This document shows positions 1 through 64,000 of a stretch of DNA of 64,000 nucleotides, piece after piece; positions within the stretch are counted from its first letter, which is position 1, and each line of letters begins with the position of its first letter. Made by a program: the position numbers and the translations under genes. Under the pieces are notes generated by a model. That model was not told where the DNA came from. It saw nothing but the letters and a program-made list of their open reading frames with translations, and did not search any database. This stretch comes from Gammaproteobacteria bacterium (lineage in GTDB: Bacteria; Pseudomonadota; Gammaproteobacteria; Steroidobacterales; Foliamicaceae): NCBI GenBank assembly GCA_009844425.1, contig VYBN01000031.1, positions 1 through 64,000 of the forward strand, in the 5' to 3' direction.

Positions 1-319
1 AAAGACCGCATCAAGTTCACGCCCGCATCCATCAACTGGTGCAGGTGAATGACATGGATGAGCGGGGATATTCTTCGCCGTCAAGGAGCTGATGCCAGAC
101 ACACTGGCAAGTGAAACCAAACACCGCGCCGCTCGGCCCTTCAGCCTACCGGAGATCCCGCCCTCCACCTTCCATCCGGCCGGATGGGGTTGGATGCGGC
201 TGCTTGTCGGGCTTCACGTTTCCTCCCCGGCATGACGTTGAAGAAATTCCATGATAAGTGCCTCGCTTGCGGTTGGCACTGCCGCAGGGCGGGATCGAAG
301 CGCGGCTACCATATCGAGG
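1..319. other. No confident gene; possible tail of an upstream gene and a palindrome
   Basis: No gene is called here. A frame open from base 1 on the + strand closes at TGA 46-48 and would be the last 15 codons of a gene starting outside the window, but that is too short to judge. A perfect 16-bp palindrome centred on CATCCGGCCGGATG lies at 172-187. Longer frames through 184-774 overlap the dioxygenase in other phases and look like shadows of it. Confidence 0.3.
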
Positions 320-1189
320 ATGCCGAAACGCTTATTCAATGCGCCAACAGCCCGAGATGGCGCCGGGCCGGCGCTCGACATCCGGCGCTACGCGCCCGCG
401 CTCGGCGCCGAAGTCAGGGGCGTCGATCTCGCGGACGGCCTCGATCCCGCGACGTACGAGCAGGTTCGCGCGGCCCTGCTCGCGCACCAGGTGCTGTTCT
501 TCAAGGACCAGACGGAGATTTCCCCGCGAACCCAGATCGGGATCGGCAGGATGTTCGGCGAGCTTCACATGCACCCCGCAGCCCCCCGGATGGAAGGCTA
601 CCCCGAGATCTTCGAAATCTACGTGAGCAGGAACTCGAAGATCGCCAACGGCGAATTCTGGCACTCCGACGTGTCCTGCGACGAAGTGCCGCCGCTCGGC
701 ACGATCCTGCAGCTGCACATCCTCCCTCCGGTGGGCGGCGACACGCTCTTCGCCAACATGTACGCGGCCTATGACGCCCTATCGGAGCCGATAAAGCGGA
801 TGCTCGAAGGGCTGAGCGCCCTGCACGAATCCGAGCACGTCTACCGCGAGCGCTACTCCGATCGGGGCGTGGACGACACCGGCAGGGAATATCCGGCCGC
901 GACTCACCCCGTGGTCCGTACGCACCCGGAGACCGGCCGAAAGGCGCTGTACGTAAACCGCACCTTCACGACCCGGATCAACGAACTCGAAGCGGCCGAG
1001 AGCGAAGCGCTGCTCGGATTCCTCTTCGATCACTGCGAAGGCATCGATTTTCAGATCCGGTATCGCTGGGAACGCAACGACGTCGCCTTCTGGGACAACC
1101 GCTGCGCGATGCACCGCGCGATCTGGGATTACTGGCCCGAACGGCGCAAGGGGCGGCGCGTGACGATCAAGGGCGACCGGCCGACGTGA
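320..1189 (+). CDS. TauD/TfdA-family Fe(II)/2-oxoglutarate dioxygenase
   Basis: A 289-residue protein resembling taurine/2,4-D-type dioxygenases, which couple 2-oxoglutarate decarboxylation to substrate hydroxylation in the cytoplasm. The iron triad is visible: HSD (H115 and D117) and a distal histidine in CAMHRA near residue 265. The C-terminal RRVTIKGD is the family's 2-oxoglutarate-binding arginine region. The N-terminal segment (ALGAEVRGVDL...VLFFKDQ) is also typical. An in-frame ATG at 251 would add 23 poorly conserved residues; ATG 320 starts closer to the conserved part and is preferred. The substrate cannot be read from sequence. The 3' end overlaps the convergent hydrolase remnant by 23 bp. 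Confidence 0.85.
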   Translation: MPKRLFNAPTARDGAGPALDIRRYAPALGAEVRGVDLADGLDPATYEQVRAALLAHQVLFFKDQTEISPRTQIGIGRMFGELHMHPAAPRMEGYPEIFEIYVSRNSKIANGEFWHSDVSCDEVPPLGTILQLHILPPVGGDTLFANMYAAYDALSEPIKRMLEGLSALHESEHVYRERYSDRGVDDTGREYPAATHPVVRTHPETGRKALYVNRTFTTRINELEAAESEALLGFLFDHCEGIDFQIRYRWERNDVAFWDNRCAMHRAIWDYWPERRKGRRVTIKGDRPT

Positions 1190-1757
1190 CCGCGGGGCCG
1201 GCCTGAAGGAATTTCCTGACCAGGGCCGCCGTGGCCTCCGGTTGTTCGATCACCAGGTAGTGGCCGCTGTCGGGCACCGTGACGAGTTCGCAGTCGGGGA
1301 TCATGTGTTGGATCCTGGAGAAGCCGATCCCGCTGTCGGCCGGGGTGAAGGGCGTCATGTTGTCCTCTTCCCCCGCGATCAGGAGCGTGGGCGCGCGGAC
1401 CCTGCGGGCCCAGGGACTCAGATCCACCCCCTCCAGCATTTTCGTGCCGCGCACAAAGGCCTCGGGGTCGGTCCGGCTGAACGCCTCGCGCATCGCGTCC
1501 AGCTGCGCTTCGCACTCCTCCCGCTCGTAGAACGCCCTTCCGAAGCCGGCCACGGCGGCAAGGATTTCATCGGCCCGGGCCTCAGCCAATACGGGTTCCG
1601 CCGCGGCGCGAAAGATCCCGGCGCGGCGGGTAATTGCCGGGCTGTGGACGTCCCGCCAGTAGCGCCGGACCCATTCCAGCGGCAGATCCGCCTTTTTCCA
1701 GCCGCAGGTGATTCGAGCGAGTCCGGCCCTGTTTTCCACGTCGGTCAGAGTGGTCAT
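1167..1757 (-). pseudogene. EthD-like N-terminus joined to the tail of an alpha/beta hydrolase; probable deletion remnant
   Basis: An open frame of 196 residues made of two pieces. Residues 1 to about 47 (ARITCGWKK...YWRDVHSPAITRRAGIF) look like the start of an EthD/dabb-type domain. From about residue 50 onward it matches only the C-terminal half of an alpha/beta hydrolase: LLIAGEEDNMTPF would carry the acidic triad member and DSGHYLVIE the catalytic histidine. The nucleophile elbow (GxSxG) and the first strands of the hydrolase are absent, and the EthD domain is cut short. The simplest reading is an in-frame internal deletion in a longer EthD-hydrolase protein, leaving a product without hydrolase activity. 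A genuine small fusion with another role is possible but less likely. Confidence 0.5.
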
Positions 1758-1814
1758 TCCTTGCGATGCTTCGACAGACTTCGGCGCGGCCGGCTACTGC
1801 CCCGCGAGCAATAG

Positions 1815-2018
1815 TCAGGTTGAGTCTGGTGACGAGCCCAACGGCGCCTTCGGTACGACAACCGACAATATTCCTTCGATGCGTCCTATCCTGCCATTGA
1901 GGTCGGACATTTCCCTGCGCACATCCCCCAGTGACTTCTGCACGATTGACCACAATCTCGCCAAGCCTGCGATTGTGGCCAATCCCCAGCCTGCGATGGC
2001 AATCATTTCCGGTGTCAT
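1815..2018 (-). CDS. Small membrane-anchored coiled-coil protein, unknown function
   Basis: A 67-residue protein. A hydrophobic stretch at residues 5-20 (MIAIAGWGLATIAGLA) could be a single membrane segment. It is followed by a charged helical region (KSLGDVRREMSDLNGRIGRIEGIL) with heptad-like spacing suggesting a coiled coil. What makes it credible despite its size is an excellent Shine-Dalgarno sequence, AAGGAGGAG, just upstream of the ATG on the minus strand. The layout (TM plus short coiled coil) loosely recalls haemolysin-XhlA or phage-like small proteins, but I do not recognise a family. It sits alone between the hydrolase remnant and the divergent NmrA-like gene. Confidence 0.6.
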   Translation of the reverse strand: MTPEMIAIAGWGLATIAGLARLWSIVQKSLGDVRREMSDLNGRIGRIEGILSVVVPKAPLGSSPDST

Positions 2019-2170
2019 AGCTCCTCCTTAAGCGAGCAACGCCGCATTTCCGAACGTGCAAATATTACTGCAATTTTTTCCCATATCCTCAAGAGTCGAA
2101 GGTCGCGCCAGCAGCACGCTCGTATAACATGTACGGTGCGATCTCCTGCAATCAGACGGAACCTCCTCAT

Positions 2171-3022
2171 ATGACCATTCTCGTAGCCGGCGCGACCGGC
2201 AATGTCGGCCGCCCGACGGTGGCGGCCCTGCTTTCCTCAGGTGAAAAGGTGCGCGCGCTGAGCCGCTCGGAAGACAAGTTCGGCGACCTTCCGGACGGCG
2301 CCGAAGGGGCCGTGGCGGACCTGGAATCCGGCAGCGGCCTGGATGCGGCTTTCGACGGCGTGGATCGGTTCTTTCTGATCACCGCCAACGGGGAAACGGA
2401 GACGCAGCGCGGCCTGAACGCCGTGAACGCCGCGAAGGTGGCCGGCGTCGGGAGGATCGTCTATCTGTCGGTGCACAATCCGGACCAGGAGCCCCCGATT
2501 CCGCACAGCCGCAGCAAGCTGCCCATTGAGGCGGCGATCAGGGACAGCGGCGCGGAGTACACGATCCTGCGCCCCAGTTATTTCAATCAGACCGATCTCT
2601 CGGTGGTGCGCGTGGTCAAGGATTTCGGCGTCTATCCGATGCCCATCGGGTCGATAGGCCAGAACCGGGTGGACACCCGCGACATCGCCGATTGCGCGGT
2701 GCGCGCATTGACGGAAGACGGACACAACGGCGCGGAATACGACCTGCACGGCCCGGACACGATCAGCGGTCCCGGGGCCGCTGCGGTTTACGCCAGGCAC
2801 TTCGGGCGCGAGGTCTTCTACGGCGGCGACGACGTGGAGAAATGGGGCGAGTCGGTCAAGGCCTTCCTCGCGCCCTGGCTGCTGGAATCGCTCAAGAAGA
2901 TGTTCCTGGCCCAGCAGGCGCATGGCCCCGCCGCCAGCGAAGCCGAGGTTGCCGCGTCGCGGGAGGCGGTCGGCCATCCCCTGCGCAGCTTCGACGCTTT
3001 CGTGGCCGAACTGGCCGGCTAA
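2171..3022 (+). CDS. NmrA-like NAD(P)-binding atypical SDR
   Basis: A 283-residue protein starting with a Rossmann glycine motif, VAGATGNVGRPTV (residues 4-16), typical of atypical short-chain dehydrogenases of the NmrA/NAD(P)H:quinone oxidoreductase 2 type. Further family signs are the RIVYLSVHN strand, the YTILRPSYFNQ segment and the VDTRDIADCAVRAL region. These proteins bind NAD(P) and act as quinone or sugar reductases or as redox-sensing regulators; the substrate is not predictable. ATG 2171 is chosen because the glycine-rich motif follows at once; an ATG at 2129 would add 14 unlikely residues. A TATAAC -10-like box is at 2123-2128. Confidence 0.8.
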   Translation: MTILVAGATGNVGRPTVAALLSSGEKVRALSRSEDKFGDLPDGAEGAVADLESGSGLDAAFDGVDRFFLITANGETETQRGLNAVNAAKVAGVGRIVYLSVHNPDQEPPIPHSRSKLPIEAAIRDSGAEYTILRPSYFNQTDLSVVRVVKDFGVYPMPIGSIGQNRVDTRDIADCAVRALTEDGHNGAEYDLHGPDTISGPGAAAVYARHFGREVFYGGDDVEKWGESVKAFLAPWLLESLKKMFLAQQAHGPAASEAEVAASREAVGHPLRSFDAFVAELAG

Positions 3023-3073
3023 ATCAGGTAGATCCGCATTCGTCGGCGGGCTTGGGGGCTCCGATGTCCCTGA

Positions 3074-3250
3074 TCACGCCCTGTCCCATTCCGCATGAAC
3101 AGTGCAGGCGGATAGCTCAATTCGCCGAACCGTAATCTTTGCATCAGACCGGTCAATGGCCACCACCGCCGCCACCTGATCTCCAACGCCGAATGCGATC
3201 TTGACCGGTGAGAATGAATCGAGAGTCGCTTTGAGTTCGTTGAGCGTCAT
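3074..3250 (-). CDS. Small hypothetical protein translationally coupled to the methyltransferase remnant
   Basis: A 58-residue frame whose ATG overlaps the methyltransferase TGA (ATGA at 3250-3247), a sign of translational coupling. The sequence (start MTLNELKAT, later VGDQVAAVVAIDRSDAKITVRRIEL) suggests a small beta-rich domain, but I do not recognise a family. If it was co-transcribed with a working methyltransferase it may have served that system, for example as a small accessory protein; this is inference from position only. The frame is intact although its upstream partner is truncated. Confidence 0.4.
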   Translation of the reverse strand: MTLNELKATLDSFSPVKIAFGVGDQVAAVVAIDRSDAKITVRRIELSACTVHAEWDRA

Positions 3251-3675
3251 TGCATGCGTAGCCGCCGCTCGATCAAGTCCACGAAAGCAGGTTTGATTTC
3301 TATTCCAACCCACCGCCGCCCGAGTTCACGCGCCGCGAGAAGCGTTGTGCCCGAGCCAGCAAAAGGGTCGAGCACTATGCTATCGTCCCTTCCGATCTGC
3401 TTCTCAACGCCGTAATCGCGCAATGACCAATACGGCGGTGACGTGACAACCGTTTGAACGGACCTGTCGGGGAGCAACTTAAGCGCTTGCGTGGCGTCAC
3501 CACAAATCACCATCGAACGATTAATGGCCTCTAACGGTGTTGTGTCCGGGCTGTCGATTCGAATATGGTGTTTCGGCGACTCAAGCGGTGCGGGCGGATC
3601 GGCGCGAACAGGACGCTCGAAGAGCGCGGCTTGTGCGCCAGGGGATGATCGCGTCTGCACGGTTTTGCCGCTCAC
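3247..3675 (-). pseudogene. DNA methyltransferase (beta-class N4/N6 type) with the middle deleted
   Basis: A 142-residue frame starting at GTG. It carries SPPYWSLRDYG (catalytic motif IV, around residue 79), then almost immediately LDPFAGSGTTLLAARELGRRWVGIE (motif I, AdoMet binding, from about residue 102). In full-length beta-class enzymes such as type II amino-methyltransferases, motif IV comes before motif I, and they are separated by well over 100 residues holding the remaining motifs and target-recognition region. Here only about a dozen residues separate them (KQIGRDDSIV). The family order is kept, so the best reading is an in-frame internal deletion of an orphan or restriction-modification methyltransferase. 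No endonuclease gene is visible. The product is unlikely to methylate DNA. Confidence 0.65.
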
Positions 3676-3815
3676 GTGTTATCGATTACCAGAAGAAGGC
3701 CCAGTACCGCTAATGGCAGGGCTTTTCGAACTCCCATGCGACTCCCGAACCGCATAGCGCATAGTTTACGACGAATCGCCATTGCCCCGCGCTTGACAGC
3801 CCGGGTTCGTCGCCG

Positions 3816-4379
3816 TCAGTGCCCCATCTTGAATTCGTCGCAGAACGGGCCGTGTCCATAATCCAGGGCATAGGCGTCCTGGACGTATAGCGCGCCGCAG
3901 GCTTCGCATCGGGAGATGACCAGTTCGTGAGTTTCGCCGAGCGCACGAAGCAGCGCCGCCGCGAGTTCCAGCGTCATGTCTCCGCCGGGGACGAGGTACC
4001 GGTGCATTTCGTAGGCGTCGCAAAGGCGGTTTCCACGAGTCAGCATGTTTATGGTTCTCGAAACGGTACAGTTCCTCGGCCCGTCGACGACCAGCAATCC
4101 GGCGTGCATGAACAGCGACATCAGGACCGTCGATTCGCAATGCTGATCGAGTGTCTTGACAAAGCGCGTGACCCGGCTGGGCGGCCGGCCGCGCTTTCGT
4201 TGAGGCAGCTTTTTCTTTCCATGCTCGGCCACATAGCTGACATAGGCCTTTCGTATGCGATCGCTTGAGAGCCCGGTATATCGGCCGATTGTGCTGGTTC
4301 GGGCCTGAAGACCGAGCATGCGTATGGCGAGATGGAACTGATCCAACTCTCCGTCGTAACGGCTTTGAGTGACCCGCAT
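3816..4379 (-). CDS. FlhC-like transcriptional regulator
   Basis: A 187-residue protein with the FlhC architecture. An N-terminal helical DNA-binding region (LAIRMLGLQARTSTIGRYTG) includes the step-like signature FlhC uses before the RIRKAY segment. A C-terminal putative zinc site follows, with CEACGALYVQD and a further FCDEF. Canonical FlhC has four cysteines; here I see only three in this region, so the metal site may be altered. FlhC normally forms a hetero-hexamer with FlhD to activate flagellar class II promoters. The FlhD-like gene lies divergently about 210 bp away instead of in the usual flhDC operon. No flagellar genes are in the window, so the regulated process is open. Confidence 0.6.
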   Translation of the reverse strand: MRVTQSRYDGELDQFHLAIRMLGLQARTSTIGRYTGLSSDRIRKAYVSYVAEHGKKKLPQRKRGRPPSRVTRFVKTLDQHCESTVLMSLFMHAGLLVVDGPRNCTVSRTINMLTRGNRLCDAYEMHRYLVPGGDMTLELAAALLRALGETHELVISRCEACGALYVQDAYALDYGHGPFCDEFKMGH

Positions 4380-4404
4380 GGGGCAGGCTTTCTAACCAAT
4401 CCCG

Positions 4405-4417
4405 TTGCATATTGCAA
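4405..4417. promoter_or_regulatory. Near-palindrome in the flhC/flhD-like divergent spacer
   Basis: TTGCA-TAT-TGCAA, an inverted repeat with 5-bp arms, lies 26 bp upstream of the FlhC-like start in the only clearly AT-richer spacer of this area (4380-4591). It could be an operator or part of a promoter for the divergent pair. Nothing beyond symmetry and position supports this. Confidence 0.25.
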
Positions 4418-4591
4418 ACACAAATAGCGGCAATTTAGCTACTTTTTCACGGTTGAATACACAGGTGGTGTTTGACTGAATAGTTGTTGGCGCAATTGGC
4501 ACGGATGCGGGCGCTGCCGATGATGATATGGTTGGCGAAAAAAGGGAATCGGGAGGATTGGAAACGTGAATATAGCGTAAGGAGAAACTGA

Positions 4592-5212
4592 ATGGCAGTC
4601 GGGTTAGAAGAACGCAAAAGACTTGAAGAAATCCATGAAATCAATCGTCACTTCCTCGAATTGATCGTGCTGCATACGGCCCGCGAACGTGCCGGAAAAT
4701 ATGGGCTTTCGGCGGATCTTTGCGAACGCATTCGGGATCTTGGCGCTTCTCAGCTCGATGTTCTGGCCAGCGTGCCCTTGTTGCTGGTCACTGCTACACG
4801 CCGCGCAGTGGAGCAGGCGGGCAACGTGCGTGACATGGAACGCGAACGGCCTCGAATCTACGATAAGAACGACGTGGCGGAGCAGACTTTTACCGCGGCG
4901 CTTATGACCTGGCTCACCCAGGATGCCCAGCAGCACCATAGTCTGGCGTCGCTCTGGCTGGGTACGGAAGCCGGCGAGGGCGAACCTCTGCGGGAATTGA
5001 ATTTCGATGAGATACAGAAGCTGGCGCCATACGCCGACACGATCCTGAACGCCCGCTTCGCCGACCGGCCCAAGCTGTGGCTGGACCTGATTCGAGCTGC
5101 CGAATCCGACGATCCGCGCCGCCACCAGATCGCGCGTCTGGCGGTGCTGCCGCATTCGTACCCGATAACGAAAAAGCCCCCGCCCGGCGCCGGCAGGAGA
5201 CGCAAGAGGTAA
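4592..5212 (+). CDS. FlhD-like transcriptional regulator with an extended C-terminus
   Basis: A 206-residue protein. Residues 12 to about 70 (IHEINRHFLELIVLHTARER..GLSADLCERIRDLGASQLDVLASVPLLL) align by eye with FlhD (IYDINLSYLLLAQ...LGI...LAALTLPQMVKLAETNQLL). That region builds the FlhD dimer and presents FlhC to DNA. FlhD is usually about 115 residues; here a further 100 residues follow, ending in a basic tail (GAGRRRKR) of unknown role. A strong AAGGAGAAA ribosome site precedes ATG 4592. Divergence from the FlhC-like gene at 3816-4379 suggests the two work together. The assignment is from remembered family patterns, not a search. Confidence 0.55.
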   Translation: MAVGLEERKRLEEIHEINRHFLELIVLHTARERAGKYGLSADLCERIRDLGASQLDVLASVPLLLVTATRRAVEQAGNVRDMERERPRIYDKNDVAEQTFTAALMTWLTQDAQQHHSLASLWLGTEAGEGEPLRELNFDEIQKLAPYADTILNARFADRPKLWLDLIRAAESDDPRRHQIARLAVLPHSYPITKKPPPGAGRRRKR

Positions 5213-5248
5213 CACATAAGCGAGCGCAGGGAAAATGGCCGGAGCGGC

Positions 5249-5254
5249 TATACT
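5249..5254 (+). promoter_or_regulatory. -10 box of the tRNA gene
   Basis: TATACT sits 13 bases upstream of the tRNA and is followed by a G/C-rich discriminator, as in stable-RNA promoters. No good -35 box is visible 17 bp further upstream. Confidence 0.4.
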
Positions 5255-5267
5255 TCGGGCCTTCGGA

Positions 5268-5340
5268 GGGCCTGTAGCTCAGTGGTAAGAGCAGGTGGCT
5301 CATAACCACTTGGTCGCAGGTTCGAATCCTGCCAGGCCCA
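5268..5340 (+). tRNA. tRNA with CAU anticodon (elongator Met or Ile2)
   Basis: A complete cloverleaf of 73 nt. The acceptor arms GGGCCTG (5268-5274) and CAGGCCC (5333-5339) pair fully, followed by discriminator A5340. The D-stem is GCTC/GAGC. The anticodon loop CTCATAA has CAU at 5301-5303, and the T-loop is the standard TTCGAAT. The CCA tail is not encoded (next bases are CTG), so CCA would be added by tRNA nucleotidyltransferase. A CAU anticodon fits elongator tRNA-Met or the lysidine-modified tRNA-Ile2; the stretch after the anticodon stem resembles Ile2 in my memory, but the two cannot be separated safely by eye. Confidence 0.95.
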
Positions 5341-5542
5341 CTGTGTGCCGCCGGACAGCACACCAGGCCGCCCCTTCCGTGACCGGGTGGCCGCATGGGG
5401 GTTGAGCATGATGGAATTCGTTGATCAAGCCGTCGAACTCCTGACGCGCCTGTTGCGCCGCGAGCATTGCCGGATCGTTCAGCCGGACGGCCGCAGCAGG
5501 CCGTTGCCGGAAATTTACCCGCAGGCAGCGTAAGATATACGT

Positions 5543-6055
5543 ATGTCGATATCGATACGCACATGCTTCGTCTGCCTGATAGGCGCGATGCTTCTTGCAT
5601 CGGCATCGGCGCCGGCGGCGGCCCAGAGTTCCCTTTCGCAGTCTGTTTTCGGGGCCGACCCGAAACTTTCCGACGGGGCCCTGGCGCTGCGTCTGGGCGA
5701 CTACGAGGAGGGTATCCGCTTGACTCTGGAAGGATTGCGGGCGCCGGCGGGCGCGGCCCACAGCATTCGCACGCGGTCTTCCGCGCACAACAACCTTTGC
5801 GCGGGCTACGTGATGGGCGGCAATTTCCGCGAGGCGCTGGAGCACTGCAACGAGTCCCTGAGGCTCAAGCCGAACAACTGGCATGCGTACTCCAATCGCG
5901 CCGTGCTGTATGCCCTGACCGGAAACCTGAACAAGGCGGCCGAGGATATACAGCACGGCAAGCGCATCAACCCCGATGCAAAGCGGCTCAGGGAGGCGGA
6001 GGAATTCCTCAATGCGCGCCTGGCGGCTCGCGACCGGACCGTGAAGCAGACTTGA
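5543..6055 (+). CDS. Exported TPR-repeat protein
   Basis: A 170-residue protein with an N-terminal signal peptide (hydrophobic core LIGAMLLASASAPAAA, likely cleavage after AAAQ). At least two tetratricopeptide units follow: AHNNLCAGYVMGGNFREALEHCNESLRLKP and NWHAYSNRAVLYALTGNLNKAAEDIQHGKRINP. TPR domains mediate protein-protein contacts, so this is probably a periplasmic scaffold or chaperone-like protein of unknown partner. It stands 55 bp upstream of the binding-protein gene on the same strand and could be co-transcribed with it. Confidence 0.75.
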   Translation: MSISIRTCFVCLIGAMLLASASAPAAAQSSLSQSVFGADPKLSDGALALRLGDYEEGIRLTLEGLRAPAGAAHSIRTRSSAHNNLCAGYVMGGNFREALEHCNESLRLKPNNWHAYSNRAVLYALTGNLNKAAEDIQHGKRINPDAKRLREAEEFLNARLAARDRTVKQT

Positions 6056-6110
6056 TGTTTCCCAGGCGGAAACCGGGAGTTTCCTGACAGCGCAGTCGCC
6101 GGATTCGCTC

Positions 6111-7415
6111 ATGCTGACGAGAAAGGAGCTTATCCGTTACGTATTGGCGGCCGCTGTGCTGGCGCCGTGGGGAAGGGCGCTCGGCGGAACCGCGAGCCGT
6201 TTCCTTCAGGCGGACTCCGACCCGGCGGCAACCGGCTCCGGCGGCCCGCCGTACTCCGGCGAGATCGTGCTCGGCGTATCGGCCGCGTTTTCCGGCCCTT
6301 CCCGGGGACTGGGCACCGAACTCTATCGTGGCGCAAGCGCTTATTTCAGCCGCGTCAACGAGGCCGGCGGCATCAATGGCCGCAGGATCGTGCTGAAGAT
6401 GTACGACGACGGCTACCAGCCCGACCCCTGCGTGGAAAATACGATGAAGCTGATGCTGGAGGACCAGGTCTTCCTGCTGTTCGGCTACGTGGGCACGCCC
6501 ACCGTCACGCGCGTGCTGCCGCTGCTGAAGAAATTCCAGGACGAGAACATCTTCATGTTCTTTCCGTTCACCGGCGCCCAGCCGCAGAGGCAGCCGCCGT
6601 ACGGCGATTTCGCCTTCAACCTCAGGGCCTCCTATGCGCAGGAGACCGCGGGCCTGGTCAACAACTTCGTGAGCATCGGCAAGGAGCGCATCGCCGTCTT
6701 CTACCAGGCGGACGCCTACGGCCGCAGCGGCTGGGCCGGCGTTCGGGCGGCCCTGGCCCCGCACGGCCTGCGCATCGCCGGCGAGGCCACCTACAGCCGC
6801 GGCGCAAATTACACCGGCACCATGCGGCGCCAAGTGGAAATCCTCAAGGCATCATCTCCAGACGCGGTAATCTGCATCGGGGCCTACGCGGCCTGCGCGG
6901 CGTTTGCACGCGACGCTGTGGACTTCGAACTCGACGTTCCGATCGCGAACCTGTCCTTCGTGGGCAGCGAGAACATGCTCAAGCTTTTGACCGAGGGGCG
7001 CGAGGACAGTGAATCCTATACCCGCCTGCTGGTCAACTCGCAGGTCGTTCCCAGCTACGAGGACCTGTCCCTGCCGGCCGTGCGCGAATACCGCGACCTG
7101 CTGGATCGATATGACCCCCAGGTTCCGCCCGAACTGGTAAAGGAGGAATACGCGCCTTTTCCCTACAGCTTCGGCGCTCTGGAAGGCTTCCTAAACGCCA
7201 AGCTTCTGGCCGAGATCATTCGCCGGCTGGAGGGCGAGGCCGATCGCGCCAAATTGGAGCAGGCGGTTTTCTCGGTGACGGACTACGATCTGGGCGTGGG
7301 CGAGCGGGTTTCATTCGGACCGAACCGGCGGCAGGGATTGCAGACTGTCTACTACACGGTTGTCGAAGACGGCCGGTTCGTCCCCCTAAACGATTGGCAA
7401 GCAAAGTTTGCATGA
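6111..7415 (+). CDS. Type I periplasmic substrate-binding protein (LivK/urea-amide type)
   Basis: A 434-residue protein with an N-terminal hydrophobic export region (RYVLAAAVLAPWG). It then has the class I periplasmic-binding fold: IVLGVSAAFSGPSRGLG, the AGGINGRRIVLKMYDDGY segment and the ERIAVFYQADAYGRSGW domain-crossing region. Such proteins bind branched-chain amino acids, urea, amides or aromatic acids. No ABC permease or ATPase genes adjoin it. Instead, one base after its stop comes a membrane CACHE-like/HAMP protein, so a sensing rather than uptake role is plausible. The ligand is unknown. Confidence 0.8.
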   Translation: MLTRKELIRYVLAAAVLAPWGRALGGTASRFLQADSDPAATGSGGPPYSGEIVLGVSAAFSGPSRGLGTELYRGASAYFSRVNEAGGINGRRIVLKMYDDGYQPDPCVENTMKLMLEDQVFLLFGYVGTPTVTRVLPLLKKFQDENIFMFFPFTGAQPQRQPPYGDFAFNLRASYAQETAGLVNNFVSIGKERIAVFYQADAYGRSGWAGVRAALAPHGLRIAGEATYSRGANYTGTMRRQVEILKASSPDAVICIGAYAACAAFARDAVDFELDVPIANLSFVGSENMLKLLTEGREDSESYTRLLVNSQVVPSYEDLSLPAVREYRDLLDRYDPQVPPELVKEEYAPFPYSFGALEGFLNAKLLAEIIRRLEGEADRAKLEQAVFSVTDYDLGVGERVSFGPNRRQGLQTVYYTVVEDGRFVPLNDWQAKFA

Positions 7416-7416
7416 T

Positions 7417-8154
7417 ATGAAAATTCAAAAACTGTTTCAGCGCACCCGATTCGGCATCTTTGCCATATTCGGCGGGATCGTGCTCTCCACCTCGGCGCTT
7501 TGCCTCTATACGGTGGATACGCAGCTGTCGGCGGAGTACGAGATCAACAGCAAGAACATCGCCAAGACCGTGGCTGATTCCAGCGTGGACATCCTCCTGA
7601 ACCGCGATATGGCGACCCTGCAGTCGCTGGTGGACCAGTTTGTCGAGATACAGGGAATCCGCTACATCTACATAACCAGCGAGACCGGTGAATATCTCGC
7701 TCATACCTTTGTGCCGGGCATACCTGAAGAAATTCTGCGAAGCGATCATCGCAACACCGAACCGGTCGAGCGGGAACTCCCGGGTCTGGGCAATTTCATT
7801 GAGGTAGGCAGCCCGATTCTCGCGGGGGTCGCGGGAACCGTGCATGTGGGCATGGACCTGGACGTGGTCGCGCTGAAGATCACGAGGGCAATCGGCCAGC
7901 AGGTGTACCTGGTTTCCATCATCCTCGTAATCGGCGTGCTGGCTTCGATCTGGCTGGTCAACCTCGCAGCCAAGCCCTTGGGCGAGTTGCTGGCCTATGC
8001 GGTCGAACTGGCGCGGGATAATGACGAGCAATCGTTGCCGGACAGGGAAGTGCTGGCCCGCGACGACGAAGTGGGTCACCTGGCCCGGCTGTTCCTCTAC
8101 GTGGCCCGCAACGGACCCAGGCCCGATGCTCTGGAGGCCACGCCACAGGGCTAG
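7417..8154 (+). CDS. Two-TM periplasmic sensor ending in a HAMP domain, no output module
   Basis: A 245-residue protein. A first membrane helix (about residues 12-34) is followed by a periplasmic sensing region of about 130 residues resembling single-CACHE or double-PAS folds. A second helix follows (VYLVSIILVIGVLASIWLVNL), then a HAMP linker (AAKPLGELLAYAVELARDND...DEVGHLARLF). The frame then simply ends. Histidine kinases, diguanylate cyclases and chemoreceptors continue with an effector domain here; none is present and none follows downstream in another frame. The stop of the binding protein (7413-7415) is one base upstream, so the two are surely co-translated. It may be a dedicated periplasmic receptor half or a truncated kinase. 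Confidence 0.7.
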   Translation: MKIQKLFQRTRFGIFAIFGGIVLSTSALCLYTVDTQLSAEYEINSKNIAKTVADSSVDILLNRDMATLQSLVDQFVEIQGIRYIYITSETGEYLAHTFVPGIPEEILRSDHRNTEPVERELPGLGNFIEVGSPILAGVAGTVHVGMDLDVVALKITRAIGQQVYLVSIILVIGVLASIWLVNLAAKPLGELLAYAVELARDNDEQSLPDREVLARDDEVGHLARLFLYVARNGPRPDALEATPQG

Positions 8155-8175
8155 TGTCGGGAGGCGAGACCGGAA

Positions 8176-9489
8176 ATGACGACGATACGCCTGCCGCGGA
8201 CCGTCATCGCACTGCTGTGTACGACACTGCAGGTTTGCCTGGGCACTGTATACGCTTGGAGCTTCTTTCAGACGATCCTGGTGAGACAGTCGGGCTGGTC
8301 CTTCACGCAGACGGCCTGGGCCTTCAGTATCACGATCTTTTCGCTCGGCGTGGCGGCCGCGTGGGCCGGGCAGGCACTGCCGAGATACGGTCCCAGGCGG
8401 CTGGCGCTGATCGGTTCCTGTTTGTTCGCCGGCGGTTACCTGATTGCCGGCTGGGCGCTCCACCTGGATTCGATCCCGCTTTTTTACCTGGGCTACGGCG
8501 TCATCGGCGGGGCCGGCATCGGGCTGGGCTACGTGACCCCCGTCGCCACCGTCGCAAAGTGGTTTCCGGACCACAAGGGCCTGGTGACCGGGATCGTGGT
8601 CATGGGTTTCGGCGTGGGCGCCTTTCTGCTGAGCAAGGGTCTGGCGCCGCTGCTTGTTCTGCAGGCCGGCCAGGATCTGTCGCTGGTATTTGTCTGGCTG
8701 GGAGTAATATTCGGCGGCGTGCTGATTCCCTGCAGCCTGTTCCTCAGCGACCCTCCGGAATCCGAGCAGCCCGCCGCTGCGCGGACGGTGCGGCCTCTGG
8801 CCGCCGCCAGCCAGCCGGAATCGGTCTGGCCGTATCTGCAGTCGTGGCCGTTCGTCATTCTGTGGATCGTGTTCTTCTTCAACATCGCCGCCGGGATTTC
8901 AGTGATCAGCTTTCAATCGGAATTGCTGCAGGAGGTCTGGGGGCTTTCGGACCCATCCCTGGAGCCGGCGGTTCTTGCCGAGTACGGCGCGACACTGATT
9001 GCCGTCAGTTCACTTTGCAACGGCGTGGGCCGTCTGTTCTGGGGCCTGCTGTCGGACCGGATAGGCCGGGTCGCTGTATTCCGGATCCTGCTGGCCAGCC
9101 AGATGGTCGTGTTCGGCATCCTGATGACCGAGACCAATCCCTGGATATTTTCAGCCCTGGTGTGCTACGTGCTGCTCTGCTTCGGTGGCGGGTTCGCGAC
9201 GATACCCTCGTTCATTCTCGACGTATTCGGTCCGAAGAAAATGTCGGCGATATACGGAACCATCCTGACCGCCTGGGCGGCCGCGGGCATCGCCGGCCCC
9301 GTTTACGTGGGCTACCTGAAGGACGTCTACCCCGACCGGGCGGTCCTCTACTGCTTCCTGATCGGCGTAATGATGCTGGGGGCCGGGTACGTATTCTCCT
9401 ACCTGCTGAACGACAGCCGGATGCGGCTGGGCCGCCCCACGCTGGAGGGCACGCTGCGCGAATACGGCATTCCGCAAACCGCGTCGTAG
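8176..9489 (+). CDS. MFS transporter, oxalate/formate antiporter (OFA)-like
   Basis: A 437-residue inner-membrane protein with about 12 hydrophobic segments. The N-terminal pattern (LQVCLGTVYAWSFFQTILV) and the GYGVIGGAGIGLGYVTPVATVAKWFPDHKGLVTGIVVMGFGVGAF block are characteristic of the OFA family, which exchanges small carboxylates such as oxalate/formate or lactate. The LLSDRIGRV loop is the usual MFS motif between helices. It lies 21 bp after the HAMP protein on the same strand, so the sensor pair could control uptake of the same carboxylate; that link is inference. Confidence 0.85.
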   Translation: MTTIRLPRTVIALLCTTLQVCLGTVYAWSFFQTILVRQSGWSFTQTAWAFSITIFSLGVAAAWAGQALPRYGPRRLALIGSCLFAGGYLIAGWALHLDSIPLFYLGYGVIGGAGIGLGYVTPVATVAKWFPDHKGLVTGIVVMGFGVGAFLLSKGLAPLLVLQAGQDLSLVFVWLGVIFGGVLIPCSLFLSDPPESEQPAAARTVRPLAAASQPESVWPYLQSWPFVILWIVFFFNIAAGISVISFQSELLQEVWGLSDPSLEPAVLAEYGATLIAVSSLCNGVGRLFWGLLSDRIGRVAVFRILLASQMVVFGILMTETNPWIFSALVCYVLLCFGGGFATIPSFILDVFGPKKMSAIYGTILTAWAAAGIAGPVYVGYLKDVYPDRAVLYCFLIGVMMLGAGYVFSYLLNDSRMRLGRPTLEGTLREYGIPQTAS

Positions 9490-9545
9490 CAGCCCCCGTC
9501 GGTGGTACCATATGCGGGCCTCGTAAGCGTAGTGCGGGTAAGCGC

Positions 9546-9887
9546 ATGAGTACCGATAATCTGCTGCCGGACGACTACTTCACCGGCGAAGAAGAGTATC
9601 CCGAAGGTTTCCAGGAAGCGATAGACGCCGTCATCAACGGCGGCAACAGGCTGCTGGAATCCAACGACGAGCCGGACGCCTGGGACGTTGCCTCGGGCCT
9701 GCTGGCGGGCGCGGTCCATTTCTGGCTGTTTTCGCGCCAGCCCTGCAGCGATCCGCTGTGCGAGTCCTGCGCCTCGGTATCGACCGCCGAGCAGCGGCTG
9801 GCCCGCCTCATGGAGGAGGTCAAGCAGCATTGCGAGGAGAGCGAGTACTTCCACACGCCGCTGGACCGCAACGCCGGCACGGCCTGA
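9546..9887 (+). CDS. Conserved-looking hypothetical protein with a CSDPLCESC cysteine cluster
   Basis: A 113-residue soluble acidic protein that I do not recognise. Its N-terminus is rich in Asp/Glu. The middle is helical (AWDVASGLLAGAVHFWLFSRQ) and is followed by a cysteine cluster, PCSDPLCESC, and another Cys in VKQHCEES. Spacing of this kind could hold a metal or Fe-S centre or form disulfides. It is 37 bp upstream of a 2Fe-2S ferredoxin gene, so a redox or cofactor-related role is possible. The start ATG 9546 is the first in frame after the transporter gene. Confidence 0.55.
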   Translation: MSTDNLLPDDYFTGEEEYPEGFQEAIDAVINGGNRLLESNDEPDAWDVASGLLAGAVHFWLFSRQPCSDPLCESCASVSTAEQRLARLMEEVKQHCEESEYFHTPLDRNAGTA

Positions 9888-9924
9888 GCCGGCGCCCATC
9901 AGGGGACAGCACACTGGATCGGCA

Positions 9925-10239
9925 ATGGCGCGGATTTACGTAACCGACCGGATGGGCGAATCCCTGGTCGTGGAAGGCCATACCGGCGCCAGCGTCATGG
10001 AGACCCTGCGCGAGCTCGACAACGGGGTTGAGGCGCTGTGCGGCGGCATGTGCTCCTGCGCGACCTGCCACTGCTACATCGATTCCACCTGGCGGGACAG
10101 GTTGCCGCCCCGGTCGCCGGAAGAGGAAGAGCTGTTGTCGGAACTGGAGTATATCTCGGAGAAATCGCGGCTGACCTGCCAGCTCAGGTTCTCCGAGGAG
10201 TTGGACGGCCTTACCCTCACCATCGCCCCCGAAGAGTAG
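9925..10239 (+). CDS. 2Fe-2S ferredoxin (adrenodoxin/putidaredoxin type)
   Basis: A 104-residue ferredoxin. The cluster ligands are in CGGMCSCATCHCYI: the C-x5-C-x2-C spacing falls around residues 39-48, and the fourth cysteine is near residue 85 in RLTCQLRFS. The acidic ELLSELEYI segment between them matches the partner-binding helix of adrenodoxin-like ferredoxins. These carry electrons to P450s, Rieske oxygenases or Fe-S assembly. No obvious oxygenase adjoins it; the next genes are two acyl-CoA dehydrogenases on the same strand. Confidence 0.9.
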   Translation: MARIYVTDRMGESLVVEGHTGASVMETLRELDNGVEALCGGMCSCATCHCYIDSTWRDRLPPRSPEEEELLSELEYISEKSRLTCQLRFSEELDGLTLTIAPEE

Positions 10240-10275
10240 GGGGCTTCGCCGGCTTGCGCCGAGTCAACGCGCCAT

Positions 10276-11427
10276 ATGCGGGCTGATTTTTCTCCGCCGG
10301 AACTGCCCCAGGGGGCGGAGGCCCTGCGCGGAGAGGTGCGTGCGTTCCTGGCCGACGCCTTGCGGGACGTGCCGCTGAGCGAGCGGACCCTCTCCTGGGA
10401 CGCCTGCAATCCGGATTTCAGCCGCCGCATGGGCGAGGCCGGTTTCATCGGCCTGAGTTTTCCGGAGGAGTACGGCGGCGGCGGACGCTCCCAGCTCGAG
10501 CGGTTCGTGGTGCTGGAAGAGTGCCTTGCCGCGGGCGCGCCGACCGGCTTTCACTGGTTCGCCGACCGGCAGAGCGGTCCGCTGATCCTGCGCTACGGCA
10601 GCGAGGAACTCAAGCGGAGCATCATCCCGCGCATCTGCCGCGGGGAACTGTGTTTCTGCATCGGCATGAGCGAGCCGGATTCGGGATCGGACCTGGCCTC
10701 GCTACGCACCCGGGCGACGAGGACTGCGTCGGGCTGGCGGGTCAACGGGACGAAGATCTGGACCACCAACGCGCACCGCGCGCACTACATGATCGCGCTG
10801 TTTCGCACCGGGGAGGGCCAGCGCCGCAACGAGGGGCTGTCGCAGTTCCTGGTGGATTTGCGCAACACGCCCGGCATACGCATCGCGCCGATCCGGGACA
10901 TTGCCGGCCGCGAACACTTCAACGAGGTTCATTTCGAGGACGCATTGCTGGCCGAAGACGCGTTGATCGGGGCCGAGAACGAGGGCTGGAAGCAGGTGAC
11001 CGAGGAACTGGCCCTGGAGCGCTCCGGTCCCGAGCGCTATCTCTCCTGCCAGGCATTGTTCAACGAGATGCTGATCGTGCTGGGCGAGCGCGAAGCCGGC
11101 GGTTCGGCTGCCGCGGCCGTGGGCCGTATCGTGGCGCAACTGGGCGCGCTGCGCGCCATGTCGCTGTCGGTTGCGGCGATGCTGGAGAGCGGCGATTCGC
11201 CGGCCCTGGAAGCGGCCATGGTCAAGGACATGGGCGCCCGCTTCGAGCAGTCGCTGCCGCGGCTGGCCCAGGAGATTGTCGATCTGCCGCCGGACGGCGG
11301 GGAGGAGGCGCATCCTTTCCAGCAGGCGCTGCACCTGATGACGGTCCTGGCGCCGTCCTTCTCGCTGCGCGGGGGCAGCGGCGAAATCCTGCGCGGCATC
11401 ATCGCGCGCGGCCTGGGGCTTCGGTGA
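10276..11427 (+). CDS. Acyl-CoA dehydrogenase, full length
   Basis: A 383-residue flavoprotein with all three acyl-CoA dehydrogenase domains. The N-terminal helical part includes GFIGLSFPEEYGGGGRS. The middle beta domain has the FAD/substrate signature CIGMSEPDSGSDLASL and GWRVNGTKIWTTNAHRA. The C-terminal helical domain ends with LRGGSGEILRGIIARGLGL. It oxidises an acyl-CoA to the 2-enoyl-CoA, passing electrons to ETF. Its TGA overlaps the ATG of the next, shorter dehydrogenase (TGATG), so they are translationally coupled and probably form a hetero-oligomer, as described for FadE pairs in sterol and bile-acid side-chain degradation. The acyl substrate is unknown. Confidence 0.9.
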   Translation: MRADFSPPELPQGAEALRGEVRAFLADALRDVPLSERTLSWDACNPDFSRRMGEAGFIGLSFPEEYGGGGRSQLERFVVLEECLAAGAPTGFHWFADRQSGPLILRYGSEELKRSIIPRICRGELCFCIGMSEPDSGSDLASLRTRATRTASGWRVNGTKIWTTNAHRAHYMIALFRTGEGQRRNEGLSQFLVDLRNTPGIRIAPIRDIAGREHFNEVHFEDALLAEDALIGAENEGWKQVTEELALERSGPERYLSCQALFNEMLIVLGEREAGGSAAAAVGRIVAQLGALRAMSLSVAAMLESGDSPALEAAMVKDMGARFEQSLPRLAQEIVDLPPDGGEEAHPFQQALHLMTVLAPSFSLRGGSGEILRGIIARGLGLR

Positions 11428-12218
11428 TGCGCGCCGACCCGCTGCTGGTGGAAACGGTGGAGCGCATGTTCGCCGAAAATCTGGCGCCCGAAGATCTCGC
11501 CGAGGCGCATGGCTCCGGCGGCGTCCGCTTCATGGAACTGGCGCTCGAGATGGGCCTGGACGCGGTGCTGGCGCCGCAGGAACAGGGGGGCTATGGCGGG
11601 GGCTGGCCGGACGCATTCGTGATCGCCGAGGCCTGCGGACGCTACGCAGCTCCGGGCGCATTGCCCGAAGCCATGATCCTGCGCGGGCTCGGCCATGGCG
11701 CCGAAGATGCCGCCGCCGGCGCGTCGCCATTGCCGATGCCGGCAGGCGCGCTGCTCCGCTCGGCGCAGATGGCGGGCGCCGCGCAGGGACTGGTGGAGCG
11801 CACGGCCGCGTATTGTTCGGAGCGCACGCAGTTCGGGCGCCCGATTGCGAAGTTCCAGGCCGTGCAGCAGCAAATGGCCGAGCTCGCGGGCTACGCGGCC
11901 TGCATGCAGGCGGCGTCGCAGCAGGCCTTCGCGGCGGTGCAGAAGCACGGCATGCCGGAGTCCGGGGAGAGCCCGGCGTGGCTGGCGGTCGCCATCGCCA
12001 AGTGCCGTTGCTCGGAACTCGTGCATCCGGTTACGCAGATCGCGCATGGGGTGCATGGAGCGATCGGGTTTACCGAGGAGATGGGGCTGCAGTACTTCAG
12101 CCTGCCTCTATGGCGCTGGCGCGCCGAGTACGGGCGCGATTCCGACTGGGCCGAGGCCATCGGTGCGCGCGCCATCGCCGCCGGCCCGACCGCAACCTGG
12201 GCGTCCCTCACGCGCTAG
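11427..12218 (+). CDS. Short acyl-CoA dehydrogenase-like subunit lacking the middle beta domain
   Basis: A 263-residue protein. Residues 1 to about 95 match an acyl-CoA dehydrogenase N-terminal domain (LDAVLAPQEQGGYGGGWPDAFVIAEACGRYA...PGALPEAMIL). From about residue 105 it jumps to the C-terminal helical domain (ALLRSAQMAGAAQGLVERTAAYCSERTQFGRPIAKFQAVQQ...). The central beta barrel that contacts FAD and substrate is missing. Usual length is 350-380 residues. The frame and terminal motifs are intact, and it is coupled to the full-length partner, so it may be a non-catalytic subunit of a heterodimer. A recent in-frame deletion is the alternative. Confidence 0.7.
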   Translation: MRADPLLVETVERMFAENLAPEDLAEAHGSGGVRFMELALEMGLDAVLAPQEQGGYGGGWPDAFVIAEACGRYAAPGALPEAMILRGLGHGAEDAAAGASPLPMPAGALLRSAQMAGAAQGLVERTAAYCSERTQFGRPIAKFQAVQQQMAELAGYAACMQAASQQAFAAVQKHGMPESGESPAWLAVAIAKCRCSELVHPVTQIAHGVHGAIGFTEEMGLQYFSLPLWRWRAEYGRDSDWAEAIGARAIAAGPTATWASLTR

Positions 12219-12238
12219 ACCGACTTTCGTTCTTCCTC

Positions 12239-12337
12239 GCCCTTCATTCGTCCCCTTCCTCGTTGGAGTCGCCATCCATGGCTCGGAATCGCTATCCTGC
12301 TTTTATGCTCCCACGAGGAAGGGGACGAACGAAGGGC
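12239..12337. repeat. Hairpin element A: 30-bp variable stem, conserved 39-nt apex
   Basis: A 99-bp inverted-repeat element 20 bp after the acyl-CoA dehydrogenase stop. Left arm 12239-12268 pairs with right arm 12308-12337 at 28 of 30 positions. The 39-nt apex (12269-12307) contains GCCATCCATGGC, a perfect mini-hairpin, and on the minus strand GCAGGATAGC, a second small one. The apex differs from that of element E (42137-42175) at a single base, yet the outer 20 bp of stem are largely different. No run of T follows, so it is not a standard intrinsic terminator. Confidence 0.9.
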
Positions 12338-12396
12338 TTGAGCTGGCGCGGTAGAAGGGCTTGCGTCCGCACGTTGGCAGCAATACGCCGACTGAA

Positions 12397-12505
12397 GGTT
12401 CCTCATGCACACCGGTTCCGGGAACGTCGGAGGCAGGGATGCCGACGCCGAGCCCACAGGGATGTGCTTGCCGGCGGTTCCCGGAACCGGTGTGCATGAG
12501 GAACC
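12397..12505. repeat. Hairpin element B: perfect 29-bp stem
   Basis: Left arm 12397-12425 and right arm 12477-12505 are perfectly complementary over 29 bp. The 51-nt apex carries GGCAGGGATGCC and CACAGGGATGTG, each a 3-bp mini-stem around an AGGGAT loop. It lies 59 bp after element A and 76 bp before leuS. The stem sequence is unrelated to that of A, but the overall design is the same. Confidence 0.9.
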
Positions 12506-12567
12506 GAAGGGCCAGATGGGGCGGAGGCAAGCCCCGCGCACCAGCCAATATACGCCCTGCCGGCCCG

Positions 12568-12573
12568 TACAAT
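12568..12573 (+). promoter_or_regulatory. -10-like box 8 nt before the leuS start
   Basis: TACAAT followed by exactly 8 bases and then ATG 12582. The same hexamer and spacing occur before folC (29493-29498). Transcription would begin at or next to the start codon, giving a leaderless mRNA; no Shine-Dalgarno sequence is visible. No convincing -35 box is seen. Confidence 0.35.
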
Positions 12574-12581
12574 TCGCGCCT

Positions 12582-15185
12582 ATGAGTTATCCGTTCGCCG
12601 AAATCGAACCGAAGTGGCAAGCGCGCTGGGAGCGTGACGGAACCTTCAGGACGCCGGTCCGGCCCGATCATTCGCGGCCCAAGGCCTACATCCTCGACAT
12701 GTTCCCCTATCCCAGCGGCGCCGGCCTGCACGTCGGCCACCCGGAGGGCTACACGGCGACCGACATCGTTGCCCGTTACAAGCGCATGCGCGGTTACAAC
12801 GTGCTTCACCCGATCGGCTGGGACGCCTTCGGCCTGCCGGCCGAGCAGTACGCGGTGCGCACCAACACGCATCCGCGGGTGACCACGCGCCGCAACATCG
12901 ACCGGTTCCGCATGCAACTGAAATCGCTGGGGTTCTCGTACGACTGGTCGCGCGAGATCAGCACCGCGGACCCGGACTATTACCGCTGGACGCAATGGAT
13001 TTTCCTCAAGCTCCACGAACGCGGGCTCGCCTACCAGGACGAGCAGCCGGTGTGGTGGTGCCCGGAACTCGGCACCACCCTGGCCAACGAGGAAGTCGTG
13101 GAAGGGCGTTCGGAAGTGGGCGGTTTCGCCTGCGAACGCCGGCCCCTGAGGCAGTGGATGCTTCGGATCACCGAGTACGCGGAGCGCCTGCTGGACGGGC
13201 TGGACGGCCTGGACTGGCCGGAGTCCACGCTGGAGATGCAGCGCAACTGGATCGGCCGCTCGGTGGGAGCGGAGATCGACTTCGAGCTGATCGGGAGCGA
13301 TGAAAAGATCCGGGTATTCAGTACCCGTCCCGACACAATCTTCGGCGCCACTTTCCTGGCCCTGTCGCCGGAGCATCCGCTGGTCGAGAAGCTCGCGACG
13401 CCCCAGCGTATCGACGGCGTGCGGCGCTATTGCCGCGAAGCGGCGCGCAAGAGCCAGCGCGCCCGCGCAGCGGACGCGCACGACCGCAGCGGCGTGGACA
13501 CGGGGGTGCGGGCCCGGCACCCGGTCACCGGCGAGGACGTGCCGGTGTGGGTGGCCGACTACGTGCTGATGGGCTACGGCACCGGGGCGATCATGGGCGT
13601 TCCCGGCGAGGACCAGCGCGACTGGGAGTTCGCGCTCGAGCATTCGCTGAAGTTCGTACGCACCGTTCAACCGCCGGAAGGCTATGAGGACGCGGCCTTC
13701 AGCGGCGAGGGCCTCGTGATCAACAGCGGTTTCCTGAACGGCATGCGCGTGGAGGAGGCCAAGCAGGCTGCGGTGGACTGGCTCGACCGGCGCGGCCGAG
13801 GTCGGGCGAGAATCGCCTACCGCCTGCGCGACTGGCTGTTCAGCCGCCAGCGTTACTGGGGCGAACCGTTTCCGGTCGTGTTCGTGGACGGCGTTGCGCG
13901 ACCGCTTCCGGAAACCGAACTGCCGCTGACGCTCCCGGACCTGGAGGACTTCCGGCCCAGCGGCTCTCCGGAGGGGCCGCTGGCCAAGGCAAGTGACTGG
14001 CTGGACACGGTCGATCCGTCCAGCGGCAGGCCGGCGCGCCGCGAGACCAACACGATGCCGCAGTGGGCGGGCTCGTGCTGGTACTACCTGCGCTTCATCG
14101 ATCCCCAAAATCCGGGCCGGCTGGTGGATCCGGAACTGGAGCGTTACTGGATGCCGGTGGACCTGTACATCGGCGGCGCCGAACACGCCGTGCTGCATCT
14201 CCTCTACGCGCGGTTCTGGCACAAGGTGCTGTACGACGCGGGCCTGGTGTCCTGCGACGAGCCTTTCCGCAAGGTCGTGCACCAGGGCGTGATTCTCGGC
14301 GAGCGCGAATACACCGCCTACCGGGACGACGCCGGCGCGCTGGTCTCGGCGGAACGCGCGCGCCGCGTGAGCGGTTCGCAGCCGGCAGCCTGGGTGGAGA
14401 AGGACAGCGGCGGGGAACTCGAACCCGTGGCCGTGAGCGAGGACGACGTGCTCAAGAGCGGGGAGAACTTTGTCCTGACCGCGGATGCGTCCGTAGTCCT
14501 CGAATCGCGCGCCCACAAGATGTCCAAGTCGCGCGGCAACGTGGTCAATCCCGAAGACGTCCTGAGCCACTGCGGGGCGGACGCATTCCGTCTCTACGAG
14601 ATGTTCTTGGGGCCGCTGGAAAAGTCCAAGCCCTGGAGCACCCGCGGGGTGGAGGGTCCGCATCGGTTCCTCAACCGCCTGTGGTCGCTGCTTGATCGCG
14701 GGGTGGCCGAGAAGGAACCGGCCGCCGAACAGATGCGGCTTCTGCATCGGACCATCGCGAAGGTCACCGAGGACATCCGGACGCTGCGGCTGAACACGGC
14801 CATCGCCGCCTTGATGGAAATGGTCAATGCGGCGGCCCGCTGGGATGAACTGCCGCGCGCCGTTGCCGAGCCGCTGGTGCTGCTGGTCAGCCCATTCGCG
14901 CCGCACATGGGCGAAGAGCTGTGGGAACTCCTGGGTCACGCCGAATCGCTGGCCAATGCGCCCTGGCCCGAGGCGCGCGAAGAATGGCTGAAGGAGGAGA
15001 CCGTGGAGATCGCGGTTCAGATCAACGGCAAGCTTCGCGCCAGCATCCGGGTGGCGGCCGGCGCAGAGCGCGACGACGTGCTGGCAGCTGCCCGCGGCAA
15101 CGAGCGGGTGGCCGCCCACCTGGCGGAAATCCCGATCCTGCGGGAAGTGTATGTGCCGGGCCGGGTCGTCAATTTCGTGGTGTGA
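12582..15185 (+). CDS. leuS: Leucyl-tRNA synthetase
   Basis: An 867-residue class I synthetase charging tRNA-Leu. The HIGH motif appears as HVGHPEGYTATD (about residue 50). The CP1 editing domain includes IRVFSTRPDTIFGATFLALSPEH, and the KMSKS loop is seen in HKMSKSRGNVVNPEDV. The anticodon-binding and C-terminal domains complete the usual length (E. coli 860). ATG 12582 begins the conserved MSYPFAEIEPKWQ; longer in-frame starts upstream run through hairpin element B and are rejected. It heads a long co-directional run with lptE six bases downstream. Confidence 0.98.
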   Translation: MSYPFAEIEPKWQARWERDGTFRTPVRPDHSRPKAYILDMFPYPSGAGLHVGHPEGYTATDIVARYKRMRGYNVLHPIGWDAFGLPAEQYAVRTNTHPRVTTRRNIDRFRMQLKSLGFSYDWSREISTADPDYYRWTQWIFLKLHERGLAYQDEQPVWWCPELGTTLANEEVVEGRSEVGGFACERRPLRQWMLRITEYAERLLDGLDGLDWPESTLEMQRNWIGRSVGAEIDFELIGSDEKIRVFSTRPDTIFGATFLALSPEHPLVEKLATPQRIDGVRRYCREAARKSQRARAADAHDRSGVDTGVRARHPVTGEDVPVWVADYVLMGYGTGAIMGVPGEDQRDWEFALEHSLKFVRTVQPPEGYEDAAFSGEGLVINSGFLNGMRVEEAKQAAVDWLDRRGRGRARIAYRLRDWLFSRQRYWGEPFPVVFVDGVARPLPETELPLTLPDLEDFRPSGSPEGPLAKASDWLDTVDPSSGRPARRETNTMPQWAGSCWYYLRFIDPQNPGRLVDPELERYWMPVDLYIGGAEHAVLHLLYARFWHKVLYDAGLVSCDEPFRKVVHQGVILGEREYTAYRDDAGALVSAERARRVSGSQPAAWVEKDSGGELEPVAVSEDDVLKSGENFVLTADASVVLESRAHKMSKSRGNVVNPEDVLSHCGADAFRLYEMFLGPLEKSKPWSTRGVEGPHRFLNRLWSLLDRGVAEKEPAAEQMRLLHRTIAKVTEDIRTLRLNTAIAALMEMVNAAARWDELPRAVAEPLVLLVSPFAPHMGEELWELLGHAESLANAPWPEAREEWLKEETVEIAVQINGKLRASIRVAAGAERDDVLAAARGNERVAAHLAEIPILREVYVPGRVVNFVV

Positions 15186-15190
15186 CTCCG

Positions 15191-15709
15191 ATGCGGGCTT
15201 TTCTGCCACGCGGCGCCGCGGCCTGCGCGCTGTCGCTCCTGCTCGCGGCCTGCGGCTTCCAGTTTCAGGGGCCGCTTGAGTTCCCGGCGCTATCCGGGGG
15301 CATCTGGCTGCAAAGCGCCCACGGTACGACGCCGCTTTGGCGCGCCCTGAACGAGCAATTGCGCCTGGCCGGGGTCACGTTGCACGGCGAGCCCGGAGAG
15401 AACGTTGCAATTCTGCGTCTGCTGGACGACGAAAGCGAAGAAAGCCTGGTGGCGATTTCCGCGAATAATCTGCCCACGGTCACGGAAATCAGCTACCGCG
15501 TGCGCTACACGCTCAGACTCGGCCCGGCGCGGCTGATCGAAGAGCGCGAGCGCGAAGCGAACCACGCCCGCGTGCAGGACGAGTTCCGGGTGCTGGGAAT
15601 GGAGCGGGAAACCGAGGTGCTGCGCGACGCCCTGGCCGAGGAACTGGCCTGGCAGATACTCCGCGACCTGGCCACGCTTCCGCCTCCGGCGGCAGCCGGC
15701 GGGCCATGA
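15191..15709 (+). CDS. lptE: LPS-assembly lipoprotein LptE
   Basis: A 172-residue outer-membrane lipoprotein that plugs the LptD barrel and helps deliver lipopolysaccharide to the cell surface. The signal peptide ends in the lipobox LAAC, with Cys21 to be lipidated. The body has the LptE pattern of a strand-helix sandwich (EISYRVRYTLRL, RDALAEELAWQILRDLATL near the C-terminus). It directly follows leuS, the classic gammaproteobacterial order. Its end overlaps the start of cysS by four bases, whereas holA would normally come next. Confidence 0.9.
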   Translation: MRAFLPRGAAACALSLLLAACGFQFQGPLEFPALSGGIWLQSAHGTTPLWRALNEQLRLAGVTLHGEPGENVAILRLLDDESEESLVAISANNLPTVTEISYRVRYTLRLGPARLIEEREREANHARVQDEFRVLGMERETEVLRDALAEELAWQILRDLATLPPPAAAGGP

Positions 15710-17088
15710 TCAGCCTCTACAACACGCTGGGCGGCGAGCGCCAGCCCTTTGTTCCCGGCGACGGGGACCGCGTGACCATGTACGTGTGCGGACCGACGGT
15801 CTATGGTCCCGCCCACATCGGCAACGCCCGCCCGGCCGTGGTGTTCGACGTGCTGGCGCGCCTTTTGCGCCGCCGCTACAACCTCGTTTACGCCAGCAAT
15901 ATCACGGACGTGGACGACAAGATCAACCAGGCGGCCGCCGAGAAGGGCGTGCCGATCGCGAGGGTCGCGCAGCGTTGGATCCGGACCTGGCGGGAAGACA
16001 TAGCCGGGCTGGGGGTGCTTGCGCCGGACCGGCAACCTCTCGCGACGGAACACGTGCCGCAAATGATCGGCCTGGTCAAGAGCCTGCTGAAGTCGGGGCA
16101 TGCCTACGAGGCGGAGGGCCACGTGCTGTTCCGGGTGGGCGCGTATGCCGCTTACGGCGAGCTTTCCGGGCGCAATCGTGACGAGCAGATTGCCGGCGCC
16201 CGCGTGGAGGTTGCGCCGTACAAGGAGGATCCGGCCGACTTCGTGCTGTGGAAGCCGTCTTCAGAAGAACTGCCCGGCTGGGAAAGTCCGTGGGGACGCG
16301 GGCGCCCCGGCTGGCACCTCGAGTGCTCGGCCATGGCCCGCGAACACCTGGGAGAGACGATCGACATTCACGGAGGGGGCCGGGACCTGATCTTTCCGCA
16401 CCATGAGAACGAGATCGCGCAGAGCCGCTGTGCGCACGGCGCCCCGCTGGCCCGCTACTGGATGCACAACGGCATGATCCGCATGGGCAAGTCGAAGATG
16501 GCCAAGTCCCGGGGAAACATCCTGACAATCCGCGAACTGCGCGGGAAAGTCCCGGGCGAGGTTCTGCGGCTGGCGCTTCTGAGCGCGCGTTACCGGGACC
16601 CGCTGGAGTGGAGCGACGAGCTGGTTGCGGCGTCCCGGCAGCGTCTGGACCGCCTGTATCGCGTTCTGCTCGACTGCGCCACTGAAACCCGGGAGGAAGG
16701 GCATTCACGCGCAGCGGAGCCGTCGGCGGAACTCGTTCAGGCGCTCGAGGACGACCTCAACACGCCGGCGGCGCTGAGCGTGCTGGCCGCGGAGGTGCGC
16801 AAGCTGCGGGCCGGGGCCGTGGAACCGGTCGTGGGGGCGGCTGCGCTCAAGGCCGGCGGCTTTCTTCTGGGCATACTTCAGACCGATCCCGCGGAGTGGT
16901 TTACGGTCGCGGAGAGCGAACCGGAACTCACCGCCGAGGAAATAGAAACGCGTATCGCCGAGCGGGCCAGGGAGCGCGCGGCCGGCGACTATGCCGCGGC
17001 CGATCGCATCCGCGATGAGCTCGCCGGACGCGGCGTGATCCTGGAAGACGGTCCGCAAGGCACGACCTGGCGCCGGACGGCGCTATGA
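15706..17088 (+). CDS. cysS: Cysteinyl-tRNA synthetase
   Basis: A 460-residue class I synthetase charging tRNA-Cys. The HIGH-equivalent is HIGN in YGPAHIGNARP. The zinc-binding residues that select cysteine are visible in YVCGPTVYG, HLECSAMA and HHENE. The KMSKS-equivalent is KMAKSRGN. Length matches E. coli CysRS (461). Its ATG overlaps the lptE stop (ATGA). Finding cysS between lptE and holA is not the arrangement of model gammaproteobacteria. Confidence 0.98.
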   Translation: MISLYNTLGGERQPFVPGDGDRVTMYVCGPTVYGPAHIGNARPAVVFDVLARLLRRRYNLVYASNITDVDDKINQAAAEKGVPIARVAQRWIRTWREDIAGLGVLAPDRQPLATEHVPQMIGLVKSLLKSGHAYEAEGHVLFRVGAYAAYGELSGRNRDEQIAGARVEVAPYKEDPADFVLWKPSSEELPGWESPWGRGRPGWHLECSAMAREHLGETIDIHGGGRDLIFPHHENEIAQSRCAHGAPLARYWMHNGMIRMGKSKMAKSRGNILTIRELRGKVPGEVLRLALLSARYRDPLEWSDELVAASRQRLDRLYRVLLDCATETREEGHSRAAEPSAELVQALEDDLNTPAALSVLAAEVRKLRAGAVEPVVGAAALKAGGFLLGILQTDPAEWFTVAESEPELTAEEIETRIAERARERAAGDYAAADRIRDELAGRGVILEDGPQGTTWRRTAL

Positions 17089-17095
17089 TTGAGCC

Positions 17096-17566
17096 ATGAG
17101 CGAACTGTTTGCGCCCCGGCGGACCGTGGTCCAGGTGGAAGAAAGCGCCGAGCTGGCGCCGAAATTCGACGCCAACGGTCTGATCCCGGCCGTGGTCACG
17201 GACCACGGCAGCGGGGAACTGCTGATGCACGCCTACATGAACCGCGAGGCGCTCGAGCTGACCATCACCACGGGCGAGGCGCACTACTTCAGCCGCAGCC
17301 GCAACAAGCTCTGGCGCAAGGGGGAAACCAGCGGTCTGAAGCAGCGGGTGCGCGAACTGCTGATCGACGACGATCAGGACTGCGTATGGCTGCGGGTGGA
17401 ACTGACCGGCGGCGCGAGCTGCCACGTGGGTTACCGGTCCTGCTTCTATCGCCGGGTCCCGCTGACTGCGGGCGGCGGGCCGGTCGAGCTGGAATTCACC
17501 GAGAGCGACAAGGTGTTCGATCCGGAGCAGGTTTACGCCGGGCAGGAAAACCCCACCCGATTGTGA
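17096..17566 (+). CDS. hisI: Phosphoribosyl-AMP cyclohydrolase
   Basis: A 156-residue enzyme of histidine biosynthesis that opens the adenine ring of PR-AMP. Typical motifs are [14 protein letters not shown], the [22 protein letters not shown] block and the zinc cysteines in [10 protein letters not shown] and [14 protein letters not shown]. It is a stand-alone HisI, not fused to HisE. A TATGAT box ends 6 nt before its ATG, so it may also have its own promoter inside the operon. No other his genes are in the window. Confidence 0.95.
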
Positions 17567-18000
17567 GCGTCGAATTGCCGGGCCCCGGAACTCTGCGGGA
17601 CGCCCAGGAAGAGCTGCTCGAAGAGCTGGGCTTCTTCGACAGCTGGATGGAGCGCTATCAGCACATTATCGAACTGGGCCGCAATGCGCCCGACTTTCCG
17701 GACGAGTGGCAGATTGAGGACAATCGCCTGCACGGCTGCCAGTCCCAGGTGTGGCTGAAGTCCTGGCAGGACGAAGGGCGCCTTTTTTTTCTTGCGATCA
17801 GCGATTCCGCGATCGTTTCCGGGCTGGCGGCGATCCTGATGCGCGTTTACAGCGGCCGGCGCCCGGCGGAGATCGTGGAGACGCCGCCCGACTTCATCGC
17901 CGGGGCCGGCCTGGACCGGCACCTGAGCCCGACCCGCAGCAACGGCCTGCATTCCATGGTGAACGAAATCCGGCAGCGGGCCGTAAAATGTCTGGAGTGA
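17563..18000 (+). CDS. sufE: SufE-like sulfur acceptor
   Basis: A 145-residue protein that takes persulfide sulfur from a cysteine desulfurase for Fe-S cluster assembly. The SufE hallmark is [10 protein letters not shown], whose Cys (about residue 60) is the sulfur acceptor, followed by [19 protein letters not shown]. The chosen start is GTG 17563, overlapping the hisI stop (GTGA). The frame is open further upstream through hisI, but that extension lacks family similarity. A desulfurase (SufS/CsdA) is not nearby. Confidence 0.88.
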
Positions 18001-18227
18001 AAGCAATCGCCATTGCGCTGATCCGCGCCTACCAGCTTTGCGTGTCTCCTTTCCTGGGTCCTCGCTGCCGCTTCCAGCCGACCTGCTCCCAATACGCCAG
18101 GGAGGCCATCGAAACTCACGGCCTGCCGCGCGGCTTCGGAATGTCCCTTCGCCGCCTGCTGCGCTGCCACCCGCTGGGCCCATCGGGCTGGGACCCGGTG
18201 CCACCGGTCAAGATCGACCGGCCCTGA
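17988..18227 (+). CDS. yidD: YidD, membrane protein insertion efficiency factor
   Basis: A 79-residue protein with the YidD signature: [34 protein letters not shown] followed by RLLRCHPLG and a GWDPVP end. YidD is a small inner-membrane-associated protein that assists YidC-dependent membrane insertion. It is usually encoded between rnpA and yidC near the origin; here it is inside the leuS-holA run. Its ATG lies within the last codons of sufE (13-bp overlap). Confidence 0.92.
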
Positions 18228-18228
18228 C

Positions 18229-18486
18229 GTGGACCAATCCCTTCTGTCGCTCCTGCGATGCCCGAGGACCGGCGGCGAACTGCGCCTTGCCGGGGCGGAG
18301 GAGCTTGCGGAATACAACGAAGGCGTACGGGAAGGGAGGCTGAGCAACGCCGCCGGCCGGAAACTCACGCGGGCGATGGAAGGTGCACTGGTCTCCGAAT
18401 GCGGCAGCTGGCTCTACCCGGTGCATGAAGGCATTCCGGTGCTGCTGGTCGACGAAGCTGTTGCGCTCGCCGATACGTGCGCCTGA
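18229..18486 (+). CDS. Trm112/UPF0434-family small protein
   Basis: An 85-residue protein. The start LLSLLRCPRTGGELRL and the C-terminal LVSECGSWLYPVHEGIPVLLVDEA match the Trm112-like (UPF0434, YcaR) fold, a zinc-ribbon-like domain that in eukaryotes activates methyltransferases. Only two cysteines remain, so zinc binding is doubtful. GTG 18229 is the start, one base after yidD. Its end overlaps holA by 10 bp. Confidence 0.8.
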   Translation: MDQSLLSLLRCPRTGGELRLAGAEELAEYNEGVREGRLSNAAGRKLTRAMEGALVSECGSWLYPVHEGIPVLLVDEAVALADTCA

Positions 18487-19502
18487 CCCTGAACGAACTG
18501 CCGGCCGCCCTCGAGCGAGGGCTGGCGCCCCTGTACCTGCTGTCCGGGGCGGAGCCGCTGTTGCTGGACGAAGCGGTTGACCGGGTCCGTGCCGCGGCGC
18601 GCGACGGCGGCTTTGCCGAACGCTCGCTTCACCTGGCCGATGCTCGTTTCAACTGGGGCGAGTTGTACGCCGACGCCTGCAGCCAATCGCTGTTCGCCAG
18701 CCGGCGGCTGGTCGAAGTCAGGATGCCGGGCGGCAAGCCGGGCGCCGCCGGCGCGAAAGTGCTCAAGGAACTGTCCGGTTCGGTCCCCGAGGACAATCTC
18801 ATCATGGTGGTTGCCGGAGCGCTCGATCGCAACGCCCGAAGGAGCGCCTGGGTGGGGGCGCTGGAGAAGGCCGGGACCTGGGTCGATGCGCCCCTGCTGT
18901 CCGCCCGCGAGCAGCGCGGCTGGATCAGGGACCGGCTTGCCGGCGAAGGGTTCCAGCCCGACGAAGCGGCCGTGACGCTGCTGGCCGAGCGCACCGAGGG
19001 CAACCTGCTGTCCGCCCGGCAGCAGATCGACAAGCTGGCGCTCGCCCACGATCCCGGACCGTTGTCCGTGGACGCGGTCATGGAGGCCATCGCGGACGCC
19101 AGCCGGTTCGACGTATTTCAGCTCGGCTCGGCCGCCCTGGGCCAGGACCTTCGGCGGACGGCGCGCATTCTCGCCGGGCTAAGGCGCGAACGTGCGCCAC
19201 TGACCCTGATTCTCTGGGTCCTGGTTCGCGATATCACGACGCTGGCGGACCTGTACTGGCGAACGGCGCGGGGCGACAGCCTGCCATCGGCCATGGGGGC
19301 GCTCAGGGTCTGGTCGAGCCGCAAGGCCGAGTTCCGCTCGGCGCTGAAGCGCCACGGCGCCCGCTCCATTCGCCGGCTGCTCGTTCGCTCCGCGCGGGCC
19401 GACCAGGTCATCAAGGGCGCCCGGCCGGGAGAGCCCTGGACGGAACTTCAGCTTCTGGCCTTCGGCCTGGCGGAGCCGCATCGCATGGGCGCGGATCGAT
19501 GA
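18477..19502 (+). CDS. holA: DNA polymerase III delta subunit
   Basis: A 341-residue clamp-loader subunit that opens the beta clamp. The AAA-like N-terminal part (PLYLLSGAEPLLLDEAVDRVR) lacks a functional P-loop, as expected for delta. The middle has EQRGWIRDRLAGEGFQPDEAAVTLLAERTEGNLLSARQQIDKLAL, the best-conserved delta segment, and the C-terminal collar domain follows. The start is GTG 18477. In E. coli holA follows lptE directly; here five genes separate them. Confidence 0.95.
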   Translation: MRLTLNELPAALERGLAPLYLLSGAEPLLLDEAVDRVRAAARDGGFAERSLHLADARFNWGELYADACSQSLFASRRLVEVRMPGGKPGAAGAKVLKELSGSVPEDNLIMVVAGALDRNARRSAWVGALEKAGTWVDAPLLSAREQRGWIRDRLAGEGFQPDEAAVTLLAERTEGNLLSARQQIDKLALAHDPGPLSVDAVMEAIADASRFDVFQLGSAALGQDLRRTARILAGLRRERAPLTLILWVLVRDITTLADLYWRTARGDSLPSAMGALRVWSSRKAEFRSALKRHGARSIRRLLVRSARADQVIKGARPGEPWTELQLLAFGLAEPHRMGADR

Positions 19503-20158
19503 GCGAGCGGCGGGACACGGCGCTGGGACTGCTCGGCGGCAGTTTCGACCCGGTGCACAGGGGGCATGTCGCCCTGGCGCGTCAGCTGGCCGACGCGGCG
19601 AGGCTGTCCGAGGTGCGTTTCGTCATCGCTTCCACCCCGCCGCACCGCACCGCCCTGGTGGCCTCCGCGCCGCTCAGGCTGCGGATGCTCAGGGCGGCGC
19701 TGGAGGGCATCCGCGGTTTCCTGGTGGAAGAGTGCGAGCTGGGCCCTTCCGCCACAGGCTATACGGTGGACACTCTCGAGTTCCTGAAGTGCGCGAACCC
19801 AGGGCGCACGCTCTGCTGGATGATGGGGTTCGATTCGTTCCTTACGCTGCCGACCTGGCGCCGCTGGCGGTCGATTTTCGACTTGGCGCACGTACTGGTC
19901 GGAGCGCGCGCCGGCCACCAGGCCCCGCTGCCCGCGGCCCTCAAGGCGGAAATCGAGTCGCGTTCGATTGCGGACCATCGGGAGCTGAGGGCCTCGGAAG
20001 CCGGCCGCATCATGATCTGCCGGAACCCGGTGGCGGCGGTTTCTTCCAGCCGGGTGCGGAGCGCGGCCCGGTCGGGGGACATTGCGCAGGACCTGATACC
20101 GGCCCGGGTCGCGCGAATCATCTCGGATTCCGGCGCATACGCCGGAGGTGAGAATTGA
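19499..20158 (+). CDS. nadD: Nicotinate-nucleotide adenylyltransferase
   Basis: A 219-residue nucleotidyltransferase converting nicotinate mononucleotide to deamido-NAD. The motif GGSFDPVHRGHVALA (residues 15-29) is the (H/T)xGH-type ATP site, and VSSSRVRSA near the C-terminus is the SxTxxR counterpart. It overlaps the holA stop by four bases, matching the classic holA-nadD-rsfS order. Confidence 0.97.
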   Translation: MSERRDTALGLLGGSFDPVHRGHVALARQLADAARLSEVRFVIASTPPHRTALVASAPLRLRMLRAALEGIRGFLVEECELGPSATGYTVDTLEFLKCANPGRTLCWMMGFDSFLTLPTWRRWRSIFDLAHVLVGARAGHQAPLPAALKAEIESRSIADHRELRASEAGRIMICRNPVAAVSSSRVRSAARSGDIAQDLIPARVARIISDSGAYAGGEN

Positions 20159-20514
20159 GCGCACGTTCCATAGTGCCGGACATGGCCCTGGTGCGCCTGG
20201 CCGAAGGCATCCTGGACGAATTGCAGGCCGCCGAAGTGCGCCTGCTGGACGTGCGCTCGCAAATGGGGATGACCGATTTCATGCTGATCGCGACCGGCCG
20301 CAACGTGCGTCACATCCGGGCTCTGGCCGATCGCCTGACAGAACGAAGCAAGAAGGCCGGGCACCGCGTCCTGGGCGTGGAAGGCCTGCAATGGGGCGAA
20401 TGGGTGCTGATCGATCTGGGCGACCTGGTGGTCCACCTGATGCGGCAGGAAACGCGGGACTTTTACAAGCTGGAGGACTTGTGGGAGTTTGACAGCGCCG
20501 CCGCGGGAACCTGA
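20155..20514 (+). CDS. rsfS: Ribosome silencing factor RsfS
   Basis: A 119-residue protein binding ribosomal protein L14 and blocking subunit joining. Typical features are the MTDFMLIATGRNVRHIRALADRL core and GVEGLQWGEWVLIDLGDLVVHLM. The start is taken as TTG 20155, because GGAGGTGA lies a few bases upstream and the TTG overlaps the nadD stop. The next ATG (20182) would drop nine residues. The usual downstream gene rlmH is absent; yhdP follows instead. Confidence 0.93.
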   Translation: MSARSIVPDMALVRLAEGILDELQAAEVRLLDVRSQMGMTDFMLIATGRNVRHIRALADRLTERSKKAGHRVLGVEGLQWGEWVLIDLGDLVVHLMRQETRDFYKLEDLWEFDSAAAGT

Positions 20515-20528
20515 CGGTCCGGCGGCAT

Positions 20529-23500
20529 ATGCCTCCCCCGTTGAAGAAGGCCCTGCGCTGGCTGGTCGGCGCCGTATGCGTGGCGTTGCTCGTGGTGGCC
20601 CTGCTGCTGGGCGTGCTGCGCGTGCTCATGCCCCTCGCGCCGAGGTTTCAGGAGGAGATCGCCGAGTGGACCAGCGACGCTCTGGGTTATCCGGTGGAGT
20701 TTGCCCGGATCGAACCGTCCTGGGGCTTTGCCGGGCCCGAATTTCGTCTGCGCGGCGTGCGGGTCATGTCCGAGCGCGGCGGCGGACCGTTGTTGCTGGC
20801 CGACGAGATCCTGGTGGGCATCAATCTCCTGACGCTCTTGCCCGGATCGGGCCTCAACCTGGACCGCATGTCGATCGTCGGCGCCAGGCTGTCGCTCCGG
20901 CGGCTGGGCCCGGAAACCTTCTCCGTGCAGGGGCGCGACCCCGCCTACTATCCGGGCGGCCCGGCGCGTCTGCTGGCTTTTGTTCCGCCCGAGCTGCAAC
21001 TGCGCGACGTCTGGATCGATTTCGAGGAACCGGCGCGGAACGTGCGCGAAAACGTATGGCTTGAGCGGTTGTCGGTGACCACGGCGGATGGCCGCATTGT
21101 GCTGGACGGGCGCCTGGTCCCGCCGGATCAATACGGCGAATGGCTGAGCGTTGGGGCGGACATCGAGCTGGCGCAATGGACCCGCGCCTTTCTGCCCGCC
21201 GGGCGCTGGCGGCTGCACCTGGAGGGCCGGTCAGTAAACCTCGCGAAGGTACGGGAACTGCTCACCGAAGCGGCCGGCCTGCCATTGATCGGCTCCGGCG
21301 ATTTCAACGTCTTCGTGGACCTCGACGGCGCCGAAATCGAACAGCTTTTCGGCGAACTCGACTTTGCGGACCTGTGGGTCGCGGGCGGCCCGCCCGACCA
21401 TGTTTTTGACCGCCTTGCGGGTCAGTTCGAATGGCAACGCGAGGGAAACGCCGTCGAATTGACCGCCGCGCGGCTTGAGGCGGCGCGAAACGGGGAGGAC
21501 TGGCGGGATACCGAGATCAGCGCAAGCTGGACGCTGGACTCCGGCGGAGAACTCGCCGCATTGCAACTGGAGGCCGGCTTTGTGCGCCTCGAGGACGCGA
21601 TTCCGCCACTGCTGGGAATCGCCGAAGCAGCGGGAGTGTCGCCTGCGCTGGTGCCGGTTGCCGGCGATGTCAGCGATCTGAGTCTGAGCTGGGAGTCCGG
21701 GGATCCGTTTCCGCCGGAAATACGCGCCGGGTTTTCCGGGTTGTCCCTGCAATGGCCGGACCGCGGCCTGACGCTGACGGGAGTCGACGGCAGCCTGCGG
21801 CACGAATCCGGCACGGGCAATGCCGATCTCTCGATTTCCGGCGCCGGCGACTTTGCCGCTTCCTGGCTGGAGGGGGCGGTCGATCTGACCAGGGCGCAGG
21901 CGGAATTGAGCTGGAGGACCGGGCCGGAGAACTGGTCGATCGAGGGCAACAACCTGAGAATGGGCGCCGACGGGATGGACTTCGCCGGCCGTTTCTCCCT
22001 GTCCCTGCCCGAGGGCGGCAGCTCTCCCGTGCTCGACCTGAGCGGCGGCGGCGATCGTATCGAGGACCTGCCGGCCGCGCTCGCGCTCCTTCCCTGGAAA
22101 AACACGCGCGGACTTCCGTTCGGCTGGCTGAGCCGGGCCCTTCACGCCGGCCGCGCCGACGGGTGGAACATGCAACTCAGCGGACCGCTCGATTCATTTC
22201 CGTTCGGCGGCGCGGTCATGCGGGTGGAGATGGCCCTGAGCGACGGCGTGATGACGGTGCACGAGGCGTGGCCCGACGTGGCGGATCTGTCGGGCAAGCT
22301 GGTGCTGAACGGATCCGCCCTGGTCATTCTCGACGCGGCGGGCGAACTGGCGGGCGTGCGCTGGCGGGACGTGCGCACCGACGTCCGCGACCTGGTGAAT
22401 CCGGTCGTGGAGGTGAACGGCGAAAGCGACGATCCCCTGCCGGCGCTGATCGCCGGTCTGGCGCGCATTCCGATGGCCGACCGGATTCATCCCATGCTGC
22501 TCAATGCCGAGACCTTCGGGGAGGCCGGAACCCGCGTGGAGTTCAGGCTGCCTATCGCGGACAGGAGCGCCTGGGAAATCTTCACCGAAACCGAACTCGG
22601 CGGCGGAGAACTGAAGCTGAACGCCCAGATTCCCGCGGTCACCAATCTGAGGGGCAGAATTCGCTTTACCCGCGCCGGAGTGCGCGCGCGCGAGTTGCAG
22701 GGACGGTTTCTCGATCAGCCGCTGCTGATCGACGTGAACAGGGCCCCCGCCGGGATGGCCGGCTACGGGTATCGGCTGGACCTGGACGGATCGGCGACGG
22801 CCCAAGCGCTTGAGGAACTGTTTGCCTGCTGCGCGCTGGACCGGCTCGATGGACAGTTCGCGTGGGACGGTCGCGTGCTGGTGCCCGAGATGCAGGCGGG
22901 CCTGTCGCGTCCCGTGCGTGTGCTCCTGGAAACTGATCTGGCCGGACTGGGCAGCGCCTTGCCATACCCGATGAACAAGCCGGCGGATGAACCCGGGCCC
23001 ACGCGGCTGGAGCTTCTATGGGGCTCCGGGGACCTGCCGCGCCTGACGGGCAGGCTGGGCCTGGGGCCGGGCGTCGCCCTGGAGTTCGCCGACGCCGGCG
23101 ACGGGTGGCGGATCAGCCGCGGGCGCCTGCACTTCGGCGATTCCCTGCCGCGCCTGCCGGAAGGCCCCGGACTGCTGGTGGACGGCCGCATCGACCGGCT
23201 GCGTCCCGCGCTATGGGCCGAGGTGCTGGGATCGGAAGCCGGTTCGCTTGAATTGCCCTGGACGCTGGACCTGACCGCGGGCGAGGTCTATACGATGGGA
23301 AGCACCCTTGAGGACCAGTCGATCCGCGTGCGCCCCCGCTCCGACGGATGGCAGGTGGAGCTTCAGGGCGATTTCGCCGACGGGCGCCTGTTCTGGCCGC
23401 GCGAGGGGACCGGAAACGGACAGTTGCTGGCGGACCTGAACTGGCTCAGGCTGACGCTGCGGGACCCGGAGCCGCAACCGCCGGCGAACCCACGCAGCCT

Positions 23501-24503
23501 GCCGGCCGGCAAGGTTATGTTGAGCGATCTTGCGATCGGACCGCTGCGGCTGGGGGACGTGCGGGCCCGCTACGAGAAGACCGCCGGCGGACTGGCCGTG
23601 AACTGGTTTCGAACCGAATCGCCGGCCTTCTCGTCGCAGGGCAGCGCGGCCTGGCTGGCCACGGACGATGAAGGCACGGAGCAACTGGGGCGGCTCGATA
23701 TGGTACTGGAGAGTTCCGACGTTGCCGCGGCCCTGGAACAGTTGGGCTACGCGCCCGGCATCTCCGGCGACCGGGGGCAGATGACCCTTTCCGCGAACTG
23801 GGACGGGCCGCCCTCGAGAGGCTTTCTCGGACGGTCCAATGGAACGGTCCGTCTGGAGGCGGAGTTGGGAGAAGTGGCGGCCCTGGAACCCGGCGGCGGG
23901 CGGATGCTGGGCCTGCTCAGCCTGACGCGCCTGCCGCGCCGCCTGGCGCTGGATTTCCGCGAATTGACGGAGGAGGGACTGCCCTTCGACCGGCTGGCGG
24001 GCGATTTCAGCCTTCGCGAAGGTCAGGCCTACACCTGCAATATGGGTCTGCAGGGCGCCGTGGCCGATCTGGCGCTGTTCGGCCGCACCGGCCTGCAGGA
24101 TCGCAGTTACGACCAGGTTGCCGTAGTATCCCCCAATCTGCCGGATCTGCTTTCGCTGGGCGGCGTTATAGTCGGCGGGACCGGCCTTGGCGCAACGATG
24201 CTGTTGCTGTCGCAGGCCTTCCGCGAGCCGCTGCAGGCGATCTCGGCAAACTATTACCGGGTCGGCGGCAGCTGGGACGAGCCGCTGGTTGAGCAGGTGC
24301 TGCGAGAGGAAATTGACTTGGGCGCGTTTGACGATTGCGCCCGCTATCTGGAGGAGCAATTGACCGACATGCCTGAAGTGGATTGGGATGCGCTGCTGAG
24401 ACAGGCGCAGGAGGAGGTCATGCCGCAGCAGGCCGACGATTCGGACAGTCCGGGCGTCGTCGCGGACGAACCGGCTGCCGGTACCGGCCCGGGTGCGCCA
24501 TGA
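20529..24503 (+). CDS. yhdP: YhdP-family AsmA-like protein (outer-membrane phospholipid transport)
   Basis: A very long protein (1324 residues; E. coli YhdP about 1266). An N-terminal membrane anchor (residues about 12-38) is followed by a periplasmic beta-rich body of the DUF3971/AsmA type and a C-terminal AsmA-like domain. YhdP, with TamB and YdbH, is thought to form a groove carrying phospholipids from the inner to the outer membrane. Neighbours support the call: a nitrilase and tldD follow, as in many gammaproteobacteria. The usual upstream gene rng is missing, and rsfS precedes by 14 bp. Confidence 0.9.
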   Translation: MPPPLKKALRWLVGAVCVALLVVALLLGVLRVLMPLAPRFQEEIAEWTSDALGYPVEFARIEPSWGFAGPEFRLRGVRVMSERGGGPLLLADEILVGINLLTLLPGSGLNLDRMSIVGARLSLRRLGPETFSVQGRDPAYYPGGPARLLAFVPPELQLRDVWIDFEEPARNVRENVWLERLSVTTADGRIVLDGRLVPPDQYGEWLSVGADIELAQWTRAFLPAGRWRLHLEGRSVNLAKVRELLTEAAGLPLIGSGDFNVFVDLDGAEIEQLFGELDFADLWVAGGPPDHVFDRLAGQFEWQREGNAVELTAARLEAARNGEDWRDTEISASWTLDSGGELAALQLEAGFVRLEDAIPPLLGIAEAAGVSPALVPVAGDVSDLSLSWESGDPFPPEIRAGFSGLSLQWPDRGLTLTGVDGSLRHESGTGNADLSISGAGDFAASWLEGAVDLTRAQAELSWRTGPENWSIEGNNLRMGADGMDFAGRFSLSLPEGGSSPVLDLSGGGDRIEDLPAALALLPWKNTRGLPFGWLSRALHAGRADGWNMQLSGPLDSFPFGGAVMRVEMALSDGVMTVHEAWPDVADLSGKLVLNGSALVILDAAGELAGVRWRDVRTDVRDLVNPVVEVNGESDDPLPALIAGLARIPMADRIHPMLLNAETFGEAGTRVEFRLPIADRSAWEIFTETELGGGELKLNAQIPAVTNLRGRIRFTRAGVRARELQGRFLDQPLLIDVNRAPAGMAGYGYRLDLDGSATAQALEELFACCALDRLDGQFAWDGRVLVPEMQAGLSRPVRVLLETDLAGLGSALPYPMNKPADEPGPTRLELLWGSGDLPRLTGRLGLGPGVALEFADAGDGWRISRGRLHFGDSLPRLPEGPGLLVDGRIDRLRPALWAEVLGSEAGSLELPWTLDLTAGEVYTMGSTLEDQSIRVRPRSDGWQVELQGDFADGRLFWPREGTGNGQLLADLNWLRLTLRDPEPQPPANPRSLPAGKVMLSDLAIGPLRLGDVRARYEKTAGGLAVNWFRTESPAFSSQGSAAWLATDDEGTEQLGRLDMVLESSDVAAALEQLGYAPGISGDRGQMTLSANWDGPPSRGFLGRSNGTVRLEAELGEVAALEPGGGRMLGLLSLTRLPRRLALDFRELTEEGLPFDRLAGDFSLREGQAYTCNMGLQGAVADLALFGRTGLQDRSYDQVAVVSPNLPDLLSLGGVIVGGTGLGATMLLLSQAFREPLQAISANYYRVGGSWDEPLVEQVLREEIDLGAFDDCARYLEEQLTDMPEVDWDALLRQAQEEVMPQQADDSDSPGVVADEPAAGTGPGAP

Positions 24504-25327
24504 GCAAGGTTGCGGTCATACAGATGTGTTCGGGCGACGAGCCCGGCGCCAACCTCAAGCGCGCGGCGGCTTTACTCGAACGGGCCGCCGGCCAGGGTGC
24601 GGCGCTGGCCGTGCTGCCGGAGAACTTCGCGCTGATGTCCAGGGACGCCGAGCGCATGCGCGCGGAGCATGCCGAGAACCCGGGCGACGGGCCGTGGCAG
24701 GAATTCGCGGCCGGGCAGGCGCAACGGCTGGGGATGTGGATCGTCGCCGGAACCATTCCCATGTCCGCGGAGGATCCGCGCCGCCCTGCATCGGCCTGCT
24801 GCCTGTTCGACGGTTCCGGGACGCTGGCGGCGCGCTACGACAAGATGCATCTGTTCGACGTGTCCCTGCCCGGGCGCAAGGAGTCGTACCGCGAGTCCGC
24901 GACAACCACGGCGGGCGGCGAACCGGTCGTGGCGGAAACGCCGTTCGGCCGGCTGGGGCTGGCGGTGTGCTACGACCTTCGCTTCCCCGAGCTGTTTCGC
25001 GCCATGAGCGAGCAGGGCGCCGAGATGATTGCGCTTCCGGCCGCCTTTACCCGCCCGACCGGAGAAGCGCACTGGCACGTGCTGATTCGCGCCCGGGCCG
25101 TCGAAAACCTTTGCTACATGCTGGCGTCGGCGCAGCACGGAAGCCATCCCGGCGGGCGCAAGAGCTACGGGCACTCGATGCTGGTCGAGCCCTGGGGCCA
25201 GGTCGTGGCGGAGCGCAAGGCGGGCGACGGCGTGCTCTGCCATGACGTGGCGCTGGACAAGCTCGACCGGCTGCGCAGCGGCTTTCCCGCGCTCGATCAT
25301 CGCCGGCTGGCGCCGGGCCGTTCATGA
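24500..25327 (+). CDS. Nitrilase-family amidase (Nit1/deaminated-glutathione amidase type)
   Basis: A 275-residue carbon-nitrogen hydrolase. The catalytic Glu-Lys-Cys triad is seen in VLPENFALM, RYDKMHLFDV and LAVCYDLRFPELFR. The DKMHLFDVSLPGR segment is characteristic of the Nit1/YbeM branch, which repairs deaminated glutathione. Its ATG overlaps the yhdP stop (ATGA), and its own stop overlaps the tldD ATG, so three genes are translationally chained. Confidence 0.9.
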   Translation: MSKVAVIQMCSGDEPGANLKRAAALLERAAGQGAALAVLPENFALMSRDAERMRAEHAENPGDGPWQEFAAGQAQRLGMWIVAGTIPMSAEDPRRPASACCLFDGSGTLAARYDKMHLFDVSLPGRKESYRESATTTAGGEPVVAETPFGRLGLAVCYDLRFPELFRAMSEQGAEMIALPAAFTRPTGEAHWHVLIRARAVENLCYMLASAQHGSHPGGRKSYGHSMLVEPWGQVVAERKAGDGVLCHDVALDKLDRLRSGFPALDHRRLAPGRS

Positions 25328-26799
25328 ACAGGATTTCCGATCCTTCCACCTTCGAGGTGCAGCAGCAGGCCCTGGCGCTGGCCCGCGGCAGCCTGCTGGA
25401 ATCGGCGGATCTAGGCGACAGCCAGCTTGACCGGGCCCTCGGCGCGCTGCTGCGGCCCGGCGTGGACTGGGGCGACCTGTATTTCTCGGAGTATTCCAGC
25501 GAATCCTGGGTGCTGGAAGACGGCATCGTCAAAACCGCCAGCCACGACCGCGGGCGCGGCATGAGCGCCCGCGCCGTGAGCGGAGAAAAGTCCGGCTTCG
25601 CCTATTCCGACGACCTGGACCCCGCGACCCTGCTGAGCGCGGCCAGGACCGCCGGCGCCATTGCCCGCGGCGGCGGCCGGGGGCGGATCGAGCTGCGCCG
25701 CGAAGGCGCGAGCCGCCGCCTCTACCCGGCCGGCGATCCCGGCGACGGTTATTCCGATGCGTCCAGGGTGGAACTGCTGCACGCCCTGGACCGCGAGGCC
25801 CGCGCCGCGGACACGCGGGTGCGGCAGGTGATCGCCAGCCTGTCCATCGCCCGCAACCTGATGCTGGTCTGCTCGTCCGACGGACGGCTGGCGGCCGACG
25901 ATCGCCCGCTGGTGCGGCTGGGCGTGACGGTATTGCTGGAGCAGAACGGAGAAGTGCGCCACGGGGTCGCCGGCTGGGGCGGGCGGCTGCCGCTGACCGA
26001 CCTCGTCGCGGCCGATTCGCCCGGCGAATATGCGCGCGAGGCCGTGCGCCAGGCGGTCGTCAACCTGGACGCGCAGCCCGCGCCCGCCGGCGAGGAAATC
26101 GTCGTGCTGGGACCGGGCTGGCCGGGCGTGCTGCTGCACGAAGCGGTCGGCCACGGCCTGGAGGGCGACTTCAACCGCAAGGGGGTGTCCGCCTTTGCCG
26201 GGCGCATCGGCGAAGCGGTCGCCACGGACCAGTGCACGGTGGTGGACGACGGCAGCATGCCGGGCCGCCGCGGGTCGCTGGAGATCGACGACGAGGGCAC
26301 GCCCACCGGCCGCACGGTGCTGATCGAGAACGGCGTGCTGGCGGGCTACATGCAGGACCGCCTGAATGCCGGCCTGATGGGCGTCAGGCCCACCGGCAAT
26401 GGCCGCCGCGAGTCCTACGCGCACCTGCCGATGCCGCGCATGACCAACACCTTCATGATGCCGGGCCCGCACGATCCCGAAGAGATCATCCGCTCTGTGA
26501 AAAAGGGCGTGTACGCAAAGAACTTCGGCGGCGGGCAGGTGGACATCACGTCCGGAAAGTTCGTCTTTTCCGCCAGCGAGGCCTATCGGATCGAGAACGG
26601 CAGGCTGGGCGCGCCGCTGCGCGACGCAACGCTGATCGGCGACGGCCCCACGGTGCTGACGCGCGTTTCGATGGTCGGCAGCGACCTGGCGCTGGATCCC
26701 GGTGTGGGCGTATGCGGCAAGGACGGGCAGACCGTGCCGGTAGGCGTCGGCATGCCCACCATCCGCGTGGACGGCATCACCTTCGGAGGCACCGCCTGA
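25324..26799 (+). CDS. tldD: Metalloprotease TldD
   Basis: A 491-residue subunit of the TldD/TldE(PmbA) heterodimeric protease, which trims unfolded peptides and matures microcin B17-like products. The metal-binding HExxxH appears in LLHEAVGHGLEGDF (about residue 275). The body ends with a typical PTIRVDGITFGGTA. It overlaps the nitrilase stop by four bases. Its partner pmbA lies only about 640 bp downstream, separated by hairpin element C and purE. Confidence 0.96.
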   Translation: MNRISDPSTFEVQQQALALARGSLLESADLGDSQLDRALGALLRPGVDWGDLYFSEYSSESWVLEDGIVKTASHDRGRGMSARAVSGEKSGFAYSDDLDPATLLSAARTAGAIARGGGRGRIELRREGASRRLYPAGDPGDGYSDASRVELLHALDREARAADTRVRQVIASLSIARNLMLVCSSDGRLAADDRPLVRLGVTVLLEQNGEVRHGVAGWGGRLPLTDLVAADSPGEYAREAVRQAVVNLDAQPAPAGEEIVVLGPGWPGVLLHEAVGHGLEGDFNRKGVSAFAGRIGEAVATDQCTVVDDGSMPGRRGSLEIDDEGTPTGRTVLIENGVLAGYMQDRLNAGLMGVRPTGNGRRESYAHLPMPRMTNTFMMPGPHDPEEIIRSVKKGVYAKNFGGGQVDITSGKFVFSASEAYRIENGRLGAPLRDATLIGDGPTVLTRVSMVGSDLALDPGVGVCGKDGQTVPVGVGMPTIRVDGITFGGTA

Positions 26800-26816
26800 C
26801 CCCTTCGCCAACTCAA

Positions 26817-26925
26817 GCGCATCTGTTGCGCCCCTTCTCGCGGGAGTGTCGAAGGCAGGATGCCTCTCGTCAAGCGTCATGGATGACGAATGCGTCTCAC
26901 GCGAGAAGGGGCGCAATAGATGCGC
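26817..26925. repeat. Hairpin element C: 30-bp stem with twin mini-hairpin apex
   Basis: Left arm 26817-26846 pairs with right arm 26896-26925 at 28 of 30 positions. The 49-nt apex (26847-26895) includes GGCAGGATGCC and GTCATGGATGAC. It begins 17 bp after the tldD stop and ends 40 bp before purE. The apical part GTCGAAGGCAG resembles the same place in element B (GTCGGAGGCAG), whereas the stems are unrelated. Confidence 0.9.
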
Positions 26926-26965
26926 GAGGAAGCACCCAGGTTTACAAGCCATTGAGGAAACACAA

Positions 26966-27451
26966 ATGACACAAGTAGCCATTCTCATGGGTTCGCGTTC
27001 GGACTGGAAAATCATGGAGAACGCGGCCAACACGCTGGATTCGCTGGGCATAGGCTGGGAAGCGCGGGCGCTGTCCGCGCACCGCGCCCCCAGGCAACTG
27101 GCCGACTACTGCGACGAGGCCGAGGAACGCGGGATCAAGGTGGTCATCGCCGGCGCCGGCCTGGCCGCGGCCCTTCCGGGGACGGTGGCGGCGCTCACAT
27201 CGCTTCCGGTACTCGGTGTTCCGATGGCGACCGCCGCCTTCGGGGGCGCCGACGCCATGCTGTCCATGGCCCAGATGCCGGCCGGCGTGCCGGTGGGAAC
27301 GCTGGGAGTCGGCCGTCACGGCGCCGTGAATGCCGCCCTGATGGCGACCGCCATCCTGGCCCTGAGCGACGCCGACGTGCGCGGCGCGCTCAAGGCCTTT
27401 CGGGCCGCGCAGACGGCGGAAGCGGTCCGGGGCGCCGATGTCACCCAGTGA
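26966..27451 (+). CDS. purE: PurE-type carboxyaminoimidazole ribonucleotide mutase
   Basis: A 161-residue purine-biosynthesis enzyme. Visible signatures are MGSRSDWKIME at the start, the active-site SAHRAP, and the LSMAQMPAGVPVGTLGVG block. The segment that reads AGGAAHLPG in common class I PurE is AGAGLAAALPG here, closer to class II-like sequences, so the N5-CAIR versus AIR preference is uncertain. No purK is nearby. ATG 26966 is preceded by GAGGAAAC. Its last 14 bp overlap pmbA. Confidence 0.9.
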   Translation: MTQVAILMGSRSDWKIMENAANTLDSLGIGWEARALSAHRAPRQLADYCDEAEERGIKVVIAGAGLAAALPGTVAALTSLPVLGVPMATAAFGGADAMLSMAQMPAGVPVGTLGVGRHGAVNAALMATAILALSDADVRGALKAFRAAQTAEAVRGADVTQ

Positions 27452-28757
27452 ACTCAGCGAGCGGGTGGCCGATGCCCTGAGCTACGCCCGCAAGCGGGGC
27501 GCCAGCCAGGCGGAAGCCTCCGCATCCAACAACACGGGACTGACCCTGCGCGTGCGGATGCGCGAGGTCGAAACGCTGGAGAGCCACCAGGACCATTCGC
27601 TGGGCGTGACCGTTTACCGGGGAAAGCGGCGCGGCTCGGCCAGCACTTCCGACCTTTCATCCGGGGCTGTTCGCGAAACCGTCGACAAGGCGCTGAGCCT
27701 GGCCCGGTTCGCGGCCGAGGACGAATACGCGGGCCTTGCCGACGCCGATCGCATGGCCACGGAATTCCCCGACCTCGACCTGCACCACCCTTGGGACCTG
27801 GAGGCGGAGCAGGCCATGGACCTGGCGCTGGAATGCGAAGCTGCCGCGCTGGACTTGGACCCGCGGATCAGCAACTCGGAGGGCGCCGGCGTCGATACCG
27901 GCGAATCCGCCTTCGCATACGGGAACTCGCACGGGTTTCTGCAAGGCGGCCGGTCGAGCAACCACTCGCTGTCCTGTGTCGTGCTTGGCGAGCAGGACGG
28001 GCAGATGGAGCGCGACTACGACTTCAGCGTGGCCCGGGCGCCCGAGGAGCTGACTCCGGTGAAGGAAGTGGGGGAGAGCGCCGCCGAACGGACGATCAGG
28101 CGCCTCGGAGCGCGCAAGATCAGCAGCACGAAGGCGCCGGTACTGTTCGCGCCGCGCGTCGCGCGGAGCCTGATCGGACACTTCTGCGCGGCGGTCAGCG
28201 GCCGGGCGCTCTACAACCGCGCCAGCTTCCTGCTCGACAGCCTCGACAAGCCGGTTTTCGCGGACTGCGTCAACCTGAACGAACGCCCGCACCTGCCGCG
28301 CGGCCTGGCCAGCCATGCCTACGACGGCGAGGGCGTGGCGACCGCCGACCGCGACCTGGTGTGCGGCGGCGTGCTGAAGGGCTACTTCCTGGGCAGCTAC
28401 TCCGCGCGCAAGCTCGGCATGGCAACCACGGGAAACGCCGGCGGCGCGCATAACCTTTTTCTCGAAAGCACCGGTCAGTCCTGGGAGAACCTGCTGGCGG
28501 AAATGGGCGAGGGCCTGGTGGTGACCGAAATGATGGGACAGGGCGCCAACACCGTGACCGGCGACTACTCGCGCGGCGCGGCCGGATACTGGGTGCGCGA
28601 CGGCGCGGTCGAGCACGCCGTCCACGAGATCACCGTGGCCGGCAACCTGAAGGACATGTTCCGCAATATCGCCGCCATCGGGTCCGACGTGGACCGGCGC
28701 GGCGGCATCTACACCGGTTCGATCCTCATCGAAGACCTAAGCATCGCCGGCGCCTGA
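27438..28757 (+). CDS. pmbA: Metalloprotease PmbA/TldE
   Basis: A 439-residue partner of TldD. The TldE/PmbA pattern is clear: TLRVRMREVETLESHQDHSLGVTVYRGKRRGSAST near the N-terminus and MMGQGANTVTGDYSRGAAGYWVRDG with ITVAGNLKDMFRNIAAIGSD near the C-terminus. The HExxxH of TldD is absent, as expected for this subunit. Overlap with purE suggests translation from the same message. It ends convergently with the thioredoxin-fold gene (21-bp overlap). Confidence 0.95.
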   Translation: MSPSELSERVADALSYARKRGASQAEASASNNTGLTLRVRMREVETLESHQDHSLGVTVYRGKRRGSASTSDLSSGAVRETVDKALSLARFAAEDEYAGLADADRMATEFPDLDLHHPWDLEAEQAMDLALECEAAALDLDPRISNSEGAGVDTGESAFAYGNSHGFLQGGRSSNHSLSCVVLGEQDGQMERDYDFSVARAPEELTPVKEVGESAAERTIRRLGARKISSTKAPVLFAPRVARSLIGHFCAAVSGRALYNRASFLLDSLDKPVFADCVNLNERPHLPRGLASHAYDGEGVATADRDLVCGGVLKGYFLGSYSARKLGMATTGNAGGAHNLFLESTGQSWENLLAEMGEGLVVTEMMGQGANTVTGDYSRGAAGYWVRDGAVEHAVHEITVAGNLKDMFRNIAAIGSDVDRRGGIYTGSILIEDLSIAGA

Positions 28758-29399
28758 TCCGCCTTCCAGCACGCCGTCCACGGCGGCGCGGAGTTCGTCG
28801 TTGCCCAGGCGTTGGGTGTAGTCGGGCTCGGAGTGCGCGAAGCGGATCATGCCGGCGGCGTCGATCATGTACACGGCAGGCACCGGCAGGGCGTGGTGGG
28901 TCTCGCCGGAAGCCTCTTCGAGATCCAGGCCGTATTCCTTCGCCTGTTGGTAGTAATCTTCGGACACGCGGAACGCGAGGCCGAAGGCTAGGGCGGCGCC
29001 CATCCTTGCGTCGGACAGGAGCGTGTAGTCCAGGCCCTCGGCGTCGCCGTGCAGCGCGGAGGCGAGGTTGGCGGGACTGTCGGCGCTCAGGAAATAGACG
29101 TCCATCCCGCGCTGCTCCAGCTCGGGCACGACGTGCCGCAATTCCGCCAGGTGGCGGTTGCAGTACGGGCACCATCCGCCGCGGTAGAAGATCAGCATGG
29201 CCGGGCGCTCCAGCGACTTGGGATCGAAGATGAAGTCGCTGCCGTCCGCGTTGCGGGCGGTGAACGAAGGCGCCGCGACGCCGGCGGGCAGGGGTTGGGT
29301 TTCTTCGGCGCTGGTGGCGAATTCGGCGTGCGATGCGGGCGCGGCCAGGGCGGCGGCTAGGGAAACGACGGTGAGAATTGGTAAGGCGGTGTTGCGCAT
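28737..29399 (-). CDS. Periplasmic AhpC/TSA-type thioredoxin-fold protein
   Basis: A 220-residue exported protein. The signal peptide (VVSLAAALAAPASHA) is followed by a thioredoxin fold with the redox motif GGWCPYC (Cys-x-x-Cys), then the VYFLSADSPANL strand typical of peroxiredoxin-like AhpC/TSA proteins. It probably reduces peroxides or disulfides in the periplasm. ATG 29399 is preferred to ATGs further upstream because a CGGAG ribosome site precedes it and the signal peptide begins there. A palindrome overlapping a TACAAT -10 box lies upstream (29421-29436). Confidence 0.8.
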   Translation of the reverse strand: MRNTALPILTVVSLAAALAAPASHAEFATSAEETQPLPAGVAAPSFTARNADGSDFIFDPKSLERPAMLIFYRGGWCPYCNRHLAELRHVVPELEQRGMDVYFLSADSPANLASALHGDAEGLDYTLLSDARMGAALAFGLAFRVSEDYYQQAKEYGLDLEEASGETHHALPVPAVYMIDAAGMIRFAHSEPDYTQRLGNDELRAAVDGVLEGGSGAGDA

Positions 29400-29420
29400 G
29401 ATGTGGCTCCGGAAAAGTGC

Positions 29421-29436
29421 GCGCATTGTAATGCGC
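29421..29436. promoter_or_regulatory. Palindrome overlapping the -10 box of the thioredoxin-fold gene
   Basis: GCGCATT-GT-AATGCGC is a 16-bp inverted repeat with perfect 7-bp arms. On the minus strand its centre reads TACAAT, a good -10 box placed 25 nt before ATG 29399. A repressor bound here would block that promoter. The regulator is unknown. Confidence 0.4.
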
Positions 29437-29454
29437 TGTTTTCCCGGCCGGCGG

Positions 29455-29473
29455 CGAGGGCGGGACGCCCTCG
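29455..29473. repeat. Short perfect GC hairpin in the prx/folC divergent spacer
   Basis: CGAGGGCG-GGA-CGCCCTCG, 8-bp arms and a 3-nt loop. There is no T-run on either side, so it is not a standard terminator. It lies between the divergent prx-like gene and folC and might insulate them or be a dispersed repeat; only one copy was noticed here. Confidence 0.5.
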
Positions 29474-29492
29474 TTCCCAGGGTGGCGGCCAA

Positions 29493-29498
29493 TACAAT
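29493..29498 (+). promoter_or_regulatory. -10-like box 8 nt before the folC start
   Basis: TACAAT followed by TCG and five more bases to ATG 29507. The hexamer, the following TCG and the 8-nt gap are the same as at leuS. It suggests a leaderless transcript; no ribosome-binding site is visible. Confidence 0.35.
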
Positions 29499-29506
29499 TC
29501 GGCGGC

Positions 29507-30781
29507 ATGAACGGCAGTCCCAGGCGCCTCGATGAATGGCTGCGCCATGCGGCGCGGCTGCACCCCAGCGAGATCGACCTGGGGCTTGAGCGGATCGCGG
29601 AAGTGATCGGCAAACTGGGCCTTCAACCGCCTCCCGGCCGCGTGGTGATCGTGGGGGGCACCAACGGCAAGGGCAGCACCGCGGCGCTGATCGACGCGGC
29701 GCTGCGCTTGCGCGGAGGCTTGCGCACCGCGCTGTATCTCTCGCCCTACCTGCAGGAATTCGGGGAGCGTGTGCAGATCGGCGGCGCGCACGCCGACGCG
29801 GAGAGCCTGAGCCGCGAGTTCGAGCGGGTGGAGGCGGCGCGCGGCGATATCCGGCTCACCGAATTCGAGTTCGTCACGCTGGCGGCCTTCAGCCTGTTCA
29901 GCCGGGAAGGCTGCGACGCCTGGGTGCTGGAGGTGGGTCTGGGCGGAAGGCTGGACGCGGTCAACGCGATCGACCCGGACGTGAGCGTGATCACGCGGAT
30001 CGCGATGGATCACCAGGACTGGCTGGGCGACACGCTGGATTCGGTGGCGGCCGAAAAGGCGGGGATCCTGCGTGCCGGTCGACCGGCGTTGTACGGAGCG
30101 GGGGTTGCGCCGGCGCCTATCGCCGCCCGCGCGGCGGAACTTGAGGCGCCGCTATACCAGGCGGGCGTGGATTTCCACTTCGAGCGTCACGGCGAGCGCT
30201 GGGACTGGCGCGGCCGGACCGTGCGCCGCTCCGGCCTGCCGGTTGCCGATCCCGCCAACGCGGCCGAACTGCCGAACGCCAGCCTGGCATTTGCGGTGCT
30301 GGAAACACTCAACGCCGATTGGGTTCCCGAAGTCAGCGACTGTCCGGCGATTCTTTGGGCCGGCCGGTTGCCGGGACGGTTCGAGCGCCTGGAGCACGCC
30401 GGCGCGGAATGGGTGCTGGACGTGGCGCACAACCCCGATGCCGGCGCCAGCCTGGCGAAGAGCCTCAGTGCGTTACCGCCGCGCCCGTCGATCTGGGTGC
30501 TGGGCATGCACGGCGACAAGGACATTGAGGGCTTTTTAGGGGCGCTGCCGCTTCGGAAACGCGATCACGTGATTGTTGCGCCGGCTGAAAGCCCCAAGGC
30601 CGTTTCCGCGAAAGTCCTGGCCCAGGCGCTGAGCGCGCGCCGGCACGCTTACGTTACGCAGTGCGAATCCGTGGTTGCTGCTTGCGAACGGGCCACGCAG
30701 GCGGCGACCGGACAAACCCGCGTGGTTGTGACCGGTTCGTTCAATACCGCGGGCCCGGCGCGAAAATGGCTGCACCAATGA
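29507..30781 (+). CDS. folC: Folylpolyglutamate/dihydrofolate synthase
   Basis: A 424-residue ligase that adds glutamate to dihydropteroate and folates. The P-loop GGTNGKGSTAALIDAAL (about residues 51-66) is diagnostic, as are LGGRLDAVNAIDPDVSVITRIAMDHQDWLGDT and VLDVAHNPDAGASLAKSL. Mur-ligase-like ATP and glutamate domains are both present and the length is normal. It stands alone rather than in the accD-folC-dedD order of many relatives. Confidence 0.96.
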   Translation: MNGSPRRLDEWLRHAARLHPSEIDLGLERIAEVIGKLGLQPPPGRVVIVGGTNGKGSTAALIDAALRLRGGLRTALYLSPYLQEFGERVQIGGAHADAESLSREFERVEAARGDIRLTEFEFVTLAAFSLFSREGCDAWVLEVGLGGRLDAVNAIDPDVSVITRIAMDHQDWLGDTLDSVAAEKAGILRAGRPALYGAGVAPAPIAARAAELEAPLYQAGVDFHFERHGERWDWRGRTVRRSGLPVADPANAAELPNASLAFAVLETLNADWVPEVSDCPAILWAGRLPGRFERLEHAGAEWVLDVAHNPDAGASLAKSLSALPPRPSIWVLGMHGDKDIEGFLGALPLRKRDHVIVAPAESPKAVSAKVLAQALSARRHAYVTQCESVVAACERATQAATGQTRVVVTGSFNTAGPARKWLHQ

Positions 30782-30863
30782 AATCGCCGAATGGTCGAAT
30801 TCGCGGCAAACCCACACAAAAAAGCGGATGTCCGGTTATCGGCTCAATACTAAAGTGCGAAGA

Positions 30864-30941
30864 GCGTGGCCCCCGGGCTGGTGCCTGCCTCTGCCTTCGT
30901 CACGCGGGGGTAGCGGGTTCAAATCCCGCCGGGGGCTGCGC
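30864..30941 (+). other. tRNA-like hairpin (possible degenerate tRNA or attachment-site remnant)
   Basis: The 3' part looks like a tRNA: a T-arm GCGGG-TTCAAAT-CCCGC (30913-30929) followed by CGGGGGC, which pairs with GCCCCCG at 30869-30875 like an acceptor stem. The pairing extends outward with two wobble pairs to a 13-bp stem (30864-30876 with 30929-30941). The 5' half has no canonical D-arm, and the anticodon stem is poor (possible loop TTCGTCA). No CCA follows. It is either a decayed tRNA, a tRNA-derived site, or chance within another stem element. Confidence 0.35.
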
Positions 30942-30983
30942 CTTTGCGAAGTATAGCAGCAGGCAAAGTAAGGCCGTTCACGC

Positions 30984-31856
30984 TCACGCCAGGCCGTAGA
31001 TGCGCAGGACGTTGTCGCGCATCAGCTTGCGGCGCGCGTGCGTGCGCAGATTCAGCGCGTCGATGTCGTCCACCGTCCGCTCGAAGTCCAGCACCGGGAA
31101 GTCGGTGCCGAAGATGACCTTGTCCTGGCCGAATGAATTGATGTAGTGGCGGAAGCTGTCCGGCCAGTATTTCGGCCGGTGCGCGTCGCAGCCGATGAAC
31201 ACGTTGTCGTGCTTCCACGACATGGCGATCATCTCCTCGTGCCAGGGAATGCCCACGTGGATGCCGATCAGCTTCAGTTCCGGGAAGTCGCAGGCCACCG
31301 CGTCCAGCGCGATCGGGCGGCCGACGCTGCGGCGCGGCGCGTCCTTGGCGTAGATCATCGACTGGCCCACCTGCATCTGTATGGGCACGTCCAGTTCGCA
31401 GCACTTGGCGTAGAAGGGGTAGTAGCGCGCGTGGTCGGGCGCCAGTTCGAACCAGTGCGGGTAAAGGTGCGCGCCGATGAAACCCATGTTCTTCACCGCG
31501 TCCTCGAACATCCGCACGCCTTCCATGCCCTGCGTGGGATCGATCCCGGCCAGGCCGCTGAAGCGATCGGGATGCTCTTCGCAGGCGCGGGCGACCACCT
31601 CGTACGGCAGGTGGTAGCAGCCGGGCAGCCCCACCTGGCCGGTACGCGGGGCGATCAGGAACGCGCGCTCGATGCCGGCCGCGTCCAGCCGCTCGATCAT
31701 CTGCTCCAGCGAAAGGCCCGCCATGAGCGGACTTTCGGCCTTCATCTTGCCGACGAAGAAATCGCCCTGCCAGCCGGGCCGGTGCGACAGGGCCTCCGGC
31801 GTCCAGATATTGACGACCGCGTCGATCGCCCGGTAATCGTGCTTGGGCTTGCTCAT
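30984..31856 (-). CDS. Amidohydrolase-2 family protein lacking the first HxH pair
   Basis: A 290-residue TIM-barrel protein of the amidohydrolase-related family (decarboxylases and hydrolases such as ACMSD relatives). Recognisable parts are LAGIDPTQGMEGV, GAHLYPHWFELAPDHARYYPFYAKC, IGIHVGIPWHEEMI and the late aspartate in FGTDFPVLDFERT. The first strand reads IDAVVNIWTP where most members have a metal-binding HxH, so metal binding must differ. I recall a subfamily with this feature. It is divergent from the thiamine operon and its function is unknown. Confidence 0.75.
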   Translation of the reverse strand: MSKPKHDYRAIDAVVNIWTPEALSHRPGWQGDFFVGKMKAESPLMAGLSLEQMIERLDAAGIERAFLIAPRTGQVGLPGCYHLPYEVVARACEEHPDRFSGLAGIDPTQGMEGVRMFEDAVKNMGFIGAHLYPHWFELAPDHARYYPFYAKCCELDVPIQMQVGQSMIYAKDAPRRSVGRPIALDAVACDFPELKLIGIHVGIPWHEEMIAMSWKHDNVFIGCDAHRPKYWPDSFRHYINSFGQDKVIFGTDFPVLDFERTVDDIDALNLRTHARRKLMRDNVLRIYGLA

Positions 31857-31948
31857 TCCATCCGCTCCGCTCGTTCGGCGGCAATTATCCTTCAACCGCC
31901 GCGAATCGTGGGCGGCGCTTGCATAACGGCCCGCCAGTTGGTTCGCTT

Positions 31949-31954
31949 TATACT
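31949..31954 (+). promoter_or_regulatory. -10 box for the thiamine operon
   Basis: TATACT lies 8 bp upstream of the first base of the TPP aptamer, so transcription would start right at the riboswitch. A good -35 is not evident at 17 bp spacing. Confidence 0.35.
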
Positions 31955-31962
31955 TGCGACTT

Positions 31963-32049
31963 ACCTGGGGGGCGGCATTCCGGCCTGAGACCCTTGTTGA
32001 GGGGAACCCCTTGAACCTGATCCGGTTAGTACCGGCGGAGGAACGAGGT
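31963..32049 (+). promoter_or_regulatory. TPP riboswitch (THI element)
   Basis: The thi-box consensus is plain: CTGAGA at 31985-31990, CCCTTGAACCTGAT at 32008-32021, and the closing CCGGTTAGTACCGGCGGAGGAA. ACCT at 31963-31966 can pair with AGGT at 32046-32049 to close P1. The ATG of the TonB receptor follows at once (32050). The conserved 3' strand of the aptamer contains GGAGG (32037-32041), 8 nt from the start codon, so the ribosome site is part of the aptamer. Binding of thiamine pyrophosphate should hide it and shut translation directly. Confidence 0.95.
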
Positions 32050-34173
32050 ATGCGGCATTTCAATTCGCGCAGTTTTTTTCTTTCGGCAAGCGTCTTTCTG
32101 GCGACCGCGGCTCTTGCGCAGGAATCCGCGCAGGATTCGGCTTCGGACCCGCTGGAGGAGGTGGTGGTCACGGCGTCGCTGAAGGAGGTGCGGAGCCTGG
32201 ACCTCTCTACCAGCGTAACCGTGCTGGATGCGCAGACCATTCGCAATTCGGCGGTGCAGCATTTCGAGGAGTTGGCCCAGCTCACGCCCAATCTGCACTG
32301 GGCCGGCGGATCTTCGCGGGCCCGCTATTTCCAGGTGCGCGGCATCGGCGAGCGCTCGCAGTACGAGGGCGCTCCGAACCCGTCGGTGGGGTTCCTTCTC
32401 GACGACATCGACTTCTCGGCCCTGGGCGGAGTGGCCACGCGTTTCGACCTGGGCAGCGTCGAGATATTGCGCGGGCCCCAGGGCACGCGCTACGGCGCCA
32501 ACGCACTGGCGGGCCTGATTTACGCGCGCTCCAGGGAGCCGTCCCGCGAGCGGGAGGCCGAGGCCGAGATTTCGCTGGGCAATGACGCCATGCACGCCGC
32601 GGGGCTGGCGTTGAGCGGCCCGCTGGGCCCGGCCGCCGCCGGTCGGTTTTCTGCCCACCATTACCGCACCAACGGGTTCCGCCGCAACGCCACGCTGGAT
32701 CGCGACGACACCAACGGCCGGCAGGAACTGAGCCTGAGGGCCCGGCTCAACTACGAGCCATCTCCGGAACTGGCGCTGAAGCTGACGCTGCTGCATATCG
32801 ACCTGGACAACGGCTACGACGGCTGGTCCATCGACAACGAACTGACCACGTGGTCGGACCGTCCGGGGCGCGATTCGCAGGCGTCCACGGGCGCGTCGCT
32901 GCGCGCCGACCTGGAGCTTTCCGGCGGCCACAGCCTGGTGAGCATTACCGGCGCGGCGAGTTCCGATATCGAACACAGCTACGACGCCGACTGGGGAGAG
33001 GACGGCTACTGGTCGGAGATCGCCGGCTTCGAGATGCACTACGACTACACCTCGCGTACCTTGCGCGAGCGCTCCGGTTTCAGCCAGGAACTGCGCCTCT
33101 TGTCGCCGGCGGAAAGCGCGGCGGGCTATGTGCTCGGCGTCTGGTATCTGAACCTGGATGAAGACAATGACCGCACCGACACGGGTCTTTACGCGGAGCC
33201 GGGCTACGCGCCCGGACCCAGCGAAGACCGGTTCGATTCCGGCTACGGCGCGGACAGCCTTGCGCTGTTCGGCGAATTGTCGCGCGCGTTCGCGGACCAA
33301 TGGCGGGTCACGGCGGGCCTGCGCTGGGAACGGCGCGACTCCGATTACGCCGATTCGAACGGAGAGCTGTTTTCGCCGTCGGACGACATGCTGGGCGGCC
33401 ATTTGAGCGTTTCGCGACCCTTCGGCGAGGACGCGAACGTTTATGTGCGGATTGCGCGCGGCTACAAGGCCGGCGGGTTCAACCTGGGCCTGGGAGGCCG
33501 GGGACTGACCAGCGACGAACTGCTGTACGAGCCGGAATTCCTCTGGAACTACGAGATCGGCGCCAAGGGCCTGTGGCTGGACGGGCGCCTGCGCGGCGAA
33601 CTGGCCGTGTTCCATTCGCAGCGCGTGGACGTGCAGGTGGACACGTCCCGGCAGGTGGATCCCCAGGACCCAAACACCTTCCTGTTCTTTACCCGGAACG
33701 TCGGGCGCGGAGTCAACCGCGGCGTCGAGTTGACCCTGGAGTACCGGCCCGGCGACGCCTGGCGCATGAGCGCGGCCCTGGGATTGCTGGACACGGAAAT
33801 CACCCGCTACCCGGGCCGTCCCGAACTGGAGGGCCGCGAGCAGCCGCACGCGCCGGGCTACGGTTATGCCCTCGGCGCGCAGTGGCGACATCCGCAAGGC
33901 TGGTTCGCCGGCGGCGAACTGACCGGCAAGGACGGCTTCTATTTCTCCAACAGCCACGACCGCAAGTCGGAGGCGTACACGCTGCTGAACCTGCGCGCCG
34001 GGCGGGCCTGGAACGGCTGGGAGGCATTCGCATGGGCGCGCAATCTGCTGGATGAGTACTACGCAATCCGCGGTTTCTACTTTTCCAACGTGCCTCCGGA
34101 CTGGCCCGAACAGGAGTTCCGCCAGCAGGGCGATCCGCGGCATTTCGGCGTTACGATACGTCGCCGGTTTTGA
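32050..34173 (+). CDS. TonB-dependent outer-membrane receptor, probably for thiamine
   Basis: A 707-residue outer-membrane transporter: signal peptide (FFLSASVFLATAALAQ), TonB-box region (LEEVVVTAS), plug domain (SVTVLDAQTI..., VEILRGPQGTRYGANALAGLI) and a C-terminal 22-strand barrel ending in a Phe (TIRRRF). TonB receptors take up scarce ligands using proton-motive energy. The TPP riboswitch directly upstream and the thiamine-binding, PnuT and kinase genes downstream identify thiamine or a close precursor as ligand. ATG 32050 is fixed by the riboswitch's embedded ribosome site. Confidence 0.9.
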   Translation: MRHFNSRSFFLSASVFLATAALAQESAQDSASDPLEEVVVTASLKEVRSLDLSTSVTVLDAQTIRNSAVQHFEELAQLTPNLHWAGGSSRARYFQVRGIGERSQYEGAPNPSVGFLLDDIDFSALGGVATRFDLGSVEILRGPQGTRYGANALAGLIYARSREPSREREAEAEISLGNDAMHAAGLALSGPLGPAAAGRFSAHHYRTNGFRRNATLDRDDTNGRQELSLRARLNYEPSPELALKLTLLHIDLDNGYDGWSIDNELTTWSDRPGRDSQASTGASLRADLELSGGHSLVSITGAASSDIEHSYDADWGEDGYWSEIAGFEMHYDYTSRTLRERSGFSQELRLLSPAESAAGYVLGVWYLNLDEDNDRTDTGLYAEPGYAPGPSEDRFDSGYGADSLALFGELSRAFADQWRVTAGLRWERRDSDYADSNGELFSPSDDMLGGHLSVSRPFGEDANVYVRIARGYKAGGFNLGLGGRGLTSDELLYEPEFLWNYEIGAKGLWLDGRLRGELAVFHSQRVDVQVDTSRQVDPQDPNTFLFFTRNVGRGVNRGVELTLEYRPGDAWRMSAALGLLDTEITRYPGRPELEGREQPHAPGYGYALGAQWRHPQGWFAGGELTGKDGFYFSNSHDRKSEAYTLLNLRAGRAWNGWEAFAWARNLLDEYYAIRGFYFSNVPPDWPEQEFRQQGDPRHFGVTIRRRF

Positions 34174-34183
34174 GGAAAGGACC

Positions 34184-34453
34184 ATGCGCATCACCGCCGA
34201 ACTCAGCCTTTACCCGCTGGCCAGCGAGCGGCCGATCGAGCGCATCACGGGGTTTATCCGCGAGTTGCGAGGGCAGCCCGGCGTCGAGGTGCTCACCAAC
34301 CAGATGAGCACCCAGCTTCGCGGCGAACTGGAGGACGTGCAGCGGGCCGTGGACGCCTGCATGAAGGCGGTCATGGAATCCGGCGACCGGGTGGTGCTGG
34401 TTGCCAAGTACCTGAACGCCGACCTGCCGATCGACTCGCCCCCGCAGCTCTAG
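34184..34453 (+). CDS. Thiamine-binding protein, YkoF/UPF0045 (Thiamine_BP) family
   Basis: An 89-residue small ferredoxin-like-fold protein (ITAELSLYPLASERPIERITGFIREL...VEVLTNQMSTQLRGELEDVQRAVDACMKAVM). Members bind thiamine or its pyrimidine half between subunits. It has no signal peptide, so it likely acts in the cytoplasm. GAGGAAAGG precedes ATG 34184, 11 bp after the receptor stop. Its place between a TPP-controlled receptor and PnuT supports a thiamine-carrier or sensor role. Confidence 0.85.
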   Translation: MRITAELSLYPLASERPIERITGFIRELRGQPGVEVLTNQMSTQLRGELEDVQRAVDACMKAVMESGDRVVLVAKYLNADLPIDSPPQL

Positions 34454-34473
34454 CTGCCGGCGCCTGATTCCGC

Positions 34474-35034
34474 ATGGGCCTGATGGCGATCCTGGAGGTC
34501 GTGGCCGTCGTGCTCGGCTTCGTCTACGTGGTGCTGGCCATACGGCGCCATATCTCCTGCTGGCTGGCGTCGTACATCGCTTCCGGGCTGTTCGTGGTGG
34601 TTTTTCTCGACGCCGGCCTGATCTTCCAGCCCTGGCTGCAGGTCTTCTACATGGTCATGGCCGTGTACGGCTACCGCAAGTGGCGCAGGGGAGCGAAGAA
34701 CCCCGCGACGCTTGGCTACTGGGGCTGGCGCAACAACCTGATCGCGGTGGCCGCGTTGCTGGCGATCTCGATACCGATCACGATCTTCGGCGCGCAATAC
34801 AGCGAGTCGTCGTTGTTCTTCATCGACGTGGTCACCGCCCTCGCGGCGCCGCTGGCCACTTTCATGCAGGCGCGCAAATACATCGGCAACTGGATCTGGT
34901 GGATGGTCCTGGACACGACATACGTTGCCCTGTACCTGGAGCGCGGCCTTTATTTCACCACCCTGCTTTACGCCAGCTACCTCGCATTGGCGTGGGTGGG
35001 CTACCGTTCCTGGCGCAAGGCCCTGCCGGCGTGA
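34474..35034 (+). CDS. pnuT: Thiamine transporter PnuT (PnuC family)
   Basis: A 186-residue inner-membrane protein with seven hydrophobic segments. The PnuC-family marks are VVLGFVYVVLAIRRHISCW, YMVMAVYGYRKWRRG and GNWIWWMVLDTTYVALYLERGLY. PnuT members facilitate diffusion of thiamine, trapped afterwards by phosphorylation. The kinase gene that overlaps its stop (GTGA at 35031-35034) supplies exactly that step. Confidence 0.9.
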   Translation: MGLMAILEVVAVVLGFVYVVLAIRRHISCWLASYIASGLFVVVFLDAGLIFQPWLQVFYMVMAVYGYRKWRRGAKNPATLGYWGWRNNLIAVAALLAISIPITIFGAQYSESSLFFIDVVTALAAPLATFMQARKYIGNWIWWMVLDTTYVALYLERGLYFTTLLYASYLALAWVGYRSWRKALPA

Positions 35035-35819
35035 ACTCCGCACGGCTGCCCCCGGAAATCCCCGGACTTGGGCGCCTCGGATACATTCGCCGGCTTTCCG
35101 GGGGCGGGGGATGGAACGAGACGTGGCTGGCCGCGCGTGGCGAGGAGCGGTTTGCAGTTCGCTTCGATACGTCTGCGGTTCGCCTGCTCGGGCTGGATCG
35201 GAACGCCGAACTCGGCGCCCTGCAAGCGATCCAGGGCCGGGGACTCGGCCCTGATCTCGTTTACGCCGATCTTCCCGGAGGCCTGCTCGTGACCCGCTGG
35301 CTGCCGGGCCGCGCCTGCGCGCCCGCCAGTCTGCGCAATCCACGGCTGTTGCGCCATCTGGGAAAGACTCTTCGGCGCCTGCATGAGACCGTTCCTTCAC
35401 CGCCGAACGTTGCGCCACTGGACCTGGCCCGTTCCGTGCGCCACTATGCAGCGATCGTCGGCGGCGTCCGGGCGCGAACAATGGCGCGCGCAGCCTGCCG
35501 TTCGCTCAATGCGGCCGCCGGTCATCGCAGGAATCCGGCGCTGTGCCACAACGACCCGGCCGCGCAGAACTTTCTGCGCGGACCGGCATTGCGGCTGATC
35601 GACTGGGAGTTCGCCGCCCCGGGAGACCCGCTCTTCGACCTCGCCGTCGTGATTCGTCATCACGATCTCGACGAGGGACAAGGCCGCGCGCTCCTGGGCG
35701 CGGCCCGAGGCCGCGTTCATCGGTCGGATTGGCGCGGCCTGACGCACCTGGTGGATGGCTACGGCAACGTGCGTCTGCTTTGGGAAGCCGCCGTGAGGGC
35801 GGTCGCGCAGATTGATTAG
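35031..35819 (+). CDS. Thiamine kinase-like aminoglycoside-phosphotransferase-fold kinase
   Basis: A 262-residue protein-kinase-like small-molecule kinase starting at GTG 35031. The catalytic loop is CHNDPAAQNFL (Asp as base, Asn for Mg) and the metal-binding segment is LRLIDWEFAAPGDPLFDLAV, the APH/choline kinase pattern shared with E. coli ThiK. Phosphorylating imported thiamine would trap it after PnuT. The operon position makes thiamine the best substrate guess, although the fold also serves other amino alcohols. Confidence 0.8.
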   Translation: MNSARLPPEIPGLGRLGYIRRLSGGGGWNETWLAARGEERFAVRFDTSAVRLLGLDRNAELGALQAIQGRGLGPDLVYADLPGGLLVTRWLPGRACAPASLRNPRLLRHLGKTLRRLHETVPSPPNVAPLDLARSVRHYAAIVGGVRARTMARAACRSLNAAAGHRRNPALCHNDPAAQNFLRGPALRLIDWEFAAPGDPLFDLAVVIRHHDLDEGQGRALLGAARGRVHRSDWRGLTHLVDGYGNVRLLWEAAVRAVAQID

Positions 35820-35840
35820 CCGCCGCCGATTCTTTATGCT
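35812..35840 (+). promoter_or_regulatory. Promoter for the aldehyde dehydrogenase gene, apparently leaderless
   Basis: TTGATT (35812-35817), a 17-bp spacer, then TATGCT (35835-35840). ATG 35849 is 8 nt beyond the -10 box, so the transcript should start at about the start codon. The -35 box overlaps the stop codon region of the thiamine kinase gene. Confidence 0.45.
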
Positions 35841-35848
35841 CGCCCGCC

Positions 35849-37345
35849 ATGAACGACGTGGCATTTGACGTACGCGAACGCGTCACCAGCATCATCGACG
35901 GCGAGCCGGTGGGACCGTCGCGGCGCGGGGTGGACTTCCCGATCATCAATCCGGCCAGCGAGGCGCCGAACGGGGTCCTGAGGGAGGCGGATGCGCAGGA
36001 GGTGGACGCGGCAGTGCGCTCGGCGCGCAGGGCCTTCGAGACCGGACCCTGGCCGCGCATGGGCGCCGACGAGAGAAAGGCGATCTTCCGCTCCATGCAC
36101 GAGGCGCTGTACAGGCACCGCGACGAACTGGAGTTTCTCGACAGTCTCAACACCGGCGTGCCGATCAGCCAGGTCCGCGCCATGCACGTGGCGCGCGCCG
36201 CCTACAACTTCGAGTTCTTCGGCGAGGTCCTGAGCCAGGAATCGGGCGAGGTCTATACGCAGAACCCCAACTACCTGACCTACGTGACCCGTGAACCGGT
36301 GGGCGTGGGCGCGATGATGGCGCCGTGGAACGCGCCGATACCGCTGGCTTCGATGCGGGTGGCCACCTGCATCGCCTTCGGCAATACCTGCGTGCTGAAG
36401 CCGTCCGAGTACACCCCGCACTCGATGGAGCGGATGGTCGAGATTTTTCACGAGGCCGGGCTGCCGCCGGGCGTCGTGAACCTCGTCAACGGACGTGGGC
36501 CGGTCACCGGCACGGCGCTGGTCACGCATCCCGAAGTGGACATGGTGGGCTTCACCGGCGGATCGGAAACCGGAAAGATCATCATGTCGGAGGCCGGCAA
36601 GTCGCTCAAGCCGGTGCTGCTGGAACTGGGCGGCAAGTCCGCCAACATCGTGCACGAGAGCGCCGACCTCGACCGCGCGCTGGACGGCTCGCTGATCGGG
36701 ATCTTCTCCGGCAACGGTCAGCAGTGTCTGGCGGGTTCGCGCATCCTGGTGCAGAAATCGATTGCCGACGAGTTCATCGAGCGGTTCGTGGAGCGCTCCC
36801 GCAAGCTGCGCATCGGCGACCCGCTCAAGGTAGACACCGAAATCGGACCGCTCTGCTACGAGAACCACATGAACCGGGTGCTGGGCTACGCGAGCCTGGC
36901 GCGCGAGGAGGGCGCGAAGCTGCTCACCGGAGGCGGCCGGCCCAAGGAAATGGAGCAGGGCTGGTTCGTGGAGCCAACGGCGGTCCTGGCCGGGGACAAC
37001 TCCGCGCGCATCTGCCAGGAAGAGATCTTCGGTCCGTTCGCGACCTTCCTGGTCTACGACGACCTCGACGAGGCCCTGCGGATCGCCAACGACTCGGAGT
37101 TCGGCCTGGTGGCCTACCTCTGGTCGCAGGACCTCAACGTGACGATGCGCGCGGCGCGCGAGCTGCGCGCCGGCACAATCTGGGTGAACACGCCGATCTA
37201 TCGCGAATTGCGGGCGCCCTTCGGCGGCTACAAGCAGTCCGGCATCGGCCGCGACGGCGCCAGGGGGAGCCTGGAGTTCTTCACCGAACCCAAGACCGTG
37301 AGCATTCCGCTCACCGAATTTCCAATGCTCAAGATGGGGAGTTGA
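35849..37345 (+). CDS. NAD(P)-dependent aldehyde dehydrogenase
   Basis: A 498-residue enzyme of the ALDH superfamily. The catalytic cysteine is in FSGNGQQCLAGSRILV and the general base glutamate in LLELGGKSANIV; the cofactor site FTGGSETGK is present. The overall pattern recalls 5-carboxymethyl-2-hydroxymuconate-semialdehyde or betaine-aldehyde dehydrogenases, but the substrate cannot be fixed. A VOC-fold gene begins directly after its stop (TGAATG), so the pair may act on the same aromatic or aldehyde intermediate. Confidence 0.88.
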   Translation: MNDVAFDVRERVTSIIDGEPVGPSRRGVDFPIINPASEAPNGVLREADAQEVDAAVRSARRAFETGPWPRMGADERKAIFRSMHEALYRHRDELEFLDSLNTGVPISQVRAMHVARAAYNFEFFGEVLSQESGEVYTQNPNYLTYVTREPVGVGAMMAPWNAPIPLASMRVATCIAFGNTCVLKPSEYTPHSMERMVEIFHEAGLPPGVVNLVNGRGPVTGTALVTHPEVDMVGFTGGSETGKIIMSEAGKSLKPVLLELGGKSANIVHESADLDRALDGSLIGIFSGNGQQCLAGSRILVQKSIADEFIERFVERSRKLRIGDPLKVDTEIGPLCYENHMNRVLGYASLAREEGAKLLTGGGRPKEMEQGWFVEPTAVLAGDNSARICQEEIFGPFATFLVYDDLDEALRIANDSEFGLVAYLWSQDLNVTMRAARELRAGTIWVNTPIYRELRAPFGGYKQSGIGRDGARGSLEFFTEPKTVSIPLTEFPMLKMGS

Positions 37346-37798
37346 ATGATGTCGAATGACCTACCGGTGCGCGTGCAGCGCACGAACCTTGTGGTTGCCG
37401 ATCTCGAACGGGCGTTTCGCGTGTATCGTGACGTGCTTGGCTTTAAGGTCGAGTTTGTGCTCGAACGCGGCGAAGGACGCTATACGTACACCGTCTTCCA
37501 GGTTCCCAGCGAGGCCGAAACAGGTTTCGCCGCGCTCAGTTCCAAGGGCCAACTCCGCAGTCTGGCGCTCACGGAGATCACCGGAATCGAACTGCCTGAG
37601 CCCAACTTGCCCAGCAGCCACGCCCTGGTGCTGGAGGTCGATGATTTTGACGGCACGCTCGAACGGGCCCGCACCGAAGGCCTGCACATATTTCCGGAAG
37701 AAACGCTGCGCACGCACGATGGGCGCGTGGGGCGCGAGATCGGCATGCTCGATCACGATGGCCACCTGATCGTGCTCTATTGCATCCTGCAATCGTAG
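37346..37798 (+). CDS. VOC (glyoxalase/bleomycin-resistance-like) family protein
   Basis: A 150-residue protein with two beta-alpha-beta-beta-beta units: VQRTNLVVADLERAFRVYRDVLGFKVEFVLERG and SHALVLEVDDFDGTLERARTEGLHIFPEET...VGREIGMLDHDGHLIVLYC. VOC proteins are metal-dependent lyases, isomerases or dioxygenases, or drug binders. The start is ATG 37346 with a second ATG at 37349. It follows the aldehyde dehydrogenase directly, and its last codons overlap the next gene. Confidence 0.8.
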   Translation: MMSNDLPVRVQRTNLVVADLERAFRVYRDVLGFKVEFVLERGEGRYTYTVFQVPSEAETGFAALSSKGQLRSLALTEITGIELPEPNLPSSHALVLEVDDFDGTLERARTEGLHIFPEETLRTHDGRVGREIGMLDHDGHLIVLYCILQS

Positions 37799-38109
37799 CC
37801 AAACTCGCTCAGGATCCGGATTTCATCCGGCTGCGCCGCCTCCAGCGGCGCTACGCGTTCACCATCGCCGGCAGCGTGGTGGCGTTCTACGTCAGTCTGG
37901 GCGTGACGATGGCCTACTGGCCGGAGGTGCTCGACATCCGCCTCGTGCCCGGACGCTGGATCACCGTCGGGCTGATCTGGAACGTGCTGGGCCTGCTCGG
38001 CTGGTTTGCCGCCACGGCCACCTATGCGGCGCTCAGCACGCGCCGGCTGACGCCCTTGCGCGCCAGGGTCAGGGAGCGTCACGGGTGGAACAGTTCCGAT
38101 GGCGCCTAA
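37780..38109 (+). CDS. DUF485 small membrane protein
   Basis: A 109-residue protein with two transmembrane helices (FTIAGSVVAFYVSLGVTMAYWPEVL and ITVGLIWNVLGLLGWFAATATYAAL). The N-terminal HPAIVAKLAQDPDFIRLRRLQRRYAF is the DUF485 hallmark. Such genes nearly always precede an acetate-type SSS permease, as here. TTG 37780 is chosen because it gives the conserved M-HPAI start; it overlaps the VOC gene by 19 bp. Confidence 0.8.
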   Translation: MHPAIVAKLAQDPDFIRLRRLQRRYAFTIAGSVVAFYVSLGVTMAYWPEVLDIRLVPGRWITVGLIWNVLGLLGWFAATATYAALSTRRLTPLRARVRERHGWNSSDGA

Positions 38110-39661
38110 CGCCACGTCCATCCTCACTTTTGTCCTGATCCTCGGGGCGTCGCTGCTGATCACCTGGCAGGCGGGACGGCGGACGCGTTCGTCCTCGGAG
38201 TTCTACGCGGCCTCGCACTCGGTGGGCGGTTTCAGCAACGGGCTGGCGATCGCCGGGGACCACCTCTCGGCCGGAACGCTGCTGGGAGTGACCGCCGTGA
38301 TCTATACGGACGGATACGACGGACTGATCTACATGACGGGCGGGGCGGTCGGATATCCGCTGTTGATGTGCCTGCTCGCGGAACGGCTGCGGAACCTGGG
38401 CAGCTACACGTTCGTGGACGTGCTGTCGGCGCGCTTCCGCGAAAACTCGATCCGCGTGCTGGCGGCCACCGGGACGCTGGTGGCCGCGGTCCTGTACCTG
38501 ATTTCGCAGATGGTGGCGGGCGGCGCGCTGTTCGAGGTGCTGTTCGGCATTCCCTATCCCTGGGCCGTCGCGATGGTGGGCGGCCTGACCGTGCTCTACG
38601 TAAGCGTGGGAGGAATGCTGGCGACCACCTGGGTGCAAATGACCAAGGCCGTGCTGCTCATGTTCTCGATTCTCGTTCTGCTCGCCCTGCTCATGCTGAA
38701 TCTGGGCGAGGGTCCGCTGTCGCTGCTGGAGTCGGCGGCGCGCGTCCACCAGCGGGGCGAGGAGTGGCTGAGCCCGGGACAATTCCTGCCGGACAGGATC
38801 TCGATCTTTGCGTTTGTCCTGACCGGCATCGTCGGCATGGTCGGTCTGCCGCATCTGCTGATGCGCTTCTTTACGGTGCCCGACGCCCGGCAGGCGCGCC
38901 GGTCCGCGGTCTTCGCCACGGGCTACATCGTGACTTTTTCGCTCCTGCTCTGGATTACCGGGCTCGGCATCGTCGTGCTGCTGGCCGGGAATACGGAGAT
39001 CCTGGACGAGCAGGGAGGCATGATCGGCAGCACCAATATGGCGATCATGCACGCGGCGCGAATCATCGGCGGCAACGTGCTGCTGGGATTCATGGCTTCG
39101 GTGGCTTTCGCCACGCTCCTGGCGGTGGTTTGCGGACTGGTGCTGGCGGCCGCTGCGGCGATGGCGCACGATCTCTACAGCGGGGTCTACAAGCGCGGCC
39201 GCGTCGACGACCGCACCGAGGTCCGGGCCTCGCGGATCAGCGTCGTGGCGCTGGGCGCGCTGGCCGTGGCGCTGGGAATCCAGTTTCGGGGCCAGAACGT
39301 GGCCTATCTGACCGCGCTCGCCTTCACCGTGGCCGCCAGCGTCAATACGCCGGCGCTGGTTGCGGCCCTGTTCTGGCGCGCCGCCAGCGCGCGCGGCCTG
39401 ATCCTCGGAGGCTGGGTGGGGATGGTCGTTTCGGTGGTCTTGCTGGCGCTGAGCCCGGCCGTCTGGGAAGGCGCCCTTGGACTTGAGAACGCGCCGTTCC
39501 CGTGGATTTACCCCGGACTGTTCTCGATTCCCGCGGCGGCCCTCGTAATCGTTGTAGTATCGCTTGCGGACCGCAGCCCCGAGGCGATGCTGGGGCGCCG
39601 GCGTTACGATGAATTGCTGGCGCCGTCCGTGCTTGGGCGGCGGGATACACCCGTGATTTAG
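38099..39661 (+). CDS. Sodium:solute symporter, ActP-like (monocarboxylate)
   Basis: A 520-residue integral membrane protein of the SSS family with about 13 helices. The N-terminal GRRTRSSSEFYAASHSVGGFSNGLAIAGDHLSAGTLLGVTA and the LPHLLMRFFTVPDARQARRSAVFATGYI block are typical of the acetate/pyruvate permease branch (ActP, MctP). It would import acetate or a short monocarboxylate with sodium. The overlap with the DUF485 gene supports the pairing. Hairpin element F begins at its stop codon. Confidence 0.88.
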   Translation: MAPNATSILTFVLILGASLLITWQAGRRTRSSSEFYAASHSVGGFSNGLAIAGDHLSAGTLLGVTAVIYTDGYDGLIYMTGGAVGYPLLMCLLAERLRNLGSYTFVDVLSARFRENSIRVLAATGTLVAAVLYLISQMVAGGALFEVLFGIPYPWAVAMVGGLTVLYVSVGGMLATTWVQMTKAVLLMFSILVLLALLMLNLGEGPLSLLESAARVHQRGEEWLSPGQFLPDRISIFAFVLTGIVGMVGLPHLLMRFFTVPDARQARRSAVFATGYIVTFSLLLWITGLGIVVLLAGNTEILDEQGGMIGSTNMAIMHAARIIGGNVLLGFMASVAFATLLAVVCGLVLAAAAAMAHDLYSGVYKRGRVDDRTEVRASRISVVALGALAVALGIQFRGQNVAYLTALAFTVAASVNTPALVAALFWRAASARGLILGGWVGMVVSVVLLALSPAVWEGALGLENAPFPWIYPGLFSIPAAALVIVVVSLADRSPEAMLGRRRYDELLAPSVLGRRDTPVI

Positions 39662-39921
39662 TGCCGTGTAAAGCTCACATTGTCGCATCAGCGCGTCTCC
39701 CCTGGTTCGTGGCAAGGCGCGTCCCGCCGGGAATGGCGCCCCCATTGCCCAGGGGCGCAACGCGACCACGGGCCAGGGGAGACGCGCCCTTCGGGAGCTT
39801 GCGTAGCGCGCCCCTGCGGCGTTGCAGCCGTCCGCAATACGGCGAGTATTCCGGGCCGGCTGCGCCTTGCAGGGACACGCTACGCAAGCTCTGATGCGAC
39901 AATATGAGCTTGACACGGCAC
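39661..39921. repeat. Element F: 261-bp three-way-junction inverted repeat
   Basis: Outer arms 39661-39690 and 39892-39921 pair at 28 of 30 positions. Inside are two further hairpins. The first is 39691-39712 with 39766-39787 (22 bp including two G-T wobbles). The second is 39795-39808 with 39878-39891 (14 bp perfect, extended by CCCTGC/GCAGGG). The folded form is a Y or cloverleaf starting exactly at the actP-like stop and ending 28 bp before bioB. Open frames on both strands inside it follow from the symmetry and are not genes. Confidence 0.85.
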
Positions 39922-39936
39922 TAGTGCAATAGTGCA
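39918..39936. promoter_or_regulatory. TAGTGCA direct repeats / palindrome before bioB
   Basis: TAGTGCA occurs twice (39922-39928 and 39930-39936), one turn or less apart, and GCACTA...TAGTGC forms an inverted repeat. It lies 14 bp before the bioB start and could be an operator for the biotin genes. It does not match a BirA or BioR site I know. Confidence 0.25.
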
Positions 39937-39949
39937 CCAGGAGGCGAGC

Positions 39950-40921
39950 ATGCCGGACTTGACAAGGGCGGACGTCGCGGCGATCTACCATTCCCCGCTG
40001 CTGGACCTGGTCTACAGGGCGGCGACCGTGCACCGCGAGCATCATGCGCCGGGCGAGGTGCAGCTCTGCACGCTGCTTTCGGTCAAGACCGGCGGCTGCC
40101 CCGAGGACTGCGCCTATTGTCCGCAGGCGGCCCGCTACCACACCGGTATCGACCGGCACGGCCTGCTGGATCTGGACGCGGTGCTGGAAGCCGCGCGTGA
40201 AGCCAGGGAGGCGGGCAGCACCCGCTTCTGCATGGGCGCCGCCTGGCGCGAAGTGCGCGACAACCGCCATTTCGACGAGGTGCTGCAGATGGTGTCCGGC
40301 GTCCGCGACCTGGGCCTTGAGGTCTGCTGCACGCTGGGCATGCTCACCGAATCGCAGGCCGAGCGCCTCAAGGAAGCGGGCCTCTACGCCTACAACCACA
40401 ACCTCGATTCCAGCCGCGAGTTCTATCCCGAGATCATCGGCACGCGCACCTATGACGACCGCCTCGCGACCCTGGCCAACGTGCACAAGGCCGGCCTGTC
40501 GGTATGCTGCGGCGGCATCATCGGGATGGGCGAAACAGTCGATCAGCGCATCGACCTGCTGCACACGCTGGCCACCCTGCCCAGCCCGCCGGAGTCGGTT
40601 CCGGTCAACGCGCTCGTCCCCGTGCCCGGAACGCCCCTGGAGGACTGCCCGCCGGTCTCCACCTGGGAAATGGTCCGGATGATCGCGAGCGCGCGCGTGC
40701 TCATGCCCAGGGCCATGGTGCGCCTGTCCGCCGGGCGCTCGCGCATGAGCGCCGAGCAGCAGGCCCTGTGTTTCCTGGCCGGCGCGAATTCGATCTTCAC
40801 CGGCGAAAAGCTGCTTACCACGCCGAACCCCTCGTTCGACAGCGACGAGGGATTGCTTGAGCTGCTGGGCCTCACCCCCAGAGAACCGTACACGCAGCAG
40901 GATACTCACGCGGCTGCATGA
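39950..40921 (+). CDS. bioB: Biotin synthase
   Basis: A 323-residue radical-SAM enzyme that inserts sulfur into dethiobiotin. The AdoMet-cluster motif CPEDCAYCPQ (C-x3-C-x2-C) is near residue 48, and YNHNLDSSREFYPEI and CGGIIGMGET are typical of BioB. AGGAGG eight bases upstream selects ATG 39950 over an in-frame ATG at 39932. Its last codon overlaps bioF (ATGA). It opens the biotin cluster. Confidence 0.97.
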   Translation: MPDLTRADVAAIYHSPLLDLVYRAATVHREHHAPGEVQLCTLLSVKTGGCPEDCAYCPQAARYHTGIDRHGLLDLDAVLEAAREAREAGSTRFCMGAAWREVRDNRHFDEVLQMVSGVRDLGLEVCCTLGMLTESQAERLKEAGLYAYNHNLDSSREFYPEIIGTRTYDDRLATLANVHKAGLSVCCGGIIGMGETVDQRIDLLHTLATLPSPPESVPVNALVPVPGTPLEDCPPVSTWEMVRMIASARVLMPRAMVRLSAGRSRMSAEQQALCFLAGANSIFTGEKLLTTPNPSFDSDEGLLELLGLTPREPYTQQDTHAAA

Positions 40922-42054
40922 GCGCTGCGATACGGCGCGCCATAAGGGAGGCGCTCAGGGAGCGCGAAAAGGCCGGCCTGCTGCGCAGCCTGGAGACGGC
41001 GCCCGGCGGTATCGACTTCTGCTCCAACGACTACCTGGGCCTGGCCCGCGACCGGCGCCTGCGCCGAAGGATCGCCGCGCTCGCCGCCGACAGCGCCGCG
41101 CCGCAGGGAGCGACGGGTTCCCGGCTCATTTCGGGCAACCACCCGGAAATCGAGGCGCTGGAGGACCGGCTTGCCGGGTTCTATTCGTCCGAGGCCGCGC
41201 TGGTTTTTTCCAGCGGCTTCGCCGCCAACCTCGGGTTGCTTGCAAGCCTGGGCGGACTCGTGCAGACGCTGATCTGCGACCGCCTGCTTCACGCCAGCGC
41301 CATCGACGGGGGCCGCCTCAGCGGCGCGAAGCGGGTGATCTTCGCGCACAATGACATGCGCGACCTCAAGGCCAGGCTGGGCGAACTGCATTCCGGGGAA
41401 ACCGCCGCGGTGGCGGTGGACACGGTCTATTCGATGGACGGCGACTTTGCACCGATCGAGGAAATAGCGGATCTGGCCGAAGAACATGATGCCGCGGTCG
41501 TGGTGGACGAGGCGCATGCCAACGGCGTGCTGGGGCCCGCGGGCCGCGGCGGCGCGGTCGCCGCCGGGCTGCAGGACCGGGTGCTGGCCCGCGTGGTGAC
41601 TTTCGGCAAGGCGTTGGGGTTGCAGGGCGGCGCCGTGCTGTGTTCGAAGGACCTGCGCGATTACCTCGTGAATTTTGCCCGTTCGTTCGTGTTCTCCACG
41701 GGGGTTTCGCCGCTCTGGGCGGCAAGCGTGCGGGCCGTTTACGAACTGCTTCCGGAATTGAATGCGGAGCGCGAGCAATTGCTGGGCAACGTCACCTATT
41801 TTCGCGAGCGCGTGGCGGAGTCCGCGCAGCCCTGGCTGGAGAGCGAGTCATGGATCCAGTGCCTGCGCGTTCCCGGCGCCCGGCGCATAACGCGCGTGGG
41901 CGGCATTGTTCGCAGCCGCGGGCTTGCCGCGCTGCCGATTCGCGCGCCCACCGTTCCGGCGGGCGAGGAGCGAATCCGAGTGTGCCTGCACGCATACAAC
42001 ACCAAGGAGGAAATCGACCTGCTGTTCAGCGCCGTGGACGAAGCGCTGCGTTAG
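40918..42054 (+). CDS. bioF: 8-amino-7-oxononanoate synthase
   Basis: A 378-residue PLP enzyme joining pimeloyl-ACP (or -CoA) with alanine. Motifs include CSNDYLGLARD, GATGSRLISGNHPEIEALE, VDEAHANGVLGPAGRG and the PLP-lysine region VVTFGKALGLQGG. It overlaps bioB by four bases. Hairpin element E follows its stop by 52 bp and separates it from the peroxiredoxin and bioD/bioA. Confidence 0.96.
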   Translation: MSAAIRRAIREALREREKAGLLRSLETAPGGIDFCSNDYLGLARDRRLRRRIAALAADSAAPQGATGSRLISGNHPEIEALEDRLAGFYSSEAALVFSSGFAANLGLLASLGGLVQTLICDRLLHASAIDGGRLSGAKRVIFAHNDMRDLKARLGELHSGETAAVAVDTVYSMDGDFAPIEEIADLAEEHDAAVVVDEAHANGVLGPAGRGGAVAAGLQDRVLARVVTFGKALGLQGGAVLCSKDLRDYLVNFARSFVFSTGVSPLWAASVRAVYELLPELNAEREQLLGNVTYFRERVAESAQPWLESESWIQCLRVPGARRITRVGGIVRSRGLAALPIRAPTVPAGEERIRVCLHAYNTKEEIDLLFSAVDEALR

Positions 42055-42106
42055 CACGCATGCCGCCAGCTAACGGAGTCCCGGTCGCGCGAGGCGCTTC
42101 GATTCC

Positions 42107-42205
42107 GCCCCTTTGTGTGCCTTCCTCTCGTTGGAGTCGCCATCCATGGCTCGGAATCGCTATCCTGCTTTTACGCTCCAACGAGAGGAAGGCACACAAA
42201 GGGGC
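42107..42205. repeat. Hairpin element E: perfect 30-bp stem, apex nearly identical to element A
   Basis: Left arm 42107-42136 and right arm 42176-42205 are fully complementary over 30 bp. The 39-nt apex (42137-42175) equals that of element A except for one T/C change. The ten stem positions next to the apex (CTCGTTGGAG) are also shared, but 12 of the outer 20 differ from A, and the partner arm has changed to match. It lies between bioF and the peroxiredoxin gene. Confidence 0.92.
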
Positions 42206-42260
42206 TACGGTGTGCGCATTCCCGGATCGAAGTGCCGACAGAAACTTCTCGGTAAGTGGA

Positions 42261-42266
42261 TATAAT
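42261..42266 (+). promoter_or_regulatory. Consensus -10 box before the peroxiredoxin gene
   Basis: TATAAT, a perfect -10 hexamer, 32 nt upstream of ATG 42299 and downstream of element E. It suggests that the peroxiredoxin-bioD-bioA segment has its own promoter. No clear -35. Confidence 0.4.
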
Positions 42267-42298
42267 TTTCCGCCCCCAGCCACCACCGGTAACGTCTC

Positions 42299-42847
42299 AT
42301 GAAAAACATTCTCGCTGTTTGCGCGCTGGCCTTTGCGGGCGCAGCCTGCGCCACTACCGACCCGCTTGAGGCCGGTTCCGCCGCGCCGGACTGGACCCTT
42401 CCGGGCTCTGATGGAAACGAGTACTCGCTGTCCGAACTCCGCAGGGACGGCGCCGTGGTGCTTGCCTGGTTCCCAAAGGCCGATACGCCCGGGTGCACAA
42501 GAGAATGCCAGTCCTTGACCAGGAACGGCGACAAGATCCGCCAGTTCAAGGTTAGCTACTTCATGGCCAGCACCGACCCGATTGAGGACAACACGGCCTT
42601 CGCACAGAAGTACGGCGCCGACTTCCCGATCCTTTCCGACGAGTCGAAGGAAGTGGCCGAAGCCTATCAGGTCATGAGTTCTTTCGGCTTCGCCAGTCGC
42701 CACACGTTCTACATCGGCGCTGACGGCCGGATTATCGAAATCGATCGGAACGTCAATGCCGATACGGCCGCCGAGGACATTGCCGCCACCCTCGAACGCC
42801 TGGGCGTGGAGAAACGAGCCGCACCCGAATCCGCTGCCGGCCGCTAG
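42299..42847 (+). CDS. Exported peroxiredoxin of the Bcp/PrxQ type
   Basis: A 182-residue peroxiredoxin. Residues 1-17 form a signal sequence ending in AGAAC, which could be a weak lipobox (Cys17) or a simple signal peptide. The peroxidatic Cys66 is in ADTPGCTREC and a second Cys70 lies four residues on, a PrxQ-like pair with slightly unusual spacing (family often plus five). FPILSDESKEVAEAYQV and FYIGADGRI complete the fold. It detoxifies peroxides, probably in the envelope. It sits inside the biotin cluster without an obvious functional link. Confidence 0.82.
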   Translation: MKNILAVCALAFAGAACATTDPLEAGSAAPDWTLPGSDGNEYSLSELRRDGAVVLAWFPKADTPGCTRECQSLTRNGDKIRQFKVSYFMASTDPIEDNTAFAQKYGADFPILSDESKEVAEAYQVMSSFGFASRHTFYIGADGRIIEIDRNVNADTAAEDIAATLERLGVEKRAAPESAAGR

Positions 42848-42883
42848 CCGGGTCGCGCGCTGCATCAGGCCGCGCGGCTCGCA

Positions 42884-43492
42884 GTGCGATTTGCGATTGC
42901 GGGCATCGGCACCGGCGTCGGCAAGACGCTGGTGGCGGCGCTCTTCGTGGAGCGCCTGGGGGCCGCCTACTGGAAACCGATACAGGCCGGCGGCCTGGCG
43001 CATACGGACACCGAGGAGGTTCGCCGGCTGGTCACGCTAAGCCGCGCCCCCTTCCTGCCCGAGGCGTACAGCCTGCATGCGGCGATGGCGCCGGACGCCG
43101 CGGCGGCCCAGGAGGGCGTCACCCTACGCAAGGAGGGACTGCGCCTGCCGGATGCGGAAGGCCCGCTGGTGGTGGAACCGGCCGGCGGCGTGCTCGTGCC
43201 GGTGGCCGATGGCCTGCTCAACGTCGATCTTCTGAAATACTGGAACCTGCCGGTCGTGGTTGTTTCCAGCTACTACCTGGGCAGCATCAATCACACGCTG
43301 CTTACGGTGGAGGCGCTCAATTCGCGTGAACTGCCGCTGGCCGGCATCGTATTCAACGGCGAGCGGAACGACCATTCCCGCAGCGTGATCCTACGCGAGA
43401 CCGGGCTGAAGTGCCTGCTCGATCTTCCCAAGCTGCGCCAGCCGGTAAGCCCCAGGCAGGTAAAGGCCTACGCGGCGAGAATCGACCTGTGA
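42884..43492 (+). CDS. bioD: Dethiobiotin synthetase
   Basis: A 202-residue ATP-dependent enzyme closing the ureido ring of dethiobiotin. The P-loop is [17 protein letters not shown] (residues 7-23). [22 protein letters not shown] and GIVFNGE are the other conserved parts. It starts at GTG 42884 and overlaps bioA by four bases at its end. Confidence 0.95.
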
Positions 43493-44790
43493 ACGACCGC
43501 CTGTCCGCCGCCGACCTGGATTTCGACCGGCGGCACCTCTGGCATCCCTACGAATCCATGCGGAATCCCACGCCGGTCTATCCGGTGGCCTCCGCCCGCG
43601 GCGTGCGCCTGACGCTGGCCGACGGGCGGGAGCTGATCGACGGGATGTCGTCGTGGTGGTCGGTAATCCACGGTTACAACCACCCTGCGCTGAACCGCGC
43701 GGCGCGCAAGCAGATATCGCGCATGCCGCACGTTATGTTCGGGGGGTTCACGCACGCCCCTGCAATCCGTCTGGCGCAACGGCTGGTCGAATGGACTCCG
43801 GGCGACCTGGACCGGGTCTTTTTTTCCGATTCGGGGTCGGTGGCCGTGGAGGTGGCGATCAAGATGGCCCTGCAGTACTGGCGCGCCCGCGGGGTGGCGG
43901 GCCGGACGCGGTTGCTGACCATACGGGGCGGTTATTACGGCGACACCTTCCAGGCCATGTCGGTCTGCGATCCGGTGACCGGCATGCATCACCTGTTTTC
44001 CGGCGTCGTTTCCGAACAGCTGTTCGCCGACAGACCGCGCGTGCGCTACGGCGAGTCCTGGGCCCCTTCCGACCTGGATTCGCTGGAGGACCTGGCGGAC
44101 CGGCACAACGACGAGATTGCGGCGGTGATCCTGGAGCCGATCGTGCAGGGCGCCGGCGGCATGCGCTTCTATCATCCCGGGTATCTGAACGGCGCGCGCG
44201 AACTGTGCGACCGTCTGGGGATTCTGCTGATCGCCGACGAGATCGCCACCGGGTTCGGGCGCAGCGGCGAACTGTTCGGCTGCAATCACGCCGGCGTGGT
44301 TCCCGACATCATGTGCGTGGGCAAGGCGCTCACCGGCGGTTACCTGAGCCTGGCGGCCACGCTGGCGCGGCCGCACGTCGCCGAGACGATCTCGGACACT
44401 GACGGCGCCGCCGGCGTGCTGATGCACGGCCCCACGTTCATGGCCAATCCGCTGGCCTGCGCGATCGCCAATGCCAGTGTGGAACTCTTGCTGGACTCGC
44501 CGTGGAGAAAACGCGTGGCCCGGGTCGAACGCGAACTGCGCCGGGGCCTTGCGCCCTGCCGCGATCTGGCTCAGGTAGCGGATGTGCGCGTGCTCGGCGC
44601 CATCGGAGTGGTGGAGATGCGCAAACCTGTGGACGTGGCGGAGATCCAGCGCCGCCTCGTGGAGCGCGGCGTGTGGGCCCGGCCGTTCGGCAAGCTGATC
44701 TATCTGATGCCGGCCTACGTGATGTCCGTGCGGGACTTAAGGCGCCTGTGCGCCGCCGTTTGCGAAACCGCCGCTCTCGAGTCCGCGTAG
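43489..44790 (+). CDS. bioA: Adenosylmethionine-8-amino-7-oxononanoate aminotransferase
   Basis: A 433-residue class III PLP aminotransferase using AdoMet as amino donor. BioA marks are HLWHPYESM at the N-terminus, [49 protein letters not shown] and the PLP lysine in [13 protein letters not shown]. The start is GTG 43489 overlapping bioD (GTGA). Hairpin element D starts four bases after its stop. bioC and bioH, which make the pimeloyl precursor, are not in the window. Confidence 0.96.
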
Positions 44791-44793
44791 CCC

Positions 44794-44900
44794 GCCTTTC
44801 CTTGCTCCCATTGTGCCGGGAGACGCATGAACCCATCCCTGGGGCTTGATCCGCCATCCATGGCTTCTATACTCCCGGCACAATGGGAGCCAGGAAAGGC
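44794..44900. repeat. Hairpin element D: 29-bp stem, twin mini-hairpins in reversed order
   Basis: Left arm 44794-44822 pairs with right arm 44872-44900 at 28 of 29 positions. The 49-nt apex holds CCCATCCCTGGG and GCCATCCATGGC, the complement of AGGGAT and ATGGAT loops. In the orientation where loops read ANGGAT, the ATGGAT hairpin comes first, opposite to the order in A, C and E. It begins four bases after the bioA stop and ends 23 bp before the enoyl-CoA hydratase. Confidence 0.9.
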
Positions 44901-44923
44901 TGCCGTTTCGGGAAATATTTCGC

Positions 44924-45724
44924 ATGAGTGAAGAGTTGCTGTACGAGAAGGACGGGGCCGTGGTCCTGCTGACGATCAATCGGCCTGACGAGCGCAACCT
45001 GCTGGGCCGCATCGGCGACGGCGCCTTGTTCGAGAAGGCGGCCGATCGAATTCAGGCGGATTCCGAAGTGCGTTGCGCGATCCTCACGGGAGCGGGCCGC
45101 GCATTCTCATCAGGCGGCGACGTCAAGGCCATGCGCGACCGCAGCGGAGCGTTCGAGGGCGGGTCCGCGGAATTGCGCGAGAGCTATCGCAACGAGATAC
45201 ATCGCATGATCCGCGCGCTGTGGAACCTCGATGTACCGCTGATCGCGGCGGTCAACGGACCCGCGATCGGCCTCGGCAACGACGTGGCCTGTCTGGCCGA
45301 TATCCGCGTGGCCTCCGAGAAGGCGCTGTTCGGGCAGACTTTTCTCAAGCTGGGCCTGATTCCGGGCGACGGAGGCGCATGGATCCTGCAGCAACTGATC
45401 GGCTATTCGCGCGCCGCGCAGCTGTTGCTTACCGGGCAACTCATCAATGCCGAAACGGCGAAAGACTGGGGGCTGGTCAGCGAAGTCACCTCGCCCGGAG
45501 AGTTGCTGCCGCGGGCTCGCGAGCTCGCCGGCGAAATCGCGCTGCAGCCGCCCGTGGCGCTGCGGATGGCCAAGCAACTGTTGCGCGCCGGCCGGCAGGA
45601 CCGGTTCGAGTCGGTGATGGAAATGTCCGCGAACCTGCAGGGAATTCTGCAGCGCACCCGGGACCACGACGAGGCCGTGGCGGCATTCTTCGAAAAGCGC
45701 TCGCCCCAATTCACCGGCGAGTGA
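44924..45724 (+). CDS. Enoyl-CoA hydratase/isomerase family protein
   Basis: A 266-residue crotonase-fold protein. The oxyanion-hole segments are GAGRAFSSGGDVKAM and GPAIGLGNDVACLADIRVAS. The second catalytic position reads LIPGDGGAW, where many hydratases have Glu, so the exact reaction (hydration, isomerisation or hydrolysis) is uncertain. ATG 44924 is preferred because upstream codons run into hairpin D. It is separate from the biotin genes. Confidence 0.88.
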   Translation: MSEELLYEKDGAVVLLTINRPDERNLLGRIGDGALFEKAADRIQADSEVRCAILTGAGRAFSSGGDVKAMRDRSGAFEGGSAELRESYRNEIHRMIRALWNLDVPLIAAVNGPAIGLGNDVACLADIRVASEKALFGQTFLKLGLIPGDGGAWILQQLIGYSRAAQLLLTGQLINAETAKDWGLVSEVTSPGELLPRARELAGEIALQPPVALRMAKQLLRAGRQDRFESVMEMSANLQGILQRTRDHDEAVAAFFEKRSPQFTGE

Positions 45725-45752
45725 TTCGACTCCCCGCAATAGGAATTGCCGC

Positions 45753-46160
45753 TTAACTCACTTCCGCCGCCGACATTGTCAGAGGATGGCCGGTCAGGCA
45801 GCCGTCGGCGGTAAGCAACCTCAAACCCTCCTCCTGAGCCTGGACGAGCAGCAACTCGTCGAAAGGGTCTTTGTGATCCAGAGGCGTCTTGAGCTGCCTG
45901 GCCGCATGGAGCATGGTCATCGGCAGAAATGTCACATCCTGCTCTTCAAGCGCGTAGATTACGTCCTCTGGTGAGAAGCGGCTCTTGCGCTGGCCAGAAC
46001 GGTGGCGGGCGTTGTGCTTGAGGCGCATTTCCCATATGGACACCGCACTCACAAAAAGTTCCACCTCGGGCGCCGTCAATATCCGGAGCTCGGATTCCCC
46101 GAAAGTTCCCGGCCTGTCCATGAAGTCGAACAGGTAGGACGTGTCGAGAAGGATGCGCAT
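45753..46160 (-). CDS. VapC-family PIN-domain toxin
   Basis: A 135-residue PIN-domain ribonuclease. The first metal-binding Asp is in ILLDTSYLFDFMD, Glu in VSIWEMRLKHN, and the later acidic residues in LDHKDPFDELLL and LLTADG. Such toxins cleave tRNA or rRNA until neutralised. The antitoxin gene lies 11 bp upstream on the same strand and is transcribed first, the usual order. Confidence 0.9.
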   Translation of the reverse strand: MRILLDTSYLFDFMDRPGTFGESELRILTAPEVELFVSAVSIWEMRLKHNARHRSGQRKSRFSPEDVIYALEEQDVTFLPMTMLHAARQLKTPLDHKDPFDELLLVQAQEEGLRLLTADGCLTGHPLTMSAAEVS

Positions 46161-46171
46161 CGCCGGCGCGG

Positions 46172-46450
46172 TTACTCTTCGTCAATGCCCAGTACGCGGC
46201 GGCTGAAGGCGGGATCGTTGAAATCTTCGGGCCAGCCTTGCCCGTCGCCTTCAATTCCAAGGCGCCGGCGTGCGGCTTGAAGCCTGTCGAAGTCAATCCC
46301 GCCGCGCCGGTCGCAACGGACGAGTTCGGCCGCCGGCATGCCGTGCCGGGTAATGATGACACGCTCGCCGCTGCGGGCCGCTGCGACAAGTTTGGAGAGG
46401 CGCGCCTTGGCCTCACGAATGGCGATTTCCACTACAACATTCCTTGTCAT
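46172..46450 (-). CDS. Phd/YefM-family antitoxin
   Basis: A 92-residue antitoxin. Residues 7 to about 45 (EIAIREAKARLSKLVAAARSGERVIITRHGMPAAELV) are the Phd/YefM DNA-binding fold. The C-terminal tail (WPEDFNDPAFSRRVLGIDEE) would wrap around and block the PIN toxin. ATG 46450 is used; an ATG ten codons upstream (46480) lies before the predicted transcription start and is rejected. Confidence 0.88.
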   Translation of the reverse strand: MTRNVVVEIAIREAKARLSKLVAAARSGERVIITRHGMPAAELVRCDRRGGIDFDRLQAARRRLGIEGDGQGWPEDFNDPAFSRRVLGIDEE

Positions 46451-46465
46451 GTCCTCGTTACCGCC

Positions 46466-46512
46466 AGTATGCCGCGGCAAATCCCAAATTTCAAGACTAC
46501 AGTGTGACTACA
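46466..46512 (-). promoter_or_regulatory. Toxin-antitoxin promoter with tandem operator repeats
   Basis: On the minus strand: TTGAAA (46494-46489), a 17-bp spacer, CATACT (46471-46466), with ATG 46450 about 9 nt after the expected start of transcription. Just upstream of the -35 box are two TGTAGTC direct repeats (46512-46506 and 46501-46495), 11 bp apart and so on the same face of the helix. This fits autoregulation by the Phd-like antitoxin. Confidence 0.55.
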
Positions 46513-46573
46513 TTTTCCGCTGCTTCAAACGCACTGCGTCGCGTTTCGGCGCTCCACCGCCCAATACGTGTGG

Positions 46574-46894
46574 CTATTGAATGGGGGAGAAACTGGCGGG
46601 GCGCAGAATCTTGATGTTTTGTTCCTGAATGGCGTCCAGTTCCCAGATCCCGCTTATGAACTTGTCCCACCGCGTATCGGCTTCCATTGCCGCCCGCCGG
46701 GTTTCGCGGTCGCCCAGGCTTTCGTAGCCCCACATGAAAACCACCTGGTGGAGGTTGCCTACCTCGGTGGTGAACAGGCCGAGAAATGTGCCGAGGTATT
46801 CCTTCTGTATGGGCAGCCCCTCGCTCTCGTACTTGTTCAACCAGCGCTGCATGGTTCCGGGGCGGAAGGTGTAGGTTCTGTGATCGACGATCAT
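46574..46894 (-). CDS. NIPSNAP-family protein
   Basis: A 106-residue dimeric alpha-beta-barrel protein: IVDHRTYTFRPGTMQRWLNKYESEGLPIQKEYLG, a tryptophan-rich VVFMWGYESLGDRETRRAAM and a helical end. NIPSNAP proteins are related to EthD/dabb domains; their biochemical role is unclear, though in bacteria they often accompany oxidative catabolism genes. It follows the GMC oxidoreductase gene on the same strand by 19 bp and is probably co-transcribed. Confidence 0.85.
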   Translation of the reverse strand: MIVDHRTYTFRPGTMQRWLNKYESEGLPIQKEYLGTFLGLFTTEVGNLHQVVFMWGYESLGDRETRRAAMEADTRWDKFISGIWELDAIQEQNIKILRPASFSPIQ

Positions 46895-46913
46895 GGTCTG
46901 GCTCCCTGGCCTG

Positions 46914-48539
46914 TTAACTTGATTGGAGGATCATGCCGCTGGCTTTCTCGGCGATCATGATTGCCGGAGCGTTGGTGTTGCCCCGAGTGATGGTGGGCAT
47001 GACGGAGGCATCCACGACGCGGAGGCCCTTGATTCCGTGTACGCGCAACTCCGCGTCCACCACGGCGTCTTCCCCGCTCCCCATCCTGCACGAGCCTACC
47101 GGGTGGAGCGTTGTCATCGCAGCGTCGATCAGCCACTTTCGCAGTTGTGCGCGCGTGCGCAACTCCGGTCCGGGCACGATTTCCTTGCCGATGACCTGCC
47201 GGAAGACCGGCGAGGCCATCACATCCCGCATCATTTGCACGCCGGCGATCGTGGTCTCGGCGTCATGTTCGTCGGAAAGATAGTTGGCAAAAATGCGCGG
47301 CGCATCTTCCGGGTTGGCTGAACGCAGACCGATGCGGCCGCGGCTTGACACCTGCACCGGTCCAATGCGGATCGTGAAGCCGTGCTGTTCGGCGATGCGT
47401 TCGGCGCCCCCCATCGAGAACACCGACCAATGCAGATTGGCGGTGTCTTCAGTCGCCGGCATGAAGTGAGTCTGAATATCGGGAACCTCAATAGCCGGCG
47501 AACTCTTCATGAACGAACCCGCCTCGTAGGGGAAGGAGGTTACGAACCCGGTCCCGAACAGTGTCGCCTGAGCGACGCTCAGGGCCACGCGGTCCACCCG
47601 CAGGTTTCGGCGAATGGAGACGGGCGCCCGGCAGGAATAAACCAGGCAGCAATCCACGTGATCCTGCACGTTCTTTCCCACCCCTGGCAGATGGTGGACT
47701 GTTGGGATTCCATGACTTTCGAGTTCGTCGCTGTCGCCGATGCCGGACAGCATGAGCAGCTGCGGTGAATTGACCACGCCGCCGCACACCAGCACTTCCC
47801 GCTCCGCCCGCACGGTATGCATACAACCCTGCGCAGCGAATACCACGCCTGCGGCGCGCTGGCCATCAAGTATTAGCCGGTGGGCCAGCGCATGGGTAAT
47901 GACCGTGAGATTCGGGCGCTTTTGCGCCGGATACAGGAACGCCCGCGCAGAACTGCAGCGCTTGCCCTTCTCAATCGTGAAGTCATAACGCCCGAAACCT
48001 TCCTGCGACTCGCCGTTGAAGTCGTCTGTAAACGGATAACCGGCCTGCTGGCCGGCCTCGATATAGGCGTCGAACATGGGGTTGCCGCCCCGGGCCCTGC
48101 GCACCGTCAATTCTCCCGTCTGGCTGTGGTACTGGCCGTTCCTGTCTTCATGACGCTCCGAGCGCTTGAACAGGGGAAGCACATCGTCATACGACCACCC
48201 CGGATTGCCTTCCTCCGCCCAACCGTCGTAATCGGCCCGGTTTCCGCGCACATAGATCATTCCGTTGATTGTGGAGCTTCCGCCCAGCACCTTGCCGCGC
48301 GGCCAATAAACCTCGCGCCCGTTCAGACGCTCCTCGGGCTCGGTTTGATAGCCCCAGTTGTAGATGCCCGAGTGCATCAGCTTGCCCATCAGCATCGGCA
48401 GGCGAAAAAGGTAGTTGCGATCGCGGCTGCCGGCTTCAAGAAGCAGCACCCGATGCTTTCCGCTGGCCGTCAGGCGGTTGGCGAGCACGCAGCCGGCGGA
48501 GCCGGCGCCCACGATGATGTAGTCATATTCGACTTCCAT
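46914..48539 (-). CDS. GMC-family FAD oxidoreductase (choline dehydrogenase-like)
   Basis: A 541-residue flavoprotein. The FAD dinucleotide fold DYIIVGAGSAGCVLANRLTASG begins at residue 5. PRGKVLGGSSTINGMIYVRGNRADYDGWAE is the first GMC signature, GGVVNSPQLLMLSGIGD the second, and TLHPVGSCRMGSGEDAVVD holds the catalytic histidine region. It oxidises an alcohol to an aldehyde. ATG 48539 has a GGAG-type ribosome site; a longer frame to 48686 overlaps the glycosylase gene and is rejected. The substrate is unknown. Confidence 0.9.
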   Translation of the reverse strand: MEVEYDYIIVGAGSAGCVLANRLTASGKHRVLLLEAGSRDRNYLFRLPMLMGKLMHSGIYNWGYQTEPEERLNGREVYWPRGKVLGGSSTINGMIYVRGNRADYDGWAEEGNPGWSYDDVLPLFKRSERHEDRNGQYHSQTGELTVRRARGGNPMFDAYIEAGQQAGYPFTDDFNGESQEGFGRYDFTIEKGKRCSSARAFLYPAQKRPNLTVITHALAHRLILDGQRAAGVVFAAQGCMHTVRAEREVLVCGGVVNSPQLLMLSGIGDSDELESHGIPTVHHLPGVGKNVQDHVDCCLVYSCRAPVSIRRNLRVDRVALSVAQATLFGTGFVTSFPYEAGSFMKSSPAIEVPDIQTHFMPATEDTANLHWSVFSMGGAERIAEQHGFTIRIGPVQVSSRGRIGLRSANPEDAPRIFANYLSDEHDAETTIAGVQMMRDVMASPVFRQVIGKEIVPGPELRTRAQLRKWLIDAAMTTLHPVGSCRMGSGEDAVVDAELRVHGIKGLRVVDASVMPTITRGNTNAPAIMIAEKASGMILQSS

Positions 48540-48552
48540 AAGGATTCTCCGG

Positions 48553-49410
48553 CTACCAGTAAATCGGCGGTTCGCCCAGAGCCGCAAGTTGCCGATTGCA
48601 TTCGACAAACGGGTTGGGGCGTCCAAGAAAGTCATCGCCTGCCGCTGGATGGAGGGTGGCGAAAACGGGCGACTGGCTGCCGCCATTGGAGCTCACCCCC
48701 AAGCCGGCCGCGGCCGCAGCCGCCCATGCCGCCTCCCCGAACAGCCCGAATACGACCGGCCGGCCGCTGTCGGCCAAATGACGGATGACGCGCGCGACGA
48801 ACGGCCGCCATAGCGGAATGTGCCCATCCACCTGATGCGGATGACCGCTCACCGAGAAGCGGCTGATCGTCAAGCTGGCGTTCAGCAGCAGCACGCCCTG
48901 ATCCACCCATTCCTGGGCGAGCTGTTGCGGACCTGCGAATCCGTTGGCGGGATCGGATATTGCCGCCAGAGTGCGCGGCCACTGAGCGGTATCCACGGCG
49001 TAGCCGGGGTCGTCAAGACGAGCGGCGTAAACGCACTGGATCAGGCTGCGCATGCTGTGCGAAGGCATGCTGCCGAGTCCGCTCCAGCAGGAATACGCGC
49101 CGGCTTCGAAGGCTCGGCCGGTGGAGAATCCGATGTCCGGGTAGGGATCCTGGCCCAGCAGCACGCAGCGCACGTCCTTTGGCGCCAGCTCGTCGAAGGC
49201 GCGAAACAAGTGCGCGCCTTCCGGCGCTCCCTGCAGGGCTTTACGGCGGCGTGAAGGATAGATGGGTTCCGATGCTTCAATCAAGAGCGCGGGATCGATG
49301 GCGCCGAGCGGAAGCTCGAATTCGGCAAACACGTCCCGCCACGCCGGGGTCAGGTCGGAGCGCCAGCCGGCAAGCCATTCTTCCATTACCGCCGCCAGGC
49401 GCAGTGTCAT
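48553..49410 (-). CDS. Uracil-DNA glycosylase-like protein, divergent
   Basis: A 285-residue protein with the uracil-DNA glycosylase fold. The catalytic motif CVLLGQDPYPDIGFSTGRAF parallels GQDPYH in Ung. WVDQGVLLLNASLTI is the strand that ends in LLLNTVLTV in Ung, and VVFGLFGEAAW follows. The late HPSPLSA loop is replaced by LHPAAGDDFLGRPNPFVECN. E. coli Ung is 229 residues; this one has a longer N-terminus. It probably removes uracil from DNA, but the changes suggest a variant family. The start has GGAGA upstream. It is divergent from the RutR-like regulator. Confidence 0.8.
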   Translation of the reverse strand: MTLRLAAVMEEWLAGWRSDLTPAWRDVFAEFELPLGAIDPALLIEASEPIYPSRRRKALQGAPEGAHLFRAFDELAPKDVRCVLLGQDPYPDIGFSTGRAFEAGAYSCWSGLGSMPSHSMRSLIQCVYAARLDDPGYAVDTAQWPRTLAAISDPANGFAGPQQLAQEWVDQGVLLLNASLTISRFSVSGHPHQVDGHIPLWRPFVARVIRHLADSGRPVVFGLFGEAAWAAAAAAGLGVSSNGGSQSPVFATLHPAAGDDFLGRPNPFVECNRQLAALGEPPIYW

Positions 49411-49465
49411 CTGCAGGCTCTCCGGATGTGCGGGCCGACGGGCATGGGCGGCATGAGGCGTGTGC

Positions 49466-49471
49466 TATGAT
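49466..49471 (+). promoter_or_regulatory. Possible -10 box of the RutR-like gene
   Basis: TATGAT in the ung/regulator divergent spacer (49411-49562), 91 nt before ATG 49563. No good -35 is seen, so this is weak. The TTGACA-type operators of the pyrimidine operon are not repeated here. Confidence 0.25.
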
Positions 49472-49562
49472 CCGGCCCCACTTGGCGGCGAAGCGGCATG
49501 CAGGCGGATGGAAGCCGGCCGTGCGTCGGCGACGAGGTTCCGCCTTCAGGAAAGCCCGCTTC

Positions 49563-50180
49563 ATGGCCCCGGCATTGAATCCCCGCGACAAGAAGGAAGC
49601 GCAGATTCTGCGGGCGGCGGAAAAGCTTCTTGCATCGCGTGGCCTGCACGGCACCCGTATGGAAGATATCGCCAAAGCGGCGCGGCTGCCGCGCCCCAAT
49701 CTGTATTACTACTTCTCCTCCAAGCGGCAAATCTACCGGCGCATCATCACCCAGTTGCGGGCGGATTGGGAGAAGGCCTTTGCGCATATTGCGCCCGGCC
49801 GGGAGCCGGACGAGGCGATCCGCGGCTACATTCAGGCCAAGATGGAATATTCCCGCAAACACCCGGTTGCGTCGAAGGTTTTCGCAAAAGAGGTCATTCG
49901 CGGATCGGATATGTTGACCCCGGAGGAAAACGAGGGGATTCGTGCGCTCACGGAGGAGAAGTGCGCCGTGCTTCGCAAGTGGATGGACGAAGGAAAGATG
50001 GATCGCATGGACCCGCGCCACTTCCTGTTTCTGGTGTGGGGCGCTACCCAGTACTATGCCGATTTTGAACAGCAGATACGCAGTATTCTCGGAGCCCGCC
50101 GCTTGACCCGAGCGCATTTCAAAGACGGCGTGGACACCATCCTGCACATCGTATTCAAGGGCGCTGGATTCAAGTCCTAG
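49563..50180 (+). CDS. RutR-like TetR-family regulator
   Basis: A 205-residue repressor. The N-terminal helix-turn-helix is ILRAAEKLLASRGLHGTRMEDIAKAARLPRPNLYYYFSSKRQIYRRII (about residues 15-60). The ligand domain matches E. coli RutR by eye: IRGYIQAKMEYSRKHPVASKVFAKEVIRG and FLFLVWGATQYYADFEQQIRSILG. RutR binds uracil or thymine and controls pyrimidine catabolism. Its site in E. coli is TTGACCA-N2-TGGTCAA, very like the two dyads found just downstream (50258-50309) before the catabolic operon. A uracil or thymine effector is the natural inference. Confidence 0.85.
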   Translation: MAPALNPRDKKEAQILRAAEKLLASRGLHGTRMEDIAKAARLPRPNLYYYFSSKRQIYRRIITQLRADWEKAFAHIAPGREPDEAIRGYIQAKMEYSRKHPVASKVFAKEVIRGSDMLTPEENEGIRALTEEKCAVLRKWMDEGKMDRMDPRHFLFLVWGATQYYADFEQQIRSILGARRLTRAHFKDGVDTILHIVFKGAGFKS

Positions 50181-50257
50181 GCTCGTCCCGCCGCCGCTTT
50201 CATTTTCGCTCATTTCGTTTCGGCTCCGCGCTTGCGGTTCCCGGAATCTATCTGTAA

Positions 50258-50309
50258 TTGACATATCTGTCAAACATAAGTTCGTAATTATGTTTGACAT
50301 ATTTGTCAA
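50258..50309. promoter_or_regulatory. 52-bp palindromic operator region of the pyrimidine operon
   Basis: Two 16-bp dyads, TTGACA-TATC-TGTCAA (50258-50273) and TTGACA-TATT-TGTCAA (50294-50309), lie 36 bp centre to centre. They are linked by CAAACATAA (50271-50279) and its complement TTATGTTTG (50288-50296), so the whole 52 bp is one inverted repeat about 50283.5. The dyads resemble the RutR site. The second TTGACA is also a consensus -35 box, with TAGCGT at 50317-50322 as a poor -10 at 17-bp spacing. A repressor bound there would cover the promoter. The downstream ATG is at 50352 after GGAG. Confidence 0.75.
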
Positions 50310-50351
50310 ATTCCGGTAGCGTCAGACGCATCGCGGATTGTGGAGCCTGCC

Positions 50352-52649
50352 ATGGAATTCAAAAGAAAATCCCGAATGATCGATTCGCTCTCTTGCACTC
50401 GCCATAGAGCGGCTTTGATTAGCGGAGGGACGATTGCGGCCTTTTGCGCGTCAGCTCTGATTTCCTTTCCATACGCCCAGGTGGCGGCGCAAGACCAGGA
50501 CGGCCTGGCGGTCGGAGTCATCGAGGAGGTCATCGTTACGGCCCGGAAGCGCCAGGAATCGCTGCAGGAAACTCCGATCTCGATTACGGCTTTCTCGCGA
50601 ATCGATCTTGAGGAAGCCAACATGATTGACCTGCGCGACATCGGCAAGTTCACGCCGGGCATGTCTTTTACCTCCTACGGAATGGGCAGCGCGGAGGCGG
50701 GCGCGATCTTTCTTCGGGGAATCGGCCAATCCGATCACATGGTGACCACCGACCCCGGCGTCGGGCTCTATATCGACGGCGTATATGTGGGCCGGAATCA
50801 GGGAGCGGCGCTGGACCTGCTGGATCTGGAGCGGGTCGAGGTTCTGCGTGGCCCGCAAGGCACGCTATTTGGCAAGAACACCATTGGCGGCGCGGTCAAC
50901 GTGGTGAGCGCCCGCCCCTCGGGCGAGCCGGGTGGACACATTGGCGCGACAGCCGGGCAGGAAGGGCGCCTCAATGTGCAGGCATCCGGCGAGTTTGGCG
51001 TAGGCGAGAACCTGGCCGTGCGCGCCAGCGTGCTGAGCCGTAACCGTGATGGCGTGGGCGAGCAGGTGTTCACCGGCGAGGAAACCGGTGACGAAAGCAG
51101 CGTAAGCGGCAGGGTGCAGCTGCTGTGGAGCGGCGCTTCTTCAGAACTTTCACTGGCGGCCGACGCCAGCCGGGCCCGCCAGGCCGCCGTGCCTCACAGT
51201 TTTTATGAGTTCGCCGACTGGATGGTCGCTTTCTTTGGGGCTGCTCCTTGTTTTACCAGCAGTGGGGCGGGCGAGTACGCGCCATGTCCGGCGGGCGCTG
51301 CGGCCGATCCCTTCGACAGCTATTCGCTGGACGACCTCGATACCGAGCAGGACCTGTTCGGCGTGTCCGCAACGTGGGAGTGGAATTTATCTGATTCAAT
51401 GACATTCAAATCCATTACAGCGTACCGCGATATGGCGTATGTCGGAAACCTGGAGTTCGATGGCGCGCCGCAGGTGGTCGTCCACTATCTGGAAAGCGGC
51501 GAGTCGGATCAGTTTTCGCAGGAGCTCCAGTTGCTCGGCTCCAATGACGCCGCGACCCTGAACTGGATCGCCGGTGTGTACTACTTCACCGAGGATGGCT
51601 ACAACCTGCAGGACGATCTTCAGTTCGGCAACCTGGACCAGCGCCGCTCGGAAGTCGAAACGAGCAGCTACGCCCTGTTCGGGCAAGGGACGGCAGATCT
51701 CTCGCAACGGTTCAGCCTGACAGGCGGCCTTCGCTACACCGAGGAAGACAAGGATTACGACGTGGTGTACCGGCGCCTGGACGCTATGGGCAACCAGGCG
51801 CTCGATGACAGCGGACAACCCGTCTATCTGGTGGCGCCGACTGCGCTCGGCGACTCCTGGGACGCTGTATCAGGCACGCTGAACGGCAAGTTCCAGGTCT
51901 CGGATAGCGTCATGCTCTATGCCACCTACTCGCGCGGTTTCCGCAGCGGTGGTTTCGCCGCCCGCCCAAGCCGCCAGTCCAGTGTCGGCGTTTACGATCC
52001 CGAGTACGTGAACATGGTGGAAGCGGGGGTCAAGATTCAGGCGCTGCAGGATCGCCTGCGCCTGAATATGTCCGCCTACACCAGCGTTTATGAGGATTAC
52101 CAGGTGCAGGTAAACCGCGTTGGCGACTCGTTCGACACACGGGTTCTGAACGCGGCGGAAGCGGAAATTGACGGCTTCGAGCTGGAACTGACCGCCGTGC
52201 TTTCCCGAATTGCGCGCATCGACGCCACTTTCGGCTACACCGACGCGCAAATTACAGAGGTGGACCTGGCCCCGTCGCTCGAAGCCAACTTCATGGCGGG
52301 CTCGCGTTTGCCTTATGTCAGCAAGTACACGTTCAGCATATCGCCGCGCCTTCAGTGGCCGTTGAATAACGGCGCAGAGGTTGTGCTTCGCGCCGATTAT
52401 TCCTACCGCGACGAGTTTTATGGCCAGATCGCCAACTCTCCTTTCGAGTGGGAAGATGGTTACGGACTGGTCAATGCGCGCATTGAGTACGTAGGCAGCG
52501 GGGAGCGCTGGCGCCTGGGGCTGTACGGCATCAATCTGGCGGACAAGACGTACACGCGGGTGCGAAATTACTACCCTGGTTTCCTGGGCTTCGCGTTATG
52601 GAACACCGACCGCCGTGAGATCGGCCTGGAAGCCCGCATTAACTTCTAG
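50352..52649 (+). CDS. TonB-dependent outer-membrane receptor of the pyrimidine operon
   Basis: A 765-residue receptor: N-terminal export region, TonB-box-like EEVIVTARKRQESLQETPISITAFS, plug (LERVEVLRGPQGTLFGKNTIGGAVNVVSARP), and a long beta barrel ending LEARINF with a terminal Phe. It is the first gene after the operator and would admit the substrate through the outer membrane. A pyrimidine or nucleoside ligand is inferred only from the operon. ATG 50352 has GGAG six bases upstream; a GTG at 50340 is the alternative. Confidence 0.88.
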   Translation: MEFKRKSRMIDSLSCTRHRAALISGGTIAAFCASALISFPYAQVAAQDQDGLAVGVIEEVIVTARKRQESLQETPISITAFSRIDLEEANMIDLRDIGKFTPGMSFTSYGMGSAEAGAIFLRGIGQSDHMVTTDPGVGLYIDGVYVGRNQGAALDLLDLERVEVLRGPQGTLFGKNTIGGAVNVVSARPSGEPGGHIGATAGQEGRLNVQASGEFGVGENLAVRASVLSRNRDGVGEQVFTGEETGDESSVSGRVQLLWSGASSELSLAADASRARQAAVPHSFYEFADWMVAFFGAAPCFTSSGAGEYAPCPAGAAADPFDSYSLDDLDTEQDLFGVSATWEWNLSDSMTFKSITAYRDMAYVGNLEFDGAPQVVVHYLESGESDQFSQELQLLGSNDAATLNWIAGVYYFTEDGYNLQDDLQFGNLDQRRSEVETSSYALFGQGTADLSQRFSLTGGLRYTEEDKDYDVVYRRLDAMGNQALDDSGQPVYLVAPTALGDSWDAVSGTLNGKFQVSDSVMLYATYSRGFRSGGFAARPSRQSSVGVYDPEYVNMVEAGVKIQALQDRLRLNMSAYTSVYEDYQVQVNRVGDSFDTRVLNAAEAEIDGFELELTAVLSRIARIDATFGYTDAQITEVDLAPSLEANFMAGSRLPYVSKYTFSISPRLQWPLNNGAEVVLRADYSYRDEFYGQIANSPFEWEDGYGLVNARIEYVGSGERWRLGLYGINLADKTYTRVRNYYPGFLGFALWNTDRREIGLEARINF

Positions 52650-52687
52650 TCCGACTGTTCTCCAATAAAACCCGGCGGGACGGCGTC

Positions 52688-54340
52688 ATGGAGGAATCTC
52701 CTCTCTATTCAGCCGATCTCGCGCCCGCGCCGGAGTCCCGGTGCACCTGGGATCTCTGGAGCTACGCCGCCATCTGGGTGGGCATGGCGGTGTGCATTCC
52801 GACCTGGCTTCTGGCGAGCTACATGATTCGCAACGGCCTCGATTGGACCGAGGCGCTTGCCATTATTTTCGCCGGCAACCTGATCGTCACCGTGCCGATG
52901 ATTCTGAACGGTCGTGCCGGCGCGCGTTACCGGCTGCCGTTCGCCGTGCTGGGGCGCGCCGCCTTCGGCGTTGCCGGGGTGCATGGCCCGGCCATGGTCC
53001 GGGCGCTGGTCGCCTGCGGCTGGTTTGGCGTGCAGACCTGGATCGGCGGTCTCGCGATTCACGCCATCGGCTGCGCGGTGGGCGGGGTTCCGGTAGAGGC
53101 TGGTCTGACGCCCGGCAAGTTCGCCGGGTTTGCGTTGTCGCTTTCCCTGAATCTGATCATCATCTGGCGCGGGATCGATTCCATTCGGCGGGTGGAAATC
53201 TGGGCGGCGCCGCTGTTGCTGGCGGTGGGTCTGTGCCTGATGGCCTGGGGCACGGCCGCAGGCGGGGGCTTTTCCCCGGTGCTGCGGCAGGGCGGCCAGC
53301 TTGATCAGCCCACCGCCGCTTATGCAGCAGACGGCGGTGTGGTGCTCGCGCCGTTGCGCGACTCCAGGGGCGTCGTCAAGGCACGGCAATTTCGCATCGG
53401 CCCGCCGGAGACCATGGACGATGCGCCATGGCGTTCGCTGGCCGCTGCCGGAGAGCGCCTCCCTGCGGCTGAACTGCCTGATGCTCCGCTCGCCGTCCAG
53501 TTCCGGCGCGATGATGAGATTTCAACAGCAATCGATGTAGGCGCCAGCAATCCCTCAGCGCCGCGTTTCGCCATCTGGCTGTTCTGGACCACGGCAATGG
53601 TTGGTTTCTGGGCCACCATGTCCATAAGCATCGCCGACATTACCCGCTACAGCCGCTCGCAGGCGGCGCAGGTAACCGGCCAGCTTCTTGGCCTTCCCGG
53701 CGCCATGCTTTTCTACAGCTTCATCAGCATATTCGTGACCTCGGCGGCGTTGACCGGTCTTGACCGGGTGCTCATCGCCGAGGACGCGCCCTGGGACCCC
53801 GTGACCCTATTGGCGCAGTTCGACAATCCGGCTCTCGTGGTGGCGGCGCAACTCGCTCTCCTTGTTGCGACGATCACGACCAACGTCGCGGCGAATGTCA
53901 TCGCTCCGGCCAACGTTTTCGCCAATCTCCTGCCAAGGCGGATCGACTTTCGGCTCGGCGGCATTATCACCGGAATCGCTGGTGTCCTTATTGCGCCCTG
54001 GTGGCTGTTTGACCGCATCAGCGATCTGCTGGTGTTCATCAGCGGCCTGCTGGGTCCGGTGCTTGGCGTGATGCTCGCCGACTACTACTGGGTCCGCCGC
54101 GGAGTTGTTTCGGTGCGGGATCTCTTCGACCCCGCGGGCGCCTATGCTTACTGGCGAGGCGTCAATCCCGCCGCAATGCTGGCCCTCGGCCTGGGCGTGG
54201 CGGCGGCTCTCGTTGGCTACTTCGTACCGATGCTGGAGTGGCTGTACACGGGATCATGGTTCTCCGGCTGTCTGGTTGCGTTCGCCGTTTATGGGCTTTG
54301 CGCGCCGGGAGACAGAGCAAATGTCGCTACTCATTCGTAA
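52688..54340 (+). CDS. NCS1-family nucleobase permease
   Basis: A 550-residue inner-membrane protein with about 12 helices. NCS1 features include WDLWSYAAIWVGMAVCIPTWLLASYMI, LPFAVLGRAAFGVAGVHGPAMVRALVACGWFGVQTWIGG and ANVIAPANVFANLLPRRID. The family carries uracil, thymine, allantoin and hydantoins with H+ or Na+. A hydrophilic insert around residues 210-290 is longer than in Mhp1. The next gene starts inside its last codons (20-bp overlap). Confidence 0.9.
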   Translation: MEESPLYSADLAPAPESRCTWDLWSYAAIWVGMAVCIPTWLLASYMIRNGLDWTEALAIIFAGNLIVTVPMILNGRAGARYRLPFAVLGRAAFGVAGVHGPAMVRALVACGWFGVQTWIGGLAIHAIGCAVGGVPVEAGLTPGKFAGFALSLSLNLIIIWRGIDSIRRVEIWAAPLLLAVGLCLMAWGTAAGGGFSPVLRQGGQLDQPTAAYAADGGVVLAPLRDSRGVVKARQFRIGPPETMDDAPWRSLAAAGERLPAAELPDAPLAVQFRRDDEISTAIDVGASNPSAPRFAIWLFWTTAMVGFWATMSISIADITRYSRSQAAQVTGQLLGLPGAMLFYSFISIFVTSAALTGLDRVLIAEDAPWDPVTLLAQFDNPALVVAAQLALLVATITTNVAANVIAPANVFANLLPRRIDFRLGGIITGIAGVLIAPWWLFDRISDLLVFISGLLGPVLGVMLADYYWVRRGVVSVRDLFDPAGAYAYWRGVNPAAMLALGLGVAAALVGYFVPMLEWLYTGSWFSGCLVAFAVYGLCAPGDRANVATHS

Positions 54341-55715
54341 CGGCCGTATCGTAACCGCGGTCGATGACTATCGGGCCGATGTCTTCATCGAGGATGAAAC
54401 GATTTCCCATATCGGCCTTGATCTGGATATGGACGCCGACCGGATCATCGACGCGAGGGACAAGCTGGTCATTCCCGGCGGGGTTGATCCCCACACCCAC
54501 ATGGACATGCCTTTCGGCGGTACCACGAGCGCCGACGACTTTGAAACGGGCACGCGGGCGGCGGCGTTCGGCGGCACGACCACGATCATCGATTTCGTCG
54601 TGCAGCAGAAGGGGCATTCGACGCTCGAGGCGCTGGAGACCTGGCACGCGAAGGCCGAGGGCAAGGCCTGCATCGATTACGGCTTCCACATGATCGTTAC
54701 CGATATGGAAGATGAGCGCCTTTGGGAAATGCGCCGGCTGTGCGACGAAGGGATAACCTCCTACAAGATGTTCATGGCCTATCCGGGCGTGCTGTATGTT
54801 GATGACGGCACGCTGTTCCGCGCCATGCGCAAGGCAGCCGATGATGGAACTCTCGTGTGCATGCACGCCGAGAACGGCATCGTTATCGACGAAATCGTGA
54901 AGCGCCACCTGGCGGAAGGAAAGACCTCGCCCCGGTACCATGCCCTCACGCGTCCCACACGTATGGAAGCCGAAGGCGTGCATCGGGCGATCGCCATCGC
55001 GGAAGTGGCCGGCGCGCCGGTGTACATCGTTCACCTGAGTTGTGCGGACGCGCTTGAGCAGGTCACGCTGGCGCGCGACCGTGGCGCTCCGGTTTACGCG
55101 GAAACCTGCCCGCAGTACCTGTTCCTCGATATTGGGCACTACGAGCAGGAAGGTTTCGAGGGCGCGAAGTACGTGATGACGCCGCCGTTGCGCGAGCGCT
55201 GGAACCAGGATCATCTTTGGCGCGGCCTGGCGTTTGGTGATCTGCACAGCATCGCCACCGATCATTGCCCGTTTTGTTTCAAGGACCAAAAGGCTCTGGG
55301 AATCGACGACTTCAGCAAGATCCCCAACGGCGCGCCCGGAGTCGAGAATCGGATGAGCCTCGTGTACAACGGCGGCGTGGTTGCGGGGCGCATTTCTCCG
55401 AACAAGTTCGTCGAGCTGACTTCCACCGCCGCAGCCAAGCTCTTCGGCCTGTTCCCGAAGAAGGGCACGATAGCTGTGGGCAGTGACGCCGATATCGTGG
55501 TTTTCGATCCGAAGCGCAAGGAGACCATCAGCGTGGGCAACCTGCACACCCATCATATGAATGTGGACTACAACGCTTATGAAGGTATGGAGGTGCAGGG
55601 GGTAAGCGAAACGGTCGTCTGCCGTGGCCGGGTGGTGGTGGCTGACGGTGACTGGCATGGCCACTCGGGCGGGGGAAATTTCCTGAAGCGGGGGACATTT
55701 GATGGGCGCGCCTGA
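54321..55715 (+). CDS. hydA: Dihydropyrimidinase
   Basis: A 464-residue amidohydrolase that opens dihydrouracil or dihydrothymine to the N-carbamoyl-beta-amino acid. The binuclear metal ligands are HTHMD (near residue 57), the carbamylated lysine in ITSYKMFMAYPG, histidines in VCMHAENG and IVHLSCADAL, and Asp in SIATDHCPF. ATG 54321 begins the conserved SLLIRNGRIVTA. It is the second step of the reductive pathway and overlaps beta-ureidopropionase by 14 bp. Confidence 0.95.
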   Translation: MSLLIRNGRIVTAVDDYRADVFIEDETISHIGLDLDMDADRIIDARDKLVIPGGVDPHTHMDMPFGGTTSADDFETGTRAAAFGGTTTIIDFVVQQKGHSTLEALETWHAKAEGKACIDYGFHMIVTDMEDERLWEMRRLCDEGITSYKMFMAYPGVLYVDDGTLFRAMRKAADDGTLVCMHAENGIVIDEIVKRHLAEGKTSPRYHALTRPTRMEAEGVHRAIAIAEVAGAPVYIVHLSCADALEQVTLARDRGAPVYAETCPQYLFLDIGHYEQEGFEGAKYVMTPPLRERWNQDHLWRGLAFGDLHSIATDHCPFCFKDQKALGIDDFSKIPNGAPGVENRMSLVYNGGVVAGRISPNKFVELTSTAAAKLFGLFPKKGTIAVGSDADIVVFDPKRKETISVGNLHTHHMNVDYNAYEGMEVQGVSETVVCRGRVVVADGDWHGHSGGGNFLKRGTFDGRA

Positions 55716-56592
55716 GGTCGGCGTTTCCGCTGCAACGGTGAGATCGGGCCTCATTCAGATGGCCTTGCCCGAAGGCGGCGCGGAAGGCGATGTTCGCGAA
55801 ATCACCGAGGGCATGCTGGCCAAACACATTCCGCTAATCGAGGAAGCAGGCGGGCGAGGCGTTCAGATCCTGTGCCTTCAGGAGATATTCAATACGCCGT
55901 ACTTCTGCCCCAGTCAGGATGCTGCGTGGATTGCGGCTGCCGAACGGGTGCCGGGACCTACGACGGAGCGCATGGCCGAGTATGCCCGTAAATACTCGAT
56001 GGTGATCGTCGTGCCTCTGTACGAAAAAGAGCGCGCCGGACTCTACTACAACACCGCGGCCGTAATCGACGCGGACGGCCGCTACCTCGGCAAGTACCGC
56101 AAGACGCACATTCCGCAGACCGCAGGTTTCTGGGAGAAGTACTTCTTCCGCCCGGGCAACCTCGGCTATCCGGTGTTCGAAACGGCCTACGCCAAGGTCG
56201 GCGTTTACATCTGCTATGACCGCCACTTTCCGGAAGGCGCCCGCGCGCTGGGACTCGGCGGCGCCGAGATCGTCTATAACCCTTCCGCCACGGTCGAGGG
56301 GCTTTCCGACCATCTCTGGGCGCTCGAACAGCCCGCTCACGCGGTCGCCAACGGCTACTTCATGGGCTGTGTCAACCGGGTGGGTACGGAGGCGCCCTGG
56401 AACCTGGGCAGGTTTTACGGAAGCAGTTACTTCGTGGACCCCACCGGCAGGATCATTGCTCAGGCTTCCGGCGACGCCGACGAGCTGCTGGTGGCCGACC
56501 TGGATCTCGGTATGATCGAGTCCGTTCGGGCCACCTGGCAGTTCTACCGGGATCGGCGTCCCGACGCCTATGGCGCGATCCTGGAACCATAG
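55702..56592 (+). CDS. Beta-ureidopropionase (N-carbamoyl-beta-alanine amidohydrolase)
   Basis: A 296-residue nitrilase-superfamily enzyme. Its Glu-Lys-Cys triad is in LCLQEIFNTPYFCPSQ, GKYRKTHIPQ and VYICYDRHFPEGAR. These segments, particularly the GFWEKYFFRPGN loop, match the beta-ureidopropionase/N-carbamoylputrescine branch. It hydrolyses N-carbamoyl-beta-alanine (or the isobutyrate) to the beta-amino acid, CO2 and ammonia. ATG 55702 is one codon after an in-frame TTG. Confidence 0.9.
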   Translation: MGAPEVGVSAATVRSGLIQMALPEGGAEGDVREITEGMLAKHIPLIEEAGGRGVQILCLQEIFNTPYFCPSQDAAWIAAAERVPGPTTERMAEYARKYSMVIVVPLYEKERAGLYYNTAAVIDADGRYLGKYRKTHIPQTAGFWEKYFFRPGNLGYPVFETAYAKVGVYICYDRHFPEGARALGLGGAEIVYNPSATVEGLSDHLWALEQPAHAVANGYFMGCVNRVGTEAPWNLGRFYGSSYFVDPTGRIIAQASGDADELLVADLDLGMIESVRATWQFYRDRRPDAYGAILEP

Positions 56593-56615
56593 CGGCGTTC
56601 CCGGGGAATGTTGGC

Positions 56616-57941
56616 GTGAACGGTAAGCAGAGTGAGGAGCGGCAAGGCCGCAGCCGCGAAGCGGTTCTTCGCCAGTATCGGAACCACGTATTCCCTCAGG
56701 TCAAGAGCATTCATGCGGAGCCGGTGGTCGTCACCGAGGGAAAGGGCTGCAGGGTCCGCGATATGGATGGCGCCTCGTACCTCGATTTCTTCGGCGGCAT
56801 TCTTACGATTTCCGTCGGCCACTGCAACGAGCGGGTCACTGACGCGATTGTTGCACAGGTCCAGCGTCTGACCCACGTTTCCAGCCTGTACCCGACACTG
56901 CCGATGGGAGAGCTGGCCGAGCGTCTGGCCCGCATTACTCCCGGCGCGCTGGAAAAATGCTTTTTCACCGCGTCCGGAAGCGAAGCGGACGAAATGGCCG
57001 TAATGATGGCGCAAAGCCACACCGGCAACAGCGAGATTATCGCTCTGCGGCACGGCTACTCGGGGCGTACATTGCTGGCCCAGAGCCTTACCGGGAACTC
57101 CGTCTGGCGGGGCCATGCGCATCTCGCGCCGGGCGTGCGCCACGCGCCGGCGCCGTACTGCTACCGCTGCCCTTTTCATCTGACCTATCCCAAATGCGGG
57201 GTGGCCTGCGCCCGGGATGTCAGGGAACTCATCGAAACCACCACCAGCGGGCGAGTAGCCGGCATGCTGGCGGAGCCCGTAATGGGCGTAGGCGGCTTTA
57301 TCACGCCGCCGCCCGAGTACTTCGCCATCGTTGCGGAAATCGTGCGCGAATACGGGGGAGTGCTCATCGCGGATGAGGTGCAAACGGGTTTTGGGCGCAC
57401 CGGAAAACGTTGGGGCATTGAACACTACGGAGTCGAGCCGGACCTGATGACCATGGCGAAAGGCATCGCCAACGGCCTGCCGCTCGGCGCTCTGGTGACT
57501 ACCGCGCCGATAGCGGATTCTTTCGAGAAATCGACGCTGTCCACCTTTGGCGGGAATCCGGTGAGCTGCGCCGCCGCCAACGCCGTGCTCGATGTGCTCG
57601 AAGAGGAACAGCTGCTGGAAAGGGCCGCCGTCATGGGAGAGAGGCTGCGTGAGGGTCTTGTCCGCATAAGGCATCGGTTTCCGGCCATCGTTGGCGACAT
57701 TCGGGGTATCGGCCTCATGCAGGCCATCGAATTCGTCATGGACGAGACGGCTGGAGACCGCACGCCCAACGCGGAACTCACGTCCGGCTTTATCGAAGGG
57801 GCGCGCCGCAACGGCCTGCTGCTCGGCCGGGGTGGCCTCTACGCCAACGTCGTGCGGATTGCGCCGCCGCTGACTGTGTCCGCCGATGAAATCGATGAGG
57901 CATTGGCAGCCGTCGAGAACGCCCTGGTCCCTCTGATTTAG
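56616..57941 (+). CDS. Class III omega-aminotransferase (AGXT2-like, beta-alanine/beta-aminoisobutyrate)
   Basis: A 441-residue PLP enzyme starting at GTG 56616. FFGGILTISVGHCN, FTASGSEADEMAVMMA, LIADEVQTGFGRTGKRWG and the PLP lysine in LMTMAKGIANGLPLGALV place it with AGXT2-like aminotransferases. In this operon it should convert beta-alanine or 3-amino-2-methylpropanoate to malonate or methylmalonate semialdehyde, with pyruvate or glyoxylate as acceptor. A run of cysteines (CYRCPFHLTYPKCGVAC) is conspicuous and might bind metal, or may be just a family trait. Confidence 0.88.
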   Translation: MNGKQSEERQGRSREAVLRQYRNHVFPQVKSIHAEPVVVTEGKGCRVRDMDGASYLDFFGGILTISVGHCNERVTDAIVAQVQRLTHVSSLYPTLPMGELAERLARITPGALEKCFFTASGSEADEMAVMMAQSHTGNSEIIALRHGYSGRTLLAQSLTGNSVWRGHAHLAPGVRHAPAPYCYRCPFHLTYPKCGVACARDVRELIETTTSGRVAGMLAEPVMGVGGFITPPPEYFAIVAEIVREYGGVLIADEVQTGFGRTGKRWGIEHYGVEPDLMTMAKGIANGLPLGALVTTAPIADSFEKSTLSTFGGNPVSCAAANAVLDVLEEEQLLERAAVMGERLREGLVRIRHRFPAIVGDIRGIGLMQAIEFVMDETAGDRTPNAELTSGFIEGARRNGLLLGRGGLYANVVRIAPPLTVSADEIDEALAAVENALVPLI

Positions 57942-57971
57942 TCCGACACGCGGGATAGAGCAACAGCGCCA

Positions 57972-59294
57972 ATGACCAAATCCGCCGCCTCACCCCGTCT
58001 GGCGCCGGACCGGCTGGAGCGCTTGTTCGATGACGCCAAGCCGGCATACTCGTACGCCGAGGCCCGGATCGAAGCGGAACGCTGTCTGAATTGTCATGAT
58101 GCCCCTTGCGTGAGGCATTGCCCCACGGAAATAGATATCCCCAAGTTCATTGGCCAGATTGCCTCCGGAAACACGCGAGGCGCGGCTACTACGATCTTCG
58201 AGCAGAACATGCTTGGCGCATCCTGCGCCCGGGTGTGCCCCGTGGAGGAAATGTGCGTGGGCGCATGCGTGTATCAGGGATTCAACGGCCAGCCTATCGC
58301 AATCGGCCGCCTGCAGCGCCACGCGACCGACGAGGCCTGCGCCGACGAACGCGCCACCGGGCGCCGGCTGTTCACACCGGCAGCGCCCATCGGCCGTAAG
58401 GTGGCCCTGATTGGCGGCGGGCCCGCCAGCCTCGCATGCGCGGCCCACCTGGCGTTGGCCGGCGTGCAAGCTGACATCTATGAACGCGACAGCGTGCCCG
58501 GCGGCCTGAATACGACGGGCGTTGCGCCCTACAAGATGAAGTGCGAATCCAGCCTGGATGAAGCTGCCTGGCTGCTCAGCCACGGCGCCCATTTGATGAC
58601 GGGAGTTGCGGTGGGTACGGACATCAGCTTTGCTTTGCTGCTCGATGAATATGACGCCGTGTTCATTGGCGTTGGACTGGCTGAAGTCAGAACTCTGGAA
58701 ATGGACGGGCCGGGCGTCTGGACGGCCACGGATCTGATCCGGGCCATCAAGACGGAACAGGGGTTCGCGTTGCCGCCCTCAGTCCGCCGGGCTGTCGTGA
58801 TAGGCGGCGGCAATACCGCAATGGACATCGCGCGCGAACTGGCGATGCTGGGTGTGGAGAAAGTGACTGTGGCCTTTCGGCGCCGCGAGGCGGAGATGAG
58901 CGCCTACGCTCATGAGTGGGCGGGCGCCCGGAGCTGCGGCGTCGTACTCCGGGAGAATCTGACGCCACTCGCTGCCGTCAATCGCGATGGCGGGCTTTGC
59001 GCGGCCCGCTTCAAGGAAACGGAGAGCGGGCGGGAAATCGAGTTGGCCTGCGAACTTCTGGCCCTCGCCGTTGGACAGGAAGTGGGAATGCAGGCCATGA
59101 AGGCCGGAGTCCGGCAAAACGCAAACGGGACCGTATGGGTGGATCCGGCCACCCGGCGCACCTCCCTCAGCCGGGTTTATGCGGGAGGCGACTGCATTAA
59201 CGGCGGCCGCGAAGTGGTTGACGCCGCCGCCGATGGACGCATCGCCGCCAACGCGATGCTGGCGGAATGGAGCGTGGAGAAAGGCAGTGGCTGA
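57972..59294 (+). CDS. preT: Dihydropyrimidine dehydrogenase, NAD(P)/FAD subunit (PreT/PydX)
   Basis: A 440-residue flavin and Fe-S subunit. The N-terminal Fe-S ligands are CLNCHDAPCVRHCPTEIDIPKFI and ASCARVCPVEEMCVGACV. FAD binding follows in ALIGGGPASLACAAHL, and an NAD(P) fold in AVVIGGGNTAMDIARE. This matches the N-terminal half of mammalian DPD and the glutamate-synthase small-subunit fold. It passes electrons to PreA for reduction of uracil or thymine. Its stop overlaps the preA GTG start by 8 bp. Confidence 0.92.
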   Translation: MTKSAASPRLAPDRLERLFDDAKPAYSYAEARIEAERCLNCHDAPCVRHCPTEIDIPKFIGQIASGNTRGAATTIFEQNMLGASCARVCPVEEMCVGACVYQGFNGQPIAIGRLQRHATDEACADERATGRRLFTPAAPIGRKVALIGGGPASLACAAHLALAGVQADIYERDSVPGGLNTTGVAPYKMKCESSLDEAAWLLSHGAHLMTGVAVGTDISFALLLDEYDAVFIGVGLAEVRTLEMDGPGVWTATDLIRAIKTEQGFALPPSVRRAVVIGGGNTAMDIARELAMLGVEKVTVAFRRREAEMSAYAHEWAGARSCGVVLRENLTPLAAVNRDGGLCAARFKETESGREIELACELLALAVGQEVGMQAMKAGVRQNANGTVWVDPATRRTSLSRVYAGGDCINGGREVVDAAADGRIAANAMLAEWSVEKGSG

Positions 59295-60627
59295 CCTGCG
59301 CATCAACTTCTGCGGCATTGAAAGCCCCAACCCCTATTGGCTGGCTTCCGGCCCGCCCACCAACAGCGGCGAGCAGGTCATGCGCGCTTTTGATGCGGGC
59401 TGGGGCGGCGCGGTCTGGAAGACGCTGGGCGACCCTATCATTAATGTCAACAGCCGTTTCGGCGCCATGGACATAGGGGGCGCCAGCATTGCGGGTTTCA
59501 CCAACATCGAACTGATCACGGACCGCCCCCTTGCCGTGAACTTCGAGGAGATGGCCGCGGTAAAGAAGCGTTACCCGGACCGGGCGCTGATCGCCAGCCT
59601 TATGGTCGAAAGCCGCAGCGAGTGGCGCGAGATTATTCACCGCTCCGAAGACGCCGGCTGCGACGGCATCGAGTTGAACTTCGGCTGCCCCCATGGAATG
59701 TGCGAGCGGGGCATGGGCAGCGCGGTCGGCCAGGAACCGCGCGTGCTCGCCGAGATCACGAGCTGGGCCAGGGAATTCTCATCTATCCCGGTTCTGGTGA
59801 AGCTGACGCCCAATGTCGGGGACATACTGGAGCCCGGGCTTGCGGCGGTAGGCTCGGGCGCCGATGGCCTGTCGCTGATCAACACGATCAAGAGCGTGAT
59901 CGGAGTGGATCTCGAACGCATGACGCCTTTACCGGCGGTAAGCGGAGAGGGCACCCACGGCGGGTACTGTGGTCCTGCTGTCAAACCCATTGCGCTGCAC
60001 ATGGTTGGCGCCCTGTCGCGTGATTCGCGCATCGCTGCCCCGCTATCCGCTATTGGCGGCGTCACGACCTGGCGTGACGCGGCGGAATTCATCGCACTGG
60101 GCGCCGCCAGCATTCAGGTTTGCACTGCCGTAATGCACAAGGGTTACCGGATCATCGAAGACCTTGTAGAGGGCTTGAGCGAGTTTCTGGACGCCAACGG
60201 CATGGCCTCGGTCAGCGAATTATCGGGCCGGGCAACGCCGAACTTTCGCGAGTGGGGGGACCTGGATCTCAATTACCGGGTGGTTGCGGACATAGACGCG
60301 GATGCCTGTATCGGTTGCCAGTTGTGCTATACCGCCTGCCTGGACGGCGCCCACCAGTGCATACACATCAACCAGGCGCGTTGCCATGCCTGGCATGGCG
60401 AACCGGACCACGGCCAAGGCGTTCGCGCGCAAGTCGCCACGCCGGTCGAACACAAGGCCCCGGCGCAAAGCGACGCCCGCGTTCCCTGGGTGGACGAGGC
60501 CGAGTGCATAGGCTGCAACCTTTGCGAATTGGTTTGCCCGGTGCCAGGCTGCATCACGATGCGCGAGGTCAGTGAGGACGCGCGGTCTGAGAGTTGGAAC
60601 GAGCGGGTGGGAGAAGCGGCCCTCTGA
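59287..60627 (+). CDS. preA: Dihydropyrimidine dehydrogenase, catalytic subunit (PreA/PydA)
   Basis: A 446-residue FMN enzyme from GTG 59287. The dihydroorotate-dehydrogenase-like barrel contains [20 protein letters not shown], whose Cys (about residue 134) is the general acid known from DPD. The C-terminal ferredoxin-like module has two 4Fe-4S sets: [11 protein letters not shown] and [11 protein letters not shown]. It reduces uracil or thymine to the 5,6-dihydro form, the first step of the pathway. GTG is chosen because upstream in-frame codons lie inside preT. Confidence 0.93.
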
Positions 60628-60644
60628 GCGGGGCGCGCGAGCAG

Positions 60645-62105
60645 ATGTCGATGCAACTGAGCAACAGCAGCCTCTTACGCACGCAGGCATACGTGGATGG
60701 TCTGTGGGTGGAAGCAGACAGCGGCGAGCGGATTGCCGTCGCCAACCCGGTCAACGGCGCCGTCGTGGCGGAAGTGGCCCGGTGCTCGGGGGCCGAGACA
60801 CGGCGAGCCATTCTGGCCGCGGAGCGGGCTCAATTGGACTGGCGCCGGCGGCCGGCGAAGGAAAGAGCGGACGCCTTGCGCCGGATATACGAGGCGATGA
60901 CGGCGCACCAGGAAGACCTGGCGCGGATTCTGACCGCGGAGCAGGGTAAACCGCTGGCCGAAGCGAGGGTTGAGATCGCCTACGGCGCAAGTTACTTCGA
61001 GTGGTTCGCCGAGGAGGCCAGGCGGATATACGGCGATACGATTCCCGCCCCGAGTACCGACAAGCGCATTGTCACCATCAAACAGCCGGTGGGCGTTGTT
61101 GCCTGCATTACGCCCTGGAACTTTCCCAACGCGATGCTGGCCCGCAAGATTGCGCCGGCGCTGGCGGCGGGCTGCGCCGTGGTCTGCAAGCCCGCGACCG
61201 CCACACCGCTTTCGGCTCTGGCGATCGCCGTTCTGGCTGAAGAGGCCGGCGTTCCTCCGGGAGTCGTTAATGTTGTGGCTGGCGACACGCGGGCGATTGG
61301 CGCCGAACTGACCGGCCATCCGGCTGTGCGCAAACTCACGTTCACCGGTTCAACGGCGGTGGGCAAGGCCTTGATTCGCGCTTGCGCCGACACGGTCAAG
61401 CGCGTGTCGATGGAGTTGGGCGGCAACGCGCCGTTCATCGTGTTTGACGACGCCAACCTTGAGACCGCGGTGCAGGGCGCGATAGCCTGCAAGTATCGCA
61501 ACGCCGGCCAGACCTGCGTGTCGGCCAATCGGATCCTGGTGCAGTCCGGCATCTTTGACGCTTTTGCCGATCGCTTTACGGCCGCGGCGCGGGGCCTCAA
61601 GCTCGGCGACGGCATGGAAGCCGGGACGGAAATGGGTCCTTTGATCGACGCCTCTGCGGCCAGTGGCGTTCGCAGGATGATTCGCGAGGCCGTATCGGAG
61701 GGCGCTACCCTGATGGCGGGGCCGGACCACGATATGAAAAGCGAGACTTTCGTCGGCCCAACCGTGCTTGCCGGAGTGACGCCGGAAATGCGAATCTGCC
61801 GGGAGGAGATCTTCGGTCCGGTCGCGCCGCTGCTGCGCTTCGACACTGAGGAAGAAGCGATTCAACTGGCCAACGACACGCCATTTGGACTGGCCGCGTA
61901 CTTCTATGCGCGCGACGTAGGGCGGATCTACCGTGTCGGCGAAGGTCTGGAGTTCGGCATCGTCGGCGTCAACGAAGGGATCATTTCCAATGCGGCCGCG
62001 CCCTTCGGAGGCGTCAAGGAGTCGGGCTACGGGCGCGAGGGTTCCAGGTACGGATTGGATGACTATCTTGAGATCAAGTACCTGTGCCTGGGCGAGATCG
62101 AGTGA
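60645..62105 (+). CDS. Succinate-semialdehyde dehydrogenase-like (GabD-type) aldehyde dehydrogenase
   Basis: A 486-residue [36 protein letters not shown] and the catalytic [16 protein letters not shown] with [14 protein letters not shown] are GabD-like. In this operon it may oxidise a semialdehyde such as malonate semialdehyde to the free acid, or succinate semialdehyde from aminotransferase side reactions. Since mmsA follows two genes later, there would be two semialdehyde routes. ATG 60645 gives the typical N-terminus; its TGA overlaps the next ATG. Confidence 0.88.
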
Positions 62106-63250
62106 TGCCCGAATCGCAACCAGCCAGACCCGCAGTATCCGGCTTCGCCGCGATCATCGCCACGGGCGCCTGCGCGGCCATGATCTTCAATACCCTGCCG
62201 CTGTTTCTCGGCGTTGCGGCGGACGCATACCAACTCGGGAATCAGGGAGCGGGATGGCTGGGCACTCTGTATCTCGCCGGGTTTGGCTTGTCGTCGGTGG
62301 CCGCAGCGTGGCTGATCGCGCGGGTAAATCGCCGCTGGCTCGGCCTGGTCCTGTTTCTGAGCGCAGCCCTGTTCTTGGCGGTGGCTTCCGGCGCGGACAG
62401 CCGGGTGTCTTTCACGCTGCTTCTCGTTGGGGTTGGGTTCAGTTTCGGCGCCCTCTACAGTCTGTCTTTTGCGATCACGGGCGAAAGACCGAACCCCACG
62501 CGGGCTTTCGGCGTCAAGCTTCTGGGCGAGGTCTTGCTGGGCGCGGCGATCCTGGCCGTGGTCCCGATTTTCATACTGCCCCGCTGGGGTCTTGGGGGCA
62601 TGCTGGCCGTCTTCGCTGCGCTTGCTGTATGCGGCACGCTAAGTGCGCCTTACATCGCCAACAACGCGCCGGCGCAGGCGGAGGCGGCAGGCGGCGGCCG
62701 TTTGCCGCTCAGAGCCATTGCGGTGCTGGCTGCGCTCTTCGCGTTCACAATCGGACAGAGCGCCGTTTGGTCGTTCGCCGAACGCCGCGCCTCCTTTGAA
62801 GGATTCGATGGCGAACTGATCGGGTTTGCCCTGTCTGCCGCGGCTGCCGCAGGCGGCCTCGGCTCTCTCGCCGCGGCCTGGTTATCGAACCGCCTGGGAC
62901 AGCTGATGTCGCTGTTTGCGGCGGCTCTGATCCACGCGGTATCCCTCATTCTTTTCTTCGCCGGGCGGGACCCCTGGCTTTTCGGCGCGGCTGCCTGCCT
63001 GTTCATGTTTGCCTGGCTGTTCGCTTTGCCCTACATGGCCTCCACCGTAGCGGGAGCTGACGCCAGCGGCCGCGCCACGTCGCTGGTTGCCGCCTGTTTC
63101 GCGTTCGGCAGCATGGCAGGTCCCGCACTTGCCGGCCAGCTTGTAGCCCTCGGTTCGTTCGCAGCGTTGTATTTGTTCGCGGGGATCATTGCCCTGGCCG
63201 CATACGCGTCGTTCTGCCGGCTTGCCGTGTCGGCGCCGGCCAATCGATAA
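62105..63250 (+). CDS. MFS transporter of unknown substrate
   Basis: A 381-residue membrane protein with about 12 helices and an MFS pattern ([29 protein letters not shown]; a second-half [20 protein letters not shown]). It is rather short for the family, with few charged loops. The ATG overlaps the preceding stop (TGATG). Its location suggests import or export of a pyrimidine, beta-amino acid or pathway acid. The family could not be narrowed. Confidence 0.8.
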
Positions 63251-63267
63251 CCACCGGAGGGAATCCC

Positions 63268-64000
63268 ATGCCCGATCGGCTGCCCCTTTTCATTGGCGGT
63301 GATTTCGTTGCCGGCGGCGGCGATGAAATCTTGCCCGTCACCAACCCGGCCACGCAGGAGGTGCTGACGCAAGTACGTTTCGCCACGCACACGGAAATTA
63401 ACCGAGCCGTTGCGAGCGCAAGAGCCGCCTTCGTCGAATGGCGGGAGACTCCGCTTCCCGAAAGGGCGCGCCTGATGTTGCGCTACCAGAATCTGCTCAA
63501 ACAGCATCAGGACGAAATCGCCCGTATTCTGAGCCTGGAAACGGGCAAGATTTTTTCCGATGCCCAGGGCGACGTCTGGCGGGGTATCGAAGTTGTGGAG
63601 CACGCTTGCAACATCGCCAGTTTGATGATGGGCGAGACTGCCGAAAACGTGGCCGGAGGGATCGACACCCACAGCTATATACAGCCCCTTGGCGTTTGCG
63701 CCGGCATTACGCCGTTCAATTTTCCGGCCATGATTCCTTTGTGGATGTTCCCCCTGGCCATCGCCTGCGGGAACACCTTCGTGCTCAAGCCGTCGGAGCA
63801 GGATCCGATGACGCCCAATCGTCTGGCAGAGCTGTTCGTGGAAGCTGGATCGCCCCCGGGCGTTCTGCAGCTTATTCATGGCGGCAAGGATCAGGTGGAG
63901 GCCCTGCTGCTTCACCCCGATATTCGCGCCGTTTCCTTCGTGGGGTCCTTGCCCGTGGCGCGGCATGTGTACCGCACGGGTACGCACCAACTCAAGCGCG
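63268..64000 (+). CDS. mmsA: Methylmalonate-semialdehyde dehydrogenase (CoA-acylating), cut by the window end
   Basis: The first 244 residues of an ALDH with MmsA character: [28 protein letters not shown], the [61 protein letters not shown] block, and [13 protein letters not shown] at the cofactor site. The catalytic Cys lies beyond the window. It converts methylmalonate or malonate semialdehyde to propionyl- or acetyl-CoA with NAD, the last step for thymine and uracil carbon. GGAGG precedes ATG 63268. Confidence 0.92.

What the first reader, a model, noticed from the sequence alone, without database searches (positions are those of the whole stretch)
12239..44900. Family of five intergenic hairpins with a copy-specific 29-30 bp stem and a conserved twin-mini-hairpin apex
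Seen directly: elements at 12239-12337, 12397-12505, 26817-26925, 42107-42205 and 44794-44900 each have arms of 29-30 bp (stems 28/30, 29/29, 28/30, 30/30 and 28/29 paired) and apices of 39-51 nt. Stem sequences differ widely, but stem length is nearly fixed. In four of five the left arm ends in GGAG; the fifth ends in GGAAC. Each apex holds two tiny hairpins whose loops read ATGGAT, AGGGAT or AGGAT on one strand. Folded, each is a three-way junction. A fixed stem length with free sequence and a fixed apex is not what ordinary terminators or simple REP palindromes show. It suggests a folded DNA or RNA recognised by shape plus apex: a REP/RAYT-like non-autonomous mobile element, a 3'-UTR mRNA stabiliser, or a chromosome-organising site. 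I recall AGGGATG/ATGGATG palindromes in other gammaproteobacterial spacers, so the apex may be known; the variable-stem rule may not be.
Basis: partly seen in the sequence, partly recalled or inferred. Interest (0 to 1): 0.82.

Follow-up and report, generated by a model that had tools for sequence, protein, structure and literature searches.

The report
Self-mending hairpins with CsrA-like loops
This bacterial genome carries well over a hundred small repeated DNA hairpins, mostly just behind genes, whose long stems differ from copy to copy yet stay almost perfectly paired, while their tips keep the code that the regulator protein CsrA is known to grip.

Summary
The five hairpins are real and belong to a large dispersed family: at least 149 model matches in this 3.03-Mb genome and 29-66 in each of eight congeners (capped). 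The same build occurs in Marinobacter, Halospina, Halovibrio and Vreelandella. Arms are 28-31 bp in 128 of 143 copies; arm sequence varies, the apex is conserved.

Against congener G006, stems change mostly on both sides at once (87 double, 30 single; 12 and 180 expected if arms were independent), at 9.9% against a neutral 11.5%, with 37 of 85 changes transversions; apices flip in place. This fits template switching in DNA better than RNA selection.

Apex mini-hairpins follow CA-N-GGA-N-G, the CsrA/RsmA code: fixed positions changed at 2 of 180 sites, N positions at 12 of 60. Single copies sit about 22 nt behind stop codons without strand bias (21 sense, 18 antisense); adjacent pairs keep one order (17 of 17). 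No Y1/RAYT transposase was found (0 of 9 genomes). CsrA binding, a sponge role and the means of spread are inferred or unknown.

The parts
12239..12337 (-). Element 1: arms 12239-12268 / 12308-12337 (28 of 30 paired), 39-nt apex; mini-hairpins on the minus strand GCCATGGATGGC (12271-12282) and GCAGGATAGC (12291-12300). Left member of a minus/plus pair.
   Evidence: G006 has a 40-nt-apex relative at the same site
12397..12505 (+). Element 2: arms 12397-12425 / 12477-12505 (29 of 29), 51-nt apex; mini-hairpins GGCAGGGATGCC (12432-12443) and CACAGGGATGTG (12455-12466). Right member of the pair; absent from the G006 site.
26817..26925 (+). Element 3: arms 26817-26846 / 26896-26925 (28 of 30), 49-nt apex; mini-hairpins GGCAGGATGCC (26854-26864) and GTCATGGATGAC (26876-26887). 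Found in G006 but in none of the other 7 congeners at this site.
42107..42205 (-). Element 4: arms 42107-42136 / 42176-42205 (30 of 30), 39-nt apex; mini-hairpins on the minus strand at 42139-42150 and 42159-42168. The G006 site has no trace of it.
44794..44900 (-). Element 5: arms 44794-44822 / 44872-44900 (28 of 29), 49-nt apex; mini-hairpins on the minus strand CCCAGGGATGGG (44832-44843) and GCCATGGATGGC (44853-44864). Begins a few nt after the stop codon of the called gene 43489-44790; orthologues in G006, G002 and G001 have perfectly paired stems that differ from this one at a few pairs.

Best explanation
A dispersed, apparently non-coding hairpin repeat of about 100-110 bp with three working parts. 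(1) A roughly 30-bp stem whose two arms are copied onto each other at the DNA level: during replication the polymerase switches template within the hairpin, so a mutation in one arm is soon copied to the other or erased, and sometimes the whole apex is flipped. Sequence can therefore drift through the stem at nearly the neutral rate while pairing stays near perfect, which gives each copy its own stem. (2) A conserved apex with two small hairpins that show the CsrA/RsmA code CA(N)GGANG on one strand; as RNA, in the sense orientation, it would hold out two binding sites on a stalk for the one CsrA protein found in this genome. (3) Placement just behind stop codons in either orientation, alone or as inverted pairs in a fixed order, gained and lost between close species. 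Shown by computation: the family, its placement, concerted arm change, apex inversion, constraint on the loop code. Inferred: template switching as the agent (high confidence), CsrA binding (moderate), a collective CsrA-sponge role (low to moderate). Unknown: how copies spread; no transposase was identified.
For: Concerted arms: in 30 same-stem orthologues of G000 and G006 (one chimera set aside), 876 pairs, 87 changed on both sides and 30 on one side, against 11.9 and 180.2 if arms were independent; the double-change rate of 9.9% (7.5% in a stricter set of 26) compares with 11.5% (2602 of 22588) at fourfold sites of 109 genes; 37 of the 85 Watson-Crick double changes are transversions, which cannot pass through a G-U pair. 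Covariation inside the genome: 24 of 30 long-stem pairs with two-sided changes, one G-U cell, 0 of 500 shuffles as high. Mismatches are 115 of 4304 pairs, G-T 23 and A-C 29. Apex inverted in 4 of 30 pairs with arm identity of 0.75 or more (0.98, 0.91, 0.89 and 0.79). Two chimeric copies with unmatched arms in G006 (L209 1003; L207 3245) look like unrepaired exchange. Apex code: between the species fixed positions changed at 2 of 180 sites, N1 9 of 30, N2 3 of 30, Fisher p = 1.4e-6; 234 cores on the forward strand of 140 apices, 0 on the other (the forward strand was chosen as the richer one), 6.3 expected after shuffling; outer mini-stem triplets paired in 231 of 235 cores, in 7 perfectly paired forms; the second core fits CANGGANG in 38 of 38 long-stemmed elements of Marinobacter, Halospina, Halovibrio and Vreelandella, which had been found by the first core. 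The printed CsrA consensus is RUACARGGAUGU, with mostly six-nucleotide loops on four or fewer base pairs, and the CsrB repeat is CAGGA(U/A/C)G (PMC7652899, passages). One csrA per genome in 9 of 9, a 65-aa protein in G000. Rfam TwoAYGGAY matches 21 places in the genome, all at coordinates of this family, below its cut-off. Template switching is known to homogenise arms and invert spacers (PMC8604942, PMC8794818, passages).
Against: No strand bias: 21 sense and 18 antisense single copies in tandem spacers; 19 and 14 in other taxa, sponge-type bins included. The loop code is kept in antisense copies too (2 of 66 changed; sense 0 of 84), so a simple cis mRNA site does not explain the constraint. 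Predicted RNA folds leave two cores open in only 23 of 140 elements. No expression or binding data. Ectopic conversion among copies could add to double changes and to apex uniformity; different elements sit at many orthologous sites. The stem analysis rests on one species pair and on a cut-off for 'same stem'. Transversions are 44% of double changes but 61% of fourfold changes, so some preference for transitions remains.
Confidence: 0.6

Rival explanations
1. A non-autonomous mobile DNA element of REP/REPIN type: the folded single strand is the substrate of a yet unrecognised nuclease or transposase that reads the ANGGAN apex hairpins; the CsrA likeness is a coincidence and the hairpin has no host role.
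For: High copy number; 13 of 65 orthologous sites show no trace in G006; no target-site duplication; inverted doublets in fixed order, 17 of 17; constraint on the apex whatever the direction of the neighbouring gene.
Against: No Y1_Tnp gene in 9 of 9 genomes; no associated gene found, though no general search for one was made; the variable positions are those left free in the CsrA code, and T is favoured after GGA as in the SELEX consensus.
Confidence: 0.25
2. An RNA hairpin in 3' ends of mRNAs (stabiliser, RNase III site or bidirectional terminator) whose stem is kept paired by selection on RNA folding.
For: Median 22 nt behind stop codons; elements in 19 of 43 convergent, 51 of 226 tandem and 4 of 37 divergent gene neighbourhoods of element-rich stretches; very stable RNA folds of the window copies.
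Against: One G-U cell in the long stem of 14 copies; G-T no commoner than A-C on the transcribed strand (8 and 12); transversion double changes and a double rate near neutral; no T-run after the stem; the strand-specific loop code is not explained.
Confidence: 0.1
3. A DNA site for chromosome organisation (gyrase, IHF or a cruciform-binding protein) that needs the cruciform and the apex.
For: Independence of orientation and largely of stem sequence; fixed order of pairs.
Against: Sites empty in a close congener; strand-specific constraint on single loop letters is not expected of such a site.
Confidence: 0.05

Closest known systems
TwoAYGGAY RNA (Rfam RF01731, clan CL00106)
   Same: Two AYGGAY-type hairpin loops with a poorly conserved external stem; listed from gammaproteobacteria, Clostridiales and human gut (PMC2864571, table passage); proposed from motif matches to be a CsrA-binding RNA (PMC4333381, passage). 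RF01731 finds 21 places in this genome, all members of this family.
   Different: Best score 33.5 bits against a cut-off of 43; here over a hundred dispersed copies, both orientations, copy-specific 30-bp stems; the passages seen describe no dispersed repeat family.
CsrB/CsrC and RsmX/Y/Z sponge RNAs
   Same: Repeated GGA hairpins with the same loop code (PMC7652899, passages).
   Different: Those are single genes with many sites in one RNA; here two sites per element, spread over the genome, with no promoter of their own shown. Whether this genome also has such an RNA was not tested.
REP / REPIN / BIME repeats with RAYT transposases
   Same: Short dispersed extragenic hairpins, inverted doublets, high copy number (PMC3116915, passages).
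   Different: No Y1/RAYT gene, no GTAG/CGTC end, stem about 30 bp against 6-13 bp in GTAG families (PMC3733652, passages), stem sequence poorly conserved.
Hairpins shaped by template switching (quasipalindrome correction, spacer inversion)
   Same: Arm homogenisation and loop inversion between relatives (PMC8604942, PMC8794818, passages).
   Different: Described in those passages for yeast genes, microRNAs and rRNA stems; here a whole repeat family with apices of about 50 nt flipped and stems renewed at near the neutral rate.
RsmU of Xanthomonas
   Same: An RsmA-binding RNA cut from the 3' UTR of an mRNA (PMC7694677, passages).
   Different: A single locus said to be limited to Xanthomonas; changing its GGA motifs did not abolish binding or function there.

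Membership tests
REP/REPIN with RAYT | Y1 (TnpA-REP/RAYT) transposase gene in the genome | tested here: not met
   PF01797: 0 of 9 genomes; the control rings in 5 of 14 known genomes; genomes are 66-95% complete
REP/REPIN with RAYT | GTAG or CGTC motif at one end of a short stem | tested here: not met
   Column composition at the ends of 140 elements shows GGC at the arm end and no GTAG/CGTC column pattern in the flank; arms 28-31 bp in 128 of 143
REP/REPIN with RAYT | Inverted doublets as the unit | tested here: inconclusive
   17 adjacent pairs, all minus-then-plus, but 53 of 93 elements are single copies outside called genes
TwoAYGGAY RNA RF01731 | Score at or above the curated gathering threshold | tested here: not met
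   Best 33.5 bits, threshold 43; no match in the gathering scan of the window
TwoAYGGAY RNA RF01731 | Two hairpins with AYGGAY-like loops in a three-way junction | tested here: inconclusive
   Two CA(N)GGANG cores in 94 of 143 elements, one in 46, none in 3; first loop letter after A is G about as often as T
CsrA/RsmA binding site | Loop A(N)GGA closed by C-G in a short hairpin, N free | tested here: met
CsrA/RsmA binding site | Binding by the protein | not testable with these tools
   needs EMSA or CLIP
CsrA/RsmA binding site | Sites on the transcribed strand | tested here: not met
   21 sense, 18 antisense single copies in tandem spacers; direction of transcription taken from neighbouring called genes only
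Transposon-derived MITE | Target-site duplication | tested here: not met
   Direct repeats of 3-8 nt beside 140 elements no commoner than after shuffling
Intrinsic terminator | Short GC stem followed by a U-run | tested here: not met
   T share at most 0.44 at the first flank position and 0.24 or less in the next 14, both sides
Integron attC site | Conserved terminal R'/R'' core sites | not tested
   considered from recall only

The most novel reading that the evidence does not exclude
A genome-dispersed CsrA sponge: well over a hundred mobile stalks, each showing two CsrA sites, that together set the free level of the one CsrA protein, with a stem that needs no fixed sequence because replication itself keeps re-copying one arm from the other. 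The same element would then be at once a selfish repeat and a distributed regulatory RNA.
Probability: 0.27. Interest if true: 0.9.

Novelty: new variant of a known kind. Interest (0 to 1): 0.72.

Why it matters
It is a natural set of over a hundred replicates for an open question: whether long perfect stems are kept by selection or by the copying machinery. Here the two can be told apart by numbers (double changes near the neutral rate, transversions, no G-U path, apex flips). It also suggests that CsrA, a global regulator, may face a shifting load of decoy sites carried by a repeat family in several marine and halophilic gammaproteobacteria, some with named strains, so the idea can be tested at the bench.

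Tried and rejected
Rejected: RAYT-type REP. Rejected: ordinary terminators. Rejected: a stem made anew from target DNA at insertion: copies with near-identical arms at loci with unlike flanks exist (18 of 20 such pairs; 22 of 140 elements have a neighbour at 0.93 or more by the rounding, 20 elements in the recount), and in 12 of 13 traceless G006 sites the longest shared word with the arm is within the range of shuffled arms; the exception (L198 14838, 12 nt, shuffle maximum 9) lies beside another element. Disfavoured: RNA pairing selection as the main force. Not found: a Marinobacter copy on plasmids or phages. The ten literature searches listed no title or abstract start on this family; I saw listings only, and the library lacks most subscription papers.

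Results that weaken the case: one search marked 20 of 65 sites as empty, but reading them leaves 13 without trace; the rest are remnants (3), another element or a chimera (2) or the other hairpin family (2). From the 148 hairpins five of another family and three with a 32-nt loop were dropped to give 140; the mismatch count and the core count used all 148. Stretches were chosen round model matches, so densities are not genome averages. The first-look cap (150) makes 149 a lower bound. The exact 18-mer of the apex is rare: 2 of 369 genomes of the class, one of them this one. No second core was found 3' of the first in 4 of 4 long-stemmed Pseudoxanthomonas and 1 of 10 sponge-type bins. The second mini-hairpin was drawn wrongly in the structure, so model R1 does not pair it; the long stem and mini-hairpin 1 are right.
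Full report
OBSERVATION. The five hairpins are present as described and head the list of 18 inverted repeats of the window. The 12-mer GCCATCCATGGC occurs 34 times in the 3.03-Mb genome, its reversed control never. Thirty of the 34 places were fetched and 30 of 30 lie in an inverted repeat with an apex of 39-50 nt; one (L021) needed its inner arm pair re-read because a similar arm lies next to it. A covariance model from 14 copies gave 149 matches in the own genome, a lower bound because only 150 candidates were scored, and 29-66 matches in each of 8 congeners with 66 scored per genome; of 49 other genomes of the order 3 had 1-6 matches.

ANATOMY. In the window and the fetched stretches 148 hairpins met a model-free definition; five belong to another family and three have a 32-nt loop, leaving 140. 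Of the 143, 128 have arms of 28-31 bp; apices are 39-41 nt in 32 and 48-51 nt in 89. Arms agree at 49% of sites between copies, the outer half 40%, the inner half 59%; apices of equal length agree at 80%. The outer end is usually GCC...GGC; direct repeats of 3-8 nt beside the element are no commoner than after shuffling.

PLACEMENT. Gene calls come from a codon-usage script, so borders are approximate. Of 93 elements, 60 lie between codirectional genes, 26 between convergent and 7 between divergent ones; 8 overlap a called gene. In these element-rich stretches an element lies between 19 of 43 convergent, 51 of 226 tandem and 4 of 37 divergent neighbours. For 53 single copies outside genes the median distance from a stop codon is 22 nt (63 measurements); of those in tandem spacers 21 are sense and 18 antisense. 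In other taxa it is 19 and 14. Seventeen adjacent pairs are all in the order minus, plus; seven pairs that I read from the G006 list follow the same order. Pairs thus show a fixed dyad while singles are unoriented.

STEM EVOLUTION. In the 14-copy alignment 24 of 30 long-stem pairs show changes on both sides, 97.6% of cells are paired, no shuffle of 500 reaches the observed values for the whole structure, and one G-U cell is seen in the long stem. Against congener G006, 65 orthologous sites were found for the 148 hairpins. In 30 same-stem pairs (a chimera set aside) 87 stem pairs changed on both sides and 30 on one side; independent arms would give 11.9 and 180.2. A stricter set of 26 gives 57 and 27, against 6.6 and 127.9. 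The double-change rate, 9.9% (strict 7.5%), is close to the 11.5% divergence of 22,588 fourfold sites in 109 genes, and 37 of 85 Watson-Crick double changes are transversions (all). A two-step path through broken pairs should be much slower than neutral. Mismatches in extant stems (115 of 4304 pairs) are as often A-C (29) as G-T (23), also on the strand of the neighbouring gene (12 and 8). In 4 of 30 same-stem pairs the apex is inverted, with arm identities of 0.98, 0.91, 0.89 and 0.79. Arm homogenisation and spacer inversion are the two known results of template switching between inverted repeats (PMC8604942 and PMC8794818, passages). If mismatches are neutral and removed only by copying, 2.7% standing mismatches imply that a stem pair is re-copied tens of times faster than it mutates (my inference).

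TURNOVER. Of the 20 sites that the script called empty in G006, 13 show no trace of the element; the others hold remnants, a chimera with unmatched arms (L209 1003), another element, or belong to the second family. At the five window sites presence varies among 8 congeners. At many orthologous sites the two species carry different subtypes or stems. Twenty pairs of copies share 0.93 or more of the arm, 18 of them with unlike flanks; element 2 and the L210 10141 copy also share their left flank (0.84), so pairs may be copied as a unit. Copies thus come and go, some by whole-element copying, some by exchange within the apex.

APEX. On the forward strand 140 apices hold 234 cores CA(N)GGANG, the other strand none (forward was defined as the richer strand), shuffled apices 6.3 on average. 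Outer triplets of the mini-stems occur in seven perfectly paired forms, 231 of 235 paired. Between G000 and G006, in 20 pairs with cores defined in either species, fixed letters changed at 2 of 180 sites, the first N at 9 of 30, the second at 3 of 30, mini-stems 10 of 180, linkers 16 of 559. In long-stemmed elements of Marinobacter, Halospina, Halovibrio and Vreelandella, found by an exact match to the first core, the second core fits CANGGANG in 38 of 38, with all four letters at the first N. The CsrA SELEX consensus is RUACARGGAUGU with mostly six-nucleotide loops, and the CsrB repeat is CAGGA(U/A/C)G (PMC7652899, passages). The form GTACAGGGATGT seen in Halovibrio and Vreelandella is an exact match to it. 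CsrA is present once in each of 9 genomes and reads as a 65-aa protein in G000. Against a plain mRNA role stand the lack of strand bias, the constraint in antisense copies (2 of 66 changed, 0 of 84 in sense copies), and RNA folds in which two cores are open in only 23 of 140.

CLOSEST KNOWN. Rfam TwoAYGGAY matches 21 places of this genome, all at coordinates of this family, below its cut-off; earlier work proposed from motif matches that TwoAYGGAY binds CsrA (PMC4333381, passage). Weinberg 2010 lists it from gammaproteobacteria, Clostridiales and human gut (PMC2864571, passage). REP/REPIN elements share the lifestyle but not the transposase, end motif or stem.

WHOSE GENOME. Congener G005 matches record OX639965.1 (an uncultured gammaproteobacterium) and G008 matches bin PNGco_C_bin10, by identical stretches of 3110 and 2322 bases.

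VERDICT. A real, large and unusual repeat family. The stem part of the explanation is well supported, the CsrA part is a strong motif-level case without binding data, and the mode of spread is open.

Noticed in passing
39659-39923: A second hairpin repeat: two inner hairpins (39691-39787, 39795-39891; apices AATGG..CCATT and AATAC..GTATT) inside an outer 33-bp inverted repeat. Seven copies were seen in the window and the 40 fetched G000 stretches, 262-269 bp with 32-38-bp outer arms that also differ between copies yet stay paired; the L208 and L215 copies are absent from G006.
   Followed up: partly
50248-50319: An imperfect 32-bp palindrome (81% paired, 8-nt centre) with TTGACATATTTGTCAA-like halves, upstream of the gene called at 50481; perhaps an operator.
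   Followed up: no
31958-32061: TPP riboswitch (65 bits); also a tRNA at 5268-5340.
   Followed up: no
L229 (G001), L203 11829, L299 15044, G006 sites of L300 1001 and L045 1501: In some copies one mini-hairpin is replaced or lengthened by a longer GC-rich hairpin, giving apices of 61-89 nt.
   Followed up: no
L209 1003 and L207 3245 against G006: Chimeric copies in G006 whose two arms no longer match, as if two elements recombined within the apex.
   Followed up: partly
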